A stretch of 64,000 nt of DNA, from NCBI GenBank assembly GCA_024180945.1, contig JAKSGN010000005.1:2418001-2482000 (forward strand), in the 5' to 3' direction. The translations under genes and the position numbers were made by a program. This DNA comes from Macrophomina tecta. Its lineage: Eukaryota > Ascomycota > Dothideomycetes > Botryosphaeriales > Botryosphaeriaceae. Positions within the stretch are counted from its first letter, which is position 1, and every line of letters begins with the position of its first letter. The notes beneath the pieces were generated by a model. The model saw only the letters and a program-made list of their open reading frames with translations. It made no database searches and was not told where the DNA came from. Shown here piece by piece: positions 1-64,000 of the stretch.

Positions 1-2
1 CA

Positions 3-1253
3 CCAGCGCGCGGAGATCGAATCGACGAGCTCTTCAGTGGGGTCGAGTACCGGGATGCAGACCTTCCCTGGCACGACTGGGAGTCGGTTAAAGTCTTGGA
101 GAAGATGTCAGAGACCCACTTCCTGGTATCAGTCGACGATTCCCTTTTCGGTTGCTACGTGCCTGAGGGAGCCTTCGAATATGAAGCCTACAGCATCTTC
201 CTGCAAGAAGTGAGAGCTTGGAAACGAATCAGCAACAGATCAGAAATCCCCCAGGCCATCCCGCGGCTCACAGGGCTCGTATGCTCACCACTGAGCACAA
301 CCAAGCTCCAAGCCGTGCTTTACGAGTGGACGGACCTCAACAAACAGACGCCATGTCTGAGCCACGTGAACGTAGATGAGGCGCCCGTGGAACAACGAAT
401 GGCGTGGCTGCGTCAAATAGAATTGGCTGTTTCCTTCTTGCAGGCCGGACAGGCAAGTTTAGCGAGGTACGGCTGCAAAGGAAACATCGCAGAACAGATC
501 AGCATCACCAACAACGGGGAAGCGCGCCTGAGGACCATCCACTTTGGCGACGTCGAGAATTACCGAGGATCTTTCAGCTTCGTGCCTCACGAACCAGCGG
601 ACCGCCGGTTCCTCGCGGAACTGCGGAGGTTCCTCAAAATCGACGGCGGCACGGCCATCAAACCCGAGCCATTCAACTTTCTCGGCCTCCCATCCGAGGT
701 CAGGAATAATATCTATGAGATCCTCCTCGTGTTTCCTGGCCGTACCAGATGGCTGTGGGGATATCGGCACCAGGCCGACGCGTCGGCGACAGCTGGCTTC
801 CTGCACGGCGAGATTCCTGGTCTTGGACTCCTCCGTACCAGTCGTCGGGTACGCCGAGAGTCTCTGTCGCTTCTTGTTGGGCAGAACAACTTGCTCTTGG
901 ACGCTGTTTGGTTGACATCTTTCCTGGAGAGCAGCACGCAAGTCGAAGTCGACGGCCACCTTGAACGCGTGATGGTCGGATCCTACCTGAAGAGAATCAC
1001 CCTCACCGTTACTCTGACGTGGCAGAAGCAAATCGGTCGGGAGCAGGCCAAGGGGATCAAGGCGTTGGTCCAGGACTGTCCAAGCCTGGAACAGGTAGAC
1101 ATTTTCATTTACAACAGGCGCGCGTGGTATTGGGAGAGCGATATGGTGTGGGCTGAGCTCACAAGGCTGCCGAATGTCCGGGTTGAGGAGCATTTTGAGG
1201 GTGACAGTCCTCTCACCCAGCTCGGAACCAGTACAGTATTGATGCTTGACTGA
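3..1253 (+). CDS. F-box/2EXR-like protein, 5' partial
   Basis: The reading frame is open from the first complete codon at base 3, and good coding sequence precedes the first ATG at 105, so the gene almost certainly starts left of the window. The visible protein is about 416 residues. Its middle carries the motif LPSEVRNNIYEILL, the usual core of fungal F-box-like/2EXR proteins (consensus LPxElRxxIYeyll). It is followed by the 'LLRTSRRVRRES' segment and a C-terminal half predicting short beta-strands and helices, as is normal for that family. The part before the motif is unassigned. Such proteins are abundant in fungi and mostly of unknown role; some F-box proteins are substrate adaptors of SCF ubiquitin ligases. 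No intron is needed. Whether it belongs to the transposon cargo or to flanking DNA cannot be told. Confidence 0.7.
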   Translation, partial: PARGDRIDELFSGVEYRDADLPWHDWESVKVLEKMSETHFLVSVDDSLFGCYVPEGAFEYEAYSIFLQEVRAWKRISNRSEIPQAIPRLTGLVCSPLSTTKLQAVLYEWTDLNKQTPCLSHVNVDEAPVEQRMAWLRQIELAVSFLQAGQASLARYGCKGNIAEQISITNNGEARLRTIHFGDVENYRGSFSFVPHEPADRRFLAELRRFLKIDGGTAIKPEPFNFLGLPSEVRNNIYEILLVFPGRTRWLWGYRHQADASATAGFLHGEIPGLGLLRTSRRVRRESLSLLVGQNNLLLDAVWLTSFLESSTQVEVDGHLERVMVGSYLKRITLTVTLTWQKQIGREQAKGIKALVQDCPSLEQVDIFIYNRRAWYWESDMVWAELTRLPNVRVEEHFEGDSPLTQLGTSTVLMLD

Positions 1254-1652
1254 AGATAAGACGGTTTCAGCATGGTTCTGCATGGTGATAAGGCGGAGGG
1301 CGGTGTGAGCAGCTGAAGATGGATTTATTTTTGCGTGCTTTTCAGAGTAACTCCCATTAATCTTTCCACAAACCCTCCCGTCGGGAAACGGATGCAGTGA
1401 GGTGACGCAACGAGCAATCAAGTGCGACCAGTCAGTCACACTACATCGCAAATCTCATACCCTAAGCAGCAATTATGGTGCAGCGTGCAAGGCTGAACCG
1501 GTGAAGGGAGGGCCCGAGTTATAATAAGGCCAGGGCGTCTGTGATGGACAGGTGCAAAGCTCACACACCTGGAGCCCGCCCCTTAGCCTCACTTGCCGCA
1601 GCAATCGGCGGATCTGTCCTCGATACCTTAGCGGGGTCGTCTCGCGCGCAAC
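1254..1652. other. Intergenic
   Basis: About 400 bases between two same-strand genes. No convincing coding segment, RNA gene or repeat was seen; it should hold the 3' end of the F-box-like gene and the promoter of the next gene. Confidence 0.5.
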
Positions 1653-2267
1653 ATGCAGGACCTGGAGGTAGTTGTGTGGCAGATGAGCGCGTCGAAGCGC
1701 GCTGGCGACAGTGTTTCGGAACAACAGATGGACCGGCCATTCCAGCCCCGCCGAAGGGCTTGGTCAGTCACCCCGCTTGCTTTGGATCCGCATTTCCGCA
1801 TTTTGGACGCTACCCATGCCATGGCACAGGACAACGCCGGCCAGCCGCATCTCAGCGAGGTTGAACTGGGACCGGATATCAAGTCCATTCTAGAAGACAT
1901 CTCTCGGGGCCTGGAAAGCAACTGGGATCAGGGAACAAGGGAATTACAGTTCGTCACAAGCTATGACAACATCCGAGATTTGATGCTAAAGCTTATAGAC
2001 CTTCAAGAGGTAAGCTTATCATTCGAAAGCAATGCATGAGCTGACATTTACTAGGAATTAATAGGGAAAGACTTCCGCTTCATGCGGTTCCGATCTAAAT
2101 GTCTCTTCGAAGCTCGCGAGCCGGTATACTTTTTCCCTCTTAGAACGGGGCCCGAAACCACGCCTCGCATAGCCACTACTGCTCTGAGAGTCGGAAAACG
2201 AATATCTGTCACACGAAATGAGGAGGTCATACCCGAGGTGGATGTTCTTGTGATAAAGCAATGTTAA
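1653..2267 (+). CDS. Hypothetical protein, two exons, 189 residues
   Basis: Exon 1 is 1653-2009 and exon 2 is 2055-2267. They are joined across a 45-nt intron with donor GTAAGC, a GCTGAC branch-like motif and acceptor CTAG; the phase is 0 on both sides, which supports the model. The product is about 189 residues: an Arg-rich N-terminus, an acidic middle (SEVELGPDIKSILEDISRGL) and a beta-rich C-terminus ending in VDVLVIKQC. No signal peptide, membrane segment or family motif was recognised. The start is the ATG at 1653, because no better in-frame upstream ATG exists. Its last four bases overlap the stop of the convergent gene on the opposite strand. Function unknown. Confidence 0.5.
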
Positions 2268-3770
2268 GACATTAGCAAATCATGAGGCGGGCGCAATCCA
2301 AGGAACCAGCCTCCTCCCTGCCATGGTGCGAGATAACTGGCTTCGTTCTCTGACGAGAGTGATGGGTGCACACTTGAACTTGTTTCCGCCAGCTGGGAGA
2401 GCCCATATCCAATCGGAAATGCTTGTGCGGTCACCTGCTCAGCATAATGTGTGAAGCCTCCAACTGTTCTCTGGCCTTCGGTTGTAGGAAATCCAATAAT
2501 GGGTTGCTCTGTGCTCTCAGTGCTGCCATGCGACGGCGATTGGACGCGGCCAACCAGAGTGGAAGATTCTTGGGTCCTCTGGATAGCTTGTTGACCTGGC
2601 ACATCATGTTCGATCCGTCCGTGGCCAGATTGGGCGTCTGCTAACATGAGCATGGATCCGGAGAGATTTAGGAACATCGAACCTTGTATACCAGTGTACC
2701 AGTGTGCCTCAGTTGCTTCGATCGTCCTTTTAGCCGATACTGATTGCTTGCGGCGTTTTCTCGCCCGCGCATGCTCCGGTGATGACTCCTCGCTTGCGGT
2801 CTCGTTGTGCGTAAGGACGGAGCGATCTATCTTCTTGGCCGCATTTTGCGATACGCAATTCTCTGGGCGTGATGAGCATTTTCCAGGTCTAATTTGTCCA
2901 TCAACATACCATCGTAAAGCCGCTGGCAAGTTTCCAGCCATTCTCCCTGTACAACGAGTCTTTGGTATAGGTCCTTCTCGCGGTTCCGAAGCAGGTCTAT
3001 GAATGTCGAAATCTCATCGGGAACTCTCAGGCGCATGCCTTTTTTCCACGTAAATGCGAAGATTATCGACAGCCCAGGCATGGCCTTCTCCTCGTATCGG
3101 AGGAGCTTCTCACCTTGTATGACGTATTGTCTGTATGAGCCACGTCTTTGGCCTGCGCGGTCACAAAACAGCGTTTTGCTGGCTAGGCGGTCATTTGGGC
3201 AGCTTCTGAATATCGCGTACTCCCTTCCTAAACTTCGAGTGGCCAGAACTCTCCGGAACTTTCTCTCCACCGACTGACCAGTGCTCCTAATGTGTATGAT
3301 TCGAATGTCTTCGTCGGCATTTTCAGGCTCTACTTGAAGAGCTTCATGAACTGATCTCTGTAGGAAGTCGAGAATTTTTTGACGGAACGACTGCACGCTA
3401 CTGAAAAGGTCTTGAACGTTTTTGGATGCCGTTTTGAGATCGTCCGTCCGGTCGACCGTGCGCTTGTTCGAGTCAGATTTGGTGGAGATGTGTGCTCGCA
3501 TCTGGAGATCATGTTCAGAAGGTGGATCATTCGTGTCAAACAGGCTAGCGGACTTACAAATGGAAGTTTTGCTAGTCTATCCACAAGACCGATGACACTT
3601 GTCTCGAGCAATTGCAATTCTCTGTCAGAGGCTGACTTAATGATAGCCATGGACTCCGCCAGGCTTGGAGACAGCATTTTTGGAGGAAGGCAATGCTGAG
3701 CAGATAGCTGAGGTAGGAGGCTGCGAACTCGAGTGGAGACCAGCAGCTCTTGGAATGATCTCCCTCCCAT
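2264..3770 (-). CDS. Hypothetical protein, three exons, 467 residues
   Basis: Exons (minus strand) are 3558-3770, 2910-3501 and 2264-2862. The two introns have canonical GTAAGT and GTATGT donors and CAG acceptors, and all phases agree. The N-terminal half is mixed helical (LETSVIGLVDRLAKL, then a segment rich in charged helices). Around residues 150-250 there is a beta-rich segment containing WKKGMRLRVP and IDLLRNREKDLYQRL, which loosely resembles the ubiquitin-like domains of large fungal orphan proteins. The C-terminal 200 residues are low-complexity, Ser/Thr/Gln-rich, with a basic cluster ARARKRRKQ that could be a nuclear signal. The start at 3770 is the first ATG of the open frame, but an upstream exon cannot be excluded. 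It is divergent from the RING gene at 4245, with a long palindrome between them. No function assigned. Confidence 0.5.
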
Positions 3771-3833
3771 GCTGAGACCTTGATTGCATTAGCGCTCACC
3801 GCACCTTGCACGGTCCGGCCGCGCCACACCAAA

Positions 3834-3881
3834 CCGTTTTGGGGAAAAAATGTTGCGCGCAACACTTTTTCCCCAAAACGG
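3834..3881. repeat. 48-bp near-perfect palindrome
   Basis: Two 24-base arms meet at a GCG|CGC centre and match at 23 of 24 positions. The outer arm begins CCGTTTTGGGG, followed by an A-run and TGTTGCG. There is no loop, so it could extrude as a cruciform or fold as a long RNA hairpin. It lies in the 474-bp gap between two divergent genes. Confidence 0.95.
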
Positions 3882-4244
3882 GATCCTTGACGTTGCAGAA
3901 GGCGCACTGTGCTTGCATTCGCACCCTCGCATAATGCGGCACATTCTTCCCATTGGCTTCTGGCACCCGGTCTCTAGTGTCAAGCCAGAGGTGGCGTCGA
4001 TGATAGACGCGAGACTCACAGCCCGAGCGTCTGCGTCTCCCTGCCGTGCCAAGATGAAGCTTGCCGCCCTCGATCGCGCTCGGAGTTCAACGGCTGTTCC
4101 TCCCTGTCAAGACTCCAAGCGCTGCCACGGACTCTAATATGTATGCGCCATCGCCATTGTCTCGAAATTGGTTATCTCGGCCGGTGTCCATTTTTACTGT
4201 CTCAAGTATTCGGCGCTTGTTGCTCCTTTTCAGTCCTAACCAGC

Positions 4245-5791
4245 ATGTCATCTCGGCGTGCCGAGAGTACGAGGTCACAAGTGCTTTCGATTCTCGTTGA
4301 CGCAGATCCGCAGCTGGTCGGACAGCTGTTGCGGCTTGACCTTCCCGAGACCCCTATCCGTGATCTCCGGGAAAGCTGCGTGCAGGGCTGTCGCGGTGTG
4401 AATAGGATATTGACGCAAGTCCAATATCGAGAGAGGATTGAGAAAAGGCCTCGGACATCGATTTGGGATTTTTTTACGACGTGTCAAGCATGTGCCCGAC
4501 CGGTCATCACACTGACGGAGACTACTTTCTCCTGTGGCCATCTCATTTGCAATTCATGTATTGGTAAGGTATCACGGCAACTTGAAGAGGGAAAAGCTGA
4601 CCAATAGCCACTCCGTCATGCCCAGTATGCGGTCCGCGGTTTGCTCATGATCTCGACCTCTCAGCTCTTCTCCTGGAAATCCCAAGGATCGAATGGCCAG
4701 ACGTCTCAACAGCCTGTAAATGGCAGCCTACGGATGAGAAACTCGCTGACATCAAAAGATGCTTCTACAAGAAGCAAGAAGACACAGTCAAGAGGCTCCC
4801 CATCGAGGCTTTGGTGTCATACGCACTGAGCAGCTCAGCAAGCCAAGTGGCACCTTTTCTCAAGTCCTACGAGGAGTTGATGCGTATGGTAGTGGTGTCT
4901 AAACATCATCAGAACTGGCACCTCGCCTGGGAATATGCGTCAAAGGTCTTCCTATTCATTAAGACTGTTGTCCGAAATAGTGCTGACGGTCACATAGGAT
5001 GCCAGGGGGACCACACTCCTCGAACGAGCGTTGCTGAAGGGACTGGGTCATCTGCCGCAAGATGAGCCGCTCCTCGACTTCGACAACTACTTCATCTGCT
5101 CTCTCGAGCCCATTCGACGCATGTACGAAACCTACAATCTTCGGGAATTCTTAAGACGCCTTCCCCTTCTTTCAAGAAGGTTGGCTCGCTCCGGGAGACT
5201 GGACGCGAATTTTGTGGTCTTCGACGAGGTTGAGAACATGGGGCGCTATGAACGGATATCTTGGGTTATGCGGTCTTATCATACGATGCGGCGGTCAATC
5301 GAAGACCCTGAGGGAAGAGCGCTACTCCAGCAATGGAGGCATAGATTGGCGCAGGATGTGAAAGACATTTGCCTTCTATATCCGGACTCGGTACTATCTT
5401 TCGAACAAATTATTGAGGTACTATTAAACACCTTGCCTGCGATGTTCTTGCTAATAGTTCTTAGGACGTAATTAGGGTTCACGATTACCTCACTAGTAGT
5501 ACAATTGCACTTGGGTTACGAGAAGCAAATCCAGACAACGCGGAACGGCTCCTTGAGCGGCTCAGGAACCGGATGAGAAAGTCTGGGGCGTGCATACCTA
5601 TTCCGGACGAGAAATACTACGAAGTATATTTCACTGCCTTAGATCCTGCGTCTTCGGCCTGGTTACGGTATCTCACTGAGGCTCCTGAAGAGTTGATGCT
5701 TCGTGTTGATAATGGGATTCCTATCACGACTGTGTGGTCTTCTGGAGAAGACTCCTTTTCTTCTGAGAAGGGCTTGATGAGTTTACATTGA
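4245..5791 (+). CDS. RING-finger protein, four exons, 467 residues
   Basis: Exons are 4245-4563, 4608-4945, 4998-5417 and 5465-5791. All three introns (44, 52 and 47 nt) are GT..AG and keep the frame. Residues about 80-117 form a C3HC4 RING: CQAC, then CGHLICNSC, then CPVC. The first intron falls inside it, and the last Cys pair appears only after splicing. RING domains usually recruit E2 enzymes for ubiquitin transfer. The remaining 350 residues are mostly helical and unassigned. The layout (N-terminal helical region, C3HC4 RING, long C-terminal part) parallels the first half of the patatin gene at 8241-11371, whose RING has the same CxxC..CxH..CPxCG pattern. No patatin GxSxG motif is present here. 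The start ATG follows the acceptor-like CCTAACCAG, so a further 5' exon is possible. Confidence 0.62.
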
Positions 5792-6002
5792 ACAACTACA
5801 ATATATTTCTTGATTCCAAAGATGCGTCACCGTGTAATCAGACATCTGTAGGATTCACACTCCTCGTTTATGCCCAGCTCTGGCAGAGTTAATGCAGTGA
5901 AAACCGAACGCCATGAACAACACCGCCCTCGCTCATGGGTAAGTGCCAGGAGACGTAGGAGGAGCCATGACCTCGCCAGTGCATGCAGTGGCGCCAGAAT
6001 CA

Positions 6003-6879
6003 ATGGCCAGACTGCTGCAGACCGAGCTAGGTCAGCTCGATTGGCTCAGTGAGCTTGCCGATCCTGCATCACAATCAATGCTCGGCCGTTCGCCATTTGT
6101 CTTAGCATGGACGGGCATTTGACCCCGCTTCGGGGGGCATGCGCATATCCAATAATCAAACAGTCTGCACAACTTACGAGGCCAAGCGCGCATTTATGCA
6201 GCAGATGGCTGGCATCATCGAGCCAGGTGTCGGCAATAAGTATGCGGCGGTGCCAGCACCAATCTCCCCTGAACTCACGCTGTCACCAAAAGCCCACCTT
6301 TGCAGAGACTCTACAATATGGGTCTCAAAGATCTGATAGATTATGGGCCTCTGCTATCCGTGGATCCTACTGTTGATGCGGCATCTTGGATGGAGTGGAC
6401 TGAAGTAAGCAGTGATTCAGCTGGTTAAAGCACGCAACTAATGCACCTAGGATGAATTTCTGGAAAACTGCTCTCTCTCCCGGAATATGGTGGAAGACCT
6501 AGAGTCTTACGTTGAAATGAGGGTAACTTCTTTGAAGCCTTCTTGAATAGTCTTGATACTAACGCAATCACAGTCTGTCGCCTGGGACAGTATTAGCAAA
6601 ATGAGGCTCGGTAAGGGCATTTCTTTCAAAGATCTTATCGACGACCAAAAGCATATTTTGCTAGACAACCAAGCCAAAATCTTTCGCAACTGCCCAGATA
6701 AAGCCGAGAGAGTGTTCGAAAGGACTTGGGCCAAGCTCGAAGGGGAATGGGTCAATTGGGGATGGAGGGCCACAATCATGCTCATTGCAAAAGAGTGTGG
6801 ATTCTGGGACACTCCATTCATGTTTAGCATGCCTAAACAGCCCATCCTGGAATGGAATACTAGAGTAATGGAGATATAG
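6003..6879 (+). CDS. Hypothetical multi-exon protein, 5' half uncertain
   Basis: The 3' half is well supported. A segment reading RLYNMGLKDLIDYGPLL ends at a GTAAGC donor near 6405 and joins across a short intron (acceptor CACCTAG) to DEFLENCSLSRNMVEDLESYVEMR. A second intron (GTAACT..CACAG) leads to the last exon, which ends WNTRVMEI at 6879. The 5' half shows coding-like segments: MARLLQTELGQLDWLSELAD from 6003, and VCTTYEAKRAFMQQMAG from about 6166. These cannot be joined in phase to the rest without assuming an unusual splice site or a frameshift near 6290-6305. The protein is acidic and helical with no recognised domain. It may be a decaying cargo gene. Confidence 0.35.
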
Positions 6880-7315
6880 CATGTTAATGAAAGTCGGCGC
6901 TAATGTTGCTCAACCTACATCGGTGAGATTAAGACGTGGGAAGTGCCATATGGTCTTAGTTTTTTTCTTTTTGGGGGATTCGTGTGTATATATGTGTGTG
7001 TGTGTCTTTTGGGTGGAGGTGGACGGGAACCTGCGTGCTCTTCAATATCAGGTACATTCTAGCTGGAAATGACGATCTGTCGCGATAATGCTTTGTCTCA
7101 GCTTATTTCCTTGCTCGATCCGCATCCCGCGGATGCAAGAAACGGCAAGCGCTGCTGCATAACCCTGCAGGCGCCTGACAAGGCCCCGAGCCCCTCGCTT
7201 ATTCAGTTTTCTACTTTATGTCTGGGACATGAAGGCCGGGACTGTGCAACTACTACTCTCTCCCAGACATTTCCAACCTTGCGCTGCCCGTCCGTCTACC
7301 CTTCTATCCATCAGA
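6880..7315 (+). other. Intergenic with T-rich and TG-repeat tract
   Basis: No coding segment was recognised. A T-rich run and a short alternating TG/TA stretch lie at about 6958-7005. The rest is presumably the promoter of the gene starting at 7316. Confidence 0.5.
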
Positions 7316-7927
7316 ATGCACAACAACAACCAACGTGGATCACCGCCATGGCGCTCGAAGAAAATCGGGCCCGAGTTTTCATGGAATGTGGGTGACGCAA
7401 GTGTTGAATCCAAACTGCTGACTGAAGAAGAAACTGACTTCCTCGACACTGTCGAACAGACTCGCGCCGAAATAGATAATACCGTCTGCGAAGTCCACCA
7501 TGTCGACCGAATTGATGCTGTGCGCCGACACACATTGCGCGCATATGCACGAAGCGGGCTGTCCACCATACTCTCCAGTCTCGGTGCTCAGGGCGTCCCC
7601 ATCATACTTTCCGATGCCGCGGAAGTCCTCATGGGCTTGATCACATCAGACTTTGCGGAGCTAAGGGACTTTCGTAGTGCCCAGGTGGTCGTGGACCCTG
7701 ACCTTCACACCAAGTTATCGAGACTCAATGGAATGCAAAGGAACGCCTATGCTCGTCACCTCGCAGATCGAGCGAAGCACAACTGGAAGATTGAAATAAC
7801 TGTCAACGGCTCGATCTTGGGAAACTTATTATCCGAGCTCGAAGAAATTGTCCGACAGCCCTTGGAAGGCTCCGTGTTCCGGGCGATCAGCCCTGACCCA
7901 AGCACGCCTCGGTATGAACAAGCCTGA
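7316..7927 (+). CDS. Hypothetical protein, possibly frameshifted at its 3' end
   Basis: From the ATG at 7316 a 203-residue helical, charged protein is read, with an acidic segment LLTEEETDFLDTVEQTRAEID. Just after its stop, a second frame opens inside the same region: from about 7914 the +1 frame reads MNKPEQAAVEIRRALFTGKE and continues with an acidic helical sequence to a stop at 8063. The change of frame around 7905-7915 suggests either an unrecognised intron or a frameshift, and the natural gene may end at 8063. No domain was recognised. It is convergent with the patatin gene to its right. Confidence 0.45.
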   Translation: MHNNNQRGSPPWRSKKIGPEFSWNVGDASVESKLLTEEETDFLDTVEQTRAEIDNTVCEVHHVDRIDAVRRHTLRAYARSGLSTILSSLGAQGVPIILSDAAEVLMGLITSDFAELRDFRSAQVVVDPDLHTKLSRLNGMQRNAYARHLADRAKHNWKIEITVNGSILGNLLSELEEIVRQPLEGSVFRAISPDPSTPRYEQA

Positions 7928-8240
7928 ACAGGCGGCTGTGGAGATTAGGAGAGCCTTGTTCACCGGGAAGGAAGTAGAATTTATGTATAAATCAATCGAG
8001 CAGAGCGGCGATGAAACCGAAGACGATTTCAAGTCCAGGCTAATAAAGGAGGCTGAGGGATAAGGATGGTGGTACGATTTGTACAGAAAGGGGTGTCTAG
8101 AAGTTATAAAGTGTTTCGTTCCCTGCAGCTCTTAGTCTTTCTTCTGTTCCTTCACTGGTTGATCAATATCGATTTGGTGACTATGATCCTGCTAGTTTCG
8201 AATCGATTTGCATTGTCATCTGTCCGAAAGTATACAATTT

Positions 8241-11200
8241 CTAAAAATACTCTCCACTCTCGGGATGTCCACGCTTTCTCTTCACAGGTAATGGGGGAAG
8301 ACGCCTCCCGAACGATTGGTGATTGATCCTCCCGAACGGGGCGTTGAGCCTCTGACATGCCACGAGATCCTCCAGCTTCCTAGGCAGGCCGCTGATGTAA
8401 TGTGAAGGGGAGCTATCCCCAACCGCGGCTAAGGTGATGCTTACTTGATGATCCATAGTAGGCGCACGGAACTCTACACGCTTTCTGTAAAGAGGGAGCC
8501 CCCTCGGAATAGTTTCAATGCAACGGAGCGGCTGCCCATCAAGGAGGAAATAATACGATGACTTGAGGAGATCATCATAGAGTGCTTTTCTTCCTTCCTT
8601 TGGCATATCCATGCGGCAGAATATGACAGCACTGCAAACGTACGAGTCTCCATCAAATGTAGGCGTCTCTACGAGTTCAAGGTAGAACATAGACGCAAAC
8701 ATGGCCTGGTAGACGCATCGAAGTTCTGGTGAAGACGCAATCTGATCTTCTGCTTTATGGCGTAGGCGCTTCATGGTGGACACGTCGTCGATATCCGGAC
8801 TAAGGTCTCCGAGGCTGATGTTTAAACGGTGGTAACGGTGCTTTTGGCTCTCAGAGACGGTATTAATGAAGTCTCGCCATGCTTTCTCGCCGTCAGTACT
8901 CCGCATAAAGGATCGGAACAGCCGTCTAAGGCTCCGGTCGTGTACGGGTGAGCGAGGCTCGAATACAGCTTGGGCGTCATTGAAACTAGTCCCAGTCCCA
9001 ATGGACAACGCAAAATCAGGCTCCCCTCTATTCGGCCAGAGGAAACGATATTCGCAGAGGGCGATGCCGAGCGGGTTATTGTGCTGAAGCCCGCCATCTT
9101 GAAAAGTGCCGAGGTTTCTAAGTACCTTCGGCTTGAAAAACCTTAAGACCTTGTAAGCATCAGCATAGATGTAAGAGAAGAGTCAGCTAACCATGGGGCT
9201 GCAGATGTCGAAGATGCCCTTAGAGACTAGATTAGCAAAGGAAACTCCTACTTCGGAGTAGCACTTACGCTTCGTGAACCATTACATCGTCCTGAGGTCT
9301 TTGCGCCCTTACGATTTGGTAGCCAATGCTCGAAGGCCTTCGAATCCCGTTGTAGTTGGCGAATAAGCAGGTAAGGACGTCTTTAGCCGTCGTCGTAGTA
9401 ACGGCTACCTTGGTTTCAGATTTAAGCGGGTTGAACATTTGCGTAGGCCGCTTTGTAAGAGTTTGAAAGGCAGCTTCAATGATATGAGATTCATACTTGC
9501 CGTCTCTTACGTATGAGACAAGAGTGCGCAGTTGGGACATAGGATTCAAACGGGCTATCGGCCCTCCGAAAGTCTGAGATGCCAGCCGCTCGAACTTCTC
9601 CAGGCATTGCTCGGGATCCCATTGCATGAGGAAAAGCCCAAGAACAATCAGGCCGCCTGTCCCTTTTAGAATAGGCCTATGTATACCGTAGCGAGAACTT
9701 ACCAGCAGAGGTACCGCAGACGTAGTCGAAAAAGTCTGGAAGAGGCAAGAGCAAATGTGAGAACTTTGCGTATATCTGCTTTATGATCGCCAGCTCTACT
9801 ACGCCACGAACCCCCCCGCCGTCAAGGGTAAGGATCCTGATCCCAGCAGTTGGAGGAATGAAAGTAAACACGTCGTCCTCGATGGCTCCACAAAGGGGAC
9901 AGGCATGGAGTGTGAAAGTGTATTTTTCGGAAACTGATGGTATCCCAAAGGTTTGAACACATACATCGCACAACGCGTGTTTGCAACTCAAAACCTTCTC
10001 CGGCGTGCGCATAAGGCAGCACAGGCAAGATCTATGGCTCTTTAGCTCAACCAAAGAAGTCTGCAATAGCTTCAACGTATCCAAGTGGAGGCGGGCAACT
10101 GGGACACCCTGTTCCAGAAGATCGCAGAACCCACGCTCGAACTCGCCCTCGACCGCAGTTATAAATTTCTCGCGCACTTCGGGGGTCGTTCCATGCTCGA
10201 TCAGAGCTACATCGCACACGCCGCGGTAAAGGCGGGAGAAGACGGTCTTGGGGGCGAAGTCTAAGAGCATGTGTTAGCAGATCAGCACATTGCAGCGATA
10301 GATGCCCTTACAATGTGAACCGGGGGGGTAACTAGCCAGGAGAAGAGCAGATGCGAGGAGCGGAGTGGCCGTATGCCACAGCCAGCCGTCGGAGGGGACA
10401 ATGCCCAGTAGCTGTTGTACATGATTCGGGAGATCCTGTGTAGAGAAACCAGCGGCACGCGATGCTATGATGTAATCAAACTTTTCCTGCCCATTACAGA
10501 AATCCTCGACGAGCATCTCGAGGAACGCGCGCGCGTGGCGGGTTGTGAATAGCATCCTTGAGGCACGCCGGGCGGATTGTACAGAAGTCGAAACGGACGC
10601 GATGCATCTTCGTAGAAGTTTAGACCGAAGTTCGGGGCTTATATCCTTGTGCAGACCCAGCACTCGGATTTCACGAAAGTGATCTAGAACATCCGACGTC
10701 AGCCTGCTTGGACCGCTGTCCTTCTCCAAAGTTGTGTGGCCCGACTCCTGGCCCATCTCCTCCAGGGCCGTCTCAATCTCCCTGTACAGCCTCGCCTCTG
10801 CGGACCAGGCATCGAAGACGTATGTGGTCGTATCTACGATAACCAGGGCTCGGGGAAGGGCGTCTGGTTGGAGGCGGTTGTTCGGCAGCCCTGAAGTCAG
10901 TTGCTCTGCGATTAGCCTTCCGACTCCGCGGAGGCCGCCCAGATCAGAGGCAAAGTAACAAACGACAGACGACAGCGGGGCCAGGACGCGATTGTAGAAG
11001 AGGTGAGCGATTTCAGCTTGTCCGCGCTGTCTTGCCCATGCTACCTCGTGGTTGCGTCGCGAAGCTGGTCCGGCGTGTTGTTGCGGGGCGCTTTGTTGAC
11101 GACGGTGCAGCTCACAGTCGACGAAGATTCGGGGTGTGTCCCCGCGGCAGGACTGGGTCTCGGCGAAGAGATGCACATTGGCCGGCGCGTTCGAGGTGAA

Positions 11201-11371
11201 GGCGGTGAGCTCGCGTAATAACTTTGTTTTCGCCGGACCACCAATCAGGGTGACGAAATCTGGTGACTGCGCGTCCGTGAGCGAGAGCGAAGAAAAAGCG
11301 TCAGTGCGTTCCTCCAGCCGCCAGCATCCGCCGTCGATGGGAGAAGCAGTGACCCAAAGAGACTCAGTCAT
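8241..11371 (-). CDS. RING-patatin phospholipase-like protein (Starship PLP type), 977 residues
   Basis: Five exons on the minus strand: 10312-11371, 9703-10260, 9269-9656, 9192-9218 and 8241-9141. All introns (46-51 nt) are GT..AG and in phase; the fourth exon is only 27 nt. Residues about 432-477 form a C3HC4 RING (CLCC, CKHALCDVC, CPLC). The patatin domain follows: oxyanion loop DGGGVRG near 500-506, nucleophile elbow GTSAG near 536-540, and the paired DGG motif in FQDGGLQHNNP after the small exon. All parts of the Ser-Asp dyad are therefore present and acyl hydrolase activity is plausible. The N-terminal 350 residues are unassigned. Patatin-like genes are one of the recurrent Starship accessory families. 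The gene is divergent from the DUF3723 gene, sharing a 301-bp promoter. Substrate and role are unknown. Confidence 0.85.
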
Positions 11372-11672
11372 GGCTTCGTTTTGCGTTGACTTCCACGGCA
11401 GGAGGCGCAGTCCTTCTTATACAGGCTTCGCTGCAGCACCTGCCTGTACAACAACCGGAGGGCATGCTCCCGGCATCCCGCCCCATGGCGGACCAGGACC
11501 GTCGAGTCGACATCCGTGACGCGGCACACAACCGCGCCGACAGTCGGCACAGTCTACTATGACAGGTTCCGCCAGCATTGCCCATTGACATTCCGCGCGT
11601 GCAAGCAGATGTATATTCGGGCTGGCTGCTCTACGCGCCCGCCCGCGCACCAGTATCAACTCTCCAGCAAAC
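11372..11672. promoter_or_regulatory. Shared divergent promoter of PLP and DUF3723 genes
   Basis: A 301-bp gap separates the two outward-facing start codons, so both promoters must lie here. Co-regulation of the two accessory genes is possible. No specific site was identified. Confidence 0.5.
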
Positions 11673-14600
11673 ATGGATAAGGCGGAGGCTGCTGACGTGA
11701 CACGTGATCCGTGGGTGCTGCCAGCGTTTCTGGGCGTAGCAAGACTCCCTATCAACAGCCTTAGCTTCGATCACGAACTCTTCAAGCAGCACAGGCCCGT
11801 GTCTGACAAGATCGTTGATCGCCTGCGGACTATTTTTCAACGGGAGGGCTGCCTCCGTACTCCGAGCCAGAACTGGATTGATGCGCTGGTTGACCCGCGA
11901 AGACTCCGCTCTGCACTCGCCCGAAATGGACTAACACAGGATGACCTCCGTCCTGAAGCGGAGAAGTTGCCACTTCTCGAGCTGGGGCCGGTGGACTGCC
12001 TTCAAGGAATCCATCGCATTCTCGCTGCTTCTGACTTTCTGAATCAAAATGATCGGTGGTGGACTGTGAGGCTCTACTGTTCCCGTGAGTCTTTTTTTTT
12101 TTTTTTTTTGACTAGAGTGCATATTCGGCCTCATTTTACTATGCCGGGCTGCTGACATGACGAAGAGACCCTACCTGAAACTACGAGTCTCAAGATAATC
12201 GAAGGCAGCCTGAACGAACAGCCACATTCTGACGGAGAGATATTCCGCAAAATTCGCATCTATTACAAGGAAGGCAACAAGAAAAGCGAGAGTAAGTGGT
12301 GGGCGCGGTTGACGCCTACCAAGCAGAAAGATCTAAAGCAGCTCCTTAAAAACCCCCAGTTCGCCAAAGCATTCGACGACCTGATAGATATGCCGGGTCT
12401 CTGGTATTCTATAAAACTCGGCACCCTGCACCGATTATTAACTCTACGTTGTGATGAGGTAAGCTGCTGACTTTCACAATCCGCCTTGTGACTAAATCGC
12501 CTTTCAGGAGCTCCTGCGATACTTAAGACACGTCCATCGCACGTGGAGAGGTTTTATCAGTGGTGCAGGAATTGCGCCTGAGGCCATCGACCGGGACACA
12601 GTAGAAAGACTTGAACTTCTGGCGCCCGGCACATCAAAGAAAGATCGAAAGCTTATTAACGACTACGTAGGCTCCGGAGAGATTTTTCAAGAAGTGACGC
12701 ATGAGTCGGCGAGACAGGGAATCCTTCAAGCTCTTACTTCCGTGCCAGGATTGATCCCTTCCTTGAGAAGCTTCTTCGAAAATCTGAAATACCTCGAGCC
12801 CTGTAGTAATATCCTCAGGAAGCTTGTAGGTCCTAAAGAGAAGAGAACAATCTTCCAAAGTCTATCTGGCGCTTACTTCGCTCCTAGCGAGCACTCAGTG
12901 GAATATGCTGAACGAAGGAGACGGGCAGCACCCACCGGGAGAGGCGATGAGAGCGGGTTATGGATGTCTTACGTCCAACTTTGGGCATTCTGCTTCCGTC
13001 ACTTCCCCTCGATGACGCAACTTGTCCCGAGGAAAGAATTGGGGAAGGATAAACCGGCCATTCGTTCAAATGCCGCGCTATGGCACTACTTGGGTGATTT
13101 GGCCGTGAAACTCGGATTCCGCACGGAGCAGGCTGAGAGATTTCAGCAGCAGAACCCCTATCGGACCCTGGCCCAGCAGTTTCTGACAAGTCAATCAGAC
13201 TCGCCGCCGGACTCAAGAGTGGTAGCGCGTATGGCGCTCATACTGAAGCAGGCCGACAAAGGCCCTGCGGGAGCCAAGACCCCGCAGCTTACTGATGAGC
13301 AGTGTCTATCGAAGGACAGGAGATGCGGACGCCCGTTCGATGACGACTTTACCAATGACAAAGGCTCGCTGTTCCTCCCATTCATATACGAATTTGAGCC
13401 TTGCGAAGGGCTTGACATAAGCCCGTTTTTCGTCAAGAGGGACATATTCCTGAGCTTTTTAGGCAATAAATATGAAAACGTATGTATTTTCCTTCCATGT
13501 GGGACACTCGTCACCTGACCCCAGTTGCAGCCTCCCGATGATAATGTCGGGAATGATGATGGCGTAGATCCAGACGGCGATACCCCTATGAACGACGAAC
13601 TGGATGGCTCATCAGGGCCGTCAGAAACCCAGCAGCTACAATCAGATCTCAGACGCATGGAGGATCAGAATCATCAGCTCAAAGCACAACTTGACCGTAT
13701 CCGTGGGCAGAAGCGCGAGTTGGAAGAAGCGCGAGATGTATCGGATTCCCGTCACAGGGAATTGGAAAGAGAACGCCAAGAAATCACCAACCAGTTGAGC
13801 GCGAGAGAGAGTCAGCTTGCAGAAGAGAGACAAAGGGCGAGCAAGATGGAGCAAGAGATTAAAACACTCAAGCAAGAGCTGGCTATCCTTGAGGGAGAAC
13901 ATAATGCCACAGATGTTTTAGAAAGCCACCCTCTCGACCCGGCCGCTTCCGAACTTGGACAAGAGCTCTCCATGGTCAACAGCCTGTTAAAGATCGTAGA
14001 GGTAGAAAGAGATAAGCTAAAGGCAGATCTCGAGGCTGTGGGGATCGATCGAGATAATTACAAGAGCCAAGTTGCCAAGCTGAACCCGGATCTCGAAGTT
14101 GCCAAAAAGTCCTTTGAGGAAGCCGCTAATCGCATCAATGCTTTGGAAGTAGAACTTGCTGCAGCCAATAACGAAGTCCGTGAATTGGCTGAAAAACTCA
14201 AAGTCGCGGAAGATTATGAAGAGAAGTTTCGAGGGGCGCAGGAAGACATTCACGAGCTAGAGGAAAAGATCCGTGAGTTGAGAGCAGGCGCTGATGTCAC
14301 CAAGCAGCAGCTCCACACACTACAGCAAGAAAACAAGAGTTGGAGAGAGCAACACAATCTTGAAGAGCGCATGGAGTTAGTGACGGAAGACAAAGCAAAC
14401 CAAGCTCAGTTGGAGGAGCAGGTTCGTCGGCTACAGAAAGAACTGGAGAACTCACAAGTCTTGACGAGAACAGCCCTTGAAGACAGCAAAGGGCTAAGGC
14501 AAAAGCTCCAGGAATCTGCGGTTGCTCTTGCTACAACCCGAACACTTCGGGGAAGGAATAAAGCCCTTCAGAGGCAACTAGAACTGCGGCAGTCACAGTC

Positions 14601-15240
14601 GGGGGTATTCAAGATGCTCCAAGCGTCTATGGAAAATCTCTCGGAAGGAAGGGAAAATATGGGAAGTTTCCATATCGTCACATCGACAGCGGTCATTACC
14701 ATTGGCATTCCGAATTCTGAAAAGGCTGACGATTGCATCAAAGAGGTGATTACCGCAATTCATGCGGAGAGCCAGGGAGAGCAATGGGCAATGTACTTCA
14801 GATTTCAGAAAGTCATACCTAACAACTGGACGGTCGACTATATCAGGAGCGCACTAGAGCAATACGGCACCTGCATGGCCGGCCCCGAGGCTCTCCTTCT
14901 CTCAATGATAGCGAAGATGGGTTCCGGGAGCAGGGAAAAGCTGCAGGAGGGTTCCAACAGACCTGGGGAACGCGCAAACGAGGCTTTCTCTGTCCTGGAG
15001 ATTATGCATCACTGGATTGAGAGTGAGGCGCAAGATCGGAGACAGGAAGAGGATGATGTCCAAATGGGAGTGCTGGAAGAAGCCGCGACAGAAGATGATG
15101 AAGGCTCTCCTTCTGCGAGCTTTATTGGCCCCGCAAGAGCAATGATCGAGGGAGGAAGCCTAGTGGGGGACGAAGAAGGCACCAGTCAAGAGGCACAGAG
15201 CCTCGCGCTAGTGCGGCAACGTGACCGAAGAACGCCATGA
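11673..15240 (+). CDS. DUF3723 protein with long C-terminal coiled coil, 1128 residues
   Basis: Exons are 11673-12084, 12166-12458, 12508-13479 and 13531-15240; introns are 81, 49 and 51 nt, all GT..AG and in phase. The first intron carries a T-run. The N-terminus matches the DUF3723 signature: LGVARLPINSLSFDH, then a V-S-x-K-x-V-x-x-L element and IFQREGCLR, followed by an alternating helical region to about residue 560. Exon 4 encodes an acidic linker and then about 330 residues of nearly unbroken heptad-like, Glu/Lys/Gln-rich coiled coil, with a small globular region near the C-terminus. DUF3723 proteins are a hallmark cargo family of Starships and have no established biochemical role. The architecture (globular N-terminus plus long coiled coil) suggests a structural or assembly function, but that is inference. 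Confidence 0.87.
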
Positions 15241-15282
15241 TACAATTTTTGCATTGCTCAACTAATTAAATACACTTAAAAC

Positions 15283-16638
15283 TTAAGACTTGTAATGACC
15301 GCGCTCTGGTACCTTCGGTAGATGATTCAGCGACTGACGGGCTGGTCGACGGCCGAGGCTGGAAGTAACACGGTGAGCCGCCCTAACTTGCCGAGCGGCG
15401 AACCTTTGCGGACTTTGATCCGGCGTCGGTCCTCTGCTGGTGAGAGCGGGTCGTTGGCACTCGATGCCACCGGCATCTGCCTTCTCGCCGTCAAACTCCT
15501 CGTATAGACGACCATGAGGAGGAGGCTGTTGTGATGCTCGCTCGTCGAACAGACGAACTCTGCGTTCGGTGGCCGGTCCGCTGCTGGACGACGTGATGCC
15601 CATCGGCACGCGTCGGAGGTTCGAATGCGCTGTCGTCTCATCCGGGTCTCGGGTGTTGTCCGAATTTATGGAGCCGGTTTCCATTGGGTCTGCGTGGGTC
15701 TGATCGACGTGCCTGGTAAAGTGACGGTTCAATGTTACGGGCTCCTGGACCTGGAGGCGGCCCCTTGGACTTTCGCAAAGCCCGCGCGCCATTCCCGTTT
15801 GGGTCGTCCGACTCAAGTCGACCCCAGCACGGACCGAGAGATTTGTGGCAGGGCCAGGCTCTGCAAAGCCCGACCCCAACCTTCTGCTATCCACTCCGTA
15901 GCTGTATTCACCCGCGCAATCCTCCATCGCGTTGGCCTCCCATGCTGGTGCATTCTGTTCCCCGACTGGCACAGACAACGACTCCGAGTTGTCAAAGTGT
16001 GCGGCCTGCGCTGTGGAGCGATCGTGGTACGACGGCCGCGTGTACTGATCCATCTTTCCTTCAGCGTCCTGGTAGTCGCCTTCATCGTCCGCAGAACGAG
16101 TGGGCACCGGGCCGTCGTGCGATAAAGCCCCGGTTGCTGTCGCCTCTTCCGCATCTGAGGAGACCGGCCCTCTCGCATCAGCGTCCCTCACAGTCTGGAA
16201 ATCGGAAGGGAATACGGTCTTCGCTGCTCGGATCTCCTATTCAACGTGAGCAACATCGATTTTGCCATAGGCGGATTCTCACGTACAGCGGCTTCATGGT
16301 ACGGCGGCCAATTGGAGGCACGCTGCGAGTGGCGGTAGACATGGTAGGCACCGTGACGCTCGAGCACAATGTAGACTCGAGCTTGGAATTTCTTCTGGAA
16401 CTCGTACCCTTTTCTGAACAACGAATCCTTCCTTCTTTGGAATGCACGCCTTTCATTGCTGTCGCTGTACATCCTGGGTGGGCGGTCGGAGCTGTCTCCG
16501 TTTGATTGTGTAAGTGGTGCAGATGAGGTGGGAGACGAAGAGGACACAGGTTGACTTCCATCTTCCAGGAAACACCAAGTTCTTATTCAAAGAATGAAGC
16601 CTTGGACTTAGCTTGCCCGTCGGCTTCCTGCCCGCCAT
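15283..16638 (-). CDS. MADS-box-like putative transcription factor, three exons
   Basis: Exons on the minus strand: 16608-16638, 16287-16561 and 15283-16236, giving about 419 residues. The exon 2/3 junction (GTACGT..AATAG, 50 nt) is strong. The first intron uses a weak GTCC donor and is tentative; the alternative is a different 5' exon. Near residues 55-100 the sequence RRKDSLFRKGYEFQKKF, then ARVYIVLERHGAYHVYR, matches the MADS pattern of a basic helix followed by a hydrophobic beta-hairpin (RRxxLlKKAxELxxLxxxxVxlvi). The rest is long, disordered, Arg/Ser/Pro/Glu-rich sequence without domains. It would act in the nucleus. It is divergent from the Myb-like gene at 16998 with about 360 bp between starts. 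The domain call rests on pattern similarity only. Confidence 0.55.
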
Positions 16639-16997
16639 GATCCGGCCCCGGTGCACCCCCTGGACCGACAGCCCCACCGTGTGATCCTTCTGAGCAGCGT
16701 GACGCTGCTCACACGCGCGCTTTTCCGCGGCTGAAAATAGCTGCCTATCACTAGTGTCTCATCCCTGTACTCTAAATCCGAATTTGAAAAGGATATTACA
16801 GAGAACTGTTGTGGCACAGCCTTGCCATGAGGCAGCATTTGACGAGAACCTGAACGCCGCTGTGCCGCCAACGCGCCCATGAGTCGTGCTCAACGGACAG
16901 GGACTAAATGCGGCAAATGGTAGCGTGTTATATCAGCCCTTCTCCGTCCTGAGGCCGAGTATCCTACTCAGCTAGCCATCAGCTCATCATTCCGACC
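16639..16997. promoter_or_regulatory. Divergent promoter of MADS-like and Myb-like genes
   Basis: A 359-bp gap between two outward-facing putative DNA-binding protein genes. It contains a GC-rich stretch with CACACGCGCGC near 16711. No defined operator was recognised. Confidence 0.45.
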
Positions 16998-17633
16998 ATG
17001 GCCCCAAAACCTGGAGAGTACATCGAGGAGGAGATTGCGATGCTCCAAAGCATTGGCGGATGGAATGCAAGCTGGGAGGAAAAGACCTGGGTTTTCAACC
17101 GCAATCTTTTGGGAGGGAGACCTGGTCGTACCCCCGGCGGTCTCAAGCGGAAGTGGAACAGGATGACGGAGGCGCCAGTCAACACCAACCCTAACGGAGA
17201 GAGCAAGAGGGCCGCGAATCGCCGCCGTGCAAAGAAGTCGTCAGCATCGAAGACGATGCTTTTAACAGATCAACCTCAGACCAAGGTTTACCATTCCTAC
17301 CACATCTCACAAGTAATAGACTAACAGCGTGAATAGAAGGAAGGAACAGACTCGATCTCCCAGCCACTTTCTCTGAATTGGCAACCCCAAGAGCAACACA
17401 CTAGTCAAGAAACCCCGAACTGCCAGAACGCGTGGAATGTTGGCTTGGGCATCAGTGGCATCCCGGATCTCTTGGGATACGGAGGTGTTGATCTGTCAAC
17501 CAACATCGATTATACGCAGAATTTTTCTGGCTGGTGGGCGGAGGGATACGAATGGAATGGAATGGACGGTATGAATGCGTCGCTGCCCATGGCCTCCTAC
17601 GATCTTAGTTTGATGGGCCCTTTCCAGCAGTAA
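16998..17633 (+). CDS. Small Myb/SANT-like DNA-binding protein, 194 residues
   Basis: Exons 16998-17285 and 17337-17633 are joined by a 51-nt intron (GTTTAC..GAATAG with a GACTAAC branch) in phase 0. The start ATG has the good context ACCATGG. Residues about 10-55 resemble a Myb/SANT trihelical motif: EEEIAMLQ, WEEKTWVFNRNLLGGRPGRTPGGLKRKWNRM, where the 'GRTPGGLKRKW' part is the usual recognition-helix pattern. A basic tail RAANRRRAKK follows, then a Gln/Asn/Trp-rich, acidic C-terminal region that could be an activation domain. It is likely nuclear. Its neighbour in the divergent pair is the MADS-like gene. Confidence 0.6.
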
Positions 17634-17646
17634 GATTTGACGTACC

Positions 17647-18111
17647 TCAAGGGGATTCCACGTGGTCATCCAATTGTCTCCGCTGTCCCTGCAACCGCTG
17701 CTGGTACAGAAGCCTCTGCACTTCCTTCTTCAGTCTGTCATTTTCTAAGACAAGATTCCTCCAGCTTTGGGGGCATTGAATAGGCCCCAGTTTGTCCAAT
17801 AGAATCTCTTTGTACCTTTGTATCTCAGTTTGCGCGTGCTGCAAGCTGCAAATAGCCCTTTTCTCGGACGCCGTGGCATCATTCATCCTTTGCGTGATTT
17901 TCAGCTCGGATGTTCGAGCGCGGTGCATCTCACTTAAAGCTTTCGCCTCCGATGCTTTGAGCTCGATATACTTCTTTTCCAGACATTCCTTCTGCACCAG
18001 GAGTTCTCGCATATTGGCCTCGAGGCCATGCACCCTCTCAAGGTAGCGCTTTGCCTCTTCTGTCTGAGGTGGCTGTCGATAAGGTAGCGGCGGCACTTGC
18101 ATCGGATGCAT
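17647..18111 (-). CDS. Short coiled-coil protein
   Basis: From the ATG at 18111 a 154-residue protein is read: a short Pro/Gln-rich N-terminus and then an almost continuous charged helix (HGLEANMRELLVQKECLEKK and onwards) with heptad-like spacing. The ATG lies two bases after an acceptor-like CATTACAG, so an upstream coding exon is likely and the true N-terminus is probably missing. The gene is convergent with the Myb-like gene, only 13 bp apart. It is one of several short coiled-coil proteins in this region. Function unknown. Confidence 0.5.
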   Translation of the reverse strand: MHPMQVPPLPYRQPPQTEEAKRYLERVHGLEANMRELLVQKECLEKKYIELKASEAKALSEMHRARTSELKITQRMNDATASEKRAICSLQHAQTEIQRYKEILLDKLGPIQCPQSWRNLVLENDRLKKEVQRLLYQQRLQGQRRQLDDHVESP

Positions 18112-18582
18112 CCTGTAATGCGTCAGCAACAGCCCGGCGCCGGACTTCAACACTCGCACCTGTTCGACATCGGGTGTTCTTTGGACGGCCTATTCAATTT
18201 AGATCCGGGCGCCTTTATGTCCGCACATACGCATCGCGCTTATCGGGACATAGGTTTGCAGATCCGCGACGCGGACTTGTCCGGGGGCGCAGCATGAGCA
18301 GGGGGTGGGAAGGAAATGCCATCGAGACGCTCGGGGTCGTCCAGGGACAAGGGTAAGCGATAACCTCTGCTTGACTCGGCGCAGATCCTTCGGCCCATGA
18401 CCACCACAAGCCCGCCCGACGACATGAAGGCCGCTAGCTCCCAGCACCCTACCGCGCCGCACCCTGCACTCTACCGCGCCGCACCCTTTATTCCGGTTAT
18501 CCGACACGTATCGGTGCACTTAGAATTTCCTTATATAATGACTCCTAGCAATTGTTTCCATACGCTGCGCAGCCGAGGCACA
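18112..18582. other. Upstream region of ferric reductase
   Basis: About 470 bases. It may hold a small 5' exon of the coiled-coil gene (minus strand) and the promoter of the ferric reductase; the TATA-like TTATATAATG at 18530 is near its start. In-frame ATGs at 18397 and 18538 could extend the reductase, but the added residues are Pro/Ser/His-rich and look non-conserved. Confidence 0.4.
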
Positions 18583-20377
18583 ATGGAACTCCACGTTGCA
18601 TACGCCATAGCTTTTGGATGCTTTTTCGCTATCTTCATCATTTTCCAGACTTTCCAGAGACTGAGGCGTCGCACCAGCCGAATCATTGAGTCCTTTCTAC
18701 GGAAATGGCTTTTGTATGCAGTACTCATACCCAGGAGAGCCGGAAGTTCTGATTGCACCGTGCTGGCCATGGTCATTCTCCTCAGCTACGCCGCAGGAAA
18801 CGCCTACTGCGCGTTCTCGGGGGTCTCTTCACGGGAAGACCTCACTCAACGCTTGGGGAAGTTAAGTCTCATCAACATCATTCCTCTCTACATGGGCGGC
18901 CGAACAAGCTACTTTGTCGACAAGTGGCTGGGCGTGGACTTGAGTCCCTACCATTTCATGCACCGCTGGATTGGGCGTGTTTGTCTCATTCATGGCCTCA
19001 CACACGCCGCACTCCATAGTATCGAGAGCATCGACAAAGTGCGTGGTGTTGAAATTGCAGTAAGTAAAGTCCTTGCTTCAAGAGCTACTGATGTGTCTAA
19101 GAAACTAGCAGCTTCTCGCCATTTCCGGCGCCGCAATAGTCCTTTCACTCGTCTTCGTACGCAGAAAGGCTTACGAGCTGTTTCTCTTCTCGCACTCCAC
19201 CTCGACGCCAGCGATACTCGTGTTGCTATGGTTCCACGTGTCATCTCGTGATCGGCTGTTTTACATCGCGACCGGAATGTCAGTCGGACTATGGTCGTTC
19301 CAGAAGATTGCCTGGCTAGTCTGCCTTTTGCACAGAAACTCTGGCGGTCAAGGCGGGAATACTATAAGCATTAGACCGCACCAATCTGGCGGCGCTGAGG
19401 TTGCAATCCGTCTGCGGAGGTCATTTTATGTTCTCCCTGGTCAGTATATCTACGTTTCGGTCCCCCACACCCGGTCGTTCGGCCTTGGATATCTGGAAGC
19501 CCATCCCTTTTACATCGTATGGCAACCAGTACTTATCCCACTAAGCTCGTCCGACCTCCGGATCAGAAACGGGGAGGAGCATTATAATGGAAGATCCGGC
19601 CGCGAGGCTGATGAGGCGTATTCCGGGTACTTGAAAGACACAATTGTCTTGTACGTGGAAGCTGCAAACGGATTCACCAGAAGAATACTCCAGTCTAACG
19701 TCGATGGACTCTCTGTAGTGGTTGACGGCCCATATGGTAGGCAACCTTCACTGGATCGTTTTGACAAGGTCCTCTTCATGGCCAGTGGAGCCGGCATAGC
19801 AGCTCAGCTCCTGCACATCCGGTACCTGGTGGAGGCACATAACGCTCAGACGGCCAGAGTACGACGAATTACTCTGTGCTGGTTTCTCCAAAGGGACGAC
19901 CAAGGTGACTGGGCTGAGGCTTACCTGCATGACATATTCAGGCTCGATACCCGTGACATTGTTATCGTGCATACTTACAGACATGACGGGCATGTAGTGT
20001 CAAAAAGGGACAGCGAGGGCCGCAAGAAGGACCGTATATACCCCAGCGAAGTGCTGGAGATGGGGGCTTTTCTCGACCTAGAGTTCACAGCCGAAGCCGG
20101 CAATATGGCAACATGCTGTAAGATATACCTCTACTATTGCATTTTCCAGCTAATGATGCGATTGAGTGTGCGGACCGCCGAGCTTCGAGGCCGCTGCAAG
20201 GAAGGCTGTAGTAGCTTCGAAGCGAGACATTTCTTTGTTCACCAGTTCTTTCCAACCGGACGAGACAACGGCGAGCCGGTTATCAAAGTCTCAGGGGCGT
20301 TTCCGTGCTTAGAAAATCATCTTAGTAAAGCGTCTGTAAATAATACCCCTGATTACAGCGTTGTGAAAGAAATGTAG
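18583..20377 (+). CDS. Ferric reductase / NADPH-oxidase-like transmembrane protein (Starship FRE type)
   Basis: Exons 18583-19059 and 19109-20377 (49-nt intron, GTAAGT..ACTAG, phase 0) give about 581 residues. The protein begins with a membrane segment (MELHVAYAIAFGCFFAIFII) and has several more. The bis-heme histidines are visible: MHRWIGRVCLIHGLTHAALH (first pair) and LFSHSTSTPAILVLLWFH (second pair across the next helices). The FAD-binding motif HPFYIVW and an NADPH-site segment (VLFMASGAGIAAQ) follow. It should move electrons from cytosolic NADPH across a membrane to Fe(III) or another acceptor. After 'EAGNMATC' the C-terminus stops looking like the family: the sequence from about 20120 on may include an unrecognised intron (a GTAAGA donor is present) or be altered. 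FRE genes are a recurrent Starship cargo family. Confidence 0.85.
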
Positions 20378-20665
20378 TGCCGCCTCCGGTCCGCTGACTC
20401 GGACGATGATAAATCAGAAGCCCAACATGGTTCCTTAAGCGCCAGGAAGGCGGTTCGATGCCCAGTGATTCTATTGGCTGTCCCGACAGGCGAGGCGACG
20501 GCGTTGTGAGTGTCATTCATTTGCCGACGCCGCACTTTGCTAAGGGCGCAGAAATCCGGCCTGTATGGTATATTAAGACACGCCGATGGGACCATTACAG
20601 AGTAATCCTTCCTCACATCATTTTCCCATCCACCCTCGCTCCTTTGCACTTGACCAATTCCCACC

Positions 20666-22600
20666 ATGGCGGACCAACCTTCTTCAATCAGCTCGGCTGA
20701 CGCTTCCCCGGAAATACTCCCACGCAAACGCACAAGACTGAATGTGCGTATTGGTCTATTCCTCCCCTCCTTCCAAATCCAACCATCAAAAAAAAAAAAA
20801 AAAAAAGTCTAAGAGAGTACTATACTAAAGCTCATCTAGGGCAGAGAAAGCTCAGGGTGCCTGCCCTGCCGGCGTCGGAGGAAGAGATGTGACGATGCTA
20901 AGCCGTGCTGTATGACTCTTCTTCAGCTGGTCGGACTTTGTTTTCTCATTTGATTCCAGGCAAGAACTGCAAGGCCCAGGGCCTCGAATGCAAATGGCAA
21001 AAAAAGGCCACTCGAAAGTATGCCGCATCTTGGGTAGATGCTGAGATGGACCGTAGGTCTCACCGGGGGCAGAGGTAGGTCCGCGTACCAAGACACGCAT
21101 GGAACATCTTGCTCACATTTACCAGTCTTCCATCGCCAGACCAGTTAACCGAGTTTGATGCCATAGTCAACAACAATGACCATCGATCCGATGCAGGCAT
21201 CATCAGGCCGGCAGAGTCTCGATCGTCGCACGAGAACGACAAAGCTCATTTAAAAGTACCCGTGGGAGATGTTCAATCAAGGTGATTTGGTCACCTTCTC
21301 TAGAAAGCCGAAAATGCTGACTTGCCTAGCAGGGCTTTCGAGGAATCGCAAGAGCAACCGGCGGACCAGGCAGAGCCGGTGCGGCCTCGAGTGTCAGATT
21401 CCGAACAACCTCCTCTGAAGCATCACAATGTTGGATTTCCTGGTAAAGGACTGGAGCATCCTCAGAATTCCCCAGAGGGCACAATGCTCGCAAGCCGCAG
21501 AGCGGAGTCGATGGACTGCGACTACCAGGAAGACCGGGTTGACTCCCAGACAGAGCTTCAGAAAGCACGTCGGCCAGATCAGCCCCAGAGCGTCCCACAT
21601 ACTGTATCGGAGGATCTCTATACCAATTATACCGGCCAGTCGCTCGCTCGCAACGACGCGCAAGGTGGGCCTGGACGGATCTATCAGGTCCGGGAACGAC
21701 TTCGATCTGAACGAGATGTTGCTCAGGATCGCCACGGAGAACAGTACGTCGGAGAGCGGGCGCCGCATCCGATCTCCACTGGGGCGTTCCAGGTTTTCGA
21801 TGCCACAACTAACCCAGAGCGCAAAGCCCAATCCAAAAAACCTCTTGGGTCCCAGCGTGAGCCCCAGCTCCAAATACGCACTCAAACATTTTACCCAAGT
21901 CAATATAACACCTTGGGCAGGCACACGCAGGCCCAGAGCTTACCGGGCCCCCGTCTCCTGGCTCCTACTTCGCACCCGGTCCCGTTTCCCCACCCGAGTA
22001 ACAAAACAAAGATGGTAAAGGGCCAAATGTATGATCATTCTGATCCCGAATTGGTCTACGATCGTATGAGATGTCGTTTCCAACTTTCACGCTTCAACTC
22101 AAGCGGAATCACTTCAGTCGAGGACCGCAGGCAGCTCCTGAAGACCTCCCTGGGAAGTTTTGGAGAAGGTGCTGAAATTGAAGCGCCATTCCGGTGCGAA
22201 TACGGCTACAACATCAAGATCGGAAGTGGCACGTACATTGGTCCCGAATGCCTCATTGAGGATCCCTCCATCGTCTCCATTGGATCCAGGTGTATCATTG
22301 GACCTCGGGTGACCATTTGCTGTAAGAAAAGCTCCCCGAACGTGAATGATCACGACGGTGGTCGCTCTCTCTTCTACGGTCCTGGAATTTGGATTGAGGA
22401 TAGAGTTTGCATCGAGGCCGGTGTTATCATCCATGCAGGGGTGAGGATCGGTACGGGTTCGACAATCGTTGCTGGATCGGTCGTTACAAAGGTATGGAGC
22501 TACCCCACCCACCATTCACTACTATCGCTTATATGCAAAGTCCATTCGTGAAAGATCACTGGCAGGTGGAAACCCGGCCACGCCATTCCAGTACCTCTGA
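20666..22600 (+). CDS. Zn2Cys6 zinc cluster fused to a Mac/hexapeptide acetyltransferase
   Basis: Six exons: 20666-20747, 20856-20909, 20960-21017, 21126-21281, 21333-22491 and 22541-22600; all junctions are GT..AG and in phase, and the total is about 522 residues. Splicing creates a complete Zn2Cys6 motif near residues 29-54: CLPC, RRRRKR, C, DDAKPC, CKNC, KAQGLE, C (spacing CX2CX6CX6CX2CX6C). A 270-residue disordered linker follows. The C-terminal part is an acetyltransferase of the maltose/galactoside O-acetyltransferase type: a Mac domain (KGQMYDHSDPELVYDR) and left-handed beta-helix hexapeptide repeats, ending in the typical AGGNPAT sequence that the last exon supplies. Such enzymes use acetyl-CoA to acetylate sugars. 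The fusion with a DNA-binding cluster suggests regulation linked to a sugar or acetyl signal, which is inference. Confidence 0.82.
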
Positions 22601-22757
22601 ATCAATGGCACAATAGTGATAATCAAGTGCAGGCGTGATCGCGGTGGGAGTTTCAGGTCTATATTTCTTCCACTACAGAAGCTTCATCCTCACTGTTGTT
22701 TTTCGAATGGATTTGATACACGAGATCCACATCATCAATAATTTCCTGCTCATTCAT

Positions 22758-23269
22758 CTAGACATACAATTTCCGCAGCCATTTCAAGAGTCTCAAGCTC
22801 GTATTTGCATACATCCCCAGTGCCATCTGTGGCGTTTGCCAGTACACAAGATGAAGCCGTCGCTCCCAAACATTCCCTATATCCTCGTCAGCATGTGGGC
22901 GTGGCATCTTCCAGATGTCATACCATTGTATCATGATCGTGCCATTGGGTATACTCTTCGGCAACTTTATGCGTACGGTCTGGTCTCCAGCGCAGTCCCG
23001 TGGCTGGGCAACAACGGAAAACGGGAGGAAGGCGCTGTGCTCGAAGCTTACAGTGGCCTCACAGCTAATATTCCTGTCATTTGAAAGTCTGGCTAAATTT
23101 AGCGAACATGCTGTGATGCTGTTAAGGGTACGCACTCAAAGACCAGGTCCGCTCCTGCACTGATGCCGGCTACTGGAGAAATCATGCAGGGGAGAGGCTG
23201 ATCGAAAGGGAGCACCTGCGCAGTTGCTAGCCCAAAAATCGTAAAAGAAATGAATGTGACGATTGACAT
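22758..23269 (-). CDS. Small secreted protein, 154 residues
   Basis: Exons on the minus strand are 23136-23269 and 22758-23088; the 47-nt intron has donor GTGCGT and acceptor GCCAG, and phases agree. The first 18-20 residues are a clear signal peptide (MSIVTFISFTIFGLATAQ). The mature protein has a few Cys and the segment PNGTIMIQWYDIW, which recalls the strand pattern of small secreted carbohydrate-binding or copper-oxygenase-like proteins, but the family was not identified. It should be exported. It lies between the acetyltransferase fusion gene and the next gene and was only visible after splicing. Confidence rests on the signal peptide and exact phase. Confidence 0.6.
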
Positions 23270-23498
23270 AATGCTGGCCTGGGGAACCTGTTCCTGCGAG
23301 GTGGGATGCGCAGCAGCGGCTTTATATGCTGCTTCAGGCGTCAGCTATCACAAATGCCGCCTTTTTCCCGTCTCCATTTTTGCTTCACTGCTTCCGAACG
23401 GCTGGATGTCGGTCGGCAGGTTGTCTGGAGGGCACAACGTGCGCTCCACTATTTATAGCAACCCTCTCCCAAAGACTCTGAGCACTCAGCACCTAAAC

Positions 23499-24052
23499 AT
23501 GTCATTCCCTTTCTCAATCCGTTCAATGCGGCAAGATGCCTTTATTTTCACAATTCCGTCTTTGACCGTCGTGACGAAAATCAAGGACGATGCGGAGTTC
23601 TCACCCAAGCTCCGGATTCAAGCCGCCGCCCGCACCCTTGAAAAGAACCTGCGAAGGGTGAACAATCTTCTCTCATACATGCACACTGAAGTCACACCAT
23701 TGCCAGACAAGAACGAGAGGCTCGTGAAGTTGTTCATGCTCTCCTCTCCTCTGAAGGAATCGTCTTTGGGATCTGATGGTGCGTCGGAACCGCAAAGTAC
23801 CCCGCGGCCTACCCGGAGAATCAGGTACCAGTGCAAGAGGCAGCCTCTACCAACAATACTGGAGGAGGATGAGGGTAAAGAGGGTGGTGAAGAAGAAAAA
23901 TATTGCGCACAAAAGGTAATAAACAGTTCTTTTAGCGCTGCCTGTGATTTTCTGAATCTATTCTAATGGCAAACCAGAGAGAGTCTAGCCTCAGATTAAA
24001 ATACAATGATCTACGCGACACCTGGCCGCTACAATCAAGAGTCGGTAGGTAG
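23499..24052 (+). CDS. Hypothetical protein, 163 residues
   Basis: Exon 1 23499-23915 and exon 2 23978-24052 are joined over a 62-nt intron (GTAATA..AACCAG with a TTCTAATG branch); the phase is 0. A TATA-like CTATTTATAG lies about 50 bases upstream of the ATG. The N-terminal half is basic and helical (LRIQAAARTLEKNLRRVNNLLSYM). A basic Arg/Lys stretch precedes an acidic Glu-rich run, and the second exon adds a short basic tail. Without splicing the frame would run to 23966. No family was recognised. It is convergent with the glycosyltransferase gene, one base apart. Confidence 0.5.
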
Positions 24053-24053
24053 A

Positions 24054-25052
24054 TCAGCTAATTGATGAGTTCTCAGCCTCGGGTCTGGGATGCGTAGGCG
24101 CCCAGATTGACATCCACCTGTGCGATAGCAAAGCCGTAGGGTCATCAGATGTACCGGAGTCCGAGTGAAGCTGGCCGCTCGCGAACCCGTTCACTGGTTG
24201 AATCAAGACATCCCCCAAGAGAAAGGGCTCCTTCAAACCTGATACCTCATCCCCATACATGTGAAACCCAGTTTTCTCAGACAAGTATTGGAACACAGTG
24301 CTCGTGAAAACCCGAGGCCCAGTCAGACTAATCACGTCTTCGAAGAACACCTCAGGAGGAGAATCGTCCGGGCTATGCTGCTGAAAGAACTGCTCAACGT
24401 TCTTACCCACGTTTTCCACGACCCGATAGATTAAGGGATGCCGCGCTTTCGCCATGATCGTGAATTGTGAGAACTGGACGGTCCATGGCGCCCCCTGCCA
24501 GACCGGGCCCTGGCGATTGTCTATTTCCACGCCGACGACTATGTTTGTGAGGTTAAGGTACTGTTGAGGTATCCAATTTTCGATGGGCTGGATGGGCCTG
24601 GTATCAATGTCGGTGTATACCCCACCTTCCGCGAGAAGGACCAAATATCTGAGAAAATCCGCTCGGAGGATCGGGTCGTACTTGATAATGTCGTATGTCT
24701 TGCGGACAGTCCGATCGTTACGGAACGTTTTGTAGACGAAGGAGTCCTCGGTCTCCTCAGTCAAACATTTGTATTGGTATTCTGGGTTGATTCGCCTCCA
24801 TTCTTCCTGGTACGTATCCACGAAGGATGGCTCCCCTACAGGCGCGTGGTGCCAGATCTGCCAGATTTTCTTGGGGACTAATTGAAATCAGACACCCACG
24901 TAACACGCTAAGGAACCTTACTTACAATGTTTGTCCTGTCGACCGCCCGATAGTAATTGGTGGTGGTGAAAATGCGATATCGCTCGGTACAGCCACAGGT
25001 TTGTGAGTAGTACACATGCTAGAAGAGCAAGCTTGACGGACCTTGCTTGCAT
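24054..25052 (-). CDS. Och1-like glycosyltransferase (Gly_transf_sug, DXD)
   Basis: Exons on the minus strand are 24926-25052 and 24054-24877 (48-nt intron, GTAAGT..ATTAG), giving 316 residues. The N-terminus MQARSVKLALLACVLLTNLWLY is a type II signal anchor. After the intron comes IPKKIWQIW-like FPKKIWQIWHHAP, then the DXD motif in AEGGVYTDIDTRPI that binds metal and nucleotide sugar. This is the architecture of fungal alpha-1,6-mannosyltransferase (Och1/Hoc1) relatives in the Golgi; the exact acceptor cannot be inferred. The Ser/Thr-rich C-terminal tail is short. Many filamentous fungi carry several accessory members outside the core Golgi set, and this one lies in cargo territory. Confidence 0.85.
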
Positions 25053-25554
25053 GGGTCCGTGGCTGAAGCAAAAATACATCTTTGTCTTTTGTAGAACAAG
25101 TATTGAGAAAATAACGGTGTTTCTAATCGTCTCTGCATCGCAGGCCTATATTGCTCGAACTCATTTGCACGTACGCGCCGGCTACTCCTGATTGAGGGAC
25201 GCTTGGAAATACACATCTCCGACCAAAGCCCGGGCCAATGTGCTCTCTTGTGGTCATGAATCAGACATGGCTGCGGAATTCGAGGCGAATGCCGCGGACC
25301 GGGGGGCTGAAGAACCGTTATCGCCTGCGCCGCATCATCCTTCCGGGGAGGCTCTTCCGCAGAAGACATGTGCCAATCACGTCACTGGAAACGGTAAGCG
25401 AGGCCTCGGTGCTCTCTCCGTCACGCTCGTTAGACTCATGCACGGATTTTGATCGCCATCGCATTACGGGAATTAGATCTGCCGCTACGCCGCAGGGCTA
25501 GAAGCCCTCACTACCCAAGCAACTAAGACCACCTGTGCCTATGGACCAATCGCA

Positions 25555-26127
25555 TCACTGCGCATCGCCCTCCCTCCGTCGCCCAGCATCACCAACGTCC
25601 CCCTCGTACTGGCAAGTGCAACCAGGCTCCTGACAAGTGATCCGGGGTGATAGTTGGTCAAATCCTTGAGCAGCAAGCATGTCATTGGTTGACTCGCTCA
25701 ACTTCGAGACCGCCTCGAGCCAAGCACGCATATCTTCAATTTCCTGACGCATAGATGACAATTCCTTTCGCAGAAGGGAAAGCTCCCTACCAATATTAGC
25801 AGGGCTTTGGCGGGGGAGGGTTCACACCGGCTCCTACCTTTTCACTTGTTCCATCGGATGGGGATCGGCGTTGCTGCTCGTGGCGTGGGCATCGAATTCC
25901 GGGCGCTTTGACCCCTCCGCTGGCGCATGCCCCTCCTTGGCGTCCGGCCACTCGATCTCCGAAGAGAGCGCATTGCAAAACTTGAGGAACTCATTGGGCG
26001 AGAGAGGCGTCGTAGTGCTAAAGTTACTGCTGAAGAACTCATTGGAAGGAGACCATGACACGGTGTTGCTGCTATCGCCGAAGGTCGGCTGTACATCTGT
26101 GGTACTGGTGTGGCTTCTGGGATCCAT
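25555..26127 (-). CDS. Short protein with C-terminal coiled coil, 173 residues
   Basis: Exons on the minus strand are 25838-26127 and 25555-25786 (51-nt intron, GTAGGA..GGTAG, phases match). The first exon encodes a Ser/Thr/Asn-rich, probably disordered segment (SSNTVSWSPSNEFFSSNFST). The second begins with a heptad-like helix, RELSLLRKELSSMRQEIEDM, continuing to residue about 130, followed by a Cys-containing tail (CQEPGCTCQ). The combination of disordered region and short leucine-rich coiled coil recalls the dimerisation part of bZIP-like regulators, but there is no basic DNA-contact region. Function unknown. Confidence 0.55.
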
Positions 26128-26891
26128 GCTGGAAGGAAATTATCAACGAGACACAAATGCACTGATGGCATGTACTGCGGCGCTGCCGAAGTGCGTTTAT
26201 ATATCTATCTAGTCTCAATTTGGCTGTCAATCCCGGTGCAACCTTCAGAGGCATGGGCAGGTTACTGGAAGTTGCCGTCCATACTGCTGACTGTCCATCC
26301 GAGGTAGCAAAAACAGACCGCACCGACTCAGCGGATTGCGGCGCGGTCGCGACACCAAAACGCCATGAGCGCCGTTTGTGCCGCAATACAAACCCCCCAT
26401 GGTCCTATCGTGCCATTGGAACACCACACGCAAGTCGGCCGCGACATAAAGGCGCCGCGAATTCTATTTTGCTGGCGAATAGAACCTCGGGTCTACATGT
26501 GCCGTTGGATCACCATGCAGAAGTGGGTCGCGACATCCATGCGCAGCTGACAGCACGAAATTGGCAAGTCGAGACGCTCAGCCTGTAGAAAGTATCGAGA
26601 CACGCCGGTCGCGACGCGGAAGCGCCGCGCCACGTGCGTCATGAAGAAGACATTCGGCGGAGTGATGGCGGGCATGGAAATTCGGTGCAACCTCGCCATT
26701 GCACTGGGCTGTCATCAGAAGCCCGCAATGTTGGTCGGGACATCGAGGCGCTACCCAATGACATGGGTGCCGTCACACGCTTGCGCAATAGAAAGCACAG
26801 AGATGGTGACATACAGGCGCCGTTCAATTGCATCCATGATCATGCACACATCAAGATTAGCGGGTGAAGACGTACGACTTATTGGGTTAGG
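26128..26891. other. Intergenic carrying a tandem-repeat array
   Basis: About 760 bases between two minus-strand genes, occupied mainly by the degenerate repeat array described separately. ATG-initiated frames here are in the repeats and show no conserved features. Confidence 0.6.
26346..26741. repeat. Degenerate ~89-bp tandem array with GTCGCGAC cores
   Basis: The self-complementary core GTCGCGAC (or one-base variants) occurs at 26346, 26438, 26527, 26608 and 26734, spaced 92, 89, 81 and 126 bases. The flanks also repeat: TGCCATTGGA at 26411 and TGCCGTTGGA at 26500 are 89 bases apart. Several cores are followed by GGCGCCGCG-like sequence. It lies upstream of the 26127 start codon. Confidence 0.7.
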
Positions 26892-28305
26892 CTAAATCGA
26901 AGAGCGGGGGCTTGAAGTTGCAGAATCAGGTAGACGCGGCAGTGGGTAGATTGTCACTTCGCCTCTCTGCAGGACACAAGGAAACAGGAAGAGGGCTGTA
27001 TCACCGCGCCTCTTTCCAAAGAACAAAGGATTCCAGCGTGACCAGCTCCAGATATGGTAGTAAGGATGAAGATAGTACATCCTCACGGATGTATGGATGC
27101 TGTTTGAGTTAGCCTCCGGCTCCGGTACGCGGCCTAGATCACCTACCGGCTTCTCGACCTTGACAGTCGCGCTCTTGCTCTCACTAAACAGGTCGTCTAG
27201 GAAGTCCATGAGCTGTTTAGCACCGCTCCAGAGTTCAGGTCGGCTAAGGCCGAATACTTTGTAGACCGCTCTCTGTTGACGAACATGTTCGACATCCGTA
27301 TGTTTTCCCGTGCTCTGTCCATCCATGCATTGTAGCAGTAGCAAACCAAGCTGCTCAAGGTCGGAATTGGGCATAGCTTCCTCAAACATCGTTGCATGGT
27401 CGAAATCAGCTACAATCTGTGAGCTTGTGCAACTGTGATAAGGAAGCGGAAGTCCTACCCAGCTTAATAACCATGCTTCGTCCACATATCCGCGTCGTTT
27501 GCAGTTTTATATTGCCATGAATGACACGATGCGCGCTGATATAACGGATGGCGGCGAAGATCTGAGGAAGTCAGACGAGGACTCCATGACAAAGTAAAAG
27601 GATGGATGGGCAGACCGAATGGGCAATTAGACGCAAGTGCGGCTCCTCGAGTCCAACGTGGACATTGACAACCTCCTCAAGCGTGAAGCGGCAGTACTCG
27701 AGCTCAATATAGACCTCGTCTCCGTCCACGAATACTTCGAGCATCTGGATAACGTTGGGATGCATAAACTTGCGCAGCTGCCCCGCCTCTTTCAGCCCCC
27801 CAGCTCTCCTACTGAGAGTCTTCACCATTGTCAGTCTCTGGGGCTCATCTTTTACTGTACACACTATGAGCTCGGAACTTCCTTGTACAATCGATCCCAA
27901 ACGTTTGACACGATCCCACGGCAGGCCGTCCTGAGTATGAACGAGCGTTTCGATTGCGTGCGGTGTGTGGTTGGGAGCAGAGAGAGACGAAGCGTTGTGT
28001 AAGGCAGCTGGAGCGACTCTTCGGACGACTGTCTTAGCGGATTTCAGATGGACTGGTAGGGGGGACGCTGGTGGCGACTTGGTGAGGTTTATCGATTTCG
28101 CCGGACCTGTAGGTGAAGGACTGGGGAGACGTCTCTTCTTTGGGTTCTCAGAAGGGATATCAATTTTCAGTTCCGAACGTCCCTTGCGCTCATTCCTAGG
28201 AGATATTCCTGTACTTTGTGTTTTCTGAAGAACAAGGGCACCATATGTTGGCACATTCGGTGCCTGCGGTCTCGGGTGTCGATTGAAGGCCTCTTCGGTG
28301 AGCAT
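26892..28305 (-). CDS. Protein kinase-like protein, probable pseudokinase
   Basis: Exons on the minus strand are 27616-28305, 27459-27561 and 26892-27409 (introns 54 and 49 nt, in phase), about 436 residues. After a Pro/Ser/Lys-rich N-terminal 130 residues comes a kinase fold: LGSIVQGSSELIVCTVKD (Gly-loop region), a Lys in LTMVKTL, helix C, the hinge YIELEYCRFTLEEVV, then IRYISAHRVIHGNIKL in place of the catalytic HRDLK loop, and LADFDHA in place of DFG. The catalytic Asp of HRD is replaced (HGN) while the metal-binding Asp of DFG is kept, so phosphotransfer is doubtful. The C-lobe is shortened. It may act as a scaffold or decoy. It is divergent from the coiled-coil gene at 28648. Confidence 0.68.
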
Positions 28306-28647
28306 TGCGCCGTAGTCGTGTTTTCCGCTGTCGTCGCGGACTCGAAGAACGTGCAGACTTCTTTCTGAGGGGCAGCAACGGGAAGCGGAGGCCGAAGAGA
28401 TGGGGTGGCCAAATGGGCCAAAAGCTGCCTGTCGACATCTGTCTCGCGCGCGTCTCTGCGTCCCCTACAGACAGGGATCCGGCTTGCCAATCAGCAGCAG
28501 TGGAGCGAACCCCAAAATAGACGGGGGGAGAGAATGTAGAAAGCAAACAATGGCTTGATAAAGTGCTCCATTTATCCAGTTCCGAGGGCCAGTACAGTAT
28601 TACGTCGTTTCCTCAGACACACAACGCACATTCCACAGACACCCGTT
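28306..28647. promoter_or_regulatory. Divergent promoter region
   Basis: A 342-bp gap between the kinase-like gene (minus) and the coiled-coil gene (plus). A 5' exon of the kinase-like gene might lie here. No defined site was recognised. Confidence 0.4.
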
Positions 28648-29304
28648 ATGCCTCCGTTGCAGGGCCTTCCAGTCACGCCGTTCGTCGGCAACAACATCCA
28701 TGGATCGGTCACTGAAGCAAGCAGAATGTTATCGATGATAACAGATACCGCTCAAGAACCGGGCTATACCGGCGTCCCGCCATCTGACCAAGTCCACGTC
28801 AGCACCGCTACAGATCCTGGAACGCTTTTACGCCTTCTTCACTTCGAAAGGCAGATGCATCGGTCAACTTTGGAAACGCTGCAGGTGCGCGAGCAGCGGA
28901 TCCAAGCTATTGAAGAAGAGCTTCAGCGGAAGGGAACCGCTCTCAATCGTCGGGAATTGTGTTTTTCGCAGTACTCAGACCTTCTTCGAAAGAAGAATTA
29001 TGAGATACAGCTGTTAAGAAACCGGATACAAGCCCTTGAGACCAATAAGGTAAAGGAAAACATACCATAGCTTCGCACTCCCTGCTGATTCCTGCTACAG
29101 GAAGGTTTCCGGCTGGACCGTGGTGCCCCCAAAGACCGCCAGATCAAAGTGCTGAAGAGGAAACTCGCACGCATGAGTAGAGAAACTATAGGGTTCGGTA
29201 ATGCGTCTGGCACTGTGGAGAACAAGGAGACGCTTGCTGTTGAGACAGCAGCCAGTACCGTGTCAGTCTGTTGTCCATCCATAGAGATCTCCCTGCAGAA
29301 ATAA
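28648..29304 (+). CDS. Coiled-coil protein, 201 residues
   Basis: Exons 28648-29049 and 29101-29304 are joined by a 51-nt intron (GTAAAG..CTACAG, GCTGAT branch) in phase 0. The first 60 residues are Pro/Gly/Ser/Thr-rich. Residues about 70-150 are a charged coiled coil (LLHFERQMHRSTLETLQVRE and QRIQAIEEELQRKGTALNRR), and the second exon adds a basic segment (QIKVLKRKLARMS) and a Ser/Thr tail. The ATG at 28648 was chosen because the open frame before it has no other ATG. No family was recognised. It is divergent from the kinase-like gene, which may indicate co-expression. Confidence 0.6.
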
Positions 29305-29896
29305 GCAAGAAATATGACGGCAGCTACCAACAGAGATAGTCTTTTCTTGAACTACTCCTATGGCCGTCTATCCGTATATATTGTGGGGTAACATCGGGGC
29401 AAACCCAACAATGCCAGAGTCTCGATTTCGAACGAAGTCGGGGAAGGTGCCGGGCCTATCGATCGGAAATAATCGGAAATCAGGCAGTGCGACGTGGAGG
29501 CTAGTGGTTTCGGAGAGCGACTGGCACTGCAAACAATCGGACTTGCAGCGTGGATCAAGGATGGGACGGCGAGGGTCCGCGGCCGGAGAGGGTGAAATCC
29601 TGGGCTCCATTTATGGGGACACCGCAGCTGCAGCTGTACACGATAGGGGTCGAGAGTTATCCATGTCGCTAGTGGGTGGTGCCACACTAGGCATGAATGG
29701 CGCGTGCAATGGGAAGTCGATGGGTTTGGCACGCGCGAAGAGAAATACAGGTGAGGGGCAGCACAGCTCGCAAGCGCGGCATTACATAATCACGCACTGA
29801 CATCTATGCCGGCACATCCGTCTCTCCACACTACTGCAGACAATTTCCATTCATCTATCTACTTTATCCAGCGAAATCCGGTCCATCTCATGGAGA
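29305..29896. other. Intergenic, about 590 bases
   Basis: It lies between a plus-strand and a minus-strand gene whose 3' ends face each other. Open frames exist on both strands (29360-29800 plus, 29358-29732 minus), but their composition looks random and they overlap each other. No RNA gene or repeat was recognised. Confidence 0.45.
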
Positions 29897-32188
29897 TCAA
29901 GTGTTCTTCATCGCTCCCAGCTGCTGCTGCAGATCCGACAACGCCTTGGCAAGCATGTCTATCTTATCCTGCAAGTCGGCGTTGTTTGGGACAGAACTCT
30001 CCCTCTTCCCGGACTCATTCGGAGAAATGGTGGGAGGGGAACTATCCATTCTACCAGCGGGATCAGTGAAAACGGCGTTGTTGGTAGGCAGGACTGGCTT
30101 AATCTCCTTTACATCTTCTTCGTCGCCTGAGATGATCTTCGTAAAGCGCGATTCTTTGTTGCTTGCAGCAGAATCGAGGGCTGGGCCATCCCCGAACAAC
30201 CACGGCATGCTTTCTCTGTCGGATGCAGTGAGCGGTGCACCAGTATCTGGGTGCACGCGTTGAGACCTAGCATCAGCCATTTTTTTCTGGCGTTCGCTAC
30301 GGTAAGTGAGCCTTTTCTGTATCTCCCGCATTGCGCTCGATTTACCACATCTCATTATGAACTCCGTCTTTGTCCAGATGACGGGCTTCTGGCCTTCCAA
30401 TCCGTAAATGTACGCCGGCGGGGCGCGCCTTGCGCCTGCTGCCGGCGTCTCCGTCTGAATAAAATCCATGGATCGGAATGATTCAGGCTTCCATCCCTTC
30501 GGCTTGTCACTCTCGGAGCGGAGCCTGGGATCTTGAAACCATTCCTCAGCAAAGCCTCGGGGGAAGTCCGCCCCGTTCCGTACGATTATGAAAGGCTTCT
30601 TTTCCGTCCCAGCGTTCAGGAATACGCGGTATGCGCCTCTACCGATTTGCCTTACGAACATAACTTTTCCAAGCGAGGTAAGTCCGTTTTTCAGGCCAGG
30701 ATGGATCATCATCGTGCCATCCTCATCTGCATCCGAGATATCGCCGTTTTCACTAGCCGCGTCCATATCCGGGTCAATGTCGGTCACGGTTGGACTTCGT
30801 CGCGCTGGCGGTGACGGAGACCTAGTGCGTTGCACGTTCGCGGATGGTTCTTCAGACTGCTGCGGTATCTGCCGTGGCGGATTCATAGAGGCCGCTAGCA
30901 TACGAACTTGCTCCTCTATGTATGCCTGGATTTTTGGGTGCATCATTAGTTGGGCTTCGGACAGTGGCGGCGCTGCTGCTTGCGAAGTTTCGGCTCCCGT
31001 CAGTAGTTTAGGCGACTTGGGCGCGGGCAGTCTTCTTGACGAGGATGCTGACGATGATATTATAGAGGGGGATTCAATTACCCTTGATTTCCCCTTCCCT
31101 GAATTCATAGGGTGCTGCAGCAAGTTCTGAACGAACTCTCTTTGCTCTTCAATAAACTCAGGACCACGGCGGACCTGCGAAGGAATATTCGCAACTTCCA
31201 ACCCCATCAACTCAAGTTTGCCTTTTACGCGTGATCCATGAAGGACTAGGGAGTCCTCATCAATTCCGCCTTCGTTATTTGCGCCGTCCAAAAGAGTCCG
31301 GAAGTCCTCAAGCGGCAAGGTATGGTCTTCCTCCCTGTATGCCAATTCGTTGTTTACTTTCCTCAACTGTCCGTTCACAGCTTCCAACGCTTGAAGATCC
31401 TTACTGGCTTGACGGTGATTTTTGTTCCCCAAATTTGTGAAGAACCTTTCCACAATCGGCCCAGCGGCCTCCAAGACCTCTCGTTGTTGGTACGTTGGCA
31501 TTGCCAGGTTCTTCATCATTTCGGTCAGGTCCTCTTGTGTTCCCCACTCCAGCAAGACGATCTCCATCACCTTCCAAACATCTGGAGTGACGAGCCGCCT
31601 GAAAATTATACCTCGTTGCGAAAGCCCCTTGATGAACATTCTGTTACCGTCTAAAAACTTCTTTGCCAGCATTTCTTCCCGGTCTGGTCTTTGCATCATT
31701 TCCTCAAAGAGAGGTAGGTAAATGTCGAATAACTTGATAATCTGACGGGCGGGGAAGTGATTGTCTTCATAGCTTTCAGGTCGTCCCTCTCGACTATTCA
31801 CCTTACTGATGGTGGCGTTTATGGTATCGAACTCTTTTCTGAGTGATCTTGTCCAGCTCTCTGCCCAATAAAGCTTCATGGCTTCGTAAGCCTTCTCATA
31901 AAGCTTTGCGACCGCCGGTGATATTTCAGGCACCCGGTTCATTGCGAGCAGAGCAGCATGTTCGCCCATCGCTAAATTCTTCAAGCGAGAAATCTCTTCA
32001 TCGGCGAGGATGGGTGTGTTGTCTTCCTCGATCACATTTTTGTTTTCTTCTGCGGCTGCTTCATCGGGCTTGCCCTCTGAAGTCAGGAACGACGGCGAGT
32101 CAGGTTTGTTATCGTACGGCGCTGGTTTCGCATAACGTATGGGCCGGGTGCTTGGACCAGCACTGGTGGACCTTCTTGGTGCTGCCAT
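29897..32188 (-). CDS. Large intronless protein of unknown function, 763 residues
   Basis: One uninterrupted frame of 2.3 kb from the ATG at 32188 to 29897, unusual here because most neighbours have introns. Residues 1-70 are disordered. About 70-370 are helical and acidic/basic alternating (for example LYEKAYEAMKLYWAESWTRS and PLFEEMMQRPDREEMLAKKF). About 380-500 are a Pro/Ser/Gln-rich linker (RTRSPSPPARRSPTV). About 500-660 are a beta-rich folded segment (LGKVMFVRQIGRGAYRVFLN and PPAYIYGLEGQKPVIWTKTE). The end is a disordered region closing in a short leucine-containing helix. No catalytic motif, zinc knuckle, signal peptide or membrane segment was seen. A gag-like or captured-virus origin, or a retrocopy, would explain the lack of introns, but nothing proves it. 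Confidence 0.75.
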   Translation of the reverse strand: MAAPRRSTSAGPSTRPIRYAKPAPYDNKPDSPSFLTSEGKPDEAAAEENKNVIEEDNTPILADEEISRLKNLAMGEHAALLAMNRVPEISPAVAKLYEKAYEAMKLYWAESWTRSLRKEFDTINATISKVNSREGRPESYEDNHFPARQIIKLFDIYLPLFEEMMQRPDREEMLAKKFLDGNRMFIKGLSQRGIIFRRLVTPDVWKVMEIVLLEWGTQEDLTEMMKNLAMPTYQQREVLEAAGPIVERFFTNLGNKNHRQASKDLQALEAVNGQLRKVNNELAYREEDHTLPLEDFRTLLDGANNEGGIDEDSLVLHGSRVKGKLELMGLEVANIPSQVRRGPEFIEEQREFVQNLLQHPMNSGKGKSRVIESPSIISSSASSSRRLPAPKSPKLLTGAETSQAAAPPLSEAQLMMHPKIQAYIEEQVRMLAASMNPPRQIPQQSEEPSANVQRTRSPSPPARRSPTVTDIDPDMDAASENGDISDADEDGTMMIHPGLKNGLTSLGKVMFVRQIGRGAYRVFLNAGTEKKPFIIVRNGADFPRGFAEEWFQDPRLRSESDKPKGWKPESFRSMDFIQTETPAAGARRAPPAYIYGLEGQKPVIWTKTEFIMRCGKSSAMREIQKRLTYRSERQKKMADARSQRVHPDTGAPLTASDRESMPWLFGDGPALDSAASNKESRFTKIISGDEEDVKEIKPVLPTNNAVFTDPAGRMDSSPPTISPNESGKRESSVPNNADLQDKIDMLAKALSDLQQQLGAMKNT

Positions 32189-32522
32189 GTTGTTGTGTTT
32201 GGTTTGGTTTAGTCGATTGTTTGATATGTGTGTTGTGTGTTCGTTGTAAGAGAGCCTTAGATGTAGTGTCGAGTACCTGCTCGAACTGGATTGAATTGAG
32301 AGTGACCTGGCAGACTTCCAAATGGAATGGAAGCCCTTTTATAGCTTTCAGCTGAGTGATGGGGCTATTACTGACTATCCGAACGTTGTCGAGCTGGACT
32401 TGACGTCCGGTCTGTCGGCTGCCGGGCGGGATGGCGGAATGCCGGTAGCCTGAATACGTATTCCGAATAGGCGTGGAATATAAGGACGGGGGCAAAGTCA
32501 GTCGATATGCTCTTCAGACACA
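32189..32522. promoter_or_regulatory. Divergent promoter of the 763-residue protein and a small secreted protein
   Basis: A 334-bp gap between outward-facing starts. It contains the palindrome GAATACGTATTC near 32452 and several GC-rich palindrome-like stretches (GCCGGGCGGGATGGCGGAAT). These could be binding sites; nothing is proven. Confidence 0.45.
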
Positions 32523-32966
32523 ATGCTAGCCACTACTTTACTTGCTCTTGCTATAGCAATGCCGAGCGAGGGACTTGGCAAAATTTATCACCCTGACGGG
32601 TGGAATCACTCGTCGCCCGGCTTGCCGAGCACCCCACACTCAACACCAACCGTGCAACTCGACATCACATCTATTTCAACGGAAAACACAAATTACTGCC
32701 CGAACTACTACGCGTCGTCGGCAAACATCCCCTCTATTGCCACTCCGGCTGCCGCCACCCCAGGACTCGCGGGTACGGGTAATTTGTACAGTAACACCAC
32801 GTCGGTCTGGAAAGGGCGGAATACACCTACACCAACATCCACGCCTCCCTTCGTACTGGCTACGCCACTGCTTAGCAACGTTGCTAGCTCGCGCTGGCAG
32901 CCGGCTCTCTTGGATTTCTTCCTCCTCTGGTCATCTGCTTCCGTTTTGCAAGTACTATTCAAGTGA
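32523..32966 (+). CDS. Small Ser/Thr/Pro-rich secreted or GPI-anchored-like protein, 147 residues
   Basis: The frame from ATG 32523 starts with a short hydrophobic segment (MLATTLLALAIAMPSEG) that looks like a signal peptide. The middle is rich in Ser, Thr, Pro and Asn with potential N-glycosylation sites (NHSS, NTTS). The C-terminus ends in a hydrophobic stretch (LLDFFLLWSSASVLQVLF), as in GPI-anchor signals. It would be a cell-surface or wall protein. The gene has no intron. An overlapping frame from 32575 lacks these features. It is divergent from the 763-residue gene. Confidence 0.5.
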   Translation: MLATTLLALAIAMPSEGLGKIYHPDGWNHSSPGLPSTPHSTPTVQLDITSISTENTNYCPNYYASSANIPSIATPAAATPGLAGTGNLYSNTTSVWKGRNTPTPTSTPPFVLATPLLSNVASSRWQPALLDFFLLWSSASVLQVLFK

Positions 32967-33179
32967 TGGGGTAACACGGACAGATAGTTTCAGTGGAGAT
33001 GGGTACGGACAACTCAATTAGCATTAGACACCAATGAAATGATTAAACCAAATGTAACATATGCTCTAGAACAGTGTCCCCTCTCAATCCCGACACAGCA
33101 CCCACGACAGACTGTGCCAGTTCAACTTTGGAATCAATAGTGAATGAAAAGGGAAACAATTGAAAAATTTCTTCTCTCC

Positions 33180-33967
33180 TTACATGCGCCACCCACGGTA
33201 AGAAAGTGTCGGCGGTTGCACGCGCCGTGGTCGACCTGAACCTCGCCTCTTCTCAACATACTCCAACCCCCCCTCCACTTCTTCCTTCTCGAACAAAGCA
33301 GATGACTGTCGGGCTAGGAGATCAATGAAAAACTCCTTGGGCCCCTCATTTACATCAATCCAATCCTGGTTAATGATGCCATCCCCCTCATCAATCGAGC
33401 AAAGCCAAAGGTCGATATATAGCTGCCTCCAGGGGGATGAGACAACTGTCTGCTGATACAGCAACTCAGCAAGATGGTGTGGATAGCTTCTCGTCTGCTT
33501 GGCCAAGGAGAGAATACTGTTCAGGATCGCATCTCTAAAGTCTTGGTCTTGCAGATAGTCTGCAAAGACGTAAGTGTGATGGAGGAAGGTGTACTTGTCG
33601 TTCGTTTCGAGTTCTTCCGAAACGACGATCTCCCTCGTGTAGACCCAGGTGATATAGACTTCAAAGATATCGGGATGGGCATCCTCTATTGGTATCACGC
33701 CTTGGCTCTCCTTCCATATACCGTTGATTATGCCACTAAAGTAGGCGGAAGTCGAAAGAAGGCCTTGGTGGATGTGAAATGGAACTCTCCACTCCCCCAC
33801 CAGAACCGTGACGACTTTGCCACTGAATCTACCGCTTGTTAGTAAGCGTTGACATTTGTGGCCTTTTCGGCTTACCGGGACTTGTTCCGTGCGTGTCTGT
33901 ACCTCCACCTGGGCGGCTCCTTTAAAGATGAGGTAGCTTGGGAGGGCGGCTGTCGCCGTCGGGGCAT
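33180..33967 (-). CDS. BTB/POZ-domain protein, 247 residues
   Basis: Exons on the minus strand are 33876-33967 and 33180-33828. The 47-nt intron has donor GTAAGC, a perfect TACTAAC branch and acceptor GGTAG. The intron also reads through in frame, which gives a misleading longer ORF; the branch site and phase favour splicing. Exon 1 is basic (MPRRRQPPSQATSS). Exon 2 is a typical fungal BTB fold: GKVVTVLVGEWRVPFHIHQG, LLSTSAYFSGIING, then DAHPDIFEVYITWVYTREI. BTB domains mediate dimerisation and often link to Cul3 ubiquitin ligases, but stand-alone fungal members are mostly uncharacterised. Confidence 0.78.
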
Positions 33968-34701
33968 GATGGTTTGTGACCAAGCAGTGTGTGCAGTGTG
34001 AAGTGGAGGGCTGGACAAAGTGGAGGCGTGATTGGAAAATCGGAAGGCAAGGTCGGACGAGTCTAAGGGTAGCGGAAGCATGTAGGGTGCTCTATATATA
34101 CATTGCTGCTGTCGGGATCGGCATTTCAGATGAGATGGTGCTGCCTTTTTTGGTTTGGGGCGGAGAGGTTCCACTTGCTGCATCCAAGAGCGGAGGCGGA
34201 CTGACGACTCATGGGCCCAGTCGTCGACTGTGCCTCAAGGATCAGTGGCCACAAGGATCAGGTCCTGCACGCATCTGAGGCCTTCATGAAACCATGACAT
34301 GGCAAGACAGCAAAGCAGGCTTGCATCGGCACGAGACAAGTCATGACGCTACGTATCACAACATCCCGGGTTACGGTGAGGAGAACCTGACGGCGCCAGC
34401 CCGTTCGTGTGGAGTCTCGAGCCGCGTCACCCGCTCCAGACAGTAATGATAGCCAGAGTGGTGTCTGTATCATGCGGTGGAGTGCAGGAATACTGGCCAA
34501 TGGCGCTTGCATCGTGACCATGCCCCGGAAGGAAGGATCATGGCTGATGCTGGACCGGAGGTCTGTTCGGGCTTGGCCGTTCCCTGGCGAGGGGCCGCCA
34601 AAGAGATAAGTAGGCGCGAGTCCCTGTTTCTGACGCTGTCAATTCTTTCACCATCACTCACACTGCTTCCTATCAGTCAGTCAAGACATCTTCTCATCAT
34701 C
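33968..34701. other. Intergenic, about 730 bases
   Basis: It lies between the divergent BTB gene and the 402-residue gene. It contains a TATA-like CTCTATATATAC near 34091 (for the BTB gene side) and a pyrimidine-rich stretch before the 34702 ATG. No coding segment was accepted. Confidence 0.45.
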
Positions 34702-35962
34702 ATGACCGTGTTCCTCAACGGAATTCTTCACGCTCGTGATCTACCGCTCACCCCTGAGATCGCCCTCTTCATCACCTCAGGAAGCCTCACCCCAGAGTTC
34801 ACTCTCGGCGAGGATATCTATCACCCACTTTCAATAGAGTCCACGGATGTCAACTTCCCCTCTGGCCACGAAGCACTTCCGCAGGAGAACGTCCAGAACC
34901 TTCGGCAGCCCACTCTTCCGAGCCAGACGACCCATGGTGTCATGCATGCCGAAGCCATGGCGCATGATCAAGCCGCTGATGTGGCTTTCGGCGAGATAAA
35001 CCAGCCGTCCAACCAGGACACGGAAGCTCCGCTGCCTGACGAGCTGCTCCTTCGACCGCTTCCACCTTCCAAGCAGAGCATACCATCACCCCAAGGATCG
35101 GACGTCGACCGGGAGAACGCTCAACCGGCCGAGCCAGGACTGATCGAGCTCACGGAGGGGGAGACTGTTTTGCTGGGGTACCTTAGTCATACGCAGGGTA
35201 ACCTCGCGCCACCTCCAAGCTTCGAGGCTCTGTTCGATTTCGACGAATACGAGAGCTCCGTTACAGCATCCTCGGCTGGTGGACTGTGCAGTCCGGAGAC
35301 ATGCGCGGATGCCTCGACATGTGCTTCGAGCTGCTACACCAGTGACTTGGATGAAGTATATGGCGAAAAGCAACCTAAACAAGGTCAGTACTGTGCATTT
35401 CCCCACACAGTAACGCCGCGGACTCACTTTCCCAGCCCCAGTCATGTTGGAAATCCATGACGCCGAAAGCTTGGGCACGCACAACCCAGCAGACGATGAG
35501 GAAGATGAAGAGGAAGTGGTGCTACTCGATGTCCGCCCAATTGCCGCCGCGGAGGACGGTGATGTCGTGATGGTAGATGGTTTGGCCTTTGAGCAGAGAA
35601 AGAAGCCCGCAAGCAAGGCGACGCGGAGGCCGCGAACAACAGCTTCCCGAACCTGCCCGTACAATCGCTTTGTTCCACACCCCACCACACCCGCTAGCAG
35701 GAAGAAGCTCAAGAAATGGGACGTGTTCGCTGAGGAGTGGCCGCAGATTGATGAAGCACTCGAGCAGAGGCCCGAACTGCGTGGTCGACTCGCGAGCGTG
35801 AGGGGTTACATTGAGATTTTGGAACAAGACCCAGACTTCAAGCTTTGGAGAGATCCTTTTTTGGAACAATGGGGCCTTTTGAGGGAATTGGTGGGGACCA
35901 CTGACGAACGGAATGTCGTTGAGTGGGCCGAAGGGATGCTTGTTGATGTTTTCAATAGCTGA
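34702..35962 (+). CDS. Acidic hypothetical protein, 402 residues
   Basis: Exons 34702-35383 and 35436-35962 (52-nt intron, GTCAGT..CCCAG, in phase). The first 225 residues are acidic, Pro/Glu/Asp/Ser-rich and probably disordered (DQAADVAFGEINQPSNQDTE). After the intron comes an acidic Asp/Glu run (DDEEDEEEVV), a basic patch (RKKPASKATRRPRT) and a helical C-terminal 130 residues (KKLKKWDVFAEEWPQIDEAL, ending WAEGMLVDVFNS). The mix of acidic and basic regions suggests a nuclear regulatory protein, but no domain was recognised. The start ATG at 34702 was chosen over alternatives upstream, which would read low-quality sequence. Confidence 0.6.
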
Positions 35963-37043
35963 AAGATGGTTGATTACGGCTTATTCAGTATCAGAATTGC
36001 GGCGCTGTGTCCACACACCTCTTATGGTTGATCTGTTATGGCGGTCGGAGGTCTTCTCCGAGAGCGAGCCTTCACTCGCACACCCTGCGCGCTCTCGGCT
36101 CGCTCTCGCATCTTGGCAGAAGAAGCACGTTGTCCTCGCAGGGTGGGGAAAAGAGGGGGAAAATCGGATGGCAGCACGATGCCGGGACTGAGATGGGAGC
36201 CTGATGCACTGAGCGGTGGTCGCGAGGTTACGCCGCAAGGATCATGGGCGCCAGGATGTCCGGTGCGGACGTCGCCGGCATTGCGTGCGGCGCGCACTGT
36301 TATGTGACGCGTGGTCGAGCATAGCTGATAAGCCAGCAATGGTGGTGGGACATCGTAACGCTCGGGTGCAAAGCGCCCGTGTGGGAAATTGTCCAGCAAC
36401 GTTGACCTGGACGACGATGCGGCGTGGAAATAAAGCCCGCGCGGGATCAGCGCTGGAGGTGTGCCAATCGGATGTGGGATCAAAGCCCGCAGGGGCCTCG
36501 TACCTGCGCTGCCCAACGCCCTGCAGGATCGAAGCCCATGCGGGAACCGAGTCAGCGGACCGCCTCGCCCGTAGGGGAATCCGGTAGGTGCGCCGTCGAA
36601 CGGTTGGGGGCGTTCATCCCGCATGGGCTCTGTCGCCCCACACGCTCGCGCACAGCGGATCGGCCATCCCGCATGGGCGTTCTCGCCCCAACTCCGCCCA
36701 ACTTCTTCGCGCCAGCTCCCGTGCGGGCATCGCTCCCCTAGACGCCACCCACTGCTCTCTGCTTCGGCCCTTAGGGGCTTTTTGGCTCTGCACCCTCGCC
36801 GCATCATCACCGCCCGCTCAAACGCTGCAATACCGCCTATTTCGCACGAAATCATGACTTTAATTTGGGCAAAAGGCTGAGTCTTGGTGCATTCGGCTTC
36901 AGCGCTGGCCTTAAGAGACGGGCGGCTTGCTACGGCACCACTATTTCTTTTTACAAATTTTTCTTTTTTTTTTGGCATGGTGTGCTCTACCAAAATCGCC
37001 AACTTATATATGACTCGGTTTGATCATTGTCAAAACTACTCCA
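35963..37043. other. Intergenic, about 1.1 kb, with palindrome array
   Basis: It holds the palindrome array. The 326-residue minus-strand frame across it (36022-37002) is a by-product of G+C-rich repeats and is not accepted as a gene. A T-rich tract follows at about 36948-36974. Confidence 0.55.
36376..36777. repeat. Array of nine short palindromes at about 50-bp spacing
   Basis: Self-complementary 9-10-mers of the form CCCG..GGG occur at 36376, 36435, 36486, 36535, 36568, 36618, 36668, 36718 and 36768. The last five are exactly 50 bases apart. Examples: CCCGCGCGGG (36435), CCCGCATGGG (36618 and 36668), CCCGTGCGGG (36718), CCCTTAGGGG (36768). The sequence between cores is not strongly conserved. 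It lies in a G+C-rich intergenic stretch. Confidence 0.8.
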
Positions 37044-37787
37044 TCATGCAGAGCTCTTCCTTGTTTCCACGAATTTCCAGACAGTCTGGAAGATCTCCGC
37101 CAGCCAATCGACTTGCTGAGCAGCCGCTTGCCACGTTCGCCTTGATTCTTTGGCTTCCTCAAACAGCTGTTTAACCTCACCCACCTGCGCCTCGTGCTTC
37201 AGGCGCAGCTCTGACTGGGCTTGCTTCTCCTGCATGTAACGGATGATGTGCTGTCGCAACTCAGCGCGCTCGCCTCTAAGAGATTCAAACATCTGTGCCA
37301 TCTCGGCCTCACGACCGGAAAAATGAGCAGCATACCGGTCAAGAAGCTGAGAGTGAGCTGACTTCTGTTCAAGGTACTCTTCTCGCAACTGCTCCAACTC
37401 GCGTCGCTCAATTCTGACGCGTGCGTAGAGACCGTCGATCTCTGCCTCACGTTCCTGCATGTGCTTTTCGTGCTCCTCGATCATCTTGTTGTGTTCTTCG
37501 AACAGCTGCGTGTGGTCCACGCAACACAGACAATCCTCGGTTCCGTTGGTCGAAGCGGCAGAATACGGAACGAATGAGTCTGATTCGTTCATCGCTCCGC
37601 ATTCGGTGGGATCTGGCTCGGAATCGATTGAAATGACGGGTGACTGCATTTGCTGGTTGTTGCAGAGAGGCTCCGGGGTCGGAGGGGCTTCAGAAGACCC
37701 GATAGTCTGGGAGCGAGTTGTCTGCAAACATCAGAATCAAATACTATCATGAGGGCTTTTACGCAGGTCCGGAATCCTTACCACCAT
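37044..37787 (-). CDS. Coiled-coil protein, 227 residues
   Basis: A six-base first exon (37782-37787, ATGGTG) joins exon 2 (37044-37721) across a 60-nt intron (GTAAGG..TTGCAG). The alternative is a start further inside. An acidic, Ser/Pro/Glu-rich N-terminus with a CLCC motif is followed by about 140 residues of charged coiled coil (LFEEHNKMIEEHEKHMQERE, LYARVRIERRELEQLREEYL and onward). There is no membrane segment and no DNA-binding basic region. It is one of several short coiled-coil proteins in this element. Function unknown. Confidence 0.58.
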
Positions 37788-38088
37788 TTTTTTTGAATAG
37801 TCGAGGAGAGTACGGAAACGCTTCGTAAGCGTGGGGCAAAGGGCGGCGGACGGGCTGCTCCCGGCACAAAATTTATAACGCGCCTTCGCAGATCCTCTGA
37901 TGTCCTCCCAAGCGCTCTCGCTTAGGGAGGGACAATCAAGCGCTCGGAAGTCCTTCCGATATCAGCGATGATGGGATGCCCATGCCAACGCGGATGCAGG
38001 ATCCGCAACCTGGCTGCTCAAATGCTGCCAGCGCCACCGCCGATAAAATGCAGAAGATCCCAGCTGCCAGTAGCCCCGCTAAATATCC

Positions 38089-38550
38089 ATGGCTGAAAAA
38101 CGCGCTCTGTCTTTAGGAGAGGAAAGTGTGTCTTCAAGTGAGAGCTCCTGCCTGTTGTTCGCCAACCAGCTAATCGGAACAGGGGATATGCTCTCTCACA
38201 TTGATAATCTGATCACCATTGAAAATGATCGGCACCAAGCCATCATGGTTCATCTGGAAGCGCTACGTAATCATGCTCTCGCGGGTTCGCCGCCTCGAAA
38301 GAGACCCAAAATCTCAGACGAAGCCTATGATGAGACTTCCGAGGCTTTACGCCAAGACCAGCTTGCGGTGCTGGATCAACTGGCAAACAAGATGGGGCTG
38401 CAAAGGCTTCCATCTCTCAAGGCTGTAGCTGGCCGAGTTGCCCTCCGACTCCTCGCTCGAGCCATCAATGACATGAGAAGCAAAGGGAAAGGTACTCAGC
38501 CCACGAAAAGCAAGACTCCACTAAAATATACTGACGCAACAGGCTCGTGA
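38089..38550 (+). CDS. Small helical protein, 153 residues
   Basis: Open frame from ATG 38089, with no better upstream ATG. The product is helical and charged, with an N-terminal Ser/Glu-rich segment, a basic cluster (PPRKRPKIS, possible nuclear signal) and a leucine-rich helix (LPSLKAVAGRVALRLLARA). Near the end, a GTACTC..CAACAG intron (56 nt, with TACTGAC branch) would remove the last 18 residues and give a tail ending KGS; both versions are possible. No family recognised. Confidence 0.5.
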   Translation: MAEKRALSLGEESVSSSESSCLLFANQLIGTGDMLSHIDNLITIENDRHQAIMVHLEALRNHALAGSPPRKRPKISDEAYDETSEALRQDQLAVLDQLANKMGLQRLPSLKAVAGRVALRLLARAINDMRSKGKGTQPTKSKTPLKYTDATGS

Positions 38551-38635
38551 AAGGGTATTTTGACAAGAGTTGATTACATTCTGAGATCTTAGCTAGACGC
38601 AGGATTAAACGAGTTGTTTTCGCCAGCCTCGAATT

Positions 38636-38959
38636 TTATCCAATATCCACACGTAGCCCGATGAACAATCCCAGCTCTCTCCTCTTCAAAAAAAGCCTCG
38701 TGAAGTCGTCCATCCGCTTAAATGCTTGTTCGTCCCAGTTCATAGGGTGGGGGTACATCAATGTATACTGGTCCGGCTCCGATTGAGAATAGTATCGTGC
38801 CATGTCGTTTATCTCGGCCTCATTAAGCAGCCAGAAGTGTAGTATCGTTTTCGGGAAGCGCGGGTGCGGCGGTCCGGCTGGCAAAGGATATATCGCGGAT
38901 AGCTCCAGTTGCATTATTCCAATTTTGTAGTAGAATTCTGGGTTCTTGACGGCAGGCAT
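38636..38959 (-). CDS. Small protein beside the captain, 107 residues
   Basis: The frame continues upstream to 39244, but the stretch from the ATG at 38959 (MPAVKNPEFYYKIGIMQLEL) reads as a better start; the residues before it are basic and look non-coding. The protein is soluble and mixed alpha/beta, with a Pro/Tyr-rich middle (YPLPAGPPHPRFPKTILHFW) and an acidic C-terminal helix. No family was recognised. It lies about 560 bp from the 3' end of the recombinase, in the same orientation. Confidence 0.5.
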   Translation of the reverse strand: MPAVKNPEFYYKIGIMQLELSAIYPLPAGPPHPRFPKTILHFWLLNEAEINDMARYYSQSEPDQYTLMYPHPMNWDEQAFKRMDDFTRLFLKRRELGLFIGLRVDIG

Positions 38960-39518
38960 GATTGCTGAGAGTGTTTTGCAGTGTGTTAAGTTAGCCCTGG
39001 GCTGTTTTAAATTGTCCACTGCGAGCAAAGGCCGGCAAACGGGACGCCGCCGTCCAGGCAATCCCCGCCCTACCTTATGGCGGAAAACTGACACGCGGGC
39101 CGCCAGAAAGCTGCCAGTAGCTTTCAAGGCAGCTATTTTTCTGATTTGAAATAGATGGAACGGACGTTTCCACATCTGGTTGGTGCGTTGGGGCGGCGAA
39201 ACGCCCCCGCTGAAGTTTTGGCGGAGGCTACCACCTTGATGCATAGACTACTCCTCTAAAAAGTCTATCAAGTACTTGTAACAGCAGCGTTTTCTCTGAA
39301 AAAGAAGTTTTACGGTACCGAGGTCTCGAGGTTAAGGCCAAAGAAGAGGCCACATTGCTCTTTCCGGAGACCGGGCCGTCAATAAAGCCCCTAAAGATGC
39401 GGCAGCCGTGAGAGCCCGAATCACTTTATAATATTGATTAGTCATATGCGAGTTTAATGAGAGATATGAAGGTTTCTTGATTGAGTGAGCTCTAATAATT
39501 CCGAATCACAACAGCTTT
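38960..39518. other. Intergenic, about 560 bases
   Basis: It lies between the captain's 3' end and the small 107-residue gene, both on the minus strand. No gene, RNA or repeat was recognised. Confidence 0.5.
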
Positions 39519-42453
39519 TCAGTCCTCCGTGAGATCGGTCTCTTCGTACGTGACACCTCGCTCGCCTCCACAAGTATCCGCAGAATTCGACTCTTGCAGA
39601 GTACTTCCTACTGCCATACTTTTACGGATCCTCATAGCGATGCCGTGCACATCCTCCAAGTGGTCCAAATAGCTCTCGCGGTTGTACTGGTGGTCGTCTT
39701 TGCAGAGTGGATGAGGGCATGGAAAAGGCCGCCTGTACTCTCTGACGTGCTTCATAATATGGCCTCTATGGTCCGTCTGAGACAACTGCCTGTACCTCTC
39801 TGAGCCCTTGCCTTCTTGGCCAAGGCAGAAGGGGCACAACGGGGCGAAAATAACAGCTCCTTTGAAAATGATGCTGCCGCAGAAGGGATCCCGCAAGTCC
39901 CTCAAATGTTGCTCACAGTGCTTCTCCCAATCGAAAATTGAAGTAAACCAGGCTCTACACTGGTGACAGAAGGAGGCCTTGTGGTCAAGCATGGAAGGAG
40001 AGGGGGCCCCGTGAGCCTCGAGTAAATGACCCTCCAGAGCCAGAGTGGTGCCAGCTGACCAGTCGCAACTAGACCAAGCGCAGGACCCACCTAAGGAATG
40101 ACGAATATGGTGCAACATGTGTCTAGAAATTTTGCTGGTAGTTTTATTTGCAAAATCAAAATTGCAGGCGGCCCAGCGACATTTCGACGCCATGATTCGA
40201 CACATATCTTGTGCCAGAGGGAGCATGAGCTTCTTCTCCGACTCATCGAAACTTTCGTCGACCTTGAACGTATTGAAAGGGTCTTTGGCCACCAGCGGGC
40301 AGATTTCTTTGGCCTTTCTGGCTTCCTCGGAGTTGTACAACTTGAAACATGTAAGGAGATGAGTATTGAACTTCAGCGGCGGATAACTACAGGATCCAAT
40401 AAGTCATAATCTCTGGTTAAAGCAGATGGTGAACTTACTTGGTAATGTCCTTTGAACACCAAGGGCATTCTTCTGTATCTGCAGAAACCCCTGGCAGCGG
40501 ATACAAGGCATAAAATGGCCCTGGATCCGCCATCTTCAATAAAGGGGTCAGTGCCTCCTCCAAAGGCAGTGGGTCAGCACTGCCGCGCTCGTAGAAGTTG
40601 CGTATAACATGCGCTCTGTCGTGGTCGTACCGAAGCAGGATTTTCATCCAGGGGGACGGCTTAGGACGGACTCTCGTAACGCGGCCAGAAGTGACGTACT
40701 CGAACCTGTCCTCGTCTGGTTCATCGGAGGACTCTGACTGAGCTGTTTGTGGGTTCCTAAAGTATGCCTCCCTTTCCTTCCTGAGTTTCTGCCTTTTCGC
40801 ATGCCGAGCAATCTCGTACTCTGCTCGAGATGCGTGCCCGCGCACGCGTTTGCCGGAAGTTGTCAGGGATGCTGTGCGGGGCTTCGGGGCGTTGAGGTTA
40901 CGGCGGAACGCCATAGATCGTAAGAACTCGATCTGGTGGGTCCGCGGTGCCACGCCCTGAGTAATGGCTTGGTTGTCTACAGGCACGACCTCGGACATGT
41001 AGACTTGGAACATTCTCTCATTTGAGTGACCCATGATTCGCTGTCGCTCGGCAGAGGTCACGCTCTCTGCAGCACTGCGTAAGATGGGAAGCACGATTGA
41101 GCTGGGAAAAGTGACACTTACTATCCAATGCATTGCCAACGCCTCTTCGAAAGGTGTATGCGCTTAGGGGCTCTTCGTAGCCAGCTCGTTCCCCGAGCTT
41201 CACGAGCATGTATTCCAGAGAATTGTACTTGAGGATAGCCTCGTCGGAGATTATAATCTGATCCTTGGTAGCTCGCAGGATAGGCACCTCTAGCATCTCT
41301 TCCTTAATTTTAATAGGCTTTGAATTGGCCCCGGCATCAATGCTTCTGTCTTGAAGCTGCGCCATGTCGAGTGCTCCATCTGCCACAGCGAGCGCAAAGA
41401 AAATCGTCAGGGGACAGAGCATTCGCATCTCTGGGATTTCGAATAGAGCATGCTGCTGGCTTCTCGCTTATCAGAGCACGGCTTCGGCTTCGGCAACTGG
41501 GGTACTCACCTCTTGTCCAATTCATTCCGTTTCTTCTTCATGAGCCTTCGCCTGATGAGCATAGTGATCTTCCCGTCCCTATCGACGAAGAGAGAGCAGT
41601 CCTTATACTTTAATCCGTCATTGGAACCTGGGTAAAGGTTCGACTGCACCAACTCCCCAGGCCTCATGCCGAGACTGCCAAGTACCAGGATAGCGAATGC
41701 GAGCTGTAAGCGCTCGCGAGGGTGTTTAAAAATATGCTCATCGCATGTCCATAGGTAGTTAATAATATCCTCAACGACGATAAAGTTCGCAAGGCCCTTT
41801 GGATCCGCGGACCAACTGGCCCCCTCTGTGATAGCCAACTTCTTGATTTCCTAGATCGATCACTGATTAACTATGTACTGACAGGGCTTACGGATACAGA
41901 GTGGTTCTTACACGTTTCATAATCTCCCTGTCCGCTTTCGGAAATTCGTAACCAGTTTCAAGTTTCAGGATACGCGCGACGATGTCGAATTCCCTTGTAG
42001 AAGTGCCTACGCATCTGGTCCGATCGGACTGGCCGGGTTTTGTCCTAGTCATCCAGATGAAAAAGGATCTGATGTGCTCAAATTTGGGGACTGTTTTAAG
42101 GTCCGCCAATTCCATGACCTTAGGATCATTGCTTTTAGTAGCGAGGACCGAAATGAATCTACCGGAGGTCAGTACGGTCTACAACTCGGCGGCGCAGTCA
42201 CTTACTCATTCCAGCGTCTGAGTACGCGCGATGGCTTATCAGCTTTCAAGAATTCGTCCTTTAGAACCGGCTTCGTGTACGCCTCGTCCCTAAGGGCGGC
42301 GAAGATGTCGTCCGTAGAGACCGGGATGAAACGGTCTCCCGCACGGGTCATACTGGTATCGAGAGGAGGGAGAAATCTGTAGCAATGAGAATTTCGCTGC
42401 GCTGAAAGTTTGGGGACGAATGAATAAGCCGGCGACAGGAAGCCAGGGGACAT
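39519..42453 (-). CDS. DUF3435 tyrosine recombinase, Starship 'captain', 889 residues
   Basis: Six exons on the minus strand: 42206-42453, 41912-42158, 41510-41850, 41122-41459, 40439-41066 and 39519-40386. All introns (47-61 nt) are GT..AG and in phase. The tyrosine-recombinase catalytic pattern is visible: Arg in LGSLGMRPGEL (about R228), basic residues in LIRRRLMKKKR, YTFRRG (Y380..R383), MGH (H405), and FQVYMSE with Tyr414 as the presumed nucleophile. The C-terminal 340 residues hold a basic region and several Cys/His clusters (CPWC, then CRWAAC..H..H, CHQC, CPFC), i.e. zinc fingers usual in this family. The enzyme would cut and rejoin DNA to mobilise the element. The start at 42453 is the first ATG; the ATG of MTRAGDRF is an alternative. 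No frameshift or early stop was seen. Confidence 0.88.
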
Positions 42454-43466
42454 GGGCTTAAATGTCTGTGTCGGGGCCGCCCGCCGGGACTGACGCTCGG
42501 CCCTAAGCGCCGAATCAGTGGGAGAGGGGGTTTAGGTTTGCAGTTCGGCCTGTGAGGCGTACACGAGCTTCTGAATTATGCGGGCCCGCCTCTGATAGCA
42601 TAAAAATTAGCGGGTATAGCGGAATACCGGAAGCGTATTGGCGCGGGTCGTTTCCAGCACTCCAGCAGCACATCACCCAGGCGCGGATGACTTTGGATTA
42701 GTAGCCTGGCTCCACTGAAAGCTGGCGTGGTTGAACTGGACAATCCGTGTATTGCGTGGAAGTCCTTTGGCCGACACCAGGTGACACTACACTGATAAGG
42801 AACAGCTCAAGGAAAGACAGACATGTTACCGCGATCACCTCAGAAGGTTAGAGTGCTCGACTCTCGATCAGCTAAATGTCAGCGGTGCAGAAGGTGCACA
42901 TCGGAAGGCGCATAGTTGCCCGCAAAGTAGGTTCCAGTCCTGGAGGGGTCATAACAGATCATGGCATACGACATGGAGTGAAAGCCATTTGCCATAAGGA
43001 TGCCTACCAGCTGTACGCCATTAGGCAGCGGATCGCATGTGTGTGAAGTTACGCAAGAAGCGCGCATTCTGCCCGGCGGCATCATGAGGAGGAACTAGAG
43101 CTGTTATCTCGCGGCCTGAAGGCTCGGGGAAAGAAGAGGAAAGGCGAAACGTGGTCGCGGAGCGGTTAAGAACGTGCAAACTGACGTGCAGCATTATGGA
43201 CGGCGGGTAGAGGCTGTTGGGTGGCTGTGGTATTTTAAGGGAGGCGGGAAGTGAGGTTGCCGGCAAACATGCGCAAAACGATGGAATGCGCCGGACGACA
43301 ACCTAGTCGTGTACGTGTGCGTGAAACTGGTTGCCGGTACTCACGGACCGCCTGTTGACGGTCGGGAAGGCGGAGGGCGGCCAAGCATCGTCCACGTGAC
43401 AGCGTAGAATGCTGGATGGTAACAAAACGTTTGTAACATGTCCAAAAAGAGACATCCTGCCTGTTA
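42454..43466. other. Captain upstream region, probable element boundary zone
   Basis: About 1 kb between the recombinase start codon and the tRNA gene. The 5' terminus of a Starship is normally within a few hundred bases to about 1 kb of the captain ATG, so the junction should lie here. It contains G+C-rich palindrome-like stretches (near 42560-42650, such as GCGGAATACCGGAAGCG). Two short minus-strand frames (42879-43085 and 43021-43266) read plausibly (NGVQLVGILMANGFHSMSYA), but no complete gene could be built. Confidence 0.4.
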
Positions 43467-43583
43467 CTCTCCGACGGGGAATCGAACCCCGGTCTCCCGC
43501 GCTTATCTAAGCATCAGAATCCTGGCTCGTAGAGCAAGGGTTCACTTGACAAGCGGAAATCATGACCACTAGACCATCGAAGA
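43467..43583 (-). tRNA. tRNA-Asp (anticodon GTC) with 45-nt intron
   Basis: On the minus strand the 5' half is 37 nt (43547-43583), ending at the anticodon loop TTGTCA, and the 3' half is 35 nt (43467-43501). The intron is 43502-43546, right after position 37 where tRNA introns always sit. All arms pair: acceptor TCTTCGA with TCGGAGA, anticodon stem TCCGC with GCGGG, T arm CGGGG/CCCCG with loop TTCGATT. The discriminator base is G, as usual for Asp. A TTTTT run follows, as expected for a pol III terminator. Confidence 0.93.
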
Positions 43584-43586
43584 TAT

Positions 43587-43955
43587 TCAGCGATTGCGTC
43601 GCTGGATGGTTAGAGGGAGCGTTTGCACACAGTGATTAAGACTAGAATAGCAACGGTGAGCGTGCAGAATGGGATGACTATGTTTGGGGGCCAGCGTCTG
43701 GGTGAGGCTGATGAGCTCATCAGTGACGCCCTTCCTCATCAAAAACTCAGCTGGAGGCTCCTGCATGAGCTGAGGCGATATAGCGTCTCCAGAAGATGGG
43801 AATAAAGTACCTTGGGAGGCCCAGAAGGCAGCATTCTGTACGTCGCACATCAGTGCCGCCGCACACATTCGGGAGAGAGCCGCCAGCATAATAGCACGTC
43901 TCTTACTTGGTCCGACCTGCGATGGCTACTTCGGTCGTCAAGAAGAGTCCAAAGG
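43587..43955 (-). CDS. Possible small multi-exon protein
   Basis: On the minus strand, short coding-like pieces join in phase: an FGLFLTTEVAIAGRTK-type piece from 43955, then MLPSGPPK, then EPPAEFLMRKGVTDELISLTQTL and onward to the stop at 43587. The introns have GTAAGA and GTACTT donors. The first piece starts after an acceptor-like site, so the N-terminus is missing, and no family was recognised. It ends only four bases from the tRNA 5' end. Confidence 0.3.
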
Positions 43956-44363
43956 CTATAGTCAGTCAGTGTTGATAGTATTCGAAGCGTGTTGCGGAGC
44001 TGAGCGGTATTGAGGTAGTGATGACGCTGGTTGGGTGGTAATTATCAAGATGAACTAACCAGACAAAGGAGGTGAAAAGGTAATTTCGTCGGCAAAAGTA
44101 CTATTCGGATGATGATTGCATATTGAGACGACCCTTTCCAGCTGTATCCACTATTTTTTTTTCAGCCTGATTCTGATGAGCTCGTGTACAACATCGTATA
44201 CGGCTTACTGATGATCACACTGTTCAAGCCACGACCACCACTTTATTCGCATCCGTCAACTCAAGGATGCTGGCTTACGGATATAAAATGATGGGTTGCA
44301 GACTTCATGTGGCCACAGCGATCAAACAGCTCGAGTCACCCAATTCACGCAAAGACTACTACA

Positions 44364-45759
44364 ATGTTTATCTCCGCGCCACGTCTCCTTCTTGCCGCCA
44401 CGGCCATCTTCCTGCCCGCCCAGAGCACGCCCATAGCTCAGCCATCAGACGTTCAGGCTCGCGCCCCTGCAACCTTTGCCCATCCAGGTGTACTTGTCTC
44501 CGGTGCACAGCTCGATTTCGTTGCGGGCCAAGTAGCCGCGTCCGCAGAGCCATGGTCATCTGCCTACAAAGACATGAAAGCGCACTCACTGGCTTCTCTC
44601 ACTCGGAAGCCTAGTCCAGTTGCCACTGTTGAGTGCGGTCCCACATCGACGCCGAACATCGGCTGCACAGCTGAAAGACAGGATGCATTGGCTGCCTACG
44701 CGATGGCGCTGGCATGGGTAGTGGAAAAGAAGACTGAGTACGCAAAGAAGGCGATTGAGTATATGGATGCGTGGTCGGGTGTGATCAAAGCCCATACGGT
44801 GAGGTTCATGTGTGCATAGTAGCATTATGTTTTCCTGCTAATGATATGGGCTGAGTAAAGAATAGCAATGGCCCGCTTCAGACGGGTTGGTCGGGCGCCG
44901 CATGGGCTCGCGCGGCAGAAATCATTAGGTACACTGATGCCGGATGGAGTCAGACCAGCATCACCAAATTCGAGAAGATGCTGAGGGAGGTCTACCTGCC
45001 GGTTGTTGCTAAGGGCAGCAATAGTAATGGCAACTGGGAATTGGGTGAGTATGCATCCCGCTTTTACTCCACTAAAGAAGTTCCTGACATACCCCAGTCA
45101 TGCTGGAGGCTGCGATCGGCATCTCCGTCTTTCTGGAAGACAAGGCTGCCTACGATGCAGCCATGACCAAGTTCCTCGGCCGAGTCCCGGCATATGTGTA
45201 CCTCCTCTCCGACGGCTCATACCCCAAAGCGGCACCAGGCAGCGGTCTCGACACCAAGGACAAAATCATCAAGTATTGGCAAGGCCAAAGCACGTTTCAA
45301 GCCAATGGCATTGCGCAAGAGACCTGCCGTGATCTCACGCACACCGGCTATGGCATCTCATCAATATCCCATGTTGCGGAGACCGCGCGCATTCAAGGAA
45401 CGGACCTGTACTCCGGAGACGTCGGTGAGCGCTTGAGGTATGCGCTGGGTTTCCATGCGCAATTCGAAGAAGGGACAGCGGTGCCAGGCTGGCTCTGCGG
45501 AGGTTCTTTGAAAGATCATCTTGGACCAAGTACGTTCAGCACTATGTAGTGCAAGATCTTACGACCTTTCAGATTCCATACACATCAGGTTGCTAACATA
45601 CCCGCTGCAGTCACGGAAATCGGCTTCAATGCTTTGCACAACCGTCTGGGATTTTCGATGACCAACACCGAGAAGCTTACCAAGGACCAGCGCCCTGCGG
45701 GTACCAATTTCCTCTTTGTGGGATGGGAGACACTTACGCATGCGGAGAATTATGCCTAA
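44364..45759 (+). CDS. Secreted alginate-lyase-family protein, 399 residues
   Basis: Exons 44364-44798, 44861-45044, 45098-45529 and 45611-45759; introns of 62, 53 and 81 nt are GT..AG and in phase. It starts with a signal peptide (MFISAPRLLLAATAIFLPAQ). The mature protein has the layout of the alginate lyase domain (PF05426, alpha/alpha toroid): HPGVLVSGAQLDF, SNGPLQTGWSGAAWARAAE, NWELVMLEAAIGI and RDLTHTGYGISSISHVAETA, the last bearing the conserved His-containing core. Such enzymes cleave uronic-acid polymers by beta-elimination; many fungal members have unknown substrates. It would be exported. Confidence 0.88.
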
Positions 45760-47341
45760 AAGAGGAAACGCACGGGCTTCGAACCTGATTGGGGCAATGT
45801 TACATTCATGCGTTACAGAGACGCATTAGACTGCAAAGTCGGCATTCTGCATACAATACGTTCTCTCATGTTGTAGTATTCTCCATAGAATCTACCCACG
45901 TTTCCAAGCCTTACTTTTTCTGCGCTAACTGTCGGATGCGCGAAAGCCGCCCATATGAAAAAATCTGTCCACAAGACCAAACACTCCGGACAGAGGCCAG
46001 GGGGCTGCGGCATTTTCATGCATCTTGAGGCACCTCATTGACGGTGCGATTCCTTCCGACCGAAATTCGACGAGCTTGACAAGTGACATCCTATCATTGA
46101 CTGAGTGGTAGGGTACCGAACCTATTTTGTTTGAATCAGTCGCGCCGCACAGTTCACCTTTGCTACTCAAACTTACCGGATCAGGAAGAACGGGTAAGTG
46201 CAGGTTGCGGGAGCCGAGGAAGCGATGAAGAGGCAAGCTATATCATTCGTCGTTAGAGCGGATGGCAAAATGGCAGGGATAATGCAGTGATCATGCGGGA
46301 GCAGGCCGAAACCTGGGTGAGTCCCTTTGATTCCGCCCATAGAAAACACGAACACGCAAATTTGGCCGGGCCCACACATCAACAACCCAAGTCCTCGTGG
46401 GTAGGGCAATACAAGGGGAATATCCGAGAACCAAGAGAAAGGAGACCGAATTAAGGTAGAACTTCGGTGAGCGCCCTTTCCGTTGCCCATTCGAGTAACA
46501 GCCTCGGATACGCCCGCCCTTGGCAACGTCCTCGACAGGCTTAACAGCGAAAATATAAGCAAGGCTAGCAGTCAGGAGCGGTCACAAAGGCTTCTGAAAC
46601 GGCACGATGGCTTGCCATTGGCGGGTCTGAAATGATATCGAGCGCGCAAATCCTGTTACGCGGTCGGGCCAAACATGCACTAGTGAGGATCTCCCGGCTA
46701 ACATCGTCCAGAATAGATGAAGCTCAGCCGCCTTGACATTCGCTTCGCACGGTGATCGACAAACATCCTTCACACTACCGCATTGGTGCTGTCAGTAGGC
46801 GAGATGCAAAACAATGGTACGTTCACTCTAGAACTCACCACCAGCCGTTTCACCCGCTTTCACCCCTCGTGGCCAAGGGGCGCCTGAAAAACATCAGGCA
46901 ATGGCTATCCCACAAAGGGCAACATTAGACCGAACCCTCCCCGCTCTCGTACGTCCGTCGGTTATGGGTCCACTGTAGTACAGGTGGTAGTGCCTCATTC
47001 CACGGAGAATCACTGCCTCGGGGTCGATCTGCACCGAGGCACCAAGAGCATCAACACCCTGAATATCTCATGTGCGTCAGGGGAACCTTTGAAGGAGAAT
47101 CCGAGGCTTCTCGATAACGTTCTTCCTACTCAGCGTGCATATAAGGCGCCAAGAGGTCGCCTATATGCTTTCCTTCACCCATAAATCAAGTTTTTCGCAG
47201 CCCTTCTTTCACTATCTGTTATATTCCCTCATTCGGACTCAGTGAGTCCCAGTAGCCCGTTGAGGCCGATTCATTCTCTTATTTGCTAAACACTTGATAT
47301 CCATTCTTCTATCTTTCGCTCTATCCTCCAAGGCATTCACC
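45760..47341. other. Intergenic, about 1.6 kb
   Basis: No gene was accepted. Minus-strand frames at 45925-46236 and 46173-46562 look random. CT-rich sequence and the motif CCTATATGCTT precede the cutinase start at 47342. Confidence 0.5.
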
Positions 47342-48161
47342 ATGCAGCCCGTCACTCTCCTCTGTGTTACTTTGGCCACCCTGACTGCCGCTGCCCCCGT
47401 CCCTGAGGCCGGCCCCGAGCCCATTCCGCAACTTAGCCTCGGCGGCGCCCAAAACGGCGTGACCCAGGGCTCCTGCAAGCCCGTTACCCTCATCTTCGCC
47501 CGCGGCACTTTCGAGTTGTCTAACGTCCGCACTCCTCTCCTCCTCTGCACCATCTTGCAAAAGCACTAACAAAGCCTTCCAGATGGGCTCCGTCGTCGGC
47601 CCCTCCCTCGCCCAAGACCTGGGCCAAGCCATCGGCGCCCAGAACCTCGCCGTCCAGGGCGTCAATTATGCCGCCGACGTTGGTGGCATCTTCACCGAAA
47701 TCACCGGCGGCGCCGGCACGCAGGCCATGCTGAGCGTCGCCCAGCAGGCGCTGGCTAAGTGCCCGGACACCAAGCTCGTCCTCAGCGGCTACAGCCAGGG
47801 CGCTATGCTCGTGCACAATACCGCCAGCCGGATGGGCGATGCGGCGAGTAAGGTCGTGGCGGCGGTGACGTTTGGCGATCCGTTCAAGAGTGTGGCGTTG
47901 AAGGGGATTCCGGCAGAGAAGTTCAAGACATTTTGTGCTACAGTGAGGTCCCCTGCTCTGCCTGCTTCATGTTTTATGGGGTACGAATTGCTGACTCTCT
48001 CCTTGTAGGCTGATCCTGTTTGCGGTTTGGGCGGTGTGAGCGCTCTTTCGGGTATGGTCTCTTCGGGCGGTGATCAGTCGAGCAGTATGGCCAGTCATCT
48101 CGGATATGGAGCTGATGCTCCGGCTGCCGCGAAGTTCATTCAGAGCAGAATTGGGTCTTGA
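47342..48161 (+). CDS. Cutinase, 231 residues
   Basis: Exons 47342-47524, 47583-47942 and 48009-48161. The first intron uses a GTCC donor (58 nt, with a CACTAAC branch) and the second GTGAGG..TTGTAG. A signal peptide (MQPVTLLCVTLATLTAAAP) is followed by the family pattern: VTLIFARGTFE, the nucleophile elbow GYSQG, DPVCGLGG (catalytic Asp, in exon 3) and HLGYG (catalytic His) near the end. Length and order are as in fungal cutinases, which hydrolyse the plant cuticle polyester cutin. It would be secreted. Its presence suggests a plant-associated or saprotrophic lifestyle. Nothing looks broken. Confidence 0.92.
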
Positions 48162-48484
48162 GGTGGCTGCCCTTGCTGGCGAAAGCGTGGGATCTAGGGT
48201 GTAAATGGAAATACATACTTCATGGTGGAGCTGCTAAAGTGAATGTTACGGTTGGGCCACAGTTTTATTCGTCCTATCTTTCGAGTGGTCAATTTATAAT
48301 GTCAGTTCCCGGTATTCTCCTGTTTCGTAGCTCTTCAGATGTTCAAACATGATATAGAGATGCTGCAAGTAATGCGACGAGAGACCGAACGGATGATCCT
48401 GGCTGGCACCGGCCACACGAATCTATTTTTCATGCTTCCAGGTAAATGAAGCAGCACGGAATCTGCAGGCACACCAGTGGCATA
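48162..48484. other. Intergenic, about 320 bases
   Basis: It lies between the cutinase and the convergent lipase-like remnant. No feature was recognised. Confidence 0.45.
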
Positions 48485-49163
48485 TTACCGTATACGCTTC
48501 AGTCTTCCATCCGCCGGATCCCGCTTAGCGTGAGTTTTTCTTGAGATATAGGTCTTGTAAGAAGCAGATGAGTTTACTTCAGCCAATTGTCGAGTCTGTT
48601 TTACCTCGTAGAAACTCATAACTCTCCGGTCTCCCAGAATTTCTTTGAACCGTGTGAGCTGATCGAGGAGCACTTCTGAGTTTAGTTGGAGCTGATTAAG
48701 GAGCGCATGGCGCGGATGATTGGTTTCCGGGATGAACTTCCGGATGTTGTCCATACTAATACCCTCGTGGGGCGTTCCGAAGAAAAGCATTCCGTAGGTT
48801 GCGTTGCACACTGTGTTGTTCTGCGCATTCCCTGAAAAAGCTGCATCGATCAGGCTCTTCAACAAGTCAATAAGTAGTATATCCTCTGTCACTGCACTGA
48901 CAGTTACGTGCGTGAGAAGAATTCCACCAAAGCTATGCGCAACGAAAAGTATGGGTCGGCGCTTTTCCTATTCTCTTCCGTAAGTCCATGCTGGTACACT
49001 TTCCGGACACAGCACATACTTGTTCCGCTTTCCCTGTCCGAATGAGCTCGGACAAGAAAGTGCCTTCGTCATCCATGATCCTCTCTATTCCTCGACTTGC
49101 CTCGGTGAGCTTTGAGTTGTAGCCATAAGTCATAACGCGGCAGTGCGACAGGTCTTTGGGCAA
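48485..49163 (-). pseudogene. Remnant of an alpha/beta-hydrolase (DUF676/PGAP1-like) gene
   Basis: On the minus strand, two pieces join over a GTATGT..AATAG intron: PKDLSHCRVMTYGYNSKLT, then RRPILFVAHSFGGILLTHVT, TYGMLFFGTPHEG and LGDRRVMSFYEVKQTRQL. These match the lipase-like domain found at the N-terminus of many large fungal proteins (nucleophile elbow normally GHSFGG; here AHSFGG). The frame is closed upstream by a stop near 49172, so the start is missing, and the sequence after RQL does not look like the family and runs to an early stop. It is therefore a truncated copy. Confidence 0.6.
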
Positions 49164-50257
49164 GAAGTCACAAAATCACATCCGGGAGAGAGCAGCTTTT
49201 CCTCTCCAGGAACCATAAGGATGCCCTTACATTCCCGCGATTGCAACAATGCTGCGAAGGACGGAGTAAGCATAGCTCGAGCATGCTTACTCTAGCCAGC
49301 GCCTGACGTTACACTGCAGTTCCCGCGACCACAGATCTGTCCGGATTGAAACATACGCTTTGCCATATCTTGCAAAATTTTACCCTATCGCCTCACTGTC
49401 CTATTAATTACAGAGAGTATAGAGATAACACCGGACGTCTGCCTTTCCCTTGGATTGACGTAGTGCGTTTATGACGAATTGCAAGGAGAATAACGGGGAT
49501 GCAGTGCTGTCAAGGTTCAGTATCTGTGTGTGAATTGCATGAGAGAAAGCTGGAGAGGCCCAAGTGGGGATAGTGATAGCTTAGGGGGAGTTGAAGCCGC
49601 CGTTCGGACGTGAATACCATTGTAATCCAGGGACATTAGTAGGCGGGCAACTGCTTCGACTTCCCACGTCATCTTAAGTCCAGGGCCGCTTACTACATAT
49701 TTTCAATACGTCAGGTCGCTGCTATGTTGTAATTTGAGCTCCTATTACCGGGGCAGTGGTTTAAGAATATAGAAGTGATGGCTAGAAGGCTACTTTAACT
49801 CCCCGCGCACATTTACTGTGGTGCGTGGAGATCCGCATTTCAACCTTCTCGAACAGCAAATGTAGTGCAATCCGGACAACAATTCCTCGTCCTGTTACAC
49901 CAGTATGAAGTTATGCGTGCGGAAATGTTTCAAAGCGAAGACGTGGCAGCTGCAGGCGCGGTGAAATCTCGGGCAGGCTGGCACTTGGTGCTTACGCCGC
50001 TCAGGATCCTTCGAGCGCAATTCTCGCGGTGCCAAAACGAGTATTACAGTACACCGGCAAACGACAGCCTATTATCATGCCGGTGAGCCGGTGAAGCAGA
50101 CACAACGGCGCACTTCTCCGGCTGGGCAGGACCCCGAGTAAGGTACCCGTGCGATCCTTCATCCTTCACACCACCAATACAAATAATCTCCAACCTCACC
50201 AGCGCCACACCGCTCCACACCACCCCCTTCAAATTAACGGCAAAGCACCCCTTCACC
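49164..50257. other. Intergenic, about 1.1 kb
   Basis: It lies between the lipase-like remnant and the reductase, both facing outward. A CA/CT-rich stretch precedes the reductase start. No gene was accepted. Confidence 0.5.
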
Positions 50258-51303
50258 ATGTCCACTCCTAAGACAGTTCTCATCACCGGCTGCAGCGCAG
50301 GCGGCATTGGCTTCGCACTGGCGCAGGAATTCCAGTCGCGCGGGCTGCATGTGTTCGCGACGGCGCGCAACCCGGCGAAGATGTCGGCGCTCGCTGCGCT
50401 GCCCAATGTCACGCTGCTGGCGCTCGACGTATGCTCGCCAGCGTCGGTTGAGGCGGCGGCGGCGGCCGTGATGGCACAGACGGGCGGCACGCTCGACTAC
50501 CTCGTCAACAACGCCGGCAGCATCTATGTCACGCCCATCCTCGACGTCGACATCCAGAAGGCCAAGGCCATGTTCGACGTCAACGTGTGGGGCGTGGCCG
50601 CCGTCACCCAGGCCTTCGCGCCGCTGCTCGTCGCCGCCAAAGGCTGCGTCGTCAACATCTCGTCGCTCGCAGCCCTCCTACGCGCGCCTTATTACGGCAA
50701 GTGAAAGCCCTCTGAAAAGGAACGCGCCGCGGGAGGGATAAGGGAAGGAAGAGAGAAGGGAGGGCCGAACCACAGGAGACATATGCTAACTGGCTCTCTA
50801 ACAGGCCTCTACAGCGCCTCCAAATCTGCGCTACAATCCCTCAGCGAGACCCTGCGCCTCGAGCTTCAGCCACTCGGCGTGCGCGTTGTCACGGCCGTCA
50901 CGGGCTCCGTCAAAAGCAACGTCTTCGCCAACGGCCCCCCGCTGCGCCTGCCCGCCGGCTCGCTCTACGCCGCCGCCGAGCACGAGATCGCCGCCCGCGC
51001 CGCTGGCATGGATGTCGAGCGCGACTTGCCTCAGACGCTTGAGCAGTACTCGCGCAACCTTGTCGCCGACGTGTTGGGCGGCGCGTCCGGCAAGGTGTAC
51101 CGTGGCAAGCACGCCTCCACGGTCGACTTCCTCGCTTCCTGGCTGCCGGCATTTCTGTTTGTAGGTTTTACTTTAACACTTTGCGGTCGGGTTTCAGGTT
51201 TGCTTAACATTCCGTCGATGCTGATGATTTTTCTTCTGCGCAGGACTGGATCTCATTGCAGGACTCGGGCCTCGAGAAGGTGGGAAGACCGAAGCAGCTG
51301 TAG
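50258..51303 (+). CDS. Short-chain dehydrogenase/reductase, AYR1-like, 284 residues
   Basis: Exons 50258-50696, 50805-51160 and 51244-51303. The first intron is best read as GC..AG (G|GCAAGT..AACAG, 108 nt), since a GT donor would break the family motif; the second is GTAGGT..GCGCAG. The Rossmann nucleotide-binding motif TGCSAGGIG is at the N-terminus, NNAG follows, and YSASK carries the catalytic Tyr and Lys, its first residue completed by splicing. It resembles yeast Ayr1 (NADPH-dependent 1-acyldihydroxyacetone phosphate reductase), which works in lipid synthesis at lipid droplets/ER; a C-terminal hydrophobic segment (LASWLPAFLF) fits membrane association. The substrate is not certain. Confidence 0.88.
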
Positions 51304-53291
51304 AGCTTGAGCATGCGTGGCTATTTTTCAATGATGAAACATATGGCGTTTCTCATTAGTAATATCTCTTTTCTTTTGCTTTCAGGAGCGAGTTACTAGG
51401 TTGAACGGATGAGATCTTGGTGGTCTTCGTCCCTGGTAGGGTAGCTAGAGCAGGGCCCATTCGTGCAAAAATTCTCTGTCACGTAGTCGCCAGAAAGACG
51501 AGGATGCAAACACCTGGAGAATGGAGAAACATGCCAAAAGAGTGAAAGAGAAGTACGGCCGCGGTGGTCGAGAATGTACCGGCGTTTAAGATCATGCGGC
51601 AAAGTCACGTGATATATGACTATGGCATCCCGCTGCTAAGGCTAAACCACTCGATTCCACGTCGGGGAGAAATATGCGAGATGTTTCTTTTTGGCTTTTG
51701 ACAGGCGTTGTCTGTTACCCTCAGGCAACAAGTTATACGCCCCATATATACACATTAAAGTTGTCGTCTGGCGCATTCCATATTTTTGCACGTGTCCACC
51801 GGCGACTTCACTCCCGCCTCCCTTAAAGACTACAGCCGCCCGACAGTCTCTGGGTTTACTACACGAAGAGATCCAAATACACGCGATTCGGACAAATAGC
51901 CAGTGTCTGCACGTACTGACAAATGTCTACGACGGTCTTCTGAAAAATTTTACATAGAGTAAATGCATGAGACGCTGTAACCTCACACATAAGGCACAAA
52001 AGTGTTTAACTCATTTGATCCACACTGCACAATGAAAGAAGATTGATCATGTCAGGCGTGTGCTAAGTCAACTTATCCTCTGCCACTACATACGTATCTT
52101 TTACGTACACAGAATTTTGATCAATCTGCCACCAGGATAACTTTCCAGGAACCTTCTAGAAGACCAACAGAAGCTCCGTACAGCACATTTCGAGGTCCAT
52201 CTATAATGCCAGCTTAGCAATGATTCAACACTAGTCCTTTTGAAGCATAACAACAACCCCTATTTCACGCCATCTGATCCGCAGACCATCGCTACAAAGT
52301 ACTACGACACAAGAGAACTTTTCGTTAAGACGATGCAGAAGGGGATAGCGCAACTCCGAGAGGCGCATAAGATTCTTTGGGAGACGGAAGAAGCCTTTGA
52401 AGAGACTGACGTAGAACTTCAAGCGACGATAGCGGAGGGACAGAGCTATCTCTCAAAGCTCGTTAGAGCCAAGAAAATCGCTGGCCAACTACTGCAGCAG
52501 AACTACGACCTAAAAAAAAAAAAAAAAAAAAGCAACTACCAAAGCGGAAGTACGATACAAATATATTGAGCGACACTTCTTACAGCTTGAGAAGGAGACT
52601 AAAGCTCTAACCTAGCTTCTAGAAGATCCCCATGCAACTGAGAAGACGCTCAGGCAATAGACTGACCACCTCAACAGCTGGTGGAATTGGCAGCTTTAGA
52701 AGACTATTTTGGCACCAATGGCGCAAGGTGGTGACGAACCAGGCTCTGAATGAAAAATTGCTTTGACTGATATAGATCGCAGAATGTTACGTCCGACTTC
52801 GATGCGTTTCGTCGATTTCTGGACAATTCACATACCTAAAGTGCTTCCATACACCTGTTTGACGGCCTGCGCGGGCCCGCTCTACCTTTCTTCTTTGTCA
52901 GGTAGTGCAATAAATCGCCACGAGATAAGCAAGTCTCCCACTACCAACACCTGCACACGAGTCTAAACCTATTCCGGGCCATTGCATGAGGTTAGCAAGA
53001 CTGCTTACGGACCAATGCTTTCCCCTCTTGTGATCGGTCCTCGCGACCTCTACATCTTACTGCATGTATTTGGTGTCGACCAATAGACGTATCGGATGAG
53101 AAACCAATCGTCCCTCCAAAGGACTCGGTATGTTCCTATCTTCAACAAGTCACCCGCAATTCTGGCTTCTCATAGGATGAGACGGTAGAACAGCGAACCC
53201 ATTTGAACATGCCGAGTGCATAATTGATGGATCAGATCGAGCAAAACAAGGGTATCATTACAAGTTTGGTCCTCGATGGATCTTTCTTCTC
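51304..53291. other. Intergenic, about 2 kb, with a possible gene remnant
   Basis: Mostly unassigned and A+T-richer than the genes. A plus-strand frame at about 52240-52569 (ALKHNNNPYFTPSDPQTIAT-type start, helical middle) has an A-run, then stops in all frames; it looks like a decayed gene of unknown family. No repeat or RNA gene was recognised. Confidence 0.4.
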
Positions 53292-54705
53292 CTAACTTTG
53301 AGCCCCCGCAAACTTCCTCGCCAACCACGCGCTCCCGTTTTCCAGATACTCATCTCTTGTGACCGCCAAAGCCCTCAAGCCTTCCCCACTAACGCCCGCC
53401 AACCTCGCTCCACCTTTCCATGTATACGTCACCGGGTCTTCTGGCCTTGCAACCCTCACCGGATACTCGGCTGGCACCCTCTCCCTCAACTCTGACTGCA
53501 ACCTCTGCACGAATCCCGGCAGCAGCGCATTCCCGCCCACCACGACCACGTTCGCCAGCATCGCCGGCCACATACCCACGGGCAACTGCGCCAGACTCTG
53601 CAAGACCGCCTCCGGCAACCCAGCCTCGGCCATCCCAATATCACTCGGATGAAACAGCAATTCAGGGACGCAAAACCGCTCGTTCCCGAGCGGCAGCAAA
53701 TCCTCCTGCTTCGGGCCCTGCGCCACGGCGCCCAGCCGCTTCGCCTTGGCGGCGGCAGCGGGGTCGTGCGGGCGCGCGAAGCCGCGTGTGCGCTCGGCGT
53801 AGTCAGGAAGGACGTAGTCGACGACGACAGAGGTGTCGACGCCGCCCTGGGCGCGGCCTTTCCAGGTGCGCTCGAGGTCGGCAGTGAAGGAGGGGGAGAC
53901 GAAGCAGATGTCCTCCTTGATTTCGTTGACGAGGTGGGTCTCGTCCATGAAGTTGTAGGCGCGGAGGGAGATGAGCTCTTTCAGGTAGTTGGTCAGGAAT
54001 TTGCCGCCGACGGTCAGGCGGCGGATGGCCGAGTGGAGGGGGCGGCCGTGGTAGAGGGGCGTGATAGTGGTGTGCGAGTACCCGGTGTCGATGAGGAGGA
54101 GTGATTCGACGGGGGAGGGCGACGGAGAGGGAGAGAGGGCGGGGTCGGAGAAGAGGGCGGGGTCGGAGAAGAGGGCGGGGATGTCATTGTAGGCGTTGAG
54201 GGTGGGCGCGAGGCAGCGGTAGTAGGAGGCGAACTCGAACTCCTCGAAGACCATCTGGTCGCAGTTGGTCTGGAGGGCTTGCGGGGCATTGGGGGCTTCG
54301 GTGAGGACGAGAGTGGTGTCGTGTGGGTCGCACTGGCGGGCGTCAGCGTGGTTGGCTCCTGCTGAGGGCTGGGGCGCTCTGCCGCAGCTTCTCTACCTTC
54401 AGCGCGGCGTCGGTTCCCAGGAACTCGTGGTCCCAGATGGCCTTCTCACCCTCCCAGTTCACGATGTAGCCCTTCTCAACCGGGCGGCGGAAGGCCATCT
54501 CACCAAAGTCCTTGCATTGTTCGAGCTGTGAGCCGATCCACACACGTCTGTCTCTTCCGCGGGCGATGCAATTGGGGATGATGCGGCAGCATGGCTCCGG
54601 CTGGTTGTCGGACGCGAAGCCGGCCTTGATGCTGTAGGCGCCATTGTCGATGATGAGGGTGTGCGAGGGAAGCGAGGGCTTGGCCTGTTTGGAAGCTCGG
54701 GGCAT
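53292..54705 (-). CDS. ARP6: Actin-related protein 6 (ARP6), SWR1-complex subunit
   Basis: Exons on the minus strand are 54397-54705 and 53292-54332 (64-nt intron, GTAGAG..GCCAG, with a GCTGAC branch, phase 0), giving 449 residues. The N-terminus has the actin nucleotide-binding strand LIIDNGAYSIKAGFA, followed by the ARP6-typical ARGRDRRVWIGSQLEQCKDF, EMAFRRPVEKGYIVNWEGEK and QMVFEEFEFASYYRC. The second phosphate-binding strand LLIDTGYSHTTITPLYHGRP and the VVGGNALLPGF motif are present. ARP6 is a nuclear subunit of the SWR1 remodeller that exchanges H2A for H2A.Z. A Ser/Pro/Asp-rich insertion (residues about 145-165, containing repeats of ALFSDP) looks like a species-specific loop. It is a core gene, indicating host chromosome. 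Confidence 0.93.
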
Positions 54706-56580
54706 GGCGGGGTGAGAAGTCGAGGGATGAGTTGAAGGCGGAGCCGCGCGCATCTTTTTCGCGTCGCGCGTCGCATCGGATCGGCGGTGACGTCGATCGT
54801 CGGGCAACTCGGCAGCGGCAACCCTTCCACCCTTCGCCTCCACATTGCTCTCTCAACAGTTCCTTTCACGCTTCAACCTTCCACCATTCAGTCCCTCGCC
54901 TCAACCTTCCCAAACGCACTCTTCACCTGCTCAGTCCTGCATCCTGCCGATGGCATCATCCGGAGAATGGAGACCCATGACGTGCAGAGAAGTACCCATC
55001 CCTGTGTGCCATCAGCCGCAGGATTCACAGCGAATACGCTGGCCTTGCGACGAAGTTCGTGTACGCCCTCCGGCAGAGCAAGAGCGAACGACATGCTGGA
55101 CCCCTTCGAAACAGTCTAACACCATGTGCACGATCTAGCGGACGCAATCCAGTGCTGTGCGCGTAATACCGACCGCATCTGCATTGCCTCGCTCACTGAA
55201 GCAAGCCATCCACAAGACTACAGTGTACGAAACCATGAGCCGCCCGGGGCGAGTGCCTTTCCAGCAGGAGGCTGTGCCATGGAACTTGCCACGACTGTAA
55301 TCCGGCCTTGGCTTGCCTGCCTGTCTCGGGATGGTTCCTGCAGTGCAATCAGTGTCCTCTACCTACAAACGTGCAAGCCGGCGGATGGGCGACTTCATGC
55401 TCTCTTTCCAGGACGGTCGGCGAAGTTGAAGAGAGCATTACAACGATTTGACCAATTGCGGGGTCGCCGGTCGCAATTATTACACAACCTTAATTCTACC
55501 GCCGCCCCGTCCTCGGCTTCCTTCTCCTGTCCGGCCTCGGCTTCCATCCCTTTCTGAACACCTGAATGCTTCAAGGGCATATTCATTATGCCGGCGTCGT
55601 CACCGGAAGGCCTCCGACTGACCCGTGAATGCGGAAAAGGATGGTGCAATCTCGGCGCTCGGCCGGTGTCAGCCACACACATGCGCGGAGATGTCAGCAG
55701 CCTCCGTCGGAGCGCTGAAACAACCTGCCTATGGAGCACACGGTTTTGCCTGATGCAGCCATTGCTCAGCCCGAGCGGAATGCCCTCGTGGGCAAATGGA
55801 CACTCGCAGCCAATCGGCATGGCCGAAGCCAACCACTAAAAAAATCCACTTTTTGGTCTTCTAGAACTCCTCTACCATGCCGCCCCCAATGCGAACACAG
55901 CCATGGGCCCGCGCATCATCGCTCCTCTCTCCGCCAAACTCCTCTGCGCCAAGACCCATGGTGATATATCTTAACTCTTCTCCATTGCGCTTGGCATCTC
56001 AGAGACCCAGCATGAACCGAGCCGTGCGGAGAATTGCCGGTCATCTTTCCTAGAAGAGAATAAACCCTCCGCCCAGCTGACGGCGCCGCGGACGAGAACA
56101 GCCTTGTGCCCGCCGTGATCCAACATCTCCGCTCGCGCCAGGTCATCCTTTCCCGTCAGCATGCCCGTTTAAGCTTCTTATTTTGTGGACGACCCTGGCT
56201 CCTCAATTCTTGATTCCGTGTCCGTGTCTCACAGACAGCTCACTACTTCCTGTCAGCCTGAGCCGCCGCAACTCCGCGCTTCTGTCCGACTAGCATCCAA
56301 ATAGGAATAAGCCTTTCGGACCGTCTGCTTGTGGTCACGCACTTCGGCTTCACCGTTCTCCCTTCCCTTACCTACGCGAGAGCCGCACCGCTCGTGCTCC
56401 CTTACGGCATACCGGTCGACTAGCATATAAGGCTTTTCCTTGTCTCCTTCCGCTCGTTCCTCTTCCATACATCCTCTCTGCCCCATTCCTGCCCCTTTTG
56501 TCTTCATTCAGCCCACCTGGGTCTATCTTTTCTCCATCTATCCTCTCTCGTCCCGTTCCAAAACAACCAAGCCACCGGCC
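54706..56580. other. Intergenic, about 1.9 kb, divergent promoters
   Basis: It lies between ARP6 (minus) and the P450 (plus). It contains CT-rich, promoter-like stretches, notably just upstream of 56581. No gene was accepted; the frames here are short and overlap on both strands. Confidence 0.5.
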
Positions 56581-58417
56581 ATGGCCCAGCCCCTCCTCTC
56601 CTTTCCGCTCTTCCTCCTCACCGCCCTCTCAGCCCTCCTCTACTTCCTCCTCCGCACCCTCACCACCCACCTCTCCCGCCGCCGCGCCGCCACCGCCGCC
56701 GGCTGCCTCCCCGCCCCCCGAATGCCCCTCCGCGACCCCCTCCTCGGCCTTGACGCCCTGCTCTCCAGCATTGCCGCCGCCAAGCAGCACACGCTCCTCC
56801 CGACCCTGACATCGCGCTTCTATACCGTCGGCCCTACGTACACGTCCCTCCGCCTGGGCACGCCCGCCATCATCACGATGGAGCCGGCGAACATCAAAGC
56901 CATCCTTGCCACGCGCTTCCGCGACTACGCCATCGCGCCATTCCGCCAACCCGCCCTCCACGCCTTCCTCGGCGACGGCATCTTCACGACCGACGGCCCG
57001 CACTGGGCCGCCAGCCGCGCCATGATCAGGCCGAATTTCGCGCGCGAGCTGGTTGCGGATTTGGGGGCGTTCGAGGCGCATTTTCAAGATTTGCTGGCGG
57101 CGGTGGAGGTGGCGCAAACGGATGCGAGCGGAGCAGCGGGCGAAGGGTTCGATCTCCAGGAGCTGTTTTTCAGGTTCACGATCGATAGCGCGACGGAGTT
57201 TTTGTTTGGGAAGAGCGTGAGGAGTTTGAGCGCCGCGGGCGCGGGGGATGCGGAGAGGAGGTTCGCCGAGGCGTTTGCCATCGCGCAGGCGGAAGGGCTG
57301 GATTTGATCAGGTTGGGCCCTTTGGCGAGGGTGGTCGGGGCGAGGAAGAGGTTGCAGACTGGGGAGAAGGCGGTCAATATCGTGCACCAGTATGTGGATC
57401 AGTTTGTGGATGAGGCGGTGAGGTTTAGGGAGGGGTTGGAGAAAGGGGTGGGCCGGGAGGTGGAGCAGGAGGTTGTCGGTGGCGAGGAGAAAGGGAAGTA
57501 TGTTTTCTTGCACGAGTTGGCGAAACAGACGAAGGACAAACGGAGGCTGCGGGATGAGTTGCTGAATGTGTTACTTGCTGGAAGGGATACGACGGCGAGT
57601 TTACTGGGAAATCTCTTTTGGGTATTGTCGAAGAGGCCGGATGTTTGGAAGAAGCTAAGGGAGGAGGTGGAAGAGCAATTGAGTGGGACGATACCTACAT
57701 ACGAGAAGTTGAGGGGGATGAGATACCTCAAGTGGTGCTTGAATGAGTGTAAGTTTTTCTTTTTTTTTTTTTTTTCTTTCTCTGGTTTCAGATTCTACAA
57801 GATCTTGGATAGCGGCATTAGGGGGAGGTGCTGAACTCATCCGGACGCATTTGCTCAACTTGTCGAGGAACAAATGCGATGGGATGAATGCTCCAACTCC
57901 CCACGTACCGAGCCCTCAGTCCGACGCAGTTCACCCCTGCCTTATCTGCCTGATCCGACTAAAGAAAGTTCCTTTGCTGACATCAAAATTTACAGCTCTC
58001 CGCCTCCACCCCGTCGTCCCTCTCAACAGCCGCATGTGCGTCGCAGACACCGTCCTTCCCCTCGGTGGCGGTCCAGACGGCAAAGCCCCTGTCTTCGTTA
58101 AAAAGGGCACCATCACCAGCTACAGCGTCTGGGCGATGCACCGGCGCAAGGACATCTATGGGCCTGACGCCGATGAATTCAGGCCTGAGAGATGGGAAAC
58201 TTTGAGGGTCGGCTGGGAGTACCTGCCATTCAACGGCGGACCGAGGATCTGCGTAGGGCAGCAGTATGCGCTCACGGAGGCGTCGTACGTAACTGTGAGA
58301 CTGGCACAAGAGTTCAAAGAACTGCGGAGCACGGATCCGCATGATGAGTGGCAAGAGCAGATTGCACTCACGCTGTGCTCGGGCAGGGGGTGCAAAGTGG
58401 CGCTCGTGCCGGCATAG
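56581..58417 (+). CDS. Cytochrome P450, CYP52-like, 529 residues
   Basis: Exons 56581-57748 and 57996-58417. The N-terminus is a membrane anchor ([20 protein letters not shown]). The B-C region [21 protein letters not shown] and the I-helix ([12 protein letters not shown]) are of the CYP52 type, a family that hydroxylates alkanes and fatty acids. The K-helix ExxR is created by splicing (NES|LRLHP). The PERF-like motif is FRPERW, and the heme loop [15 protein letters not shown] keeps the cysteine ligand. The 247-nt intron is much longer than others nearby, begins GTAAGT with a T-run, and ends TTTACAG. The exact substrate cannot be told. It acts at the ER with a P450 reductase. Confidence 0.9.
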
Positions 58418-61400
58418 GTCTTGTCGGCATTGGTTCAACGACTTCCGGGTCTACGGAGAGCTGTCATTTGAACTATCTCCGCAACGGCGTCGTGGCGTGG
58501 TCGGTGTGGGTGCGAGCAAGGACTGCCGAATCTGGAAACGACAGCGTGGAGGCTCTTGATATAACTACATGACTTGCCTCCACTTCATCTTTCGCACTGG
58601 ACCGGTTCTCGTCGCCTTCGCCGCGAAGCCCTCTCGGCTATCCTACCTTCCTCTCCATACGGATCGACGGTACCGCGCATACTCAACACACCCGAAATGG
58701 CTGTCGTGAAGTCGGAAAAAGCCTCCGACTGAGGCATCGGTCGTCTTGTCGCCGCCCTTTGTTGTTCATGGCGATATCGACCACGGAGCAGCACTCCCTC
58801 GTCTTAGTCATCCACTTTTGAGCATCTTGACGACGAGCGAGGTCTAGTTTGCCGCAAGCGCGACCCACACGCTCCAGCTTTGTCTGTTCATCTCGGTCAA
58901 GACCCATAGCAAGGTCGTGGTACTGATGAAGCAAACCATCATGAGGCTATTCCATCTCTGCAGAGGCTGCACGGATCAGTAGTGCAGTCCTTGCTGATGG
59001 AGAAAATGATGACAGTGTCTAACATTCAACGTCAAATGGGCTCGTTTCCACTAATTTATCACCCTATACAACCAGACAATTTGATATTCTCTTACAGTAA
59101 GCCTAGCAGGCCCAACAAGTTCCAGCTGAGCTGTAGGACCAAGCTTGGCACAAGTGGACAAAATGGGCTGGCCGGACTGGCGAGCGTTATATCAGACGTG
59201 GGTTGAACCTGTTTGACAGGGACCGGCCGTTGATAAGCAAGGCAAGAAACATACAACAGATCTTATGTTGCCTGGAAAAAGATTACGGACAAGATGCATC
59301 ACTACATGAGTGGTTGCGCTTCTACCGACACTGCCTGCTCAAGCGTTTCTCCATAAGAGAAGAATGGGTACTTGATGGGTGGCCTCCCGGGCGCCAAGAC
59401 GGTGGGGAATCAATTCTCAGGAGGTTGTTTCAGTCTACAAAAACAAACCAAGGCGCAGAAGCGCATGCAGAACAGCTTCTGTCATTCGAGCTGGGAATGC
59501 AGATTTATCTGGCTGACAACGCCACGTCCTCAACATATCGTGAACGGGATTTGCGAGCATCCGAGGCCCAGGCGAGTGAAATCGAAAATGAAGCTATGCA
59601 GTTATCTTACAAACCATTTGCAATTTCTCGTTCCCGCAGTCGAAATGCGTCTTGAGGATTCTTCACTTTTGCCCCTCGTCTGTCGTGACGTTCGTGACGT
59701 TCATTTGTAAGGTACTCCCTGCAAAACCTGCAACCACCAGTCGACGATGTGCCCAAAAATCCTTTTTCAGATATTGAACGCCAAGGATGCCTATGTGCAC
59801 ATGACCTGAGATTCTCAGCCTTAATAAGCTCCTTACCGCTCTACAAAGCCGCCGTTTGCCGAATTGGCCTCCAGCTCCTTGATTCCTTCCTCACACACTG
59901 AGTAGCCATAACCTTTATCATATTCAGAAGAAAGAAGCTCTTCATAGCCACTGGAGTCCCCATGTTGGCGATTGGGCCGTTGCTACCGGGGTGGATAGAG
60001 ACCGTTGTCGTATTGCTAACCAGACAAGTTAAACCTCATCGGCTAGCTTAATTGTGCTGTTCTTTTTTTTTTTTTTTTTTTTTTCCTAAAAAAAAAAGCT
60101 GAAACCTGGGATGTCCATAAACCCAGTGCCGAAAACCTGGCTAAGACCCTGCATTCCAGCGTATCCGTTATTTCCTTAAAGATTGCCCAGGTTGTTCCTA
60201 TTGCAGGTGTAGTCGGGCTGCATGAAGCGCTCTCCCGTTGCCGCGTGGTCGGCTGTCGCTCTCTGGGCAGTGTCAGTTTCAATTGGATTTGCGTGCTGAA
60301 TGCCTGACGTGCGCAGAGACCTCCCCTTACCGCGTGCCGCTTCGGCATCGATTGGGAACATGGGCTCCAGACGAAGACTGCCGTGCGGCGCTCACTCGCG
60401 CTTAGTTTCTCAACGTTCGAGCACCAGCCTGGTCCAGAGATTACGACGACACTTTGTGCAGTGATCATACCATTCAGCTGTGCCGCGGTTCGCTTTTCTG
60501 AGCGGAATAAACGCAGGGAAAGAACAACGTGAGGTGAAAAAAGAGGCCTTCGAGGTTCATTATGGGCCCTGAGGATAGATACAACGCATGTCTCTGATAG
60601 TAACGACATCAAAGTCTTCTGCATGTTGATGGCCGCCTGCTCGGAAATTCAATGAGTGTGCAGTCCATGGCCGCAATCAGCGTCCTTTGCCTTCAAAAGC
60701 ACGTATGGAATCGAAGCATTCATCCGAACGCAAATGGCATTAGCATACATCGACATTGGCGGCCGAATGAATGCTGCAACTCTCATATGCAAAACTCTTG
60801 CGATTGCCGGTACATACAATCGCCCTGCGGCAGCCATCGGACAACAATTTCCAGATGAATTTGAGATCCCTGAATCTCACAAAAGGCAGTCCCGACATGC
60901 AAGACAGATCAGACCGTCGCCGTTGTACGCATGTATAAGCAAAATCCCGCGCTTCAGCGCCACTCAGATTCTACAAATATTCAAATGACCTTAATACCTG
61001 CTGCGCACGCATAAAAGGTATCCAGCATCCACGCTCAAGCATATTCCCATGCACAAGCAAAGGCACGACTTCCCACACCCCACACACAAGAAACCATGTT
61101 CTTTTCACCAGAAGCAGTAGCAGAAGCAAAAAAAAAAAAAAAAAAAAATATCCCGCCACCCTCCCTGTGATATGCATCCCACCGCCGCCGGCAACCTGCA
61201 AACCATGTATATCGAGGCTCGGGCATGCCAGAGAAAGTGCCACACGCGAGTTTCCGGAACGCCGTGCAATGTTATCCCTCCCCCCCCTTGCAACCAGAAG
61301 CAATAAAAAAAGACCGACCCATATCATAATCGTAACCGTAATGTCCCCGCGAGGAAGAGGAGCAGGCGAGTAAAAGAGAGGAAGCGCTGTATATCGTCCC

Positions 61401-61462
61401 AGACGCACGGAGCAGAATCCACAAAAAGCACAACAAAATGAAAAAGATGCGGGGCTTCACGC
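58418..61462. other. Intergenic, about 3 kb, with homopolymer tracts
   Basis: Apart from the frame at 59203-59655, no coding sequence was accepted. T- and A-runs lie at about 60063-60102 (T-run followed by A-run, an inverted homopolymer pair) and 61130-61148. The minus-strand frame at 60043-60624 contains such a run and is rejected. Confidence 0.5.
59203..59655 (+). CDS. Hypothetical protein or exon, 150 residues
   Basis: An open frame reading LNLFDRDRPLISKARNIQQI, then an acidic, charged, helical sequence, ending in SRSRSRNAS. Its first methionine in the open frame is not a good start and an upstream exon is probable but was not found. Nothing in it matches a known family. It may be a remnant. 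Confidence 0.25.
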   Translation: MNLFDRDRPLISKARNIQQILCCLEKDYGQDASLHEWLRFYRHCLLKRFSIREEWVLDGWPPGRQDGGESILRRLFQSTKTNQGAEAHAEQLLSFELGMQIYLADNATSSTYRERDLRASEAQASEIENEAMQLSYKPFAISRSRSRNAS

Positions 61463-63347
61463 TCATCTCGGTGAGGTGCCCTGCGCACTGGCAGATTCCG
61501 GCAGAGGGGGTACCTCTTCGTCGGTGGCAGCGTGCCTCTCACGCCTGAAGAGTGTACTCAGCCTGCTCCTCCGCCTATCCTCGGTGGAGGTGCCGTTGCC
61601 ACCACCACCATTGCGGTCGCCAGCCATGCGCCTAGCCATGGCCAGGCGCTCCTCGCTCGAGCCCGGAGTGCGCAAGTGGAGGATATCCCGGAAAACACTC
61701 CGGCGGTGGTGCGCGGGAATATTGGCGGCGGCGGCGTCGGTCGGAGACAGCGGTGGCGCAAGGATGGAAGCGGAGCGGCGGGTGCTGTCACCGTTGCCGT
61801 CAGGGCCATTCTCGTCGGTCGGAGAGGTAGGGTTGAGGTTGATGCGACTGTGGTTGGGGGAACGCGTTAGTGTGTTACTTCGACTCAGACCGGGGGGGGG
61901 GGGCGGTGGAAAGTGGATCATCGGGAGATGAGGCTAAGCCGGATAGGAAACTTACCATAGCGGACAGGTCCCGCTGACGTTGAGCAGCCATGGGTCAATG
62001 CATTCCGGATGGAACTTGTGGTCGCATGGAAGCACGCGGACGTCCTGGCCGGGCTCGAATTCCTCGGTGCAGATGGTGCAGCCTGTGTAGGCGTCGCCCT
62101 CGGATGCTAAGTTTTCCGCGCTGCTGCCGGCTGCTGCCGGGGCAATGCCGGCCTCGGCCGTACCAGCAGACCGCTGCTCTGAAGTATTGGCTGTTCCTGC
62201 AGCGGCATCGCGCGGGGATCCTTCGACGGGGTTCTGCTTGTTGTCGGTGGTTGATGTTTCCGCAGCGCCGGTGGCCATGGCTGCGTCAGCGTGCTGTCCG
62301 TGAGCCTCCGCACCGCTCCGCTGCTGATCCTCGTCGGCGCTGTTTCGTGCTGTGGTTTCGCCCATCTCCACGTCCGTCGGCTTGGGCTCGCGCTGCTGCT
62401 GGGCCGTTTGATCGCCGAACTTGACGACGGGCAGGGTGTCCAACATCGCCCGTGCGATGCCGCGCACGCGGGTCTGCCGCGATGTTCCTCCTCTGGCGCC
62501 GTTGAGCACGACGCCGGGACCGTAGCGCTCGGGATGGCGGTGGGCGCGCAGGGCTCCGGTGATGATGATTACCAGGAAAAGCGCAGTGATGACGCCGGTG
62601 ATGCTGTACAGAATGATCATGGCCACGGCGGTGGAGGGGGAGGGGCCCAGCGGGTTGCTCTGGTTGGACGAGCCGTCCTGGTCGGAGCCGGAGCTGTTGC
62701 CGGTGGTGCTCATGGTGTCGTTGTCGGTGGAAGAGGCGTGGGCGGGGTGGATTTGGGCAAAGTAGACCTGGCTGCCTTTGGTGGTGGTGGCTACGAGATC
62801 GTCAAGCACCTGCTGCGACGTGGTCGCATTGGTCATAGAATACAGAAACGGGGCGCGCTGATCGATGCCAGTGACGTTGCAGTAGCGGGCAGAGGTGGTG
62901 AAGAACAGCGCAGCAATGGCGCCGCGGTCGATGGCGGTGTTGAGGACGTCAGCGGCCTGCAGATTGCCCCGGTAGGCGTCCGGGTCGCAATTGATGTAGG
63001 CGATGTTGGAGGAGTTGAGACGCTGGGCGGACTGGTCGGTGGCATAGAAGAGCTGGCCGGTCAGACCAGGGGGCTGTGGGCGGGCATGTCAGTATTTGGG
63101 TGTTTCGGGAGCGAGGGGAGCATGGATCGTACGTCCAGGTCGTCAGCCGCGCGGCGGTCAGCGGAAGGACGTGGGAAATGGGCATCATGGCGCCGTCGTC
63201 GGCGCTGCGGACGACGGACAGCTCGACCTGGGCCAGCGGCACGGCTGGGTCGGTGGCATTGGACGGCGTCACCGTCGCGCTCCGGGCCACCGACACGGCG
63301 GCTGTGAGAGCCAGGGCGAGGGCGCGCTTCAGCACGGTCGCAGGCAT
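61463..63347 (-). CDS. Secreted-pathway transmembrane RING-H2 protein (PA-TM-RING-like E3)
   Basis: Minus strand, exons 63171-63347, 61956-63073 and 61463-61847, about 559 residues. A signal peptide ([20 protein letters not shown]) is followed by a lumenal protease-associated-like segment ([20 protein letters not shown]), a transmembrane helix ([20 protein letters not shown]), and a Gln/Ala/Thr-rich cytosolic part. The RING-H2 is [28 protein letters not shown]: the last Cys is completed by the 108-nt second intron (GTAAGT..CCACAG, with a C-run). The first junction needs a weak GTCC donor to keep phase, so the 5' model is tentative. Such E3 ligases ubiquitinate proteins at the endomembrane system. 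Its tail is basic and Ser/Arg-rich. Confidence 0.8.
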
Positions 63348-64000
63348 GGCGCGGGCGCGGCAGATTCGACGGCGACGTTACAAGGATGGCAGGGCGAGCA
63401 TGGCCGGGGCAGGCGCGAGGGTGAGGACGACGACGGCTCTCCGATCTCAGTTCAGAGCGAGCGGAGGCGGAGCGCAAGCGCGATATCAGGCGCAATGGCG
63501 GCCATGACTAAGAGAGCGAAAGCCGCGGCCGGTCGGGGCTGGGCGGGGAGGAAAGGCGGATGGGACGGCAGAGGCAGTGTGCCAGAGATAGCGGGGCCCT
63601 TGGCGCTTAGGACGCCCGTCCGCCGGCCGCCGGGCTGGTGCTGGTGCGGGTGCGGGTGCTGGTGCTGGTGCTGGGGCCTCTGCTTGTGGTGCCCTGGCCT
63701 GCCCGGCCCTGCTGCTGCTGCTGCTGCCTCAGCCCTCAGCCCTCAGCCCTCAGCCCTCAGCCCTCAGCCCACAGCCCACACCCGCCGCCGCGCCCTCCCC
63801 GCACTCCCACCACCATCACCGCTCACTCGTCCCAACTCGCACTGCCCGCCCCCCCACGGCGCCCAGCGCTCGGCACCACCACTTATCCGCACCGCCTGTC
63901 ACCGCCGCCAGTGCGCCTTGCCAGCGTGCCGCTTCCTGGCCACCTCAGCAACGCTCGCAATTACCCATTCGCCCTCGCACGAGCCGCCCCAGGACAGCCC
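63348..64000. other. G+C-rich promoter/5' region at window edge
   Basis: It lies upstream of the RING-H2 gene. It is strongly G+C-rich with tandem microsatellites (see next). No gene was accepted. A neighbouring gene may begin beyond the window. Confidence 0.5.
63634..63770. repeat. Microsatellites: GCTGGT-type, CTG and TCAGCCC
   Basis: A GCTGGT-type hexamer tract runs from about 63634 to 63675 (with GCGGGT variants). A CTG run is at 63709-63726. Six exact tandem copies of TCAGCCC lie at 63729-63770. Confidence 0.92.

Follow-up and report, generated by a model that had tools for sequence, protein, structure and literature searches.

A Starship-type giant transposon of Macrophomina tecta with tRNA-Asp repeats at its ends and a proposed crossover in the tRNA box A

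In bacterial integrative islands and prophages that use tRNA genes, a complete tRNA gene adjoins the gene of the tyrosine recombinase, a displaced tRNA 3′ fragment marks the other end and an element-borne arm matches the target. Among eukaryotic DNA elements, Cryptons are small and carry no giant cargo, and the Dada transposase is not of the captain-driven type. Cryptons are described as tyrosine-recombinase elements with direct repeats of 4–6 bp, CryptonF being those whose recombinase has a GCR1_C domain, and neither ‘tRNA’ nor ‘DUF3435’ occurs in the available text of that paper (PMC3212892). The Dada DNA transposons of fish form a group of their own with tRNA and snRNA genes as specific insertion targets, and the opening of the abstract speaks neither of giant cargo nor of tRNA restoration (PMC8869645). 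Starships, in the accessible sections of recent accounts, range from 15 to about 700 kb (PMC12134995), have NLR, PLP, FRE and DUF3723 as accessory families (PMC12506042), show direct repeats of 2–12 bp in A. fumigatus and include published insertions in 5S rDNA, such as Osiris of that species (PMC12153272). A literature search outside the founding Starship papers found no tRNA-targeting Starship.

Here we analyse a window of 64,000 nucleotides of M. tecta (contig JAKSGN010000005.1, below C5). Its definable ends, captain and signature cargo support a Starship-type giant transposon of roughly 64.5 kb (C5:2397097-2461571), with 43.57 kb inside the window and the remaining left 20.9 kb outside it. 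The DUF3435 captain, its position as first gene, the accessory families (DUF3723, FRE, PLP) and the size are those of a Starship. As far as the published excerpts describe 5S-inserting Starships, the C5 element resembles them in its 5′ DUF3435 captain, accessory gene set, large size and multicopy RNA polymerase III target, but differs in the proposed tRNA D-loop target, the 105-bp repeat and the complete tRNA at the captain end. With bacterial tRNA islands it shares the recombinase beside a complete tRNA, the displaced 3′ fragment and the putative arm, a working analogy and not a membership, whereas its host is eukaryotic, its recombinase is of the DUF3435 type and its crossover, proposed to lie in the D-loop, would mean that almost all of the tRNA is carried, intron included. 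Like Cryptons, it is a tyrosine-recombinase DNA element with direct repeats, but with giant cargo; no GCR1_C was found among the captain's Pfam matches up to E = 1, which gave DUF3435 instead and so place it outside CryptonF.

Table 1 Features of the C5 element and its captain-side junction (window coordinates unless marked C5).
Feature	Position	Strand	Basis or remark
In-window portion of element	1..43571	-	tRNA direct repeat at either end and box A junction common to the C2 element
RING-like and patatin-like phospholipase gene (PLP)	8241..10273	-	Motifs; similarity to C2, C21
DUF3723 gene with coiled-coil-like C-terminal ORF	11589..15240	+	PF12520
Ferric reductase (FRE)	18364..20377	+	Pfam domains
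Acetyltransferase cargo, Mac and Hexapep domains	21304..22551	+	Pfam
DXD glycosyltransferase cargo (Gly_transf_sug)	24054..24887	-	Pfam
Protein-kinase-like cargo	26892..28464	-	Sub-threshold Pkinase on 27571-28464
BTB/POZ domain protein cargo	33180..34091	-	Pfam
Captain, DUF3435 tyrosine recombinase, 6 exons, 856 aa	39519..42351	-	Profile search and spliced model
100 bp 3′ of tRNA with T-run (terminator candidate)	43367..43466	-	~90-92% similar to the sequence 3′ of the C5:639 kb tRNA-Asp
Captain-side copy of 105-bp direct repeat	43467..43571	-	101/105 identical to partner
Complete tRNA-Asp(GTC) gene with intron	43467..43583	-	Rfam RF00005 43.8 bits; ARAGORN Asp(gtc), 45-nt intron
TAGTGG, proposed crossover core, D-loop (box A)	43566..43571	-	Also at both C2 junctions and left C5 junction
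Partner of 105-bp repeat	C5:2396992-2397096 (window -21008 to -20904)		Orphan tRNA-Asp 3′ piece
HET-domain gene	C5:2401435-2403714		Element part outside window

A six-frame search of the genome with PF11917 (DUF3435), a check suggested in the preliminary description, recovered the captain as three exon pieces in the window (40741-41763, two of the three above the cut-off). Related captains lie on contigs C2, C21 and C6 of this genome. Splice sites picked by eye give the minus-strand exons 42351-42206, 42158-41912, 41850-41510, 41462-41122, 41066-40439 and 40386-39519; the spliced model has no internal stops and matches PF11917 at 2.5e-43 over residues 161-465 and Phage_integrase below threshold (9.9e-4). 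Translation could instead begin at 42453, where the preliminary description places the start and where an ATG lies upstream in the same frame. The residues that we take to be those of a tyrosine recombinase (R in RPGE, R in FRRG, H in MGH and Y in xYMS/xYIS) are kept in the captains of C5, C2 and C6, and by eye the C-terminal region is Cys/His-rich and zinc-finger-like. No homologue of the captain reached E ≤ 0.001 among 7991 candidates scored from a protein database in which fungi are perhaps poorly covered.

The cargo extends leftward from the captain, which reads inward as the first gene. PF12520 matches ORF 11589-12155 at 7.5e-21 and ORF 12496-13518 at 1.4e-81, and the DUF3723 frame looks intact by eye because the stop closing the second ORF lies inside a plausible GT-AG intron; at these E-values chance is not a sensible explanation of the DUF3435 and DUF3723 matches. 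In the ferric reductase, FAD_binding_8 and NAD_binding_6 exceed their Pfam cut-offs and Ferric_reduct falls just below. ORF 9677-10273 has a Cys-rich stretch, which we take to be RING-like although no Pfam RING model matches this ORF, followed by GGGVRG and GTSAG; together with DGG in ORF 8241-9182 these are presumably the patatin motifs, and the Patatin model itself reaches 3e-5 on ORF 9677-10273, just below its cut-off. ORFs 8241-9182, 9265-9780 and 10274-11416 match no Pfam family, the last of which, upstream, may be part of the same gene, and the RING-patatin pieces are 72-82% identical in DNA to the elements on C2 and C21. A kinase-like stretch (27180-27424) is likewise 73.5% identical to C2:3375679-3375923. 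Among the ORFs scanned, a part of those in the element, we found no NLR domain and no conjugation or phage genes. That the DUF3435 gene stands alone in an accessory region, with no mobile element around it, is scarcely credible in view of the defined ends, the captain's orientation, the DUF3723, FRE and PLP cargo, the similarity of the PLP and kinase-like sequences to the C2 element and the split tRNA at that relative. The four signature genes named in the preliminary description are real, and its Starship with captain and cargo stands, with relatives elsewhere in this genome.

Comparing the 184 kb that surround the window with themselves yielded five repeat pairs at E ≤ 1e-3, of which only one, the tRNA-Asp pair in the same orientation, links the captain end to the cargo side. 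One copy of this repeat lies at the captain side and the other 20.9 kb to the left of the window, which makes the element about 64.5 kb long and puts its far end at C5:2397096/7; the earlier estimate was at least 42 kb, perhaps leaving the window. The earlier captain-side end at about 42.5 kb has to be moved: a boundary at 42.45 kb was rejected because the repeat extends further out, by roughly 1.1 kb, and we propose that the end lies inside the tRNA-Asp gene. Where the earlier text suggested looking for a short target-site duplication at both ends, there is a 105-bp direct repeat that begins with TAGTGG. Its left copy starts exactly at this D-loop hexamer and lacks the 5′ 12 nt of the gene, whereas the right copy belongs to a complete tRNA-Asp gene 1.1 kb outside the captain. 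This gene, absent from the preliminary description, is not called by a default ARAGORN scan without introns. When the C5 flanks are joined, an empty site reconstructed in silico from the same genome, ARAGORN calls an intact tRNA-Asp(gtc). With the elements in place, the left junctions (C5, C2, C21) yield no tRNA call, and neither do those on the right at C2 and C21.

These ends could belong to an ordinary Starship only in appearance, the true ends lying elsewhere (for example, at ~43.37 kb), the tRNA-Asp being a native neighbour and the orphan 64.5 kb away a coincidence. In keeping with this, the window tRNA and the 100 bp 3′ of it resemble the locus at C5:639 kb, the similarity ending at 43367, and other tRNA-Asp copies stand singly elsewhere in the genome; with this 3′ flank common to both loci, the right end may in part belong to the original chromosome and not to the element. 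C5:639501-642500 shows similarity to the 184-kb region in a single match of 85 bp and nowhere else. The seven other matches in 54.1 Mb, half of them in the right orientation, give an expectation of ~0.007 copies within 100 kb on the cargo side, and the orphan is truncated at the D-loop hexamer where the C2 element also breaks a tRNA-Gly gene, both of which make this reading very unlikely.

On contig C2, a related captain heads an element of ~111.5 kb that divides a tRNA-Gly gene at TAGTGG, as at C5. Its junctions read GGTT-TAGTGG-GAGAACC on the right and CTCTAAT-TAGTGG-TAAAATTC on the left, the core repeat being TAGTGG, or TTAGTGG if the shared T is counted. Genome-wide, we found eight exact tRNA-Gly 5′ halves and eight 3′ halves (all exact in a search allowing up to two mismatches), seven of which pair by position as genes. 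The two orphan halves are both on C2, on the same strand, in the correct order and ~111.6 kb apart; the captain stands at the half on the right, and the joined flanks give an intact tRNA-Gly(gcc) in ARAGORN. A displaced tRNA-Gly fragment is present and no complete tRNA stands at the captain end, so here the target is split and not restored. After the core, the captain-end termini of C2 and C21 agree in register with the 3′ half of tRNA-Gly at 15/20 and 16/20 nt. None of 48,760 20-mers taken from the C2 element reached 15, and against tRNA-Asp this C2 stretch agrees at 3/20. This match was tested after being noticed, and we count it as one observation because C2 and C21 are close copies.

The C21 relative (~51.5 kb), whose left end was located through homology to the C2 end and then read, has differing cores (TAACGG versus TAGTGG) and a site that is tRNA-like only: its joined flanks, in either of two versions, gave no ARAGORN call, and searches turned up neither a second copy of its 5′ half nor, by pattern, its 3′ half. 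The stretch shared by C2 and C21 stops at C2:3386857 inside gene-like sequence, a point considered as a possible left end and rejected. The captains of C2 and C21 start ~0.9 kb inside the element boundary, so that in all three related captains (C5, C2 and C21) ~0.9-1.2 kb separate the start from the junction in the box A of a tRNA or tRNA-like sequence. If tRNA-Asp copies had merely undergone homologous recombination or duplication, without captain-mediated site-specific recombination, both this spacing and the short core at C2 would be left unexplained, and we hold this to be very unlikely. Even so, 105 bp is long enough for such an exchange, and conversion among copies is possible: the intron of the window copy departs from the others at a few positions, and the right copy agrees better with the C7 copy (104/105) than with the displaced one (101/105).

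We therefore regard as highly probable a Starship of about 64.5 kb whose captain integrates at the tRNA box A hexamer TAGTGG and whose element-borne 3′ half rebuilds the target. The DUF3435 recombinase would perform the strand exchange at this D-loop hexamer, the element carrying at its captain end a tRNA-Asp 3′ half with intron and T-run as an arm. Recombination of the arm with a chromosomal tRNA-Asp would leave a complete, presumably working gene at the captain end, its 5′ 12 nt chromosomal and everything from TAGTGG onward supplied by the element, and would displace the 3′ half of the original gene to the far end; by bringing in a tRNA 3′ half, the C5 element would restore its target. Counting against this are the repeat, far longer than those of A. 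fumigatus Starships, the unrestored tRNA-Gly at C2 and the tRNA-like site at C21.

More broadly, we lean towards a captain clade specialised on tRNA genes, with a box A crossover and an arm of the targeted isotype, in which the C5 insertion rebuilds the tRNA. Another captain relative, on C6 (38% amino acid identity, 753 aligned columns), is preceded by a diverged 5S rRNA copy that scores 36.6 bits against a cut-off of 38 and lies 387 nt upstream of the putative captain start; at the loci of five other DUF3435 genes no Rfam RNA gene appeared up to E = 0.1, a weak negative as these loci reach ~1.5 kb past the matches. Together with the tRNA-associated captains, the C6 relative suggests that captains may switch from one kind of RNA polymerase III gene to another, which would parallel, in a eukaryote, the bacterial islands that integrate into tRNA genes.

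The locus bears on how Starship captains choose their sites and on how an insertion of 50-100 kb can be harmless to its host. As tRNA genes exist in many copies, are conserved and stand little chance of being lost, a transposon that inserts into them and mends its target could enter almost any fungal genome cheaply, and a tRNA-rebuilding Starship appears to use a device familiar chiefly from the genomic islands of bacteria. A concrete core, an arm and a natural contrast (C2, with the same core and an unrestored target) make captain specificity testable. Genomes could be screened for tRNA 3′ halves that lack a partner and lie in line with a DUF3435 gene, and ends found in this way need no second strain, unlike those from the usual empty-site comparison.

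No terminal inverted repeats were obvious by eye in the junctions inspected. Differences in GC content (52.6% in the element versus 55.3 and 56.8% in the flanks) and in tetranucleotides are mild, and we did not count them as evidence. Recent mobility of the C5 element is plausible, because the displaced tRNA half is undecayed and the C2 and C21 relatives are 96-99% identical at different sites.

We compared 184 kb (C5:2318001-2502000) around the window (C5:2418001-2482000; a position on contig C5 equals 2418000 plus the window coordinate, negative coordinates lying to the left of the window) with itself by blastn (E value ≤ 1 × 10−3, low-complexity filter on), within a genome of 54.1 Mb in 37 contigs. 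One of the five repeat pairs found links the captain end of the Starship-type element to its cargo side: 43467-43571 and -21008 to -20904, in the same orientation, 96% identical and identified as tRNA-Asp. The right copy belongs to a complete gene, and the left copy begins at the hexamer TAGTGG of the D-loop, without the 5′ 12 nt, its sequence diverging beyond that point. Genome-wide, this tRNA-Asp has matches at eight places, the two element-end copies and six others, all six of which have the full 5′ end when their sequences are read.

The sequence that follows this hexamer, the proposed crossover core, in the C5 element is a tRNA-Asp 3′ half. This arm is identical to a copy on contig C7 at 104 of 105 positions and to both the displaced copy and a copy at C5:639 kb at 101 of 105; the mature tRNA parts are identical and the differences confined to the intron. 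The 100 bp after the arm also occur behind the C5:639 kb gene. Judged from sequence, the arm was probably acquired from a tRNA-Asp locus during an earlier excision, and the C5:639 kb locus could be its donor or a remnant.

By DNA, the nearest captains to that of the window lie on contigs C2 and C21. Their captain ends are 96.4-96.9% identical to each other, a likeness that stops at C2:3417424 and C21:637430. From this boundary to the start of the C2 captain is roughly 0.9 kb; the corresponding distance in the window is 1.2 kb. The outer sequence at the C2 end, GCGTTGGTGGTTTAGTGG, is a tRNA-Gly start; both this start and the tRNA-Gly 3′ end have eight copies in the genome, pairing by position in seven of eight cases (three of these seven pairs were read). 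The unpaired halves are C2:3417423-3417440(-) and C2:3305797-3305828(-), the latter with a junction reading CTCTAAT-TAGTGG-TAAAATTC, followed by the remainder of tRNA-Gly. Because of this orphan junction, we place the C2 element at about 111.5 kb, with TAGTGG as core (TTAGTGG counting a shared T). A 99% match to its far end lies at C21:585942, and the C21 element runs from 585954 to about 637430 (51.5 kb), with GGGACTATGGTCTAACGG on one side of its insertion site and TAGTGGTATAATACTCCC on the other; its two cores differ.

Joining the right 5′ flank to the left 3′ flank by script, which gives a predicted empty site, yields tRNA-Asp(gtc) for C5 and tRNA-Gly(gcc) for C2. The C21 site is tRNA-like, yet ARAGORN calls no tRNA on its joined flanks in either version tried. 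Two of the three elements, C5 and C2, are thus in certain tRNA genes, and C21 is suggestive only. Since the C5 right junction is the only one of six occupied junctions to yield a tRNA, the C5 element appears to restore its target, whereas the C2 element does not.

After the core, 15 of 20 nt agree with tRNA-Gly in C2 and 16 of 20 in C21; this comparison was made once the likeness had been noticed, and these close copies count as one observation. Among 48,760 20-mers from both strands of the C2 element none reaches 15 and one reaches 14; against tRNA-Asp the C2 stretch scores 3 of 20. It looks like a decayed Gly arm. Arm and target isotypes agree in C5 (Asp) and C2 (Gly), and C21 departs from the pattern.

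In the mechanism we propose, the captain would excise a circle whose junction consists of the element 3′ end, TAGTGG and the tRNA arm; as the junctions suggest, the circle would then recombine with the TAGTGG of a chromosomal tRNA gene. This would bring the chromosomal 5′ 12 nt to the captain end and the displaced 3′ half to the far end, the arrangement observed. With the core in the D-loop, an element can restore its target only if it brings along all of the tRNA beyond that point together with the intron and terminator, as seen at C5. No tRNA-targeting Starship was found in the part of the literature searched, where the mention of tRNA alongside a captain concerned a wyosine synthase gene. 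As novelty is judged against that partial literature, we rank this tRNA-targeting, target-restoring element as a probable new form within the known Starship kind, not as a new kind.

Positions of tRNA genes and of the captain locus on contig C6
Feature	Location	Details
Complete tRNA-Asp gene, right copy	window 43467-43583	Rfam 43.8 bits; ARAGORN Asp(gtc), 45-nt intron
L025, tRNA-Asp	C3:528429-528531	T-loop insertion 55 nt, starts GTAAG, ends AG
L028, tRNA-Asp	C18:231976-232075	T-loop insertion 52 nt, starts GTGAG, ends AG, contains TACTAAC
L008, DUF3435 captain	C6:245608-249516	5S at L008 3326-3423

Two of seven full-length tRNA-Asp genes (L025 and L028) have an extra T-loop insertion beside the usual anticodon-loop intron, and from their sequence both resemble spliceosomal introns within tRNA genes.

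The DUF3435 recombinase proposed in the preliminary description is borne out by a spliced model (five GT-AG introns of 47-61 nt, no internal stops) that matches DUF3435 at 2.5e-43; its match to Phage_integrase is weak (9.9e-4, under the cut-off). The C5, C2 and C6 captains all keep residues that are expected to be catalytic in tyrosine recombinases, namely R in RPGE, R in FRRG, H in MGH and a Y near the domain end. A six-frame search found at least 43 DUF3435 matches in the genome, with each exon counted separately, three of them inside the window. Two DUF3435 genes, C10:24625-26064 and C37:482450-483889, are each hit in three pieces whose scores agree exactly between the two, which suggests that one was duplicated or transposed very recently within this genome.

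Among the best-scored relatives, to which the captain comparison is confined (with the flank of the C27 relative left out), the next after C2 and C21 is the C6 captain (38% over 753 columns). A diverged 5S rRNA copy lies 387 nt upstream of where this captain putatively starts (36.6 bits against a cut-off of 38, E value 9.8e-5), and L008 is possibly a 5S-targeting sister element. 5S rDNA is a target of published Starships (PMC12153272, PMC12134995). The other captain loci compared, L001-L007, reach at most 71.6 bits per match, and no RNA gene was found in the short stretches examined. The tRNA sites, the 5S neighbour on C6 and the published 5S Starships, set against L001-L007, lead us to propose that captains of this clade act on genes transcribed by RNA polymerase III.

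The expected signature families DUF3723, FRE and RING-patatin are all present among the cargo, which, in the subset of ORFs scanned, further comprises an acetyltransferase, a glycosyltransferase, a BTB protein and a kinase-like gene in the window, and HET-domain (1.9e-34) and DUF7492 (3.1e-68) genes to its left. The flanks look ordinary, with alginate lyase, cutinase, short-chain dehydrogenase, actin-family, P450 and RING genes on the right and a zinc-type alcohol dehydrogenase on the left. Inside the element, an 813-aa stop-to-stop frame (window 29897-32338) has no Pfam match up to E = 0.01. Near the far end, a diverged inverted duplication (-20692 to -19969 and -14080 to -13619, in pieces 76-84% identical; L010/L011) flanks the HET-domain gene on both sides. 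Near the captain end, a 94-bp stretch of the element (43209-43302) recurs in inverted orientation in the right flank (51760-51851, 82% identical) and is possibly a small MITE-like element.
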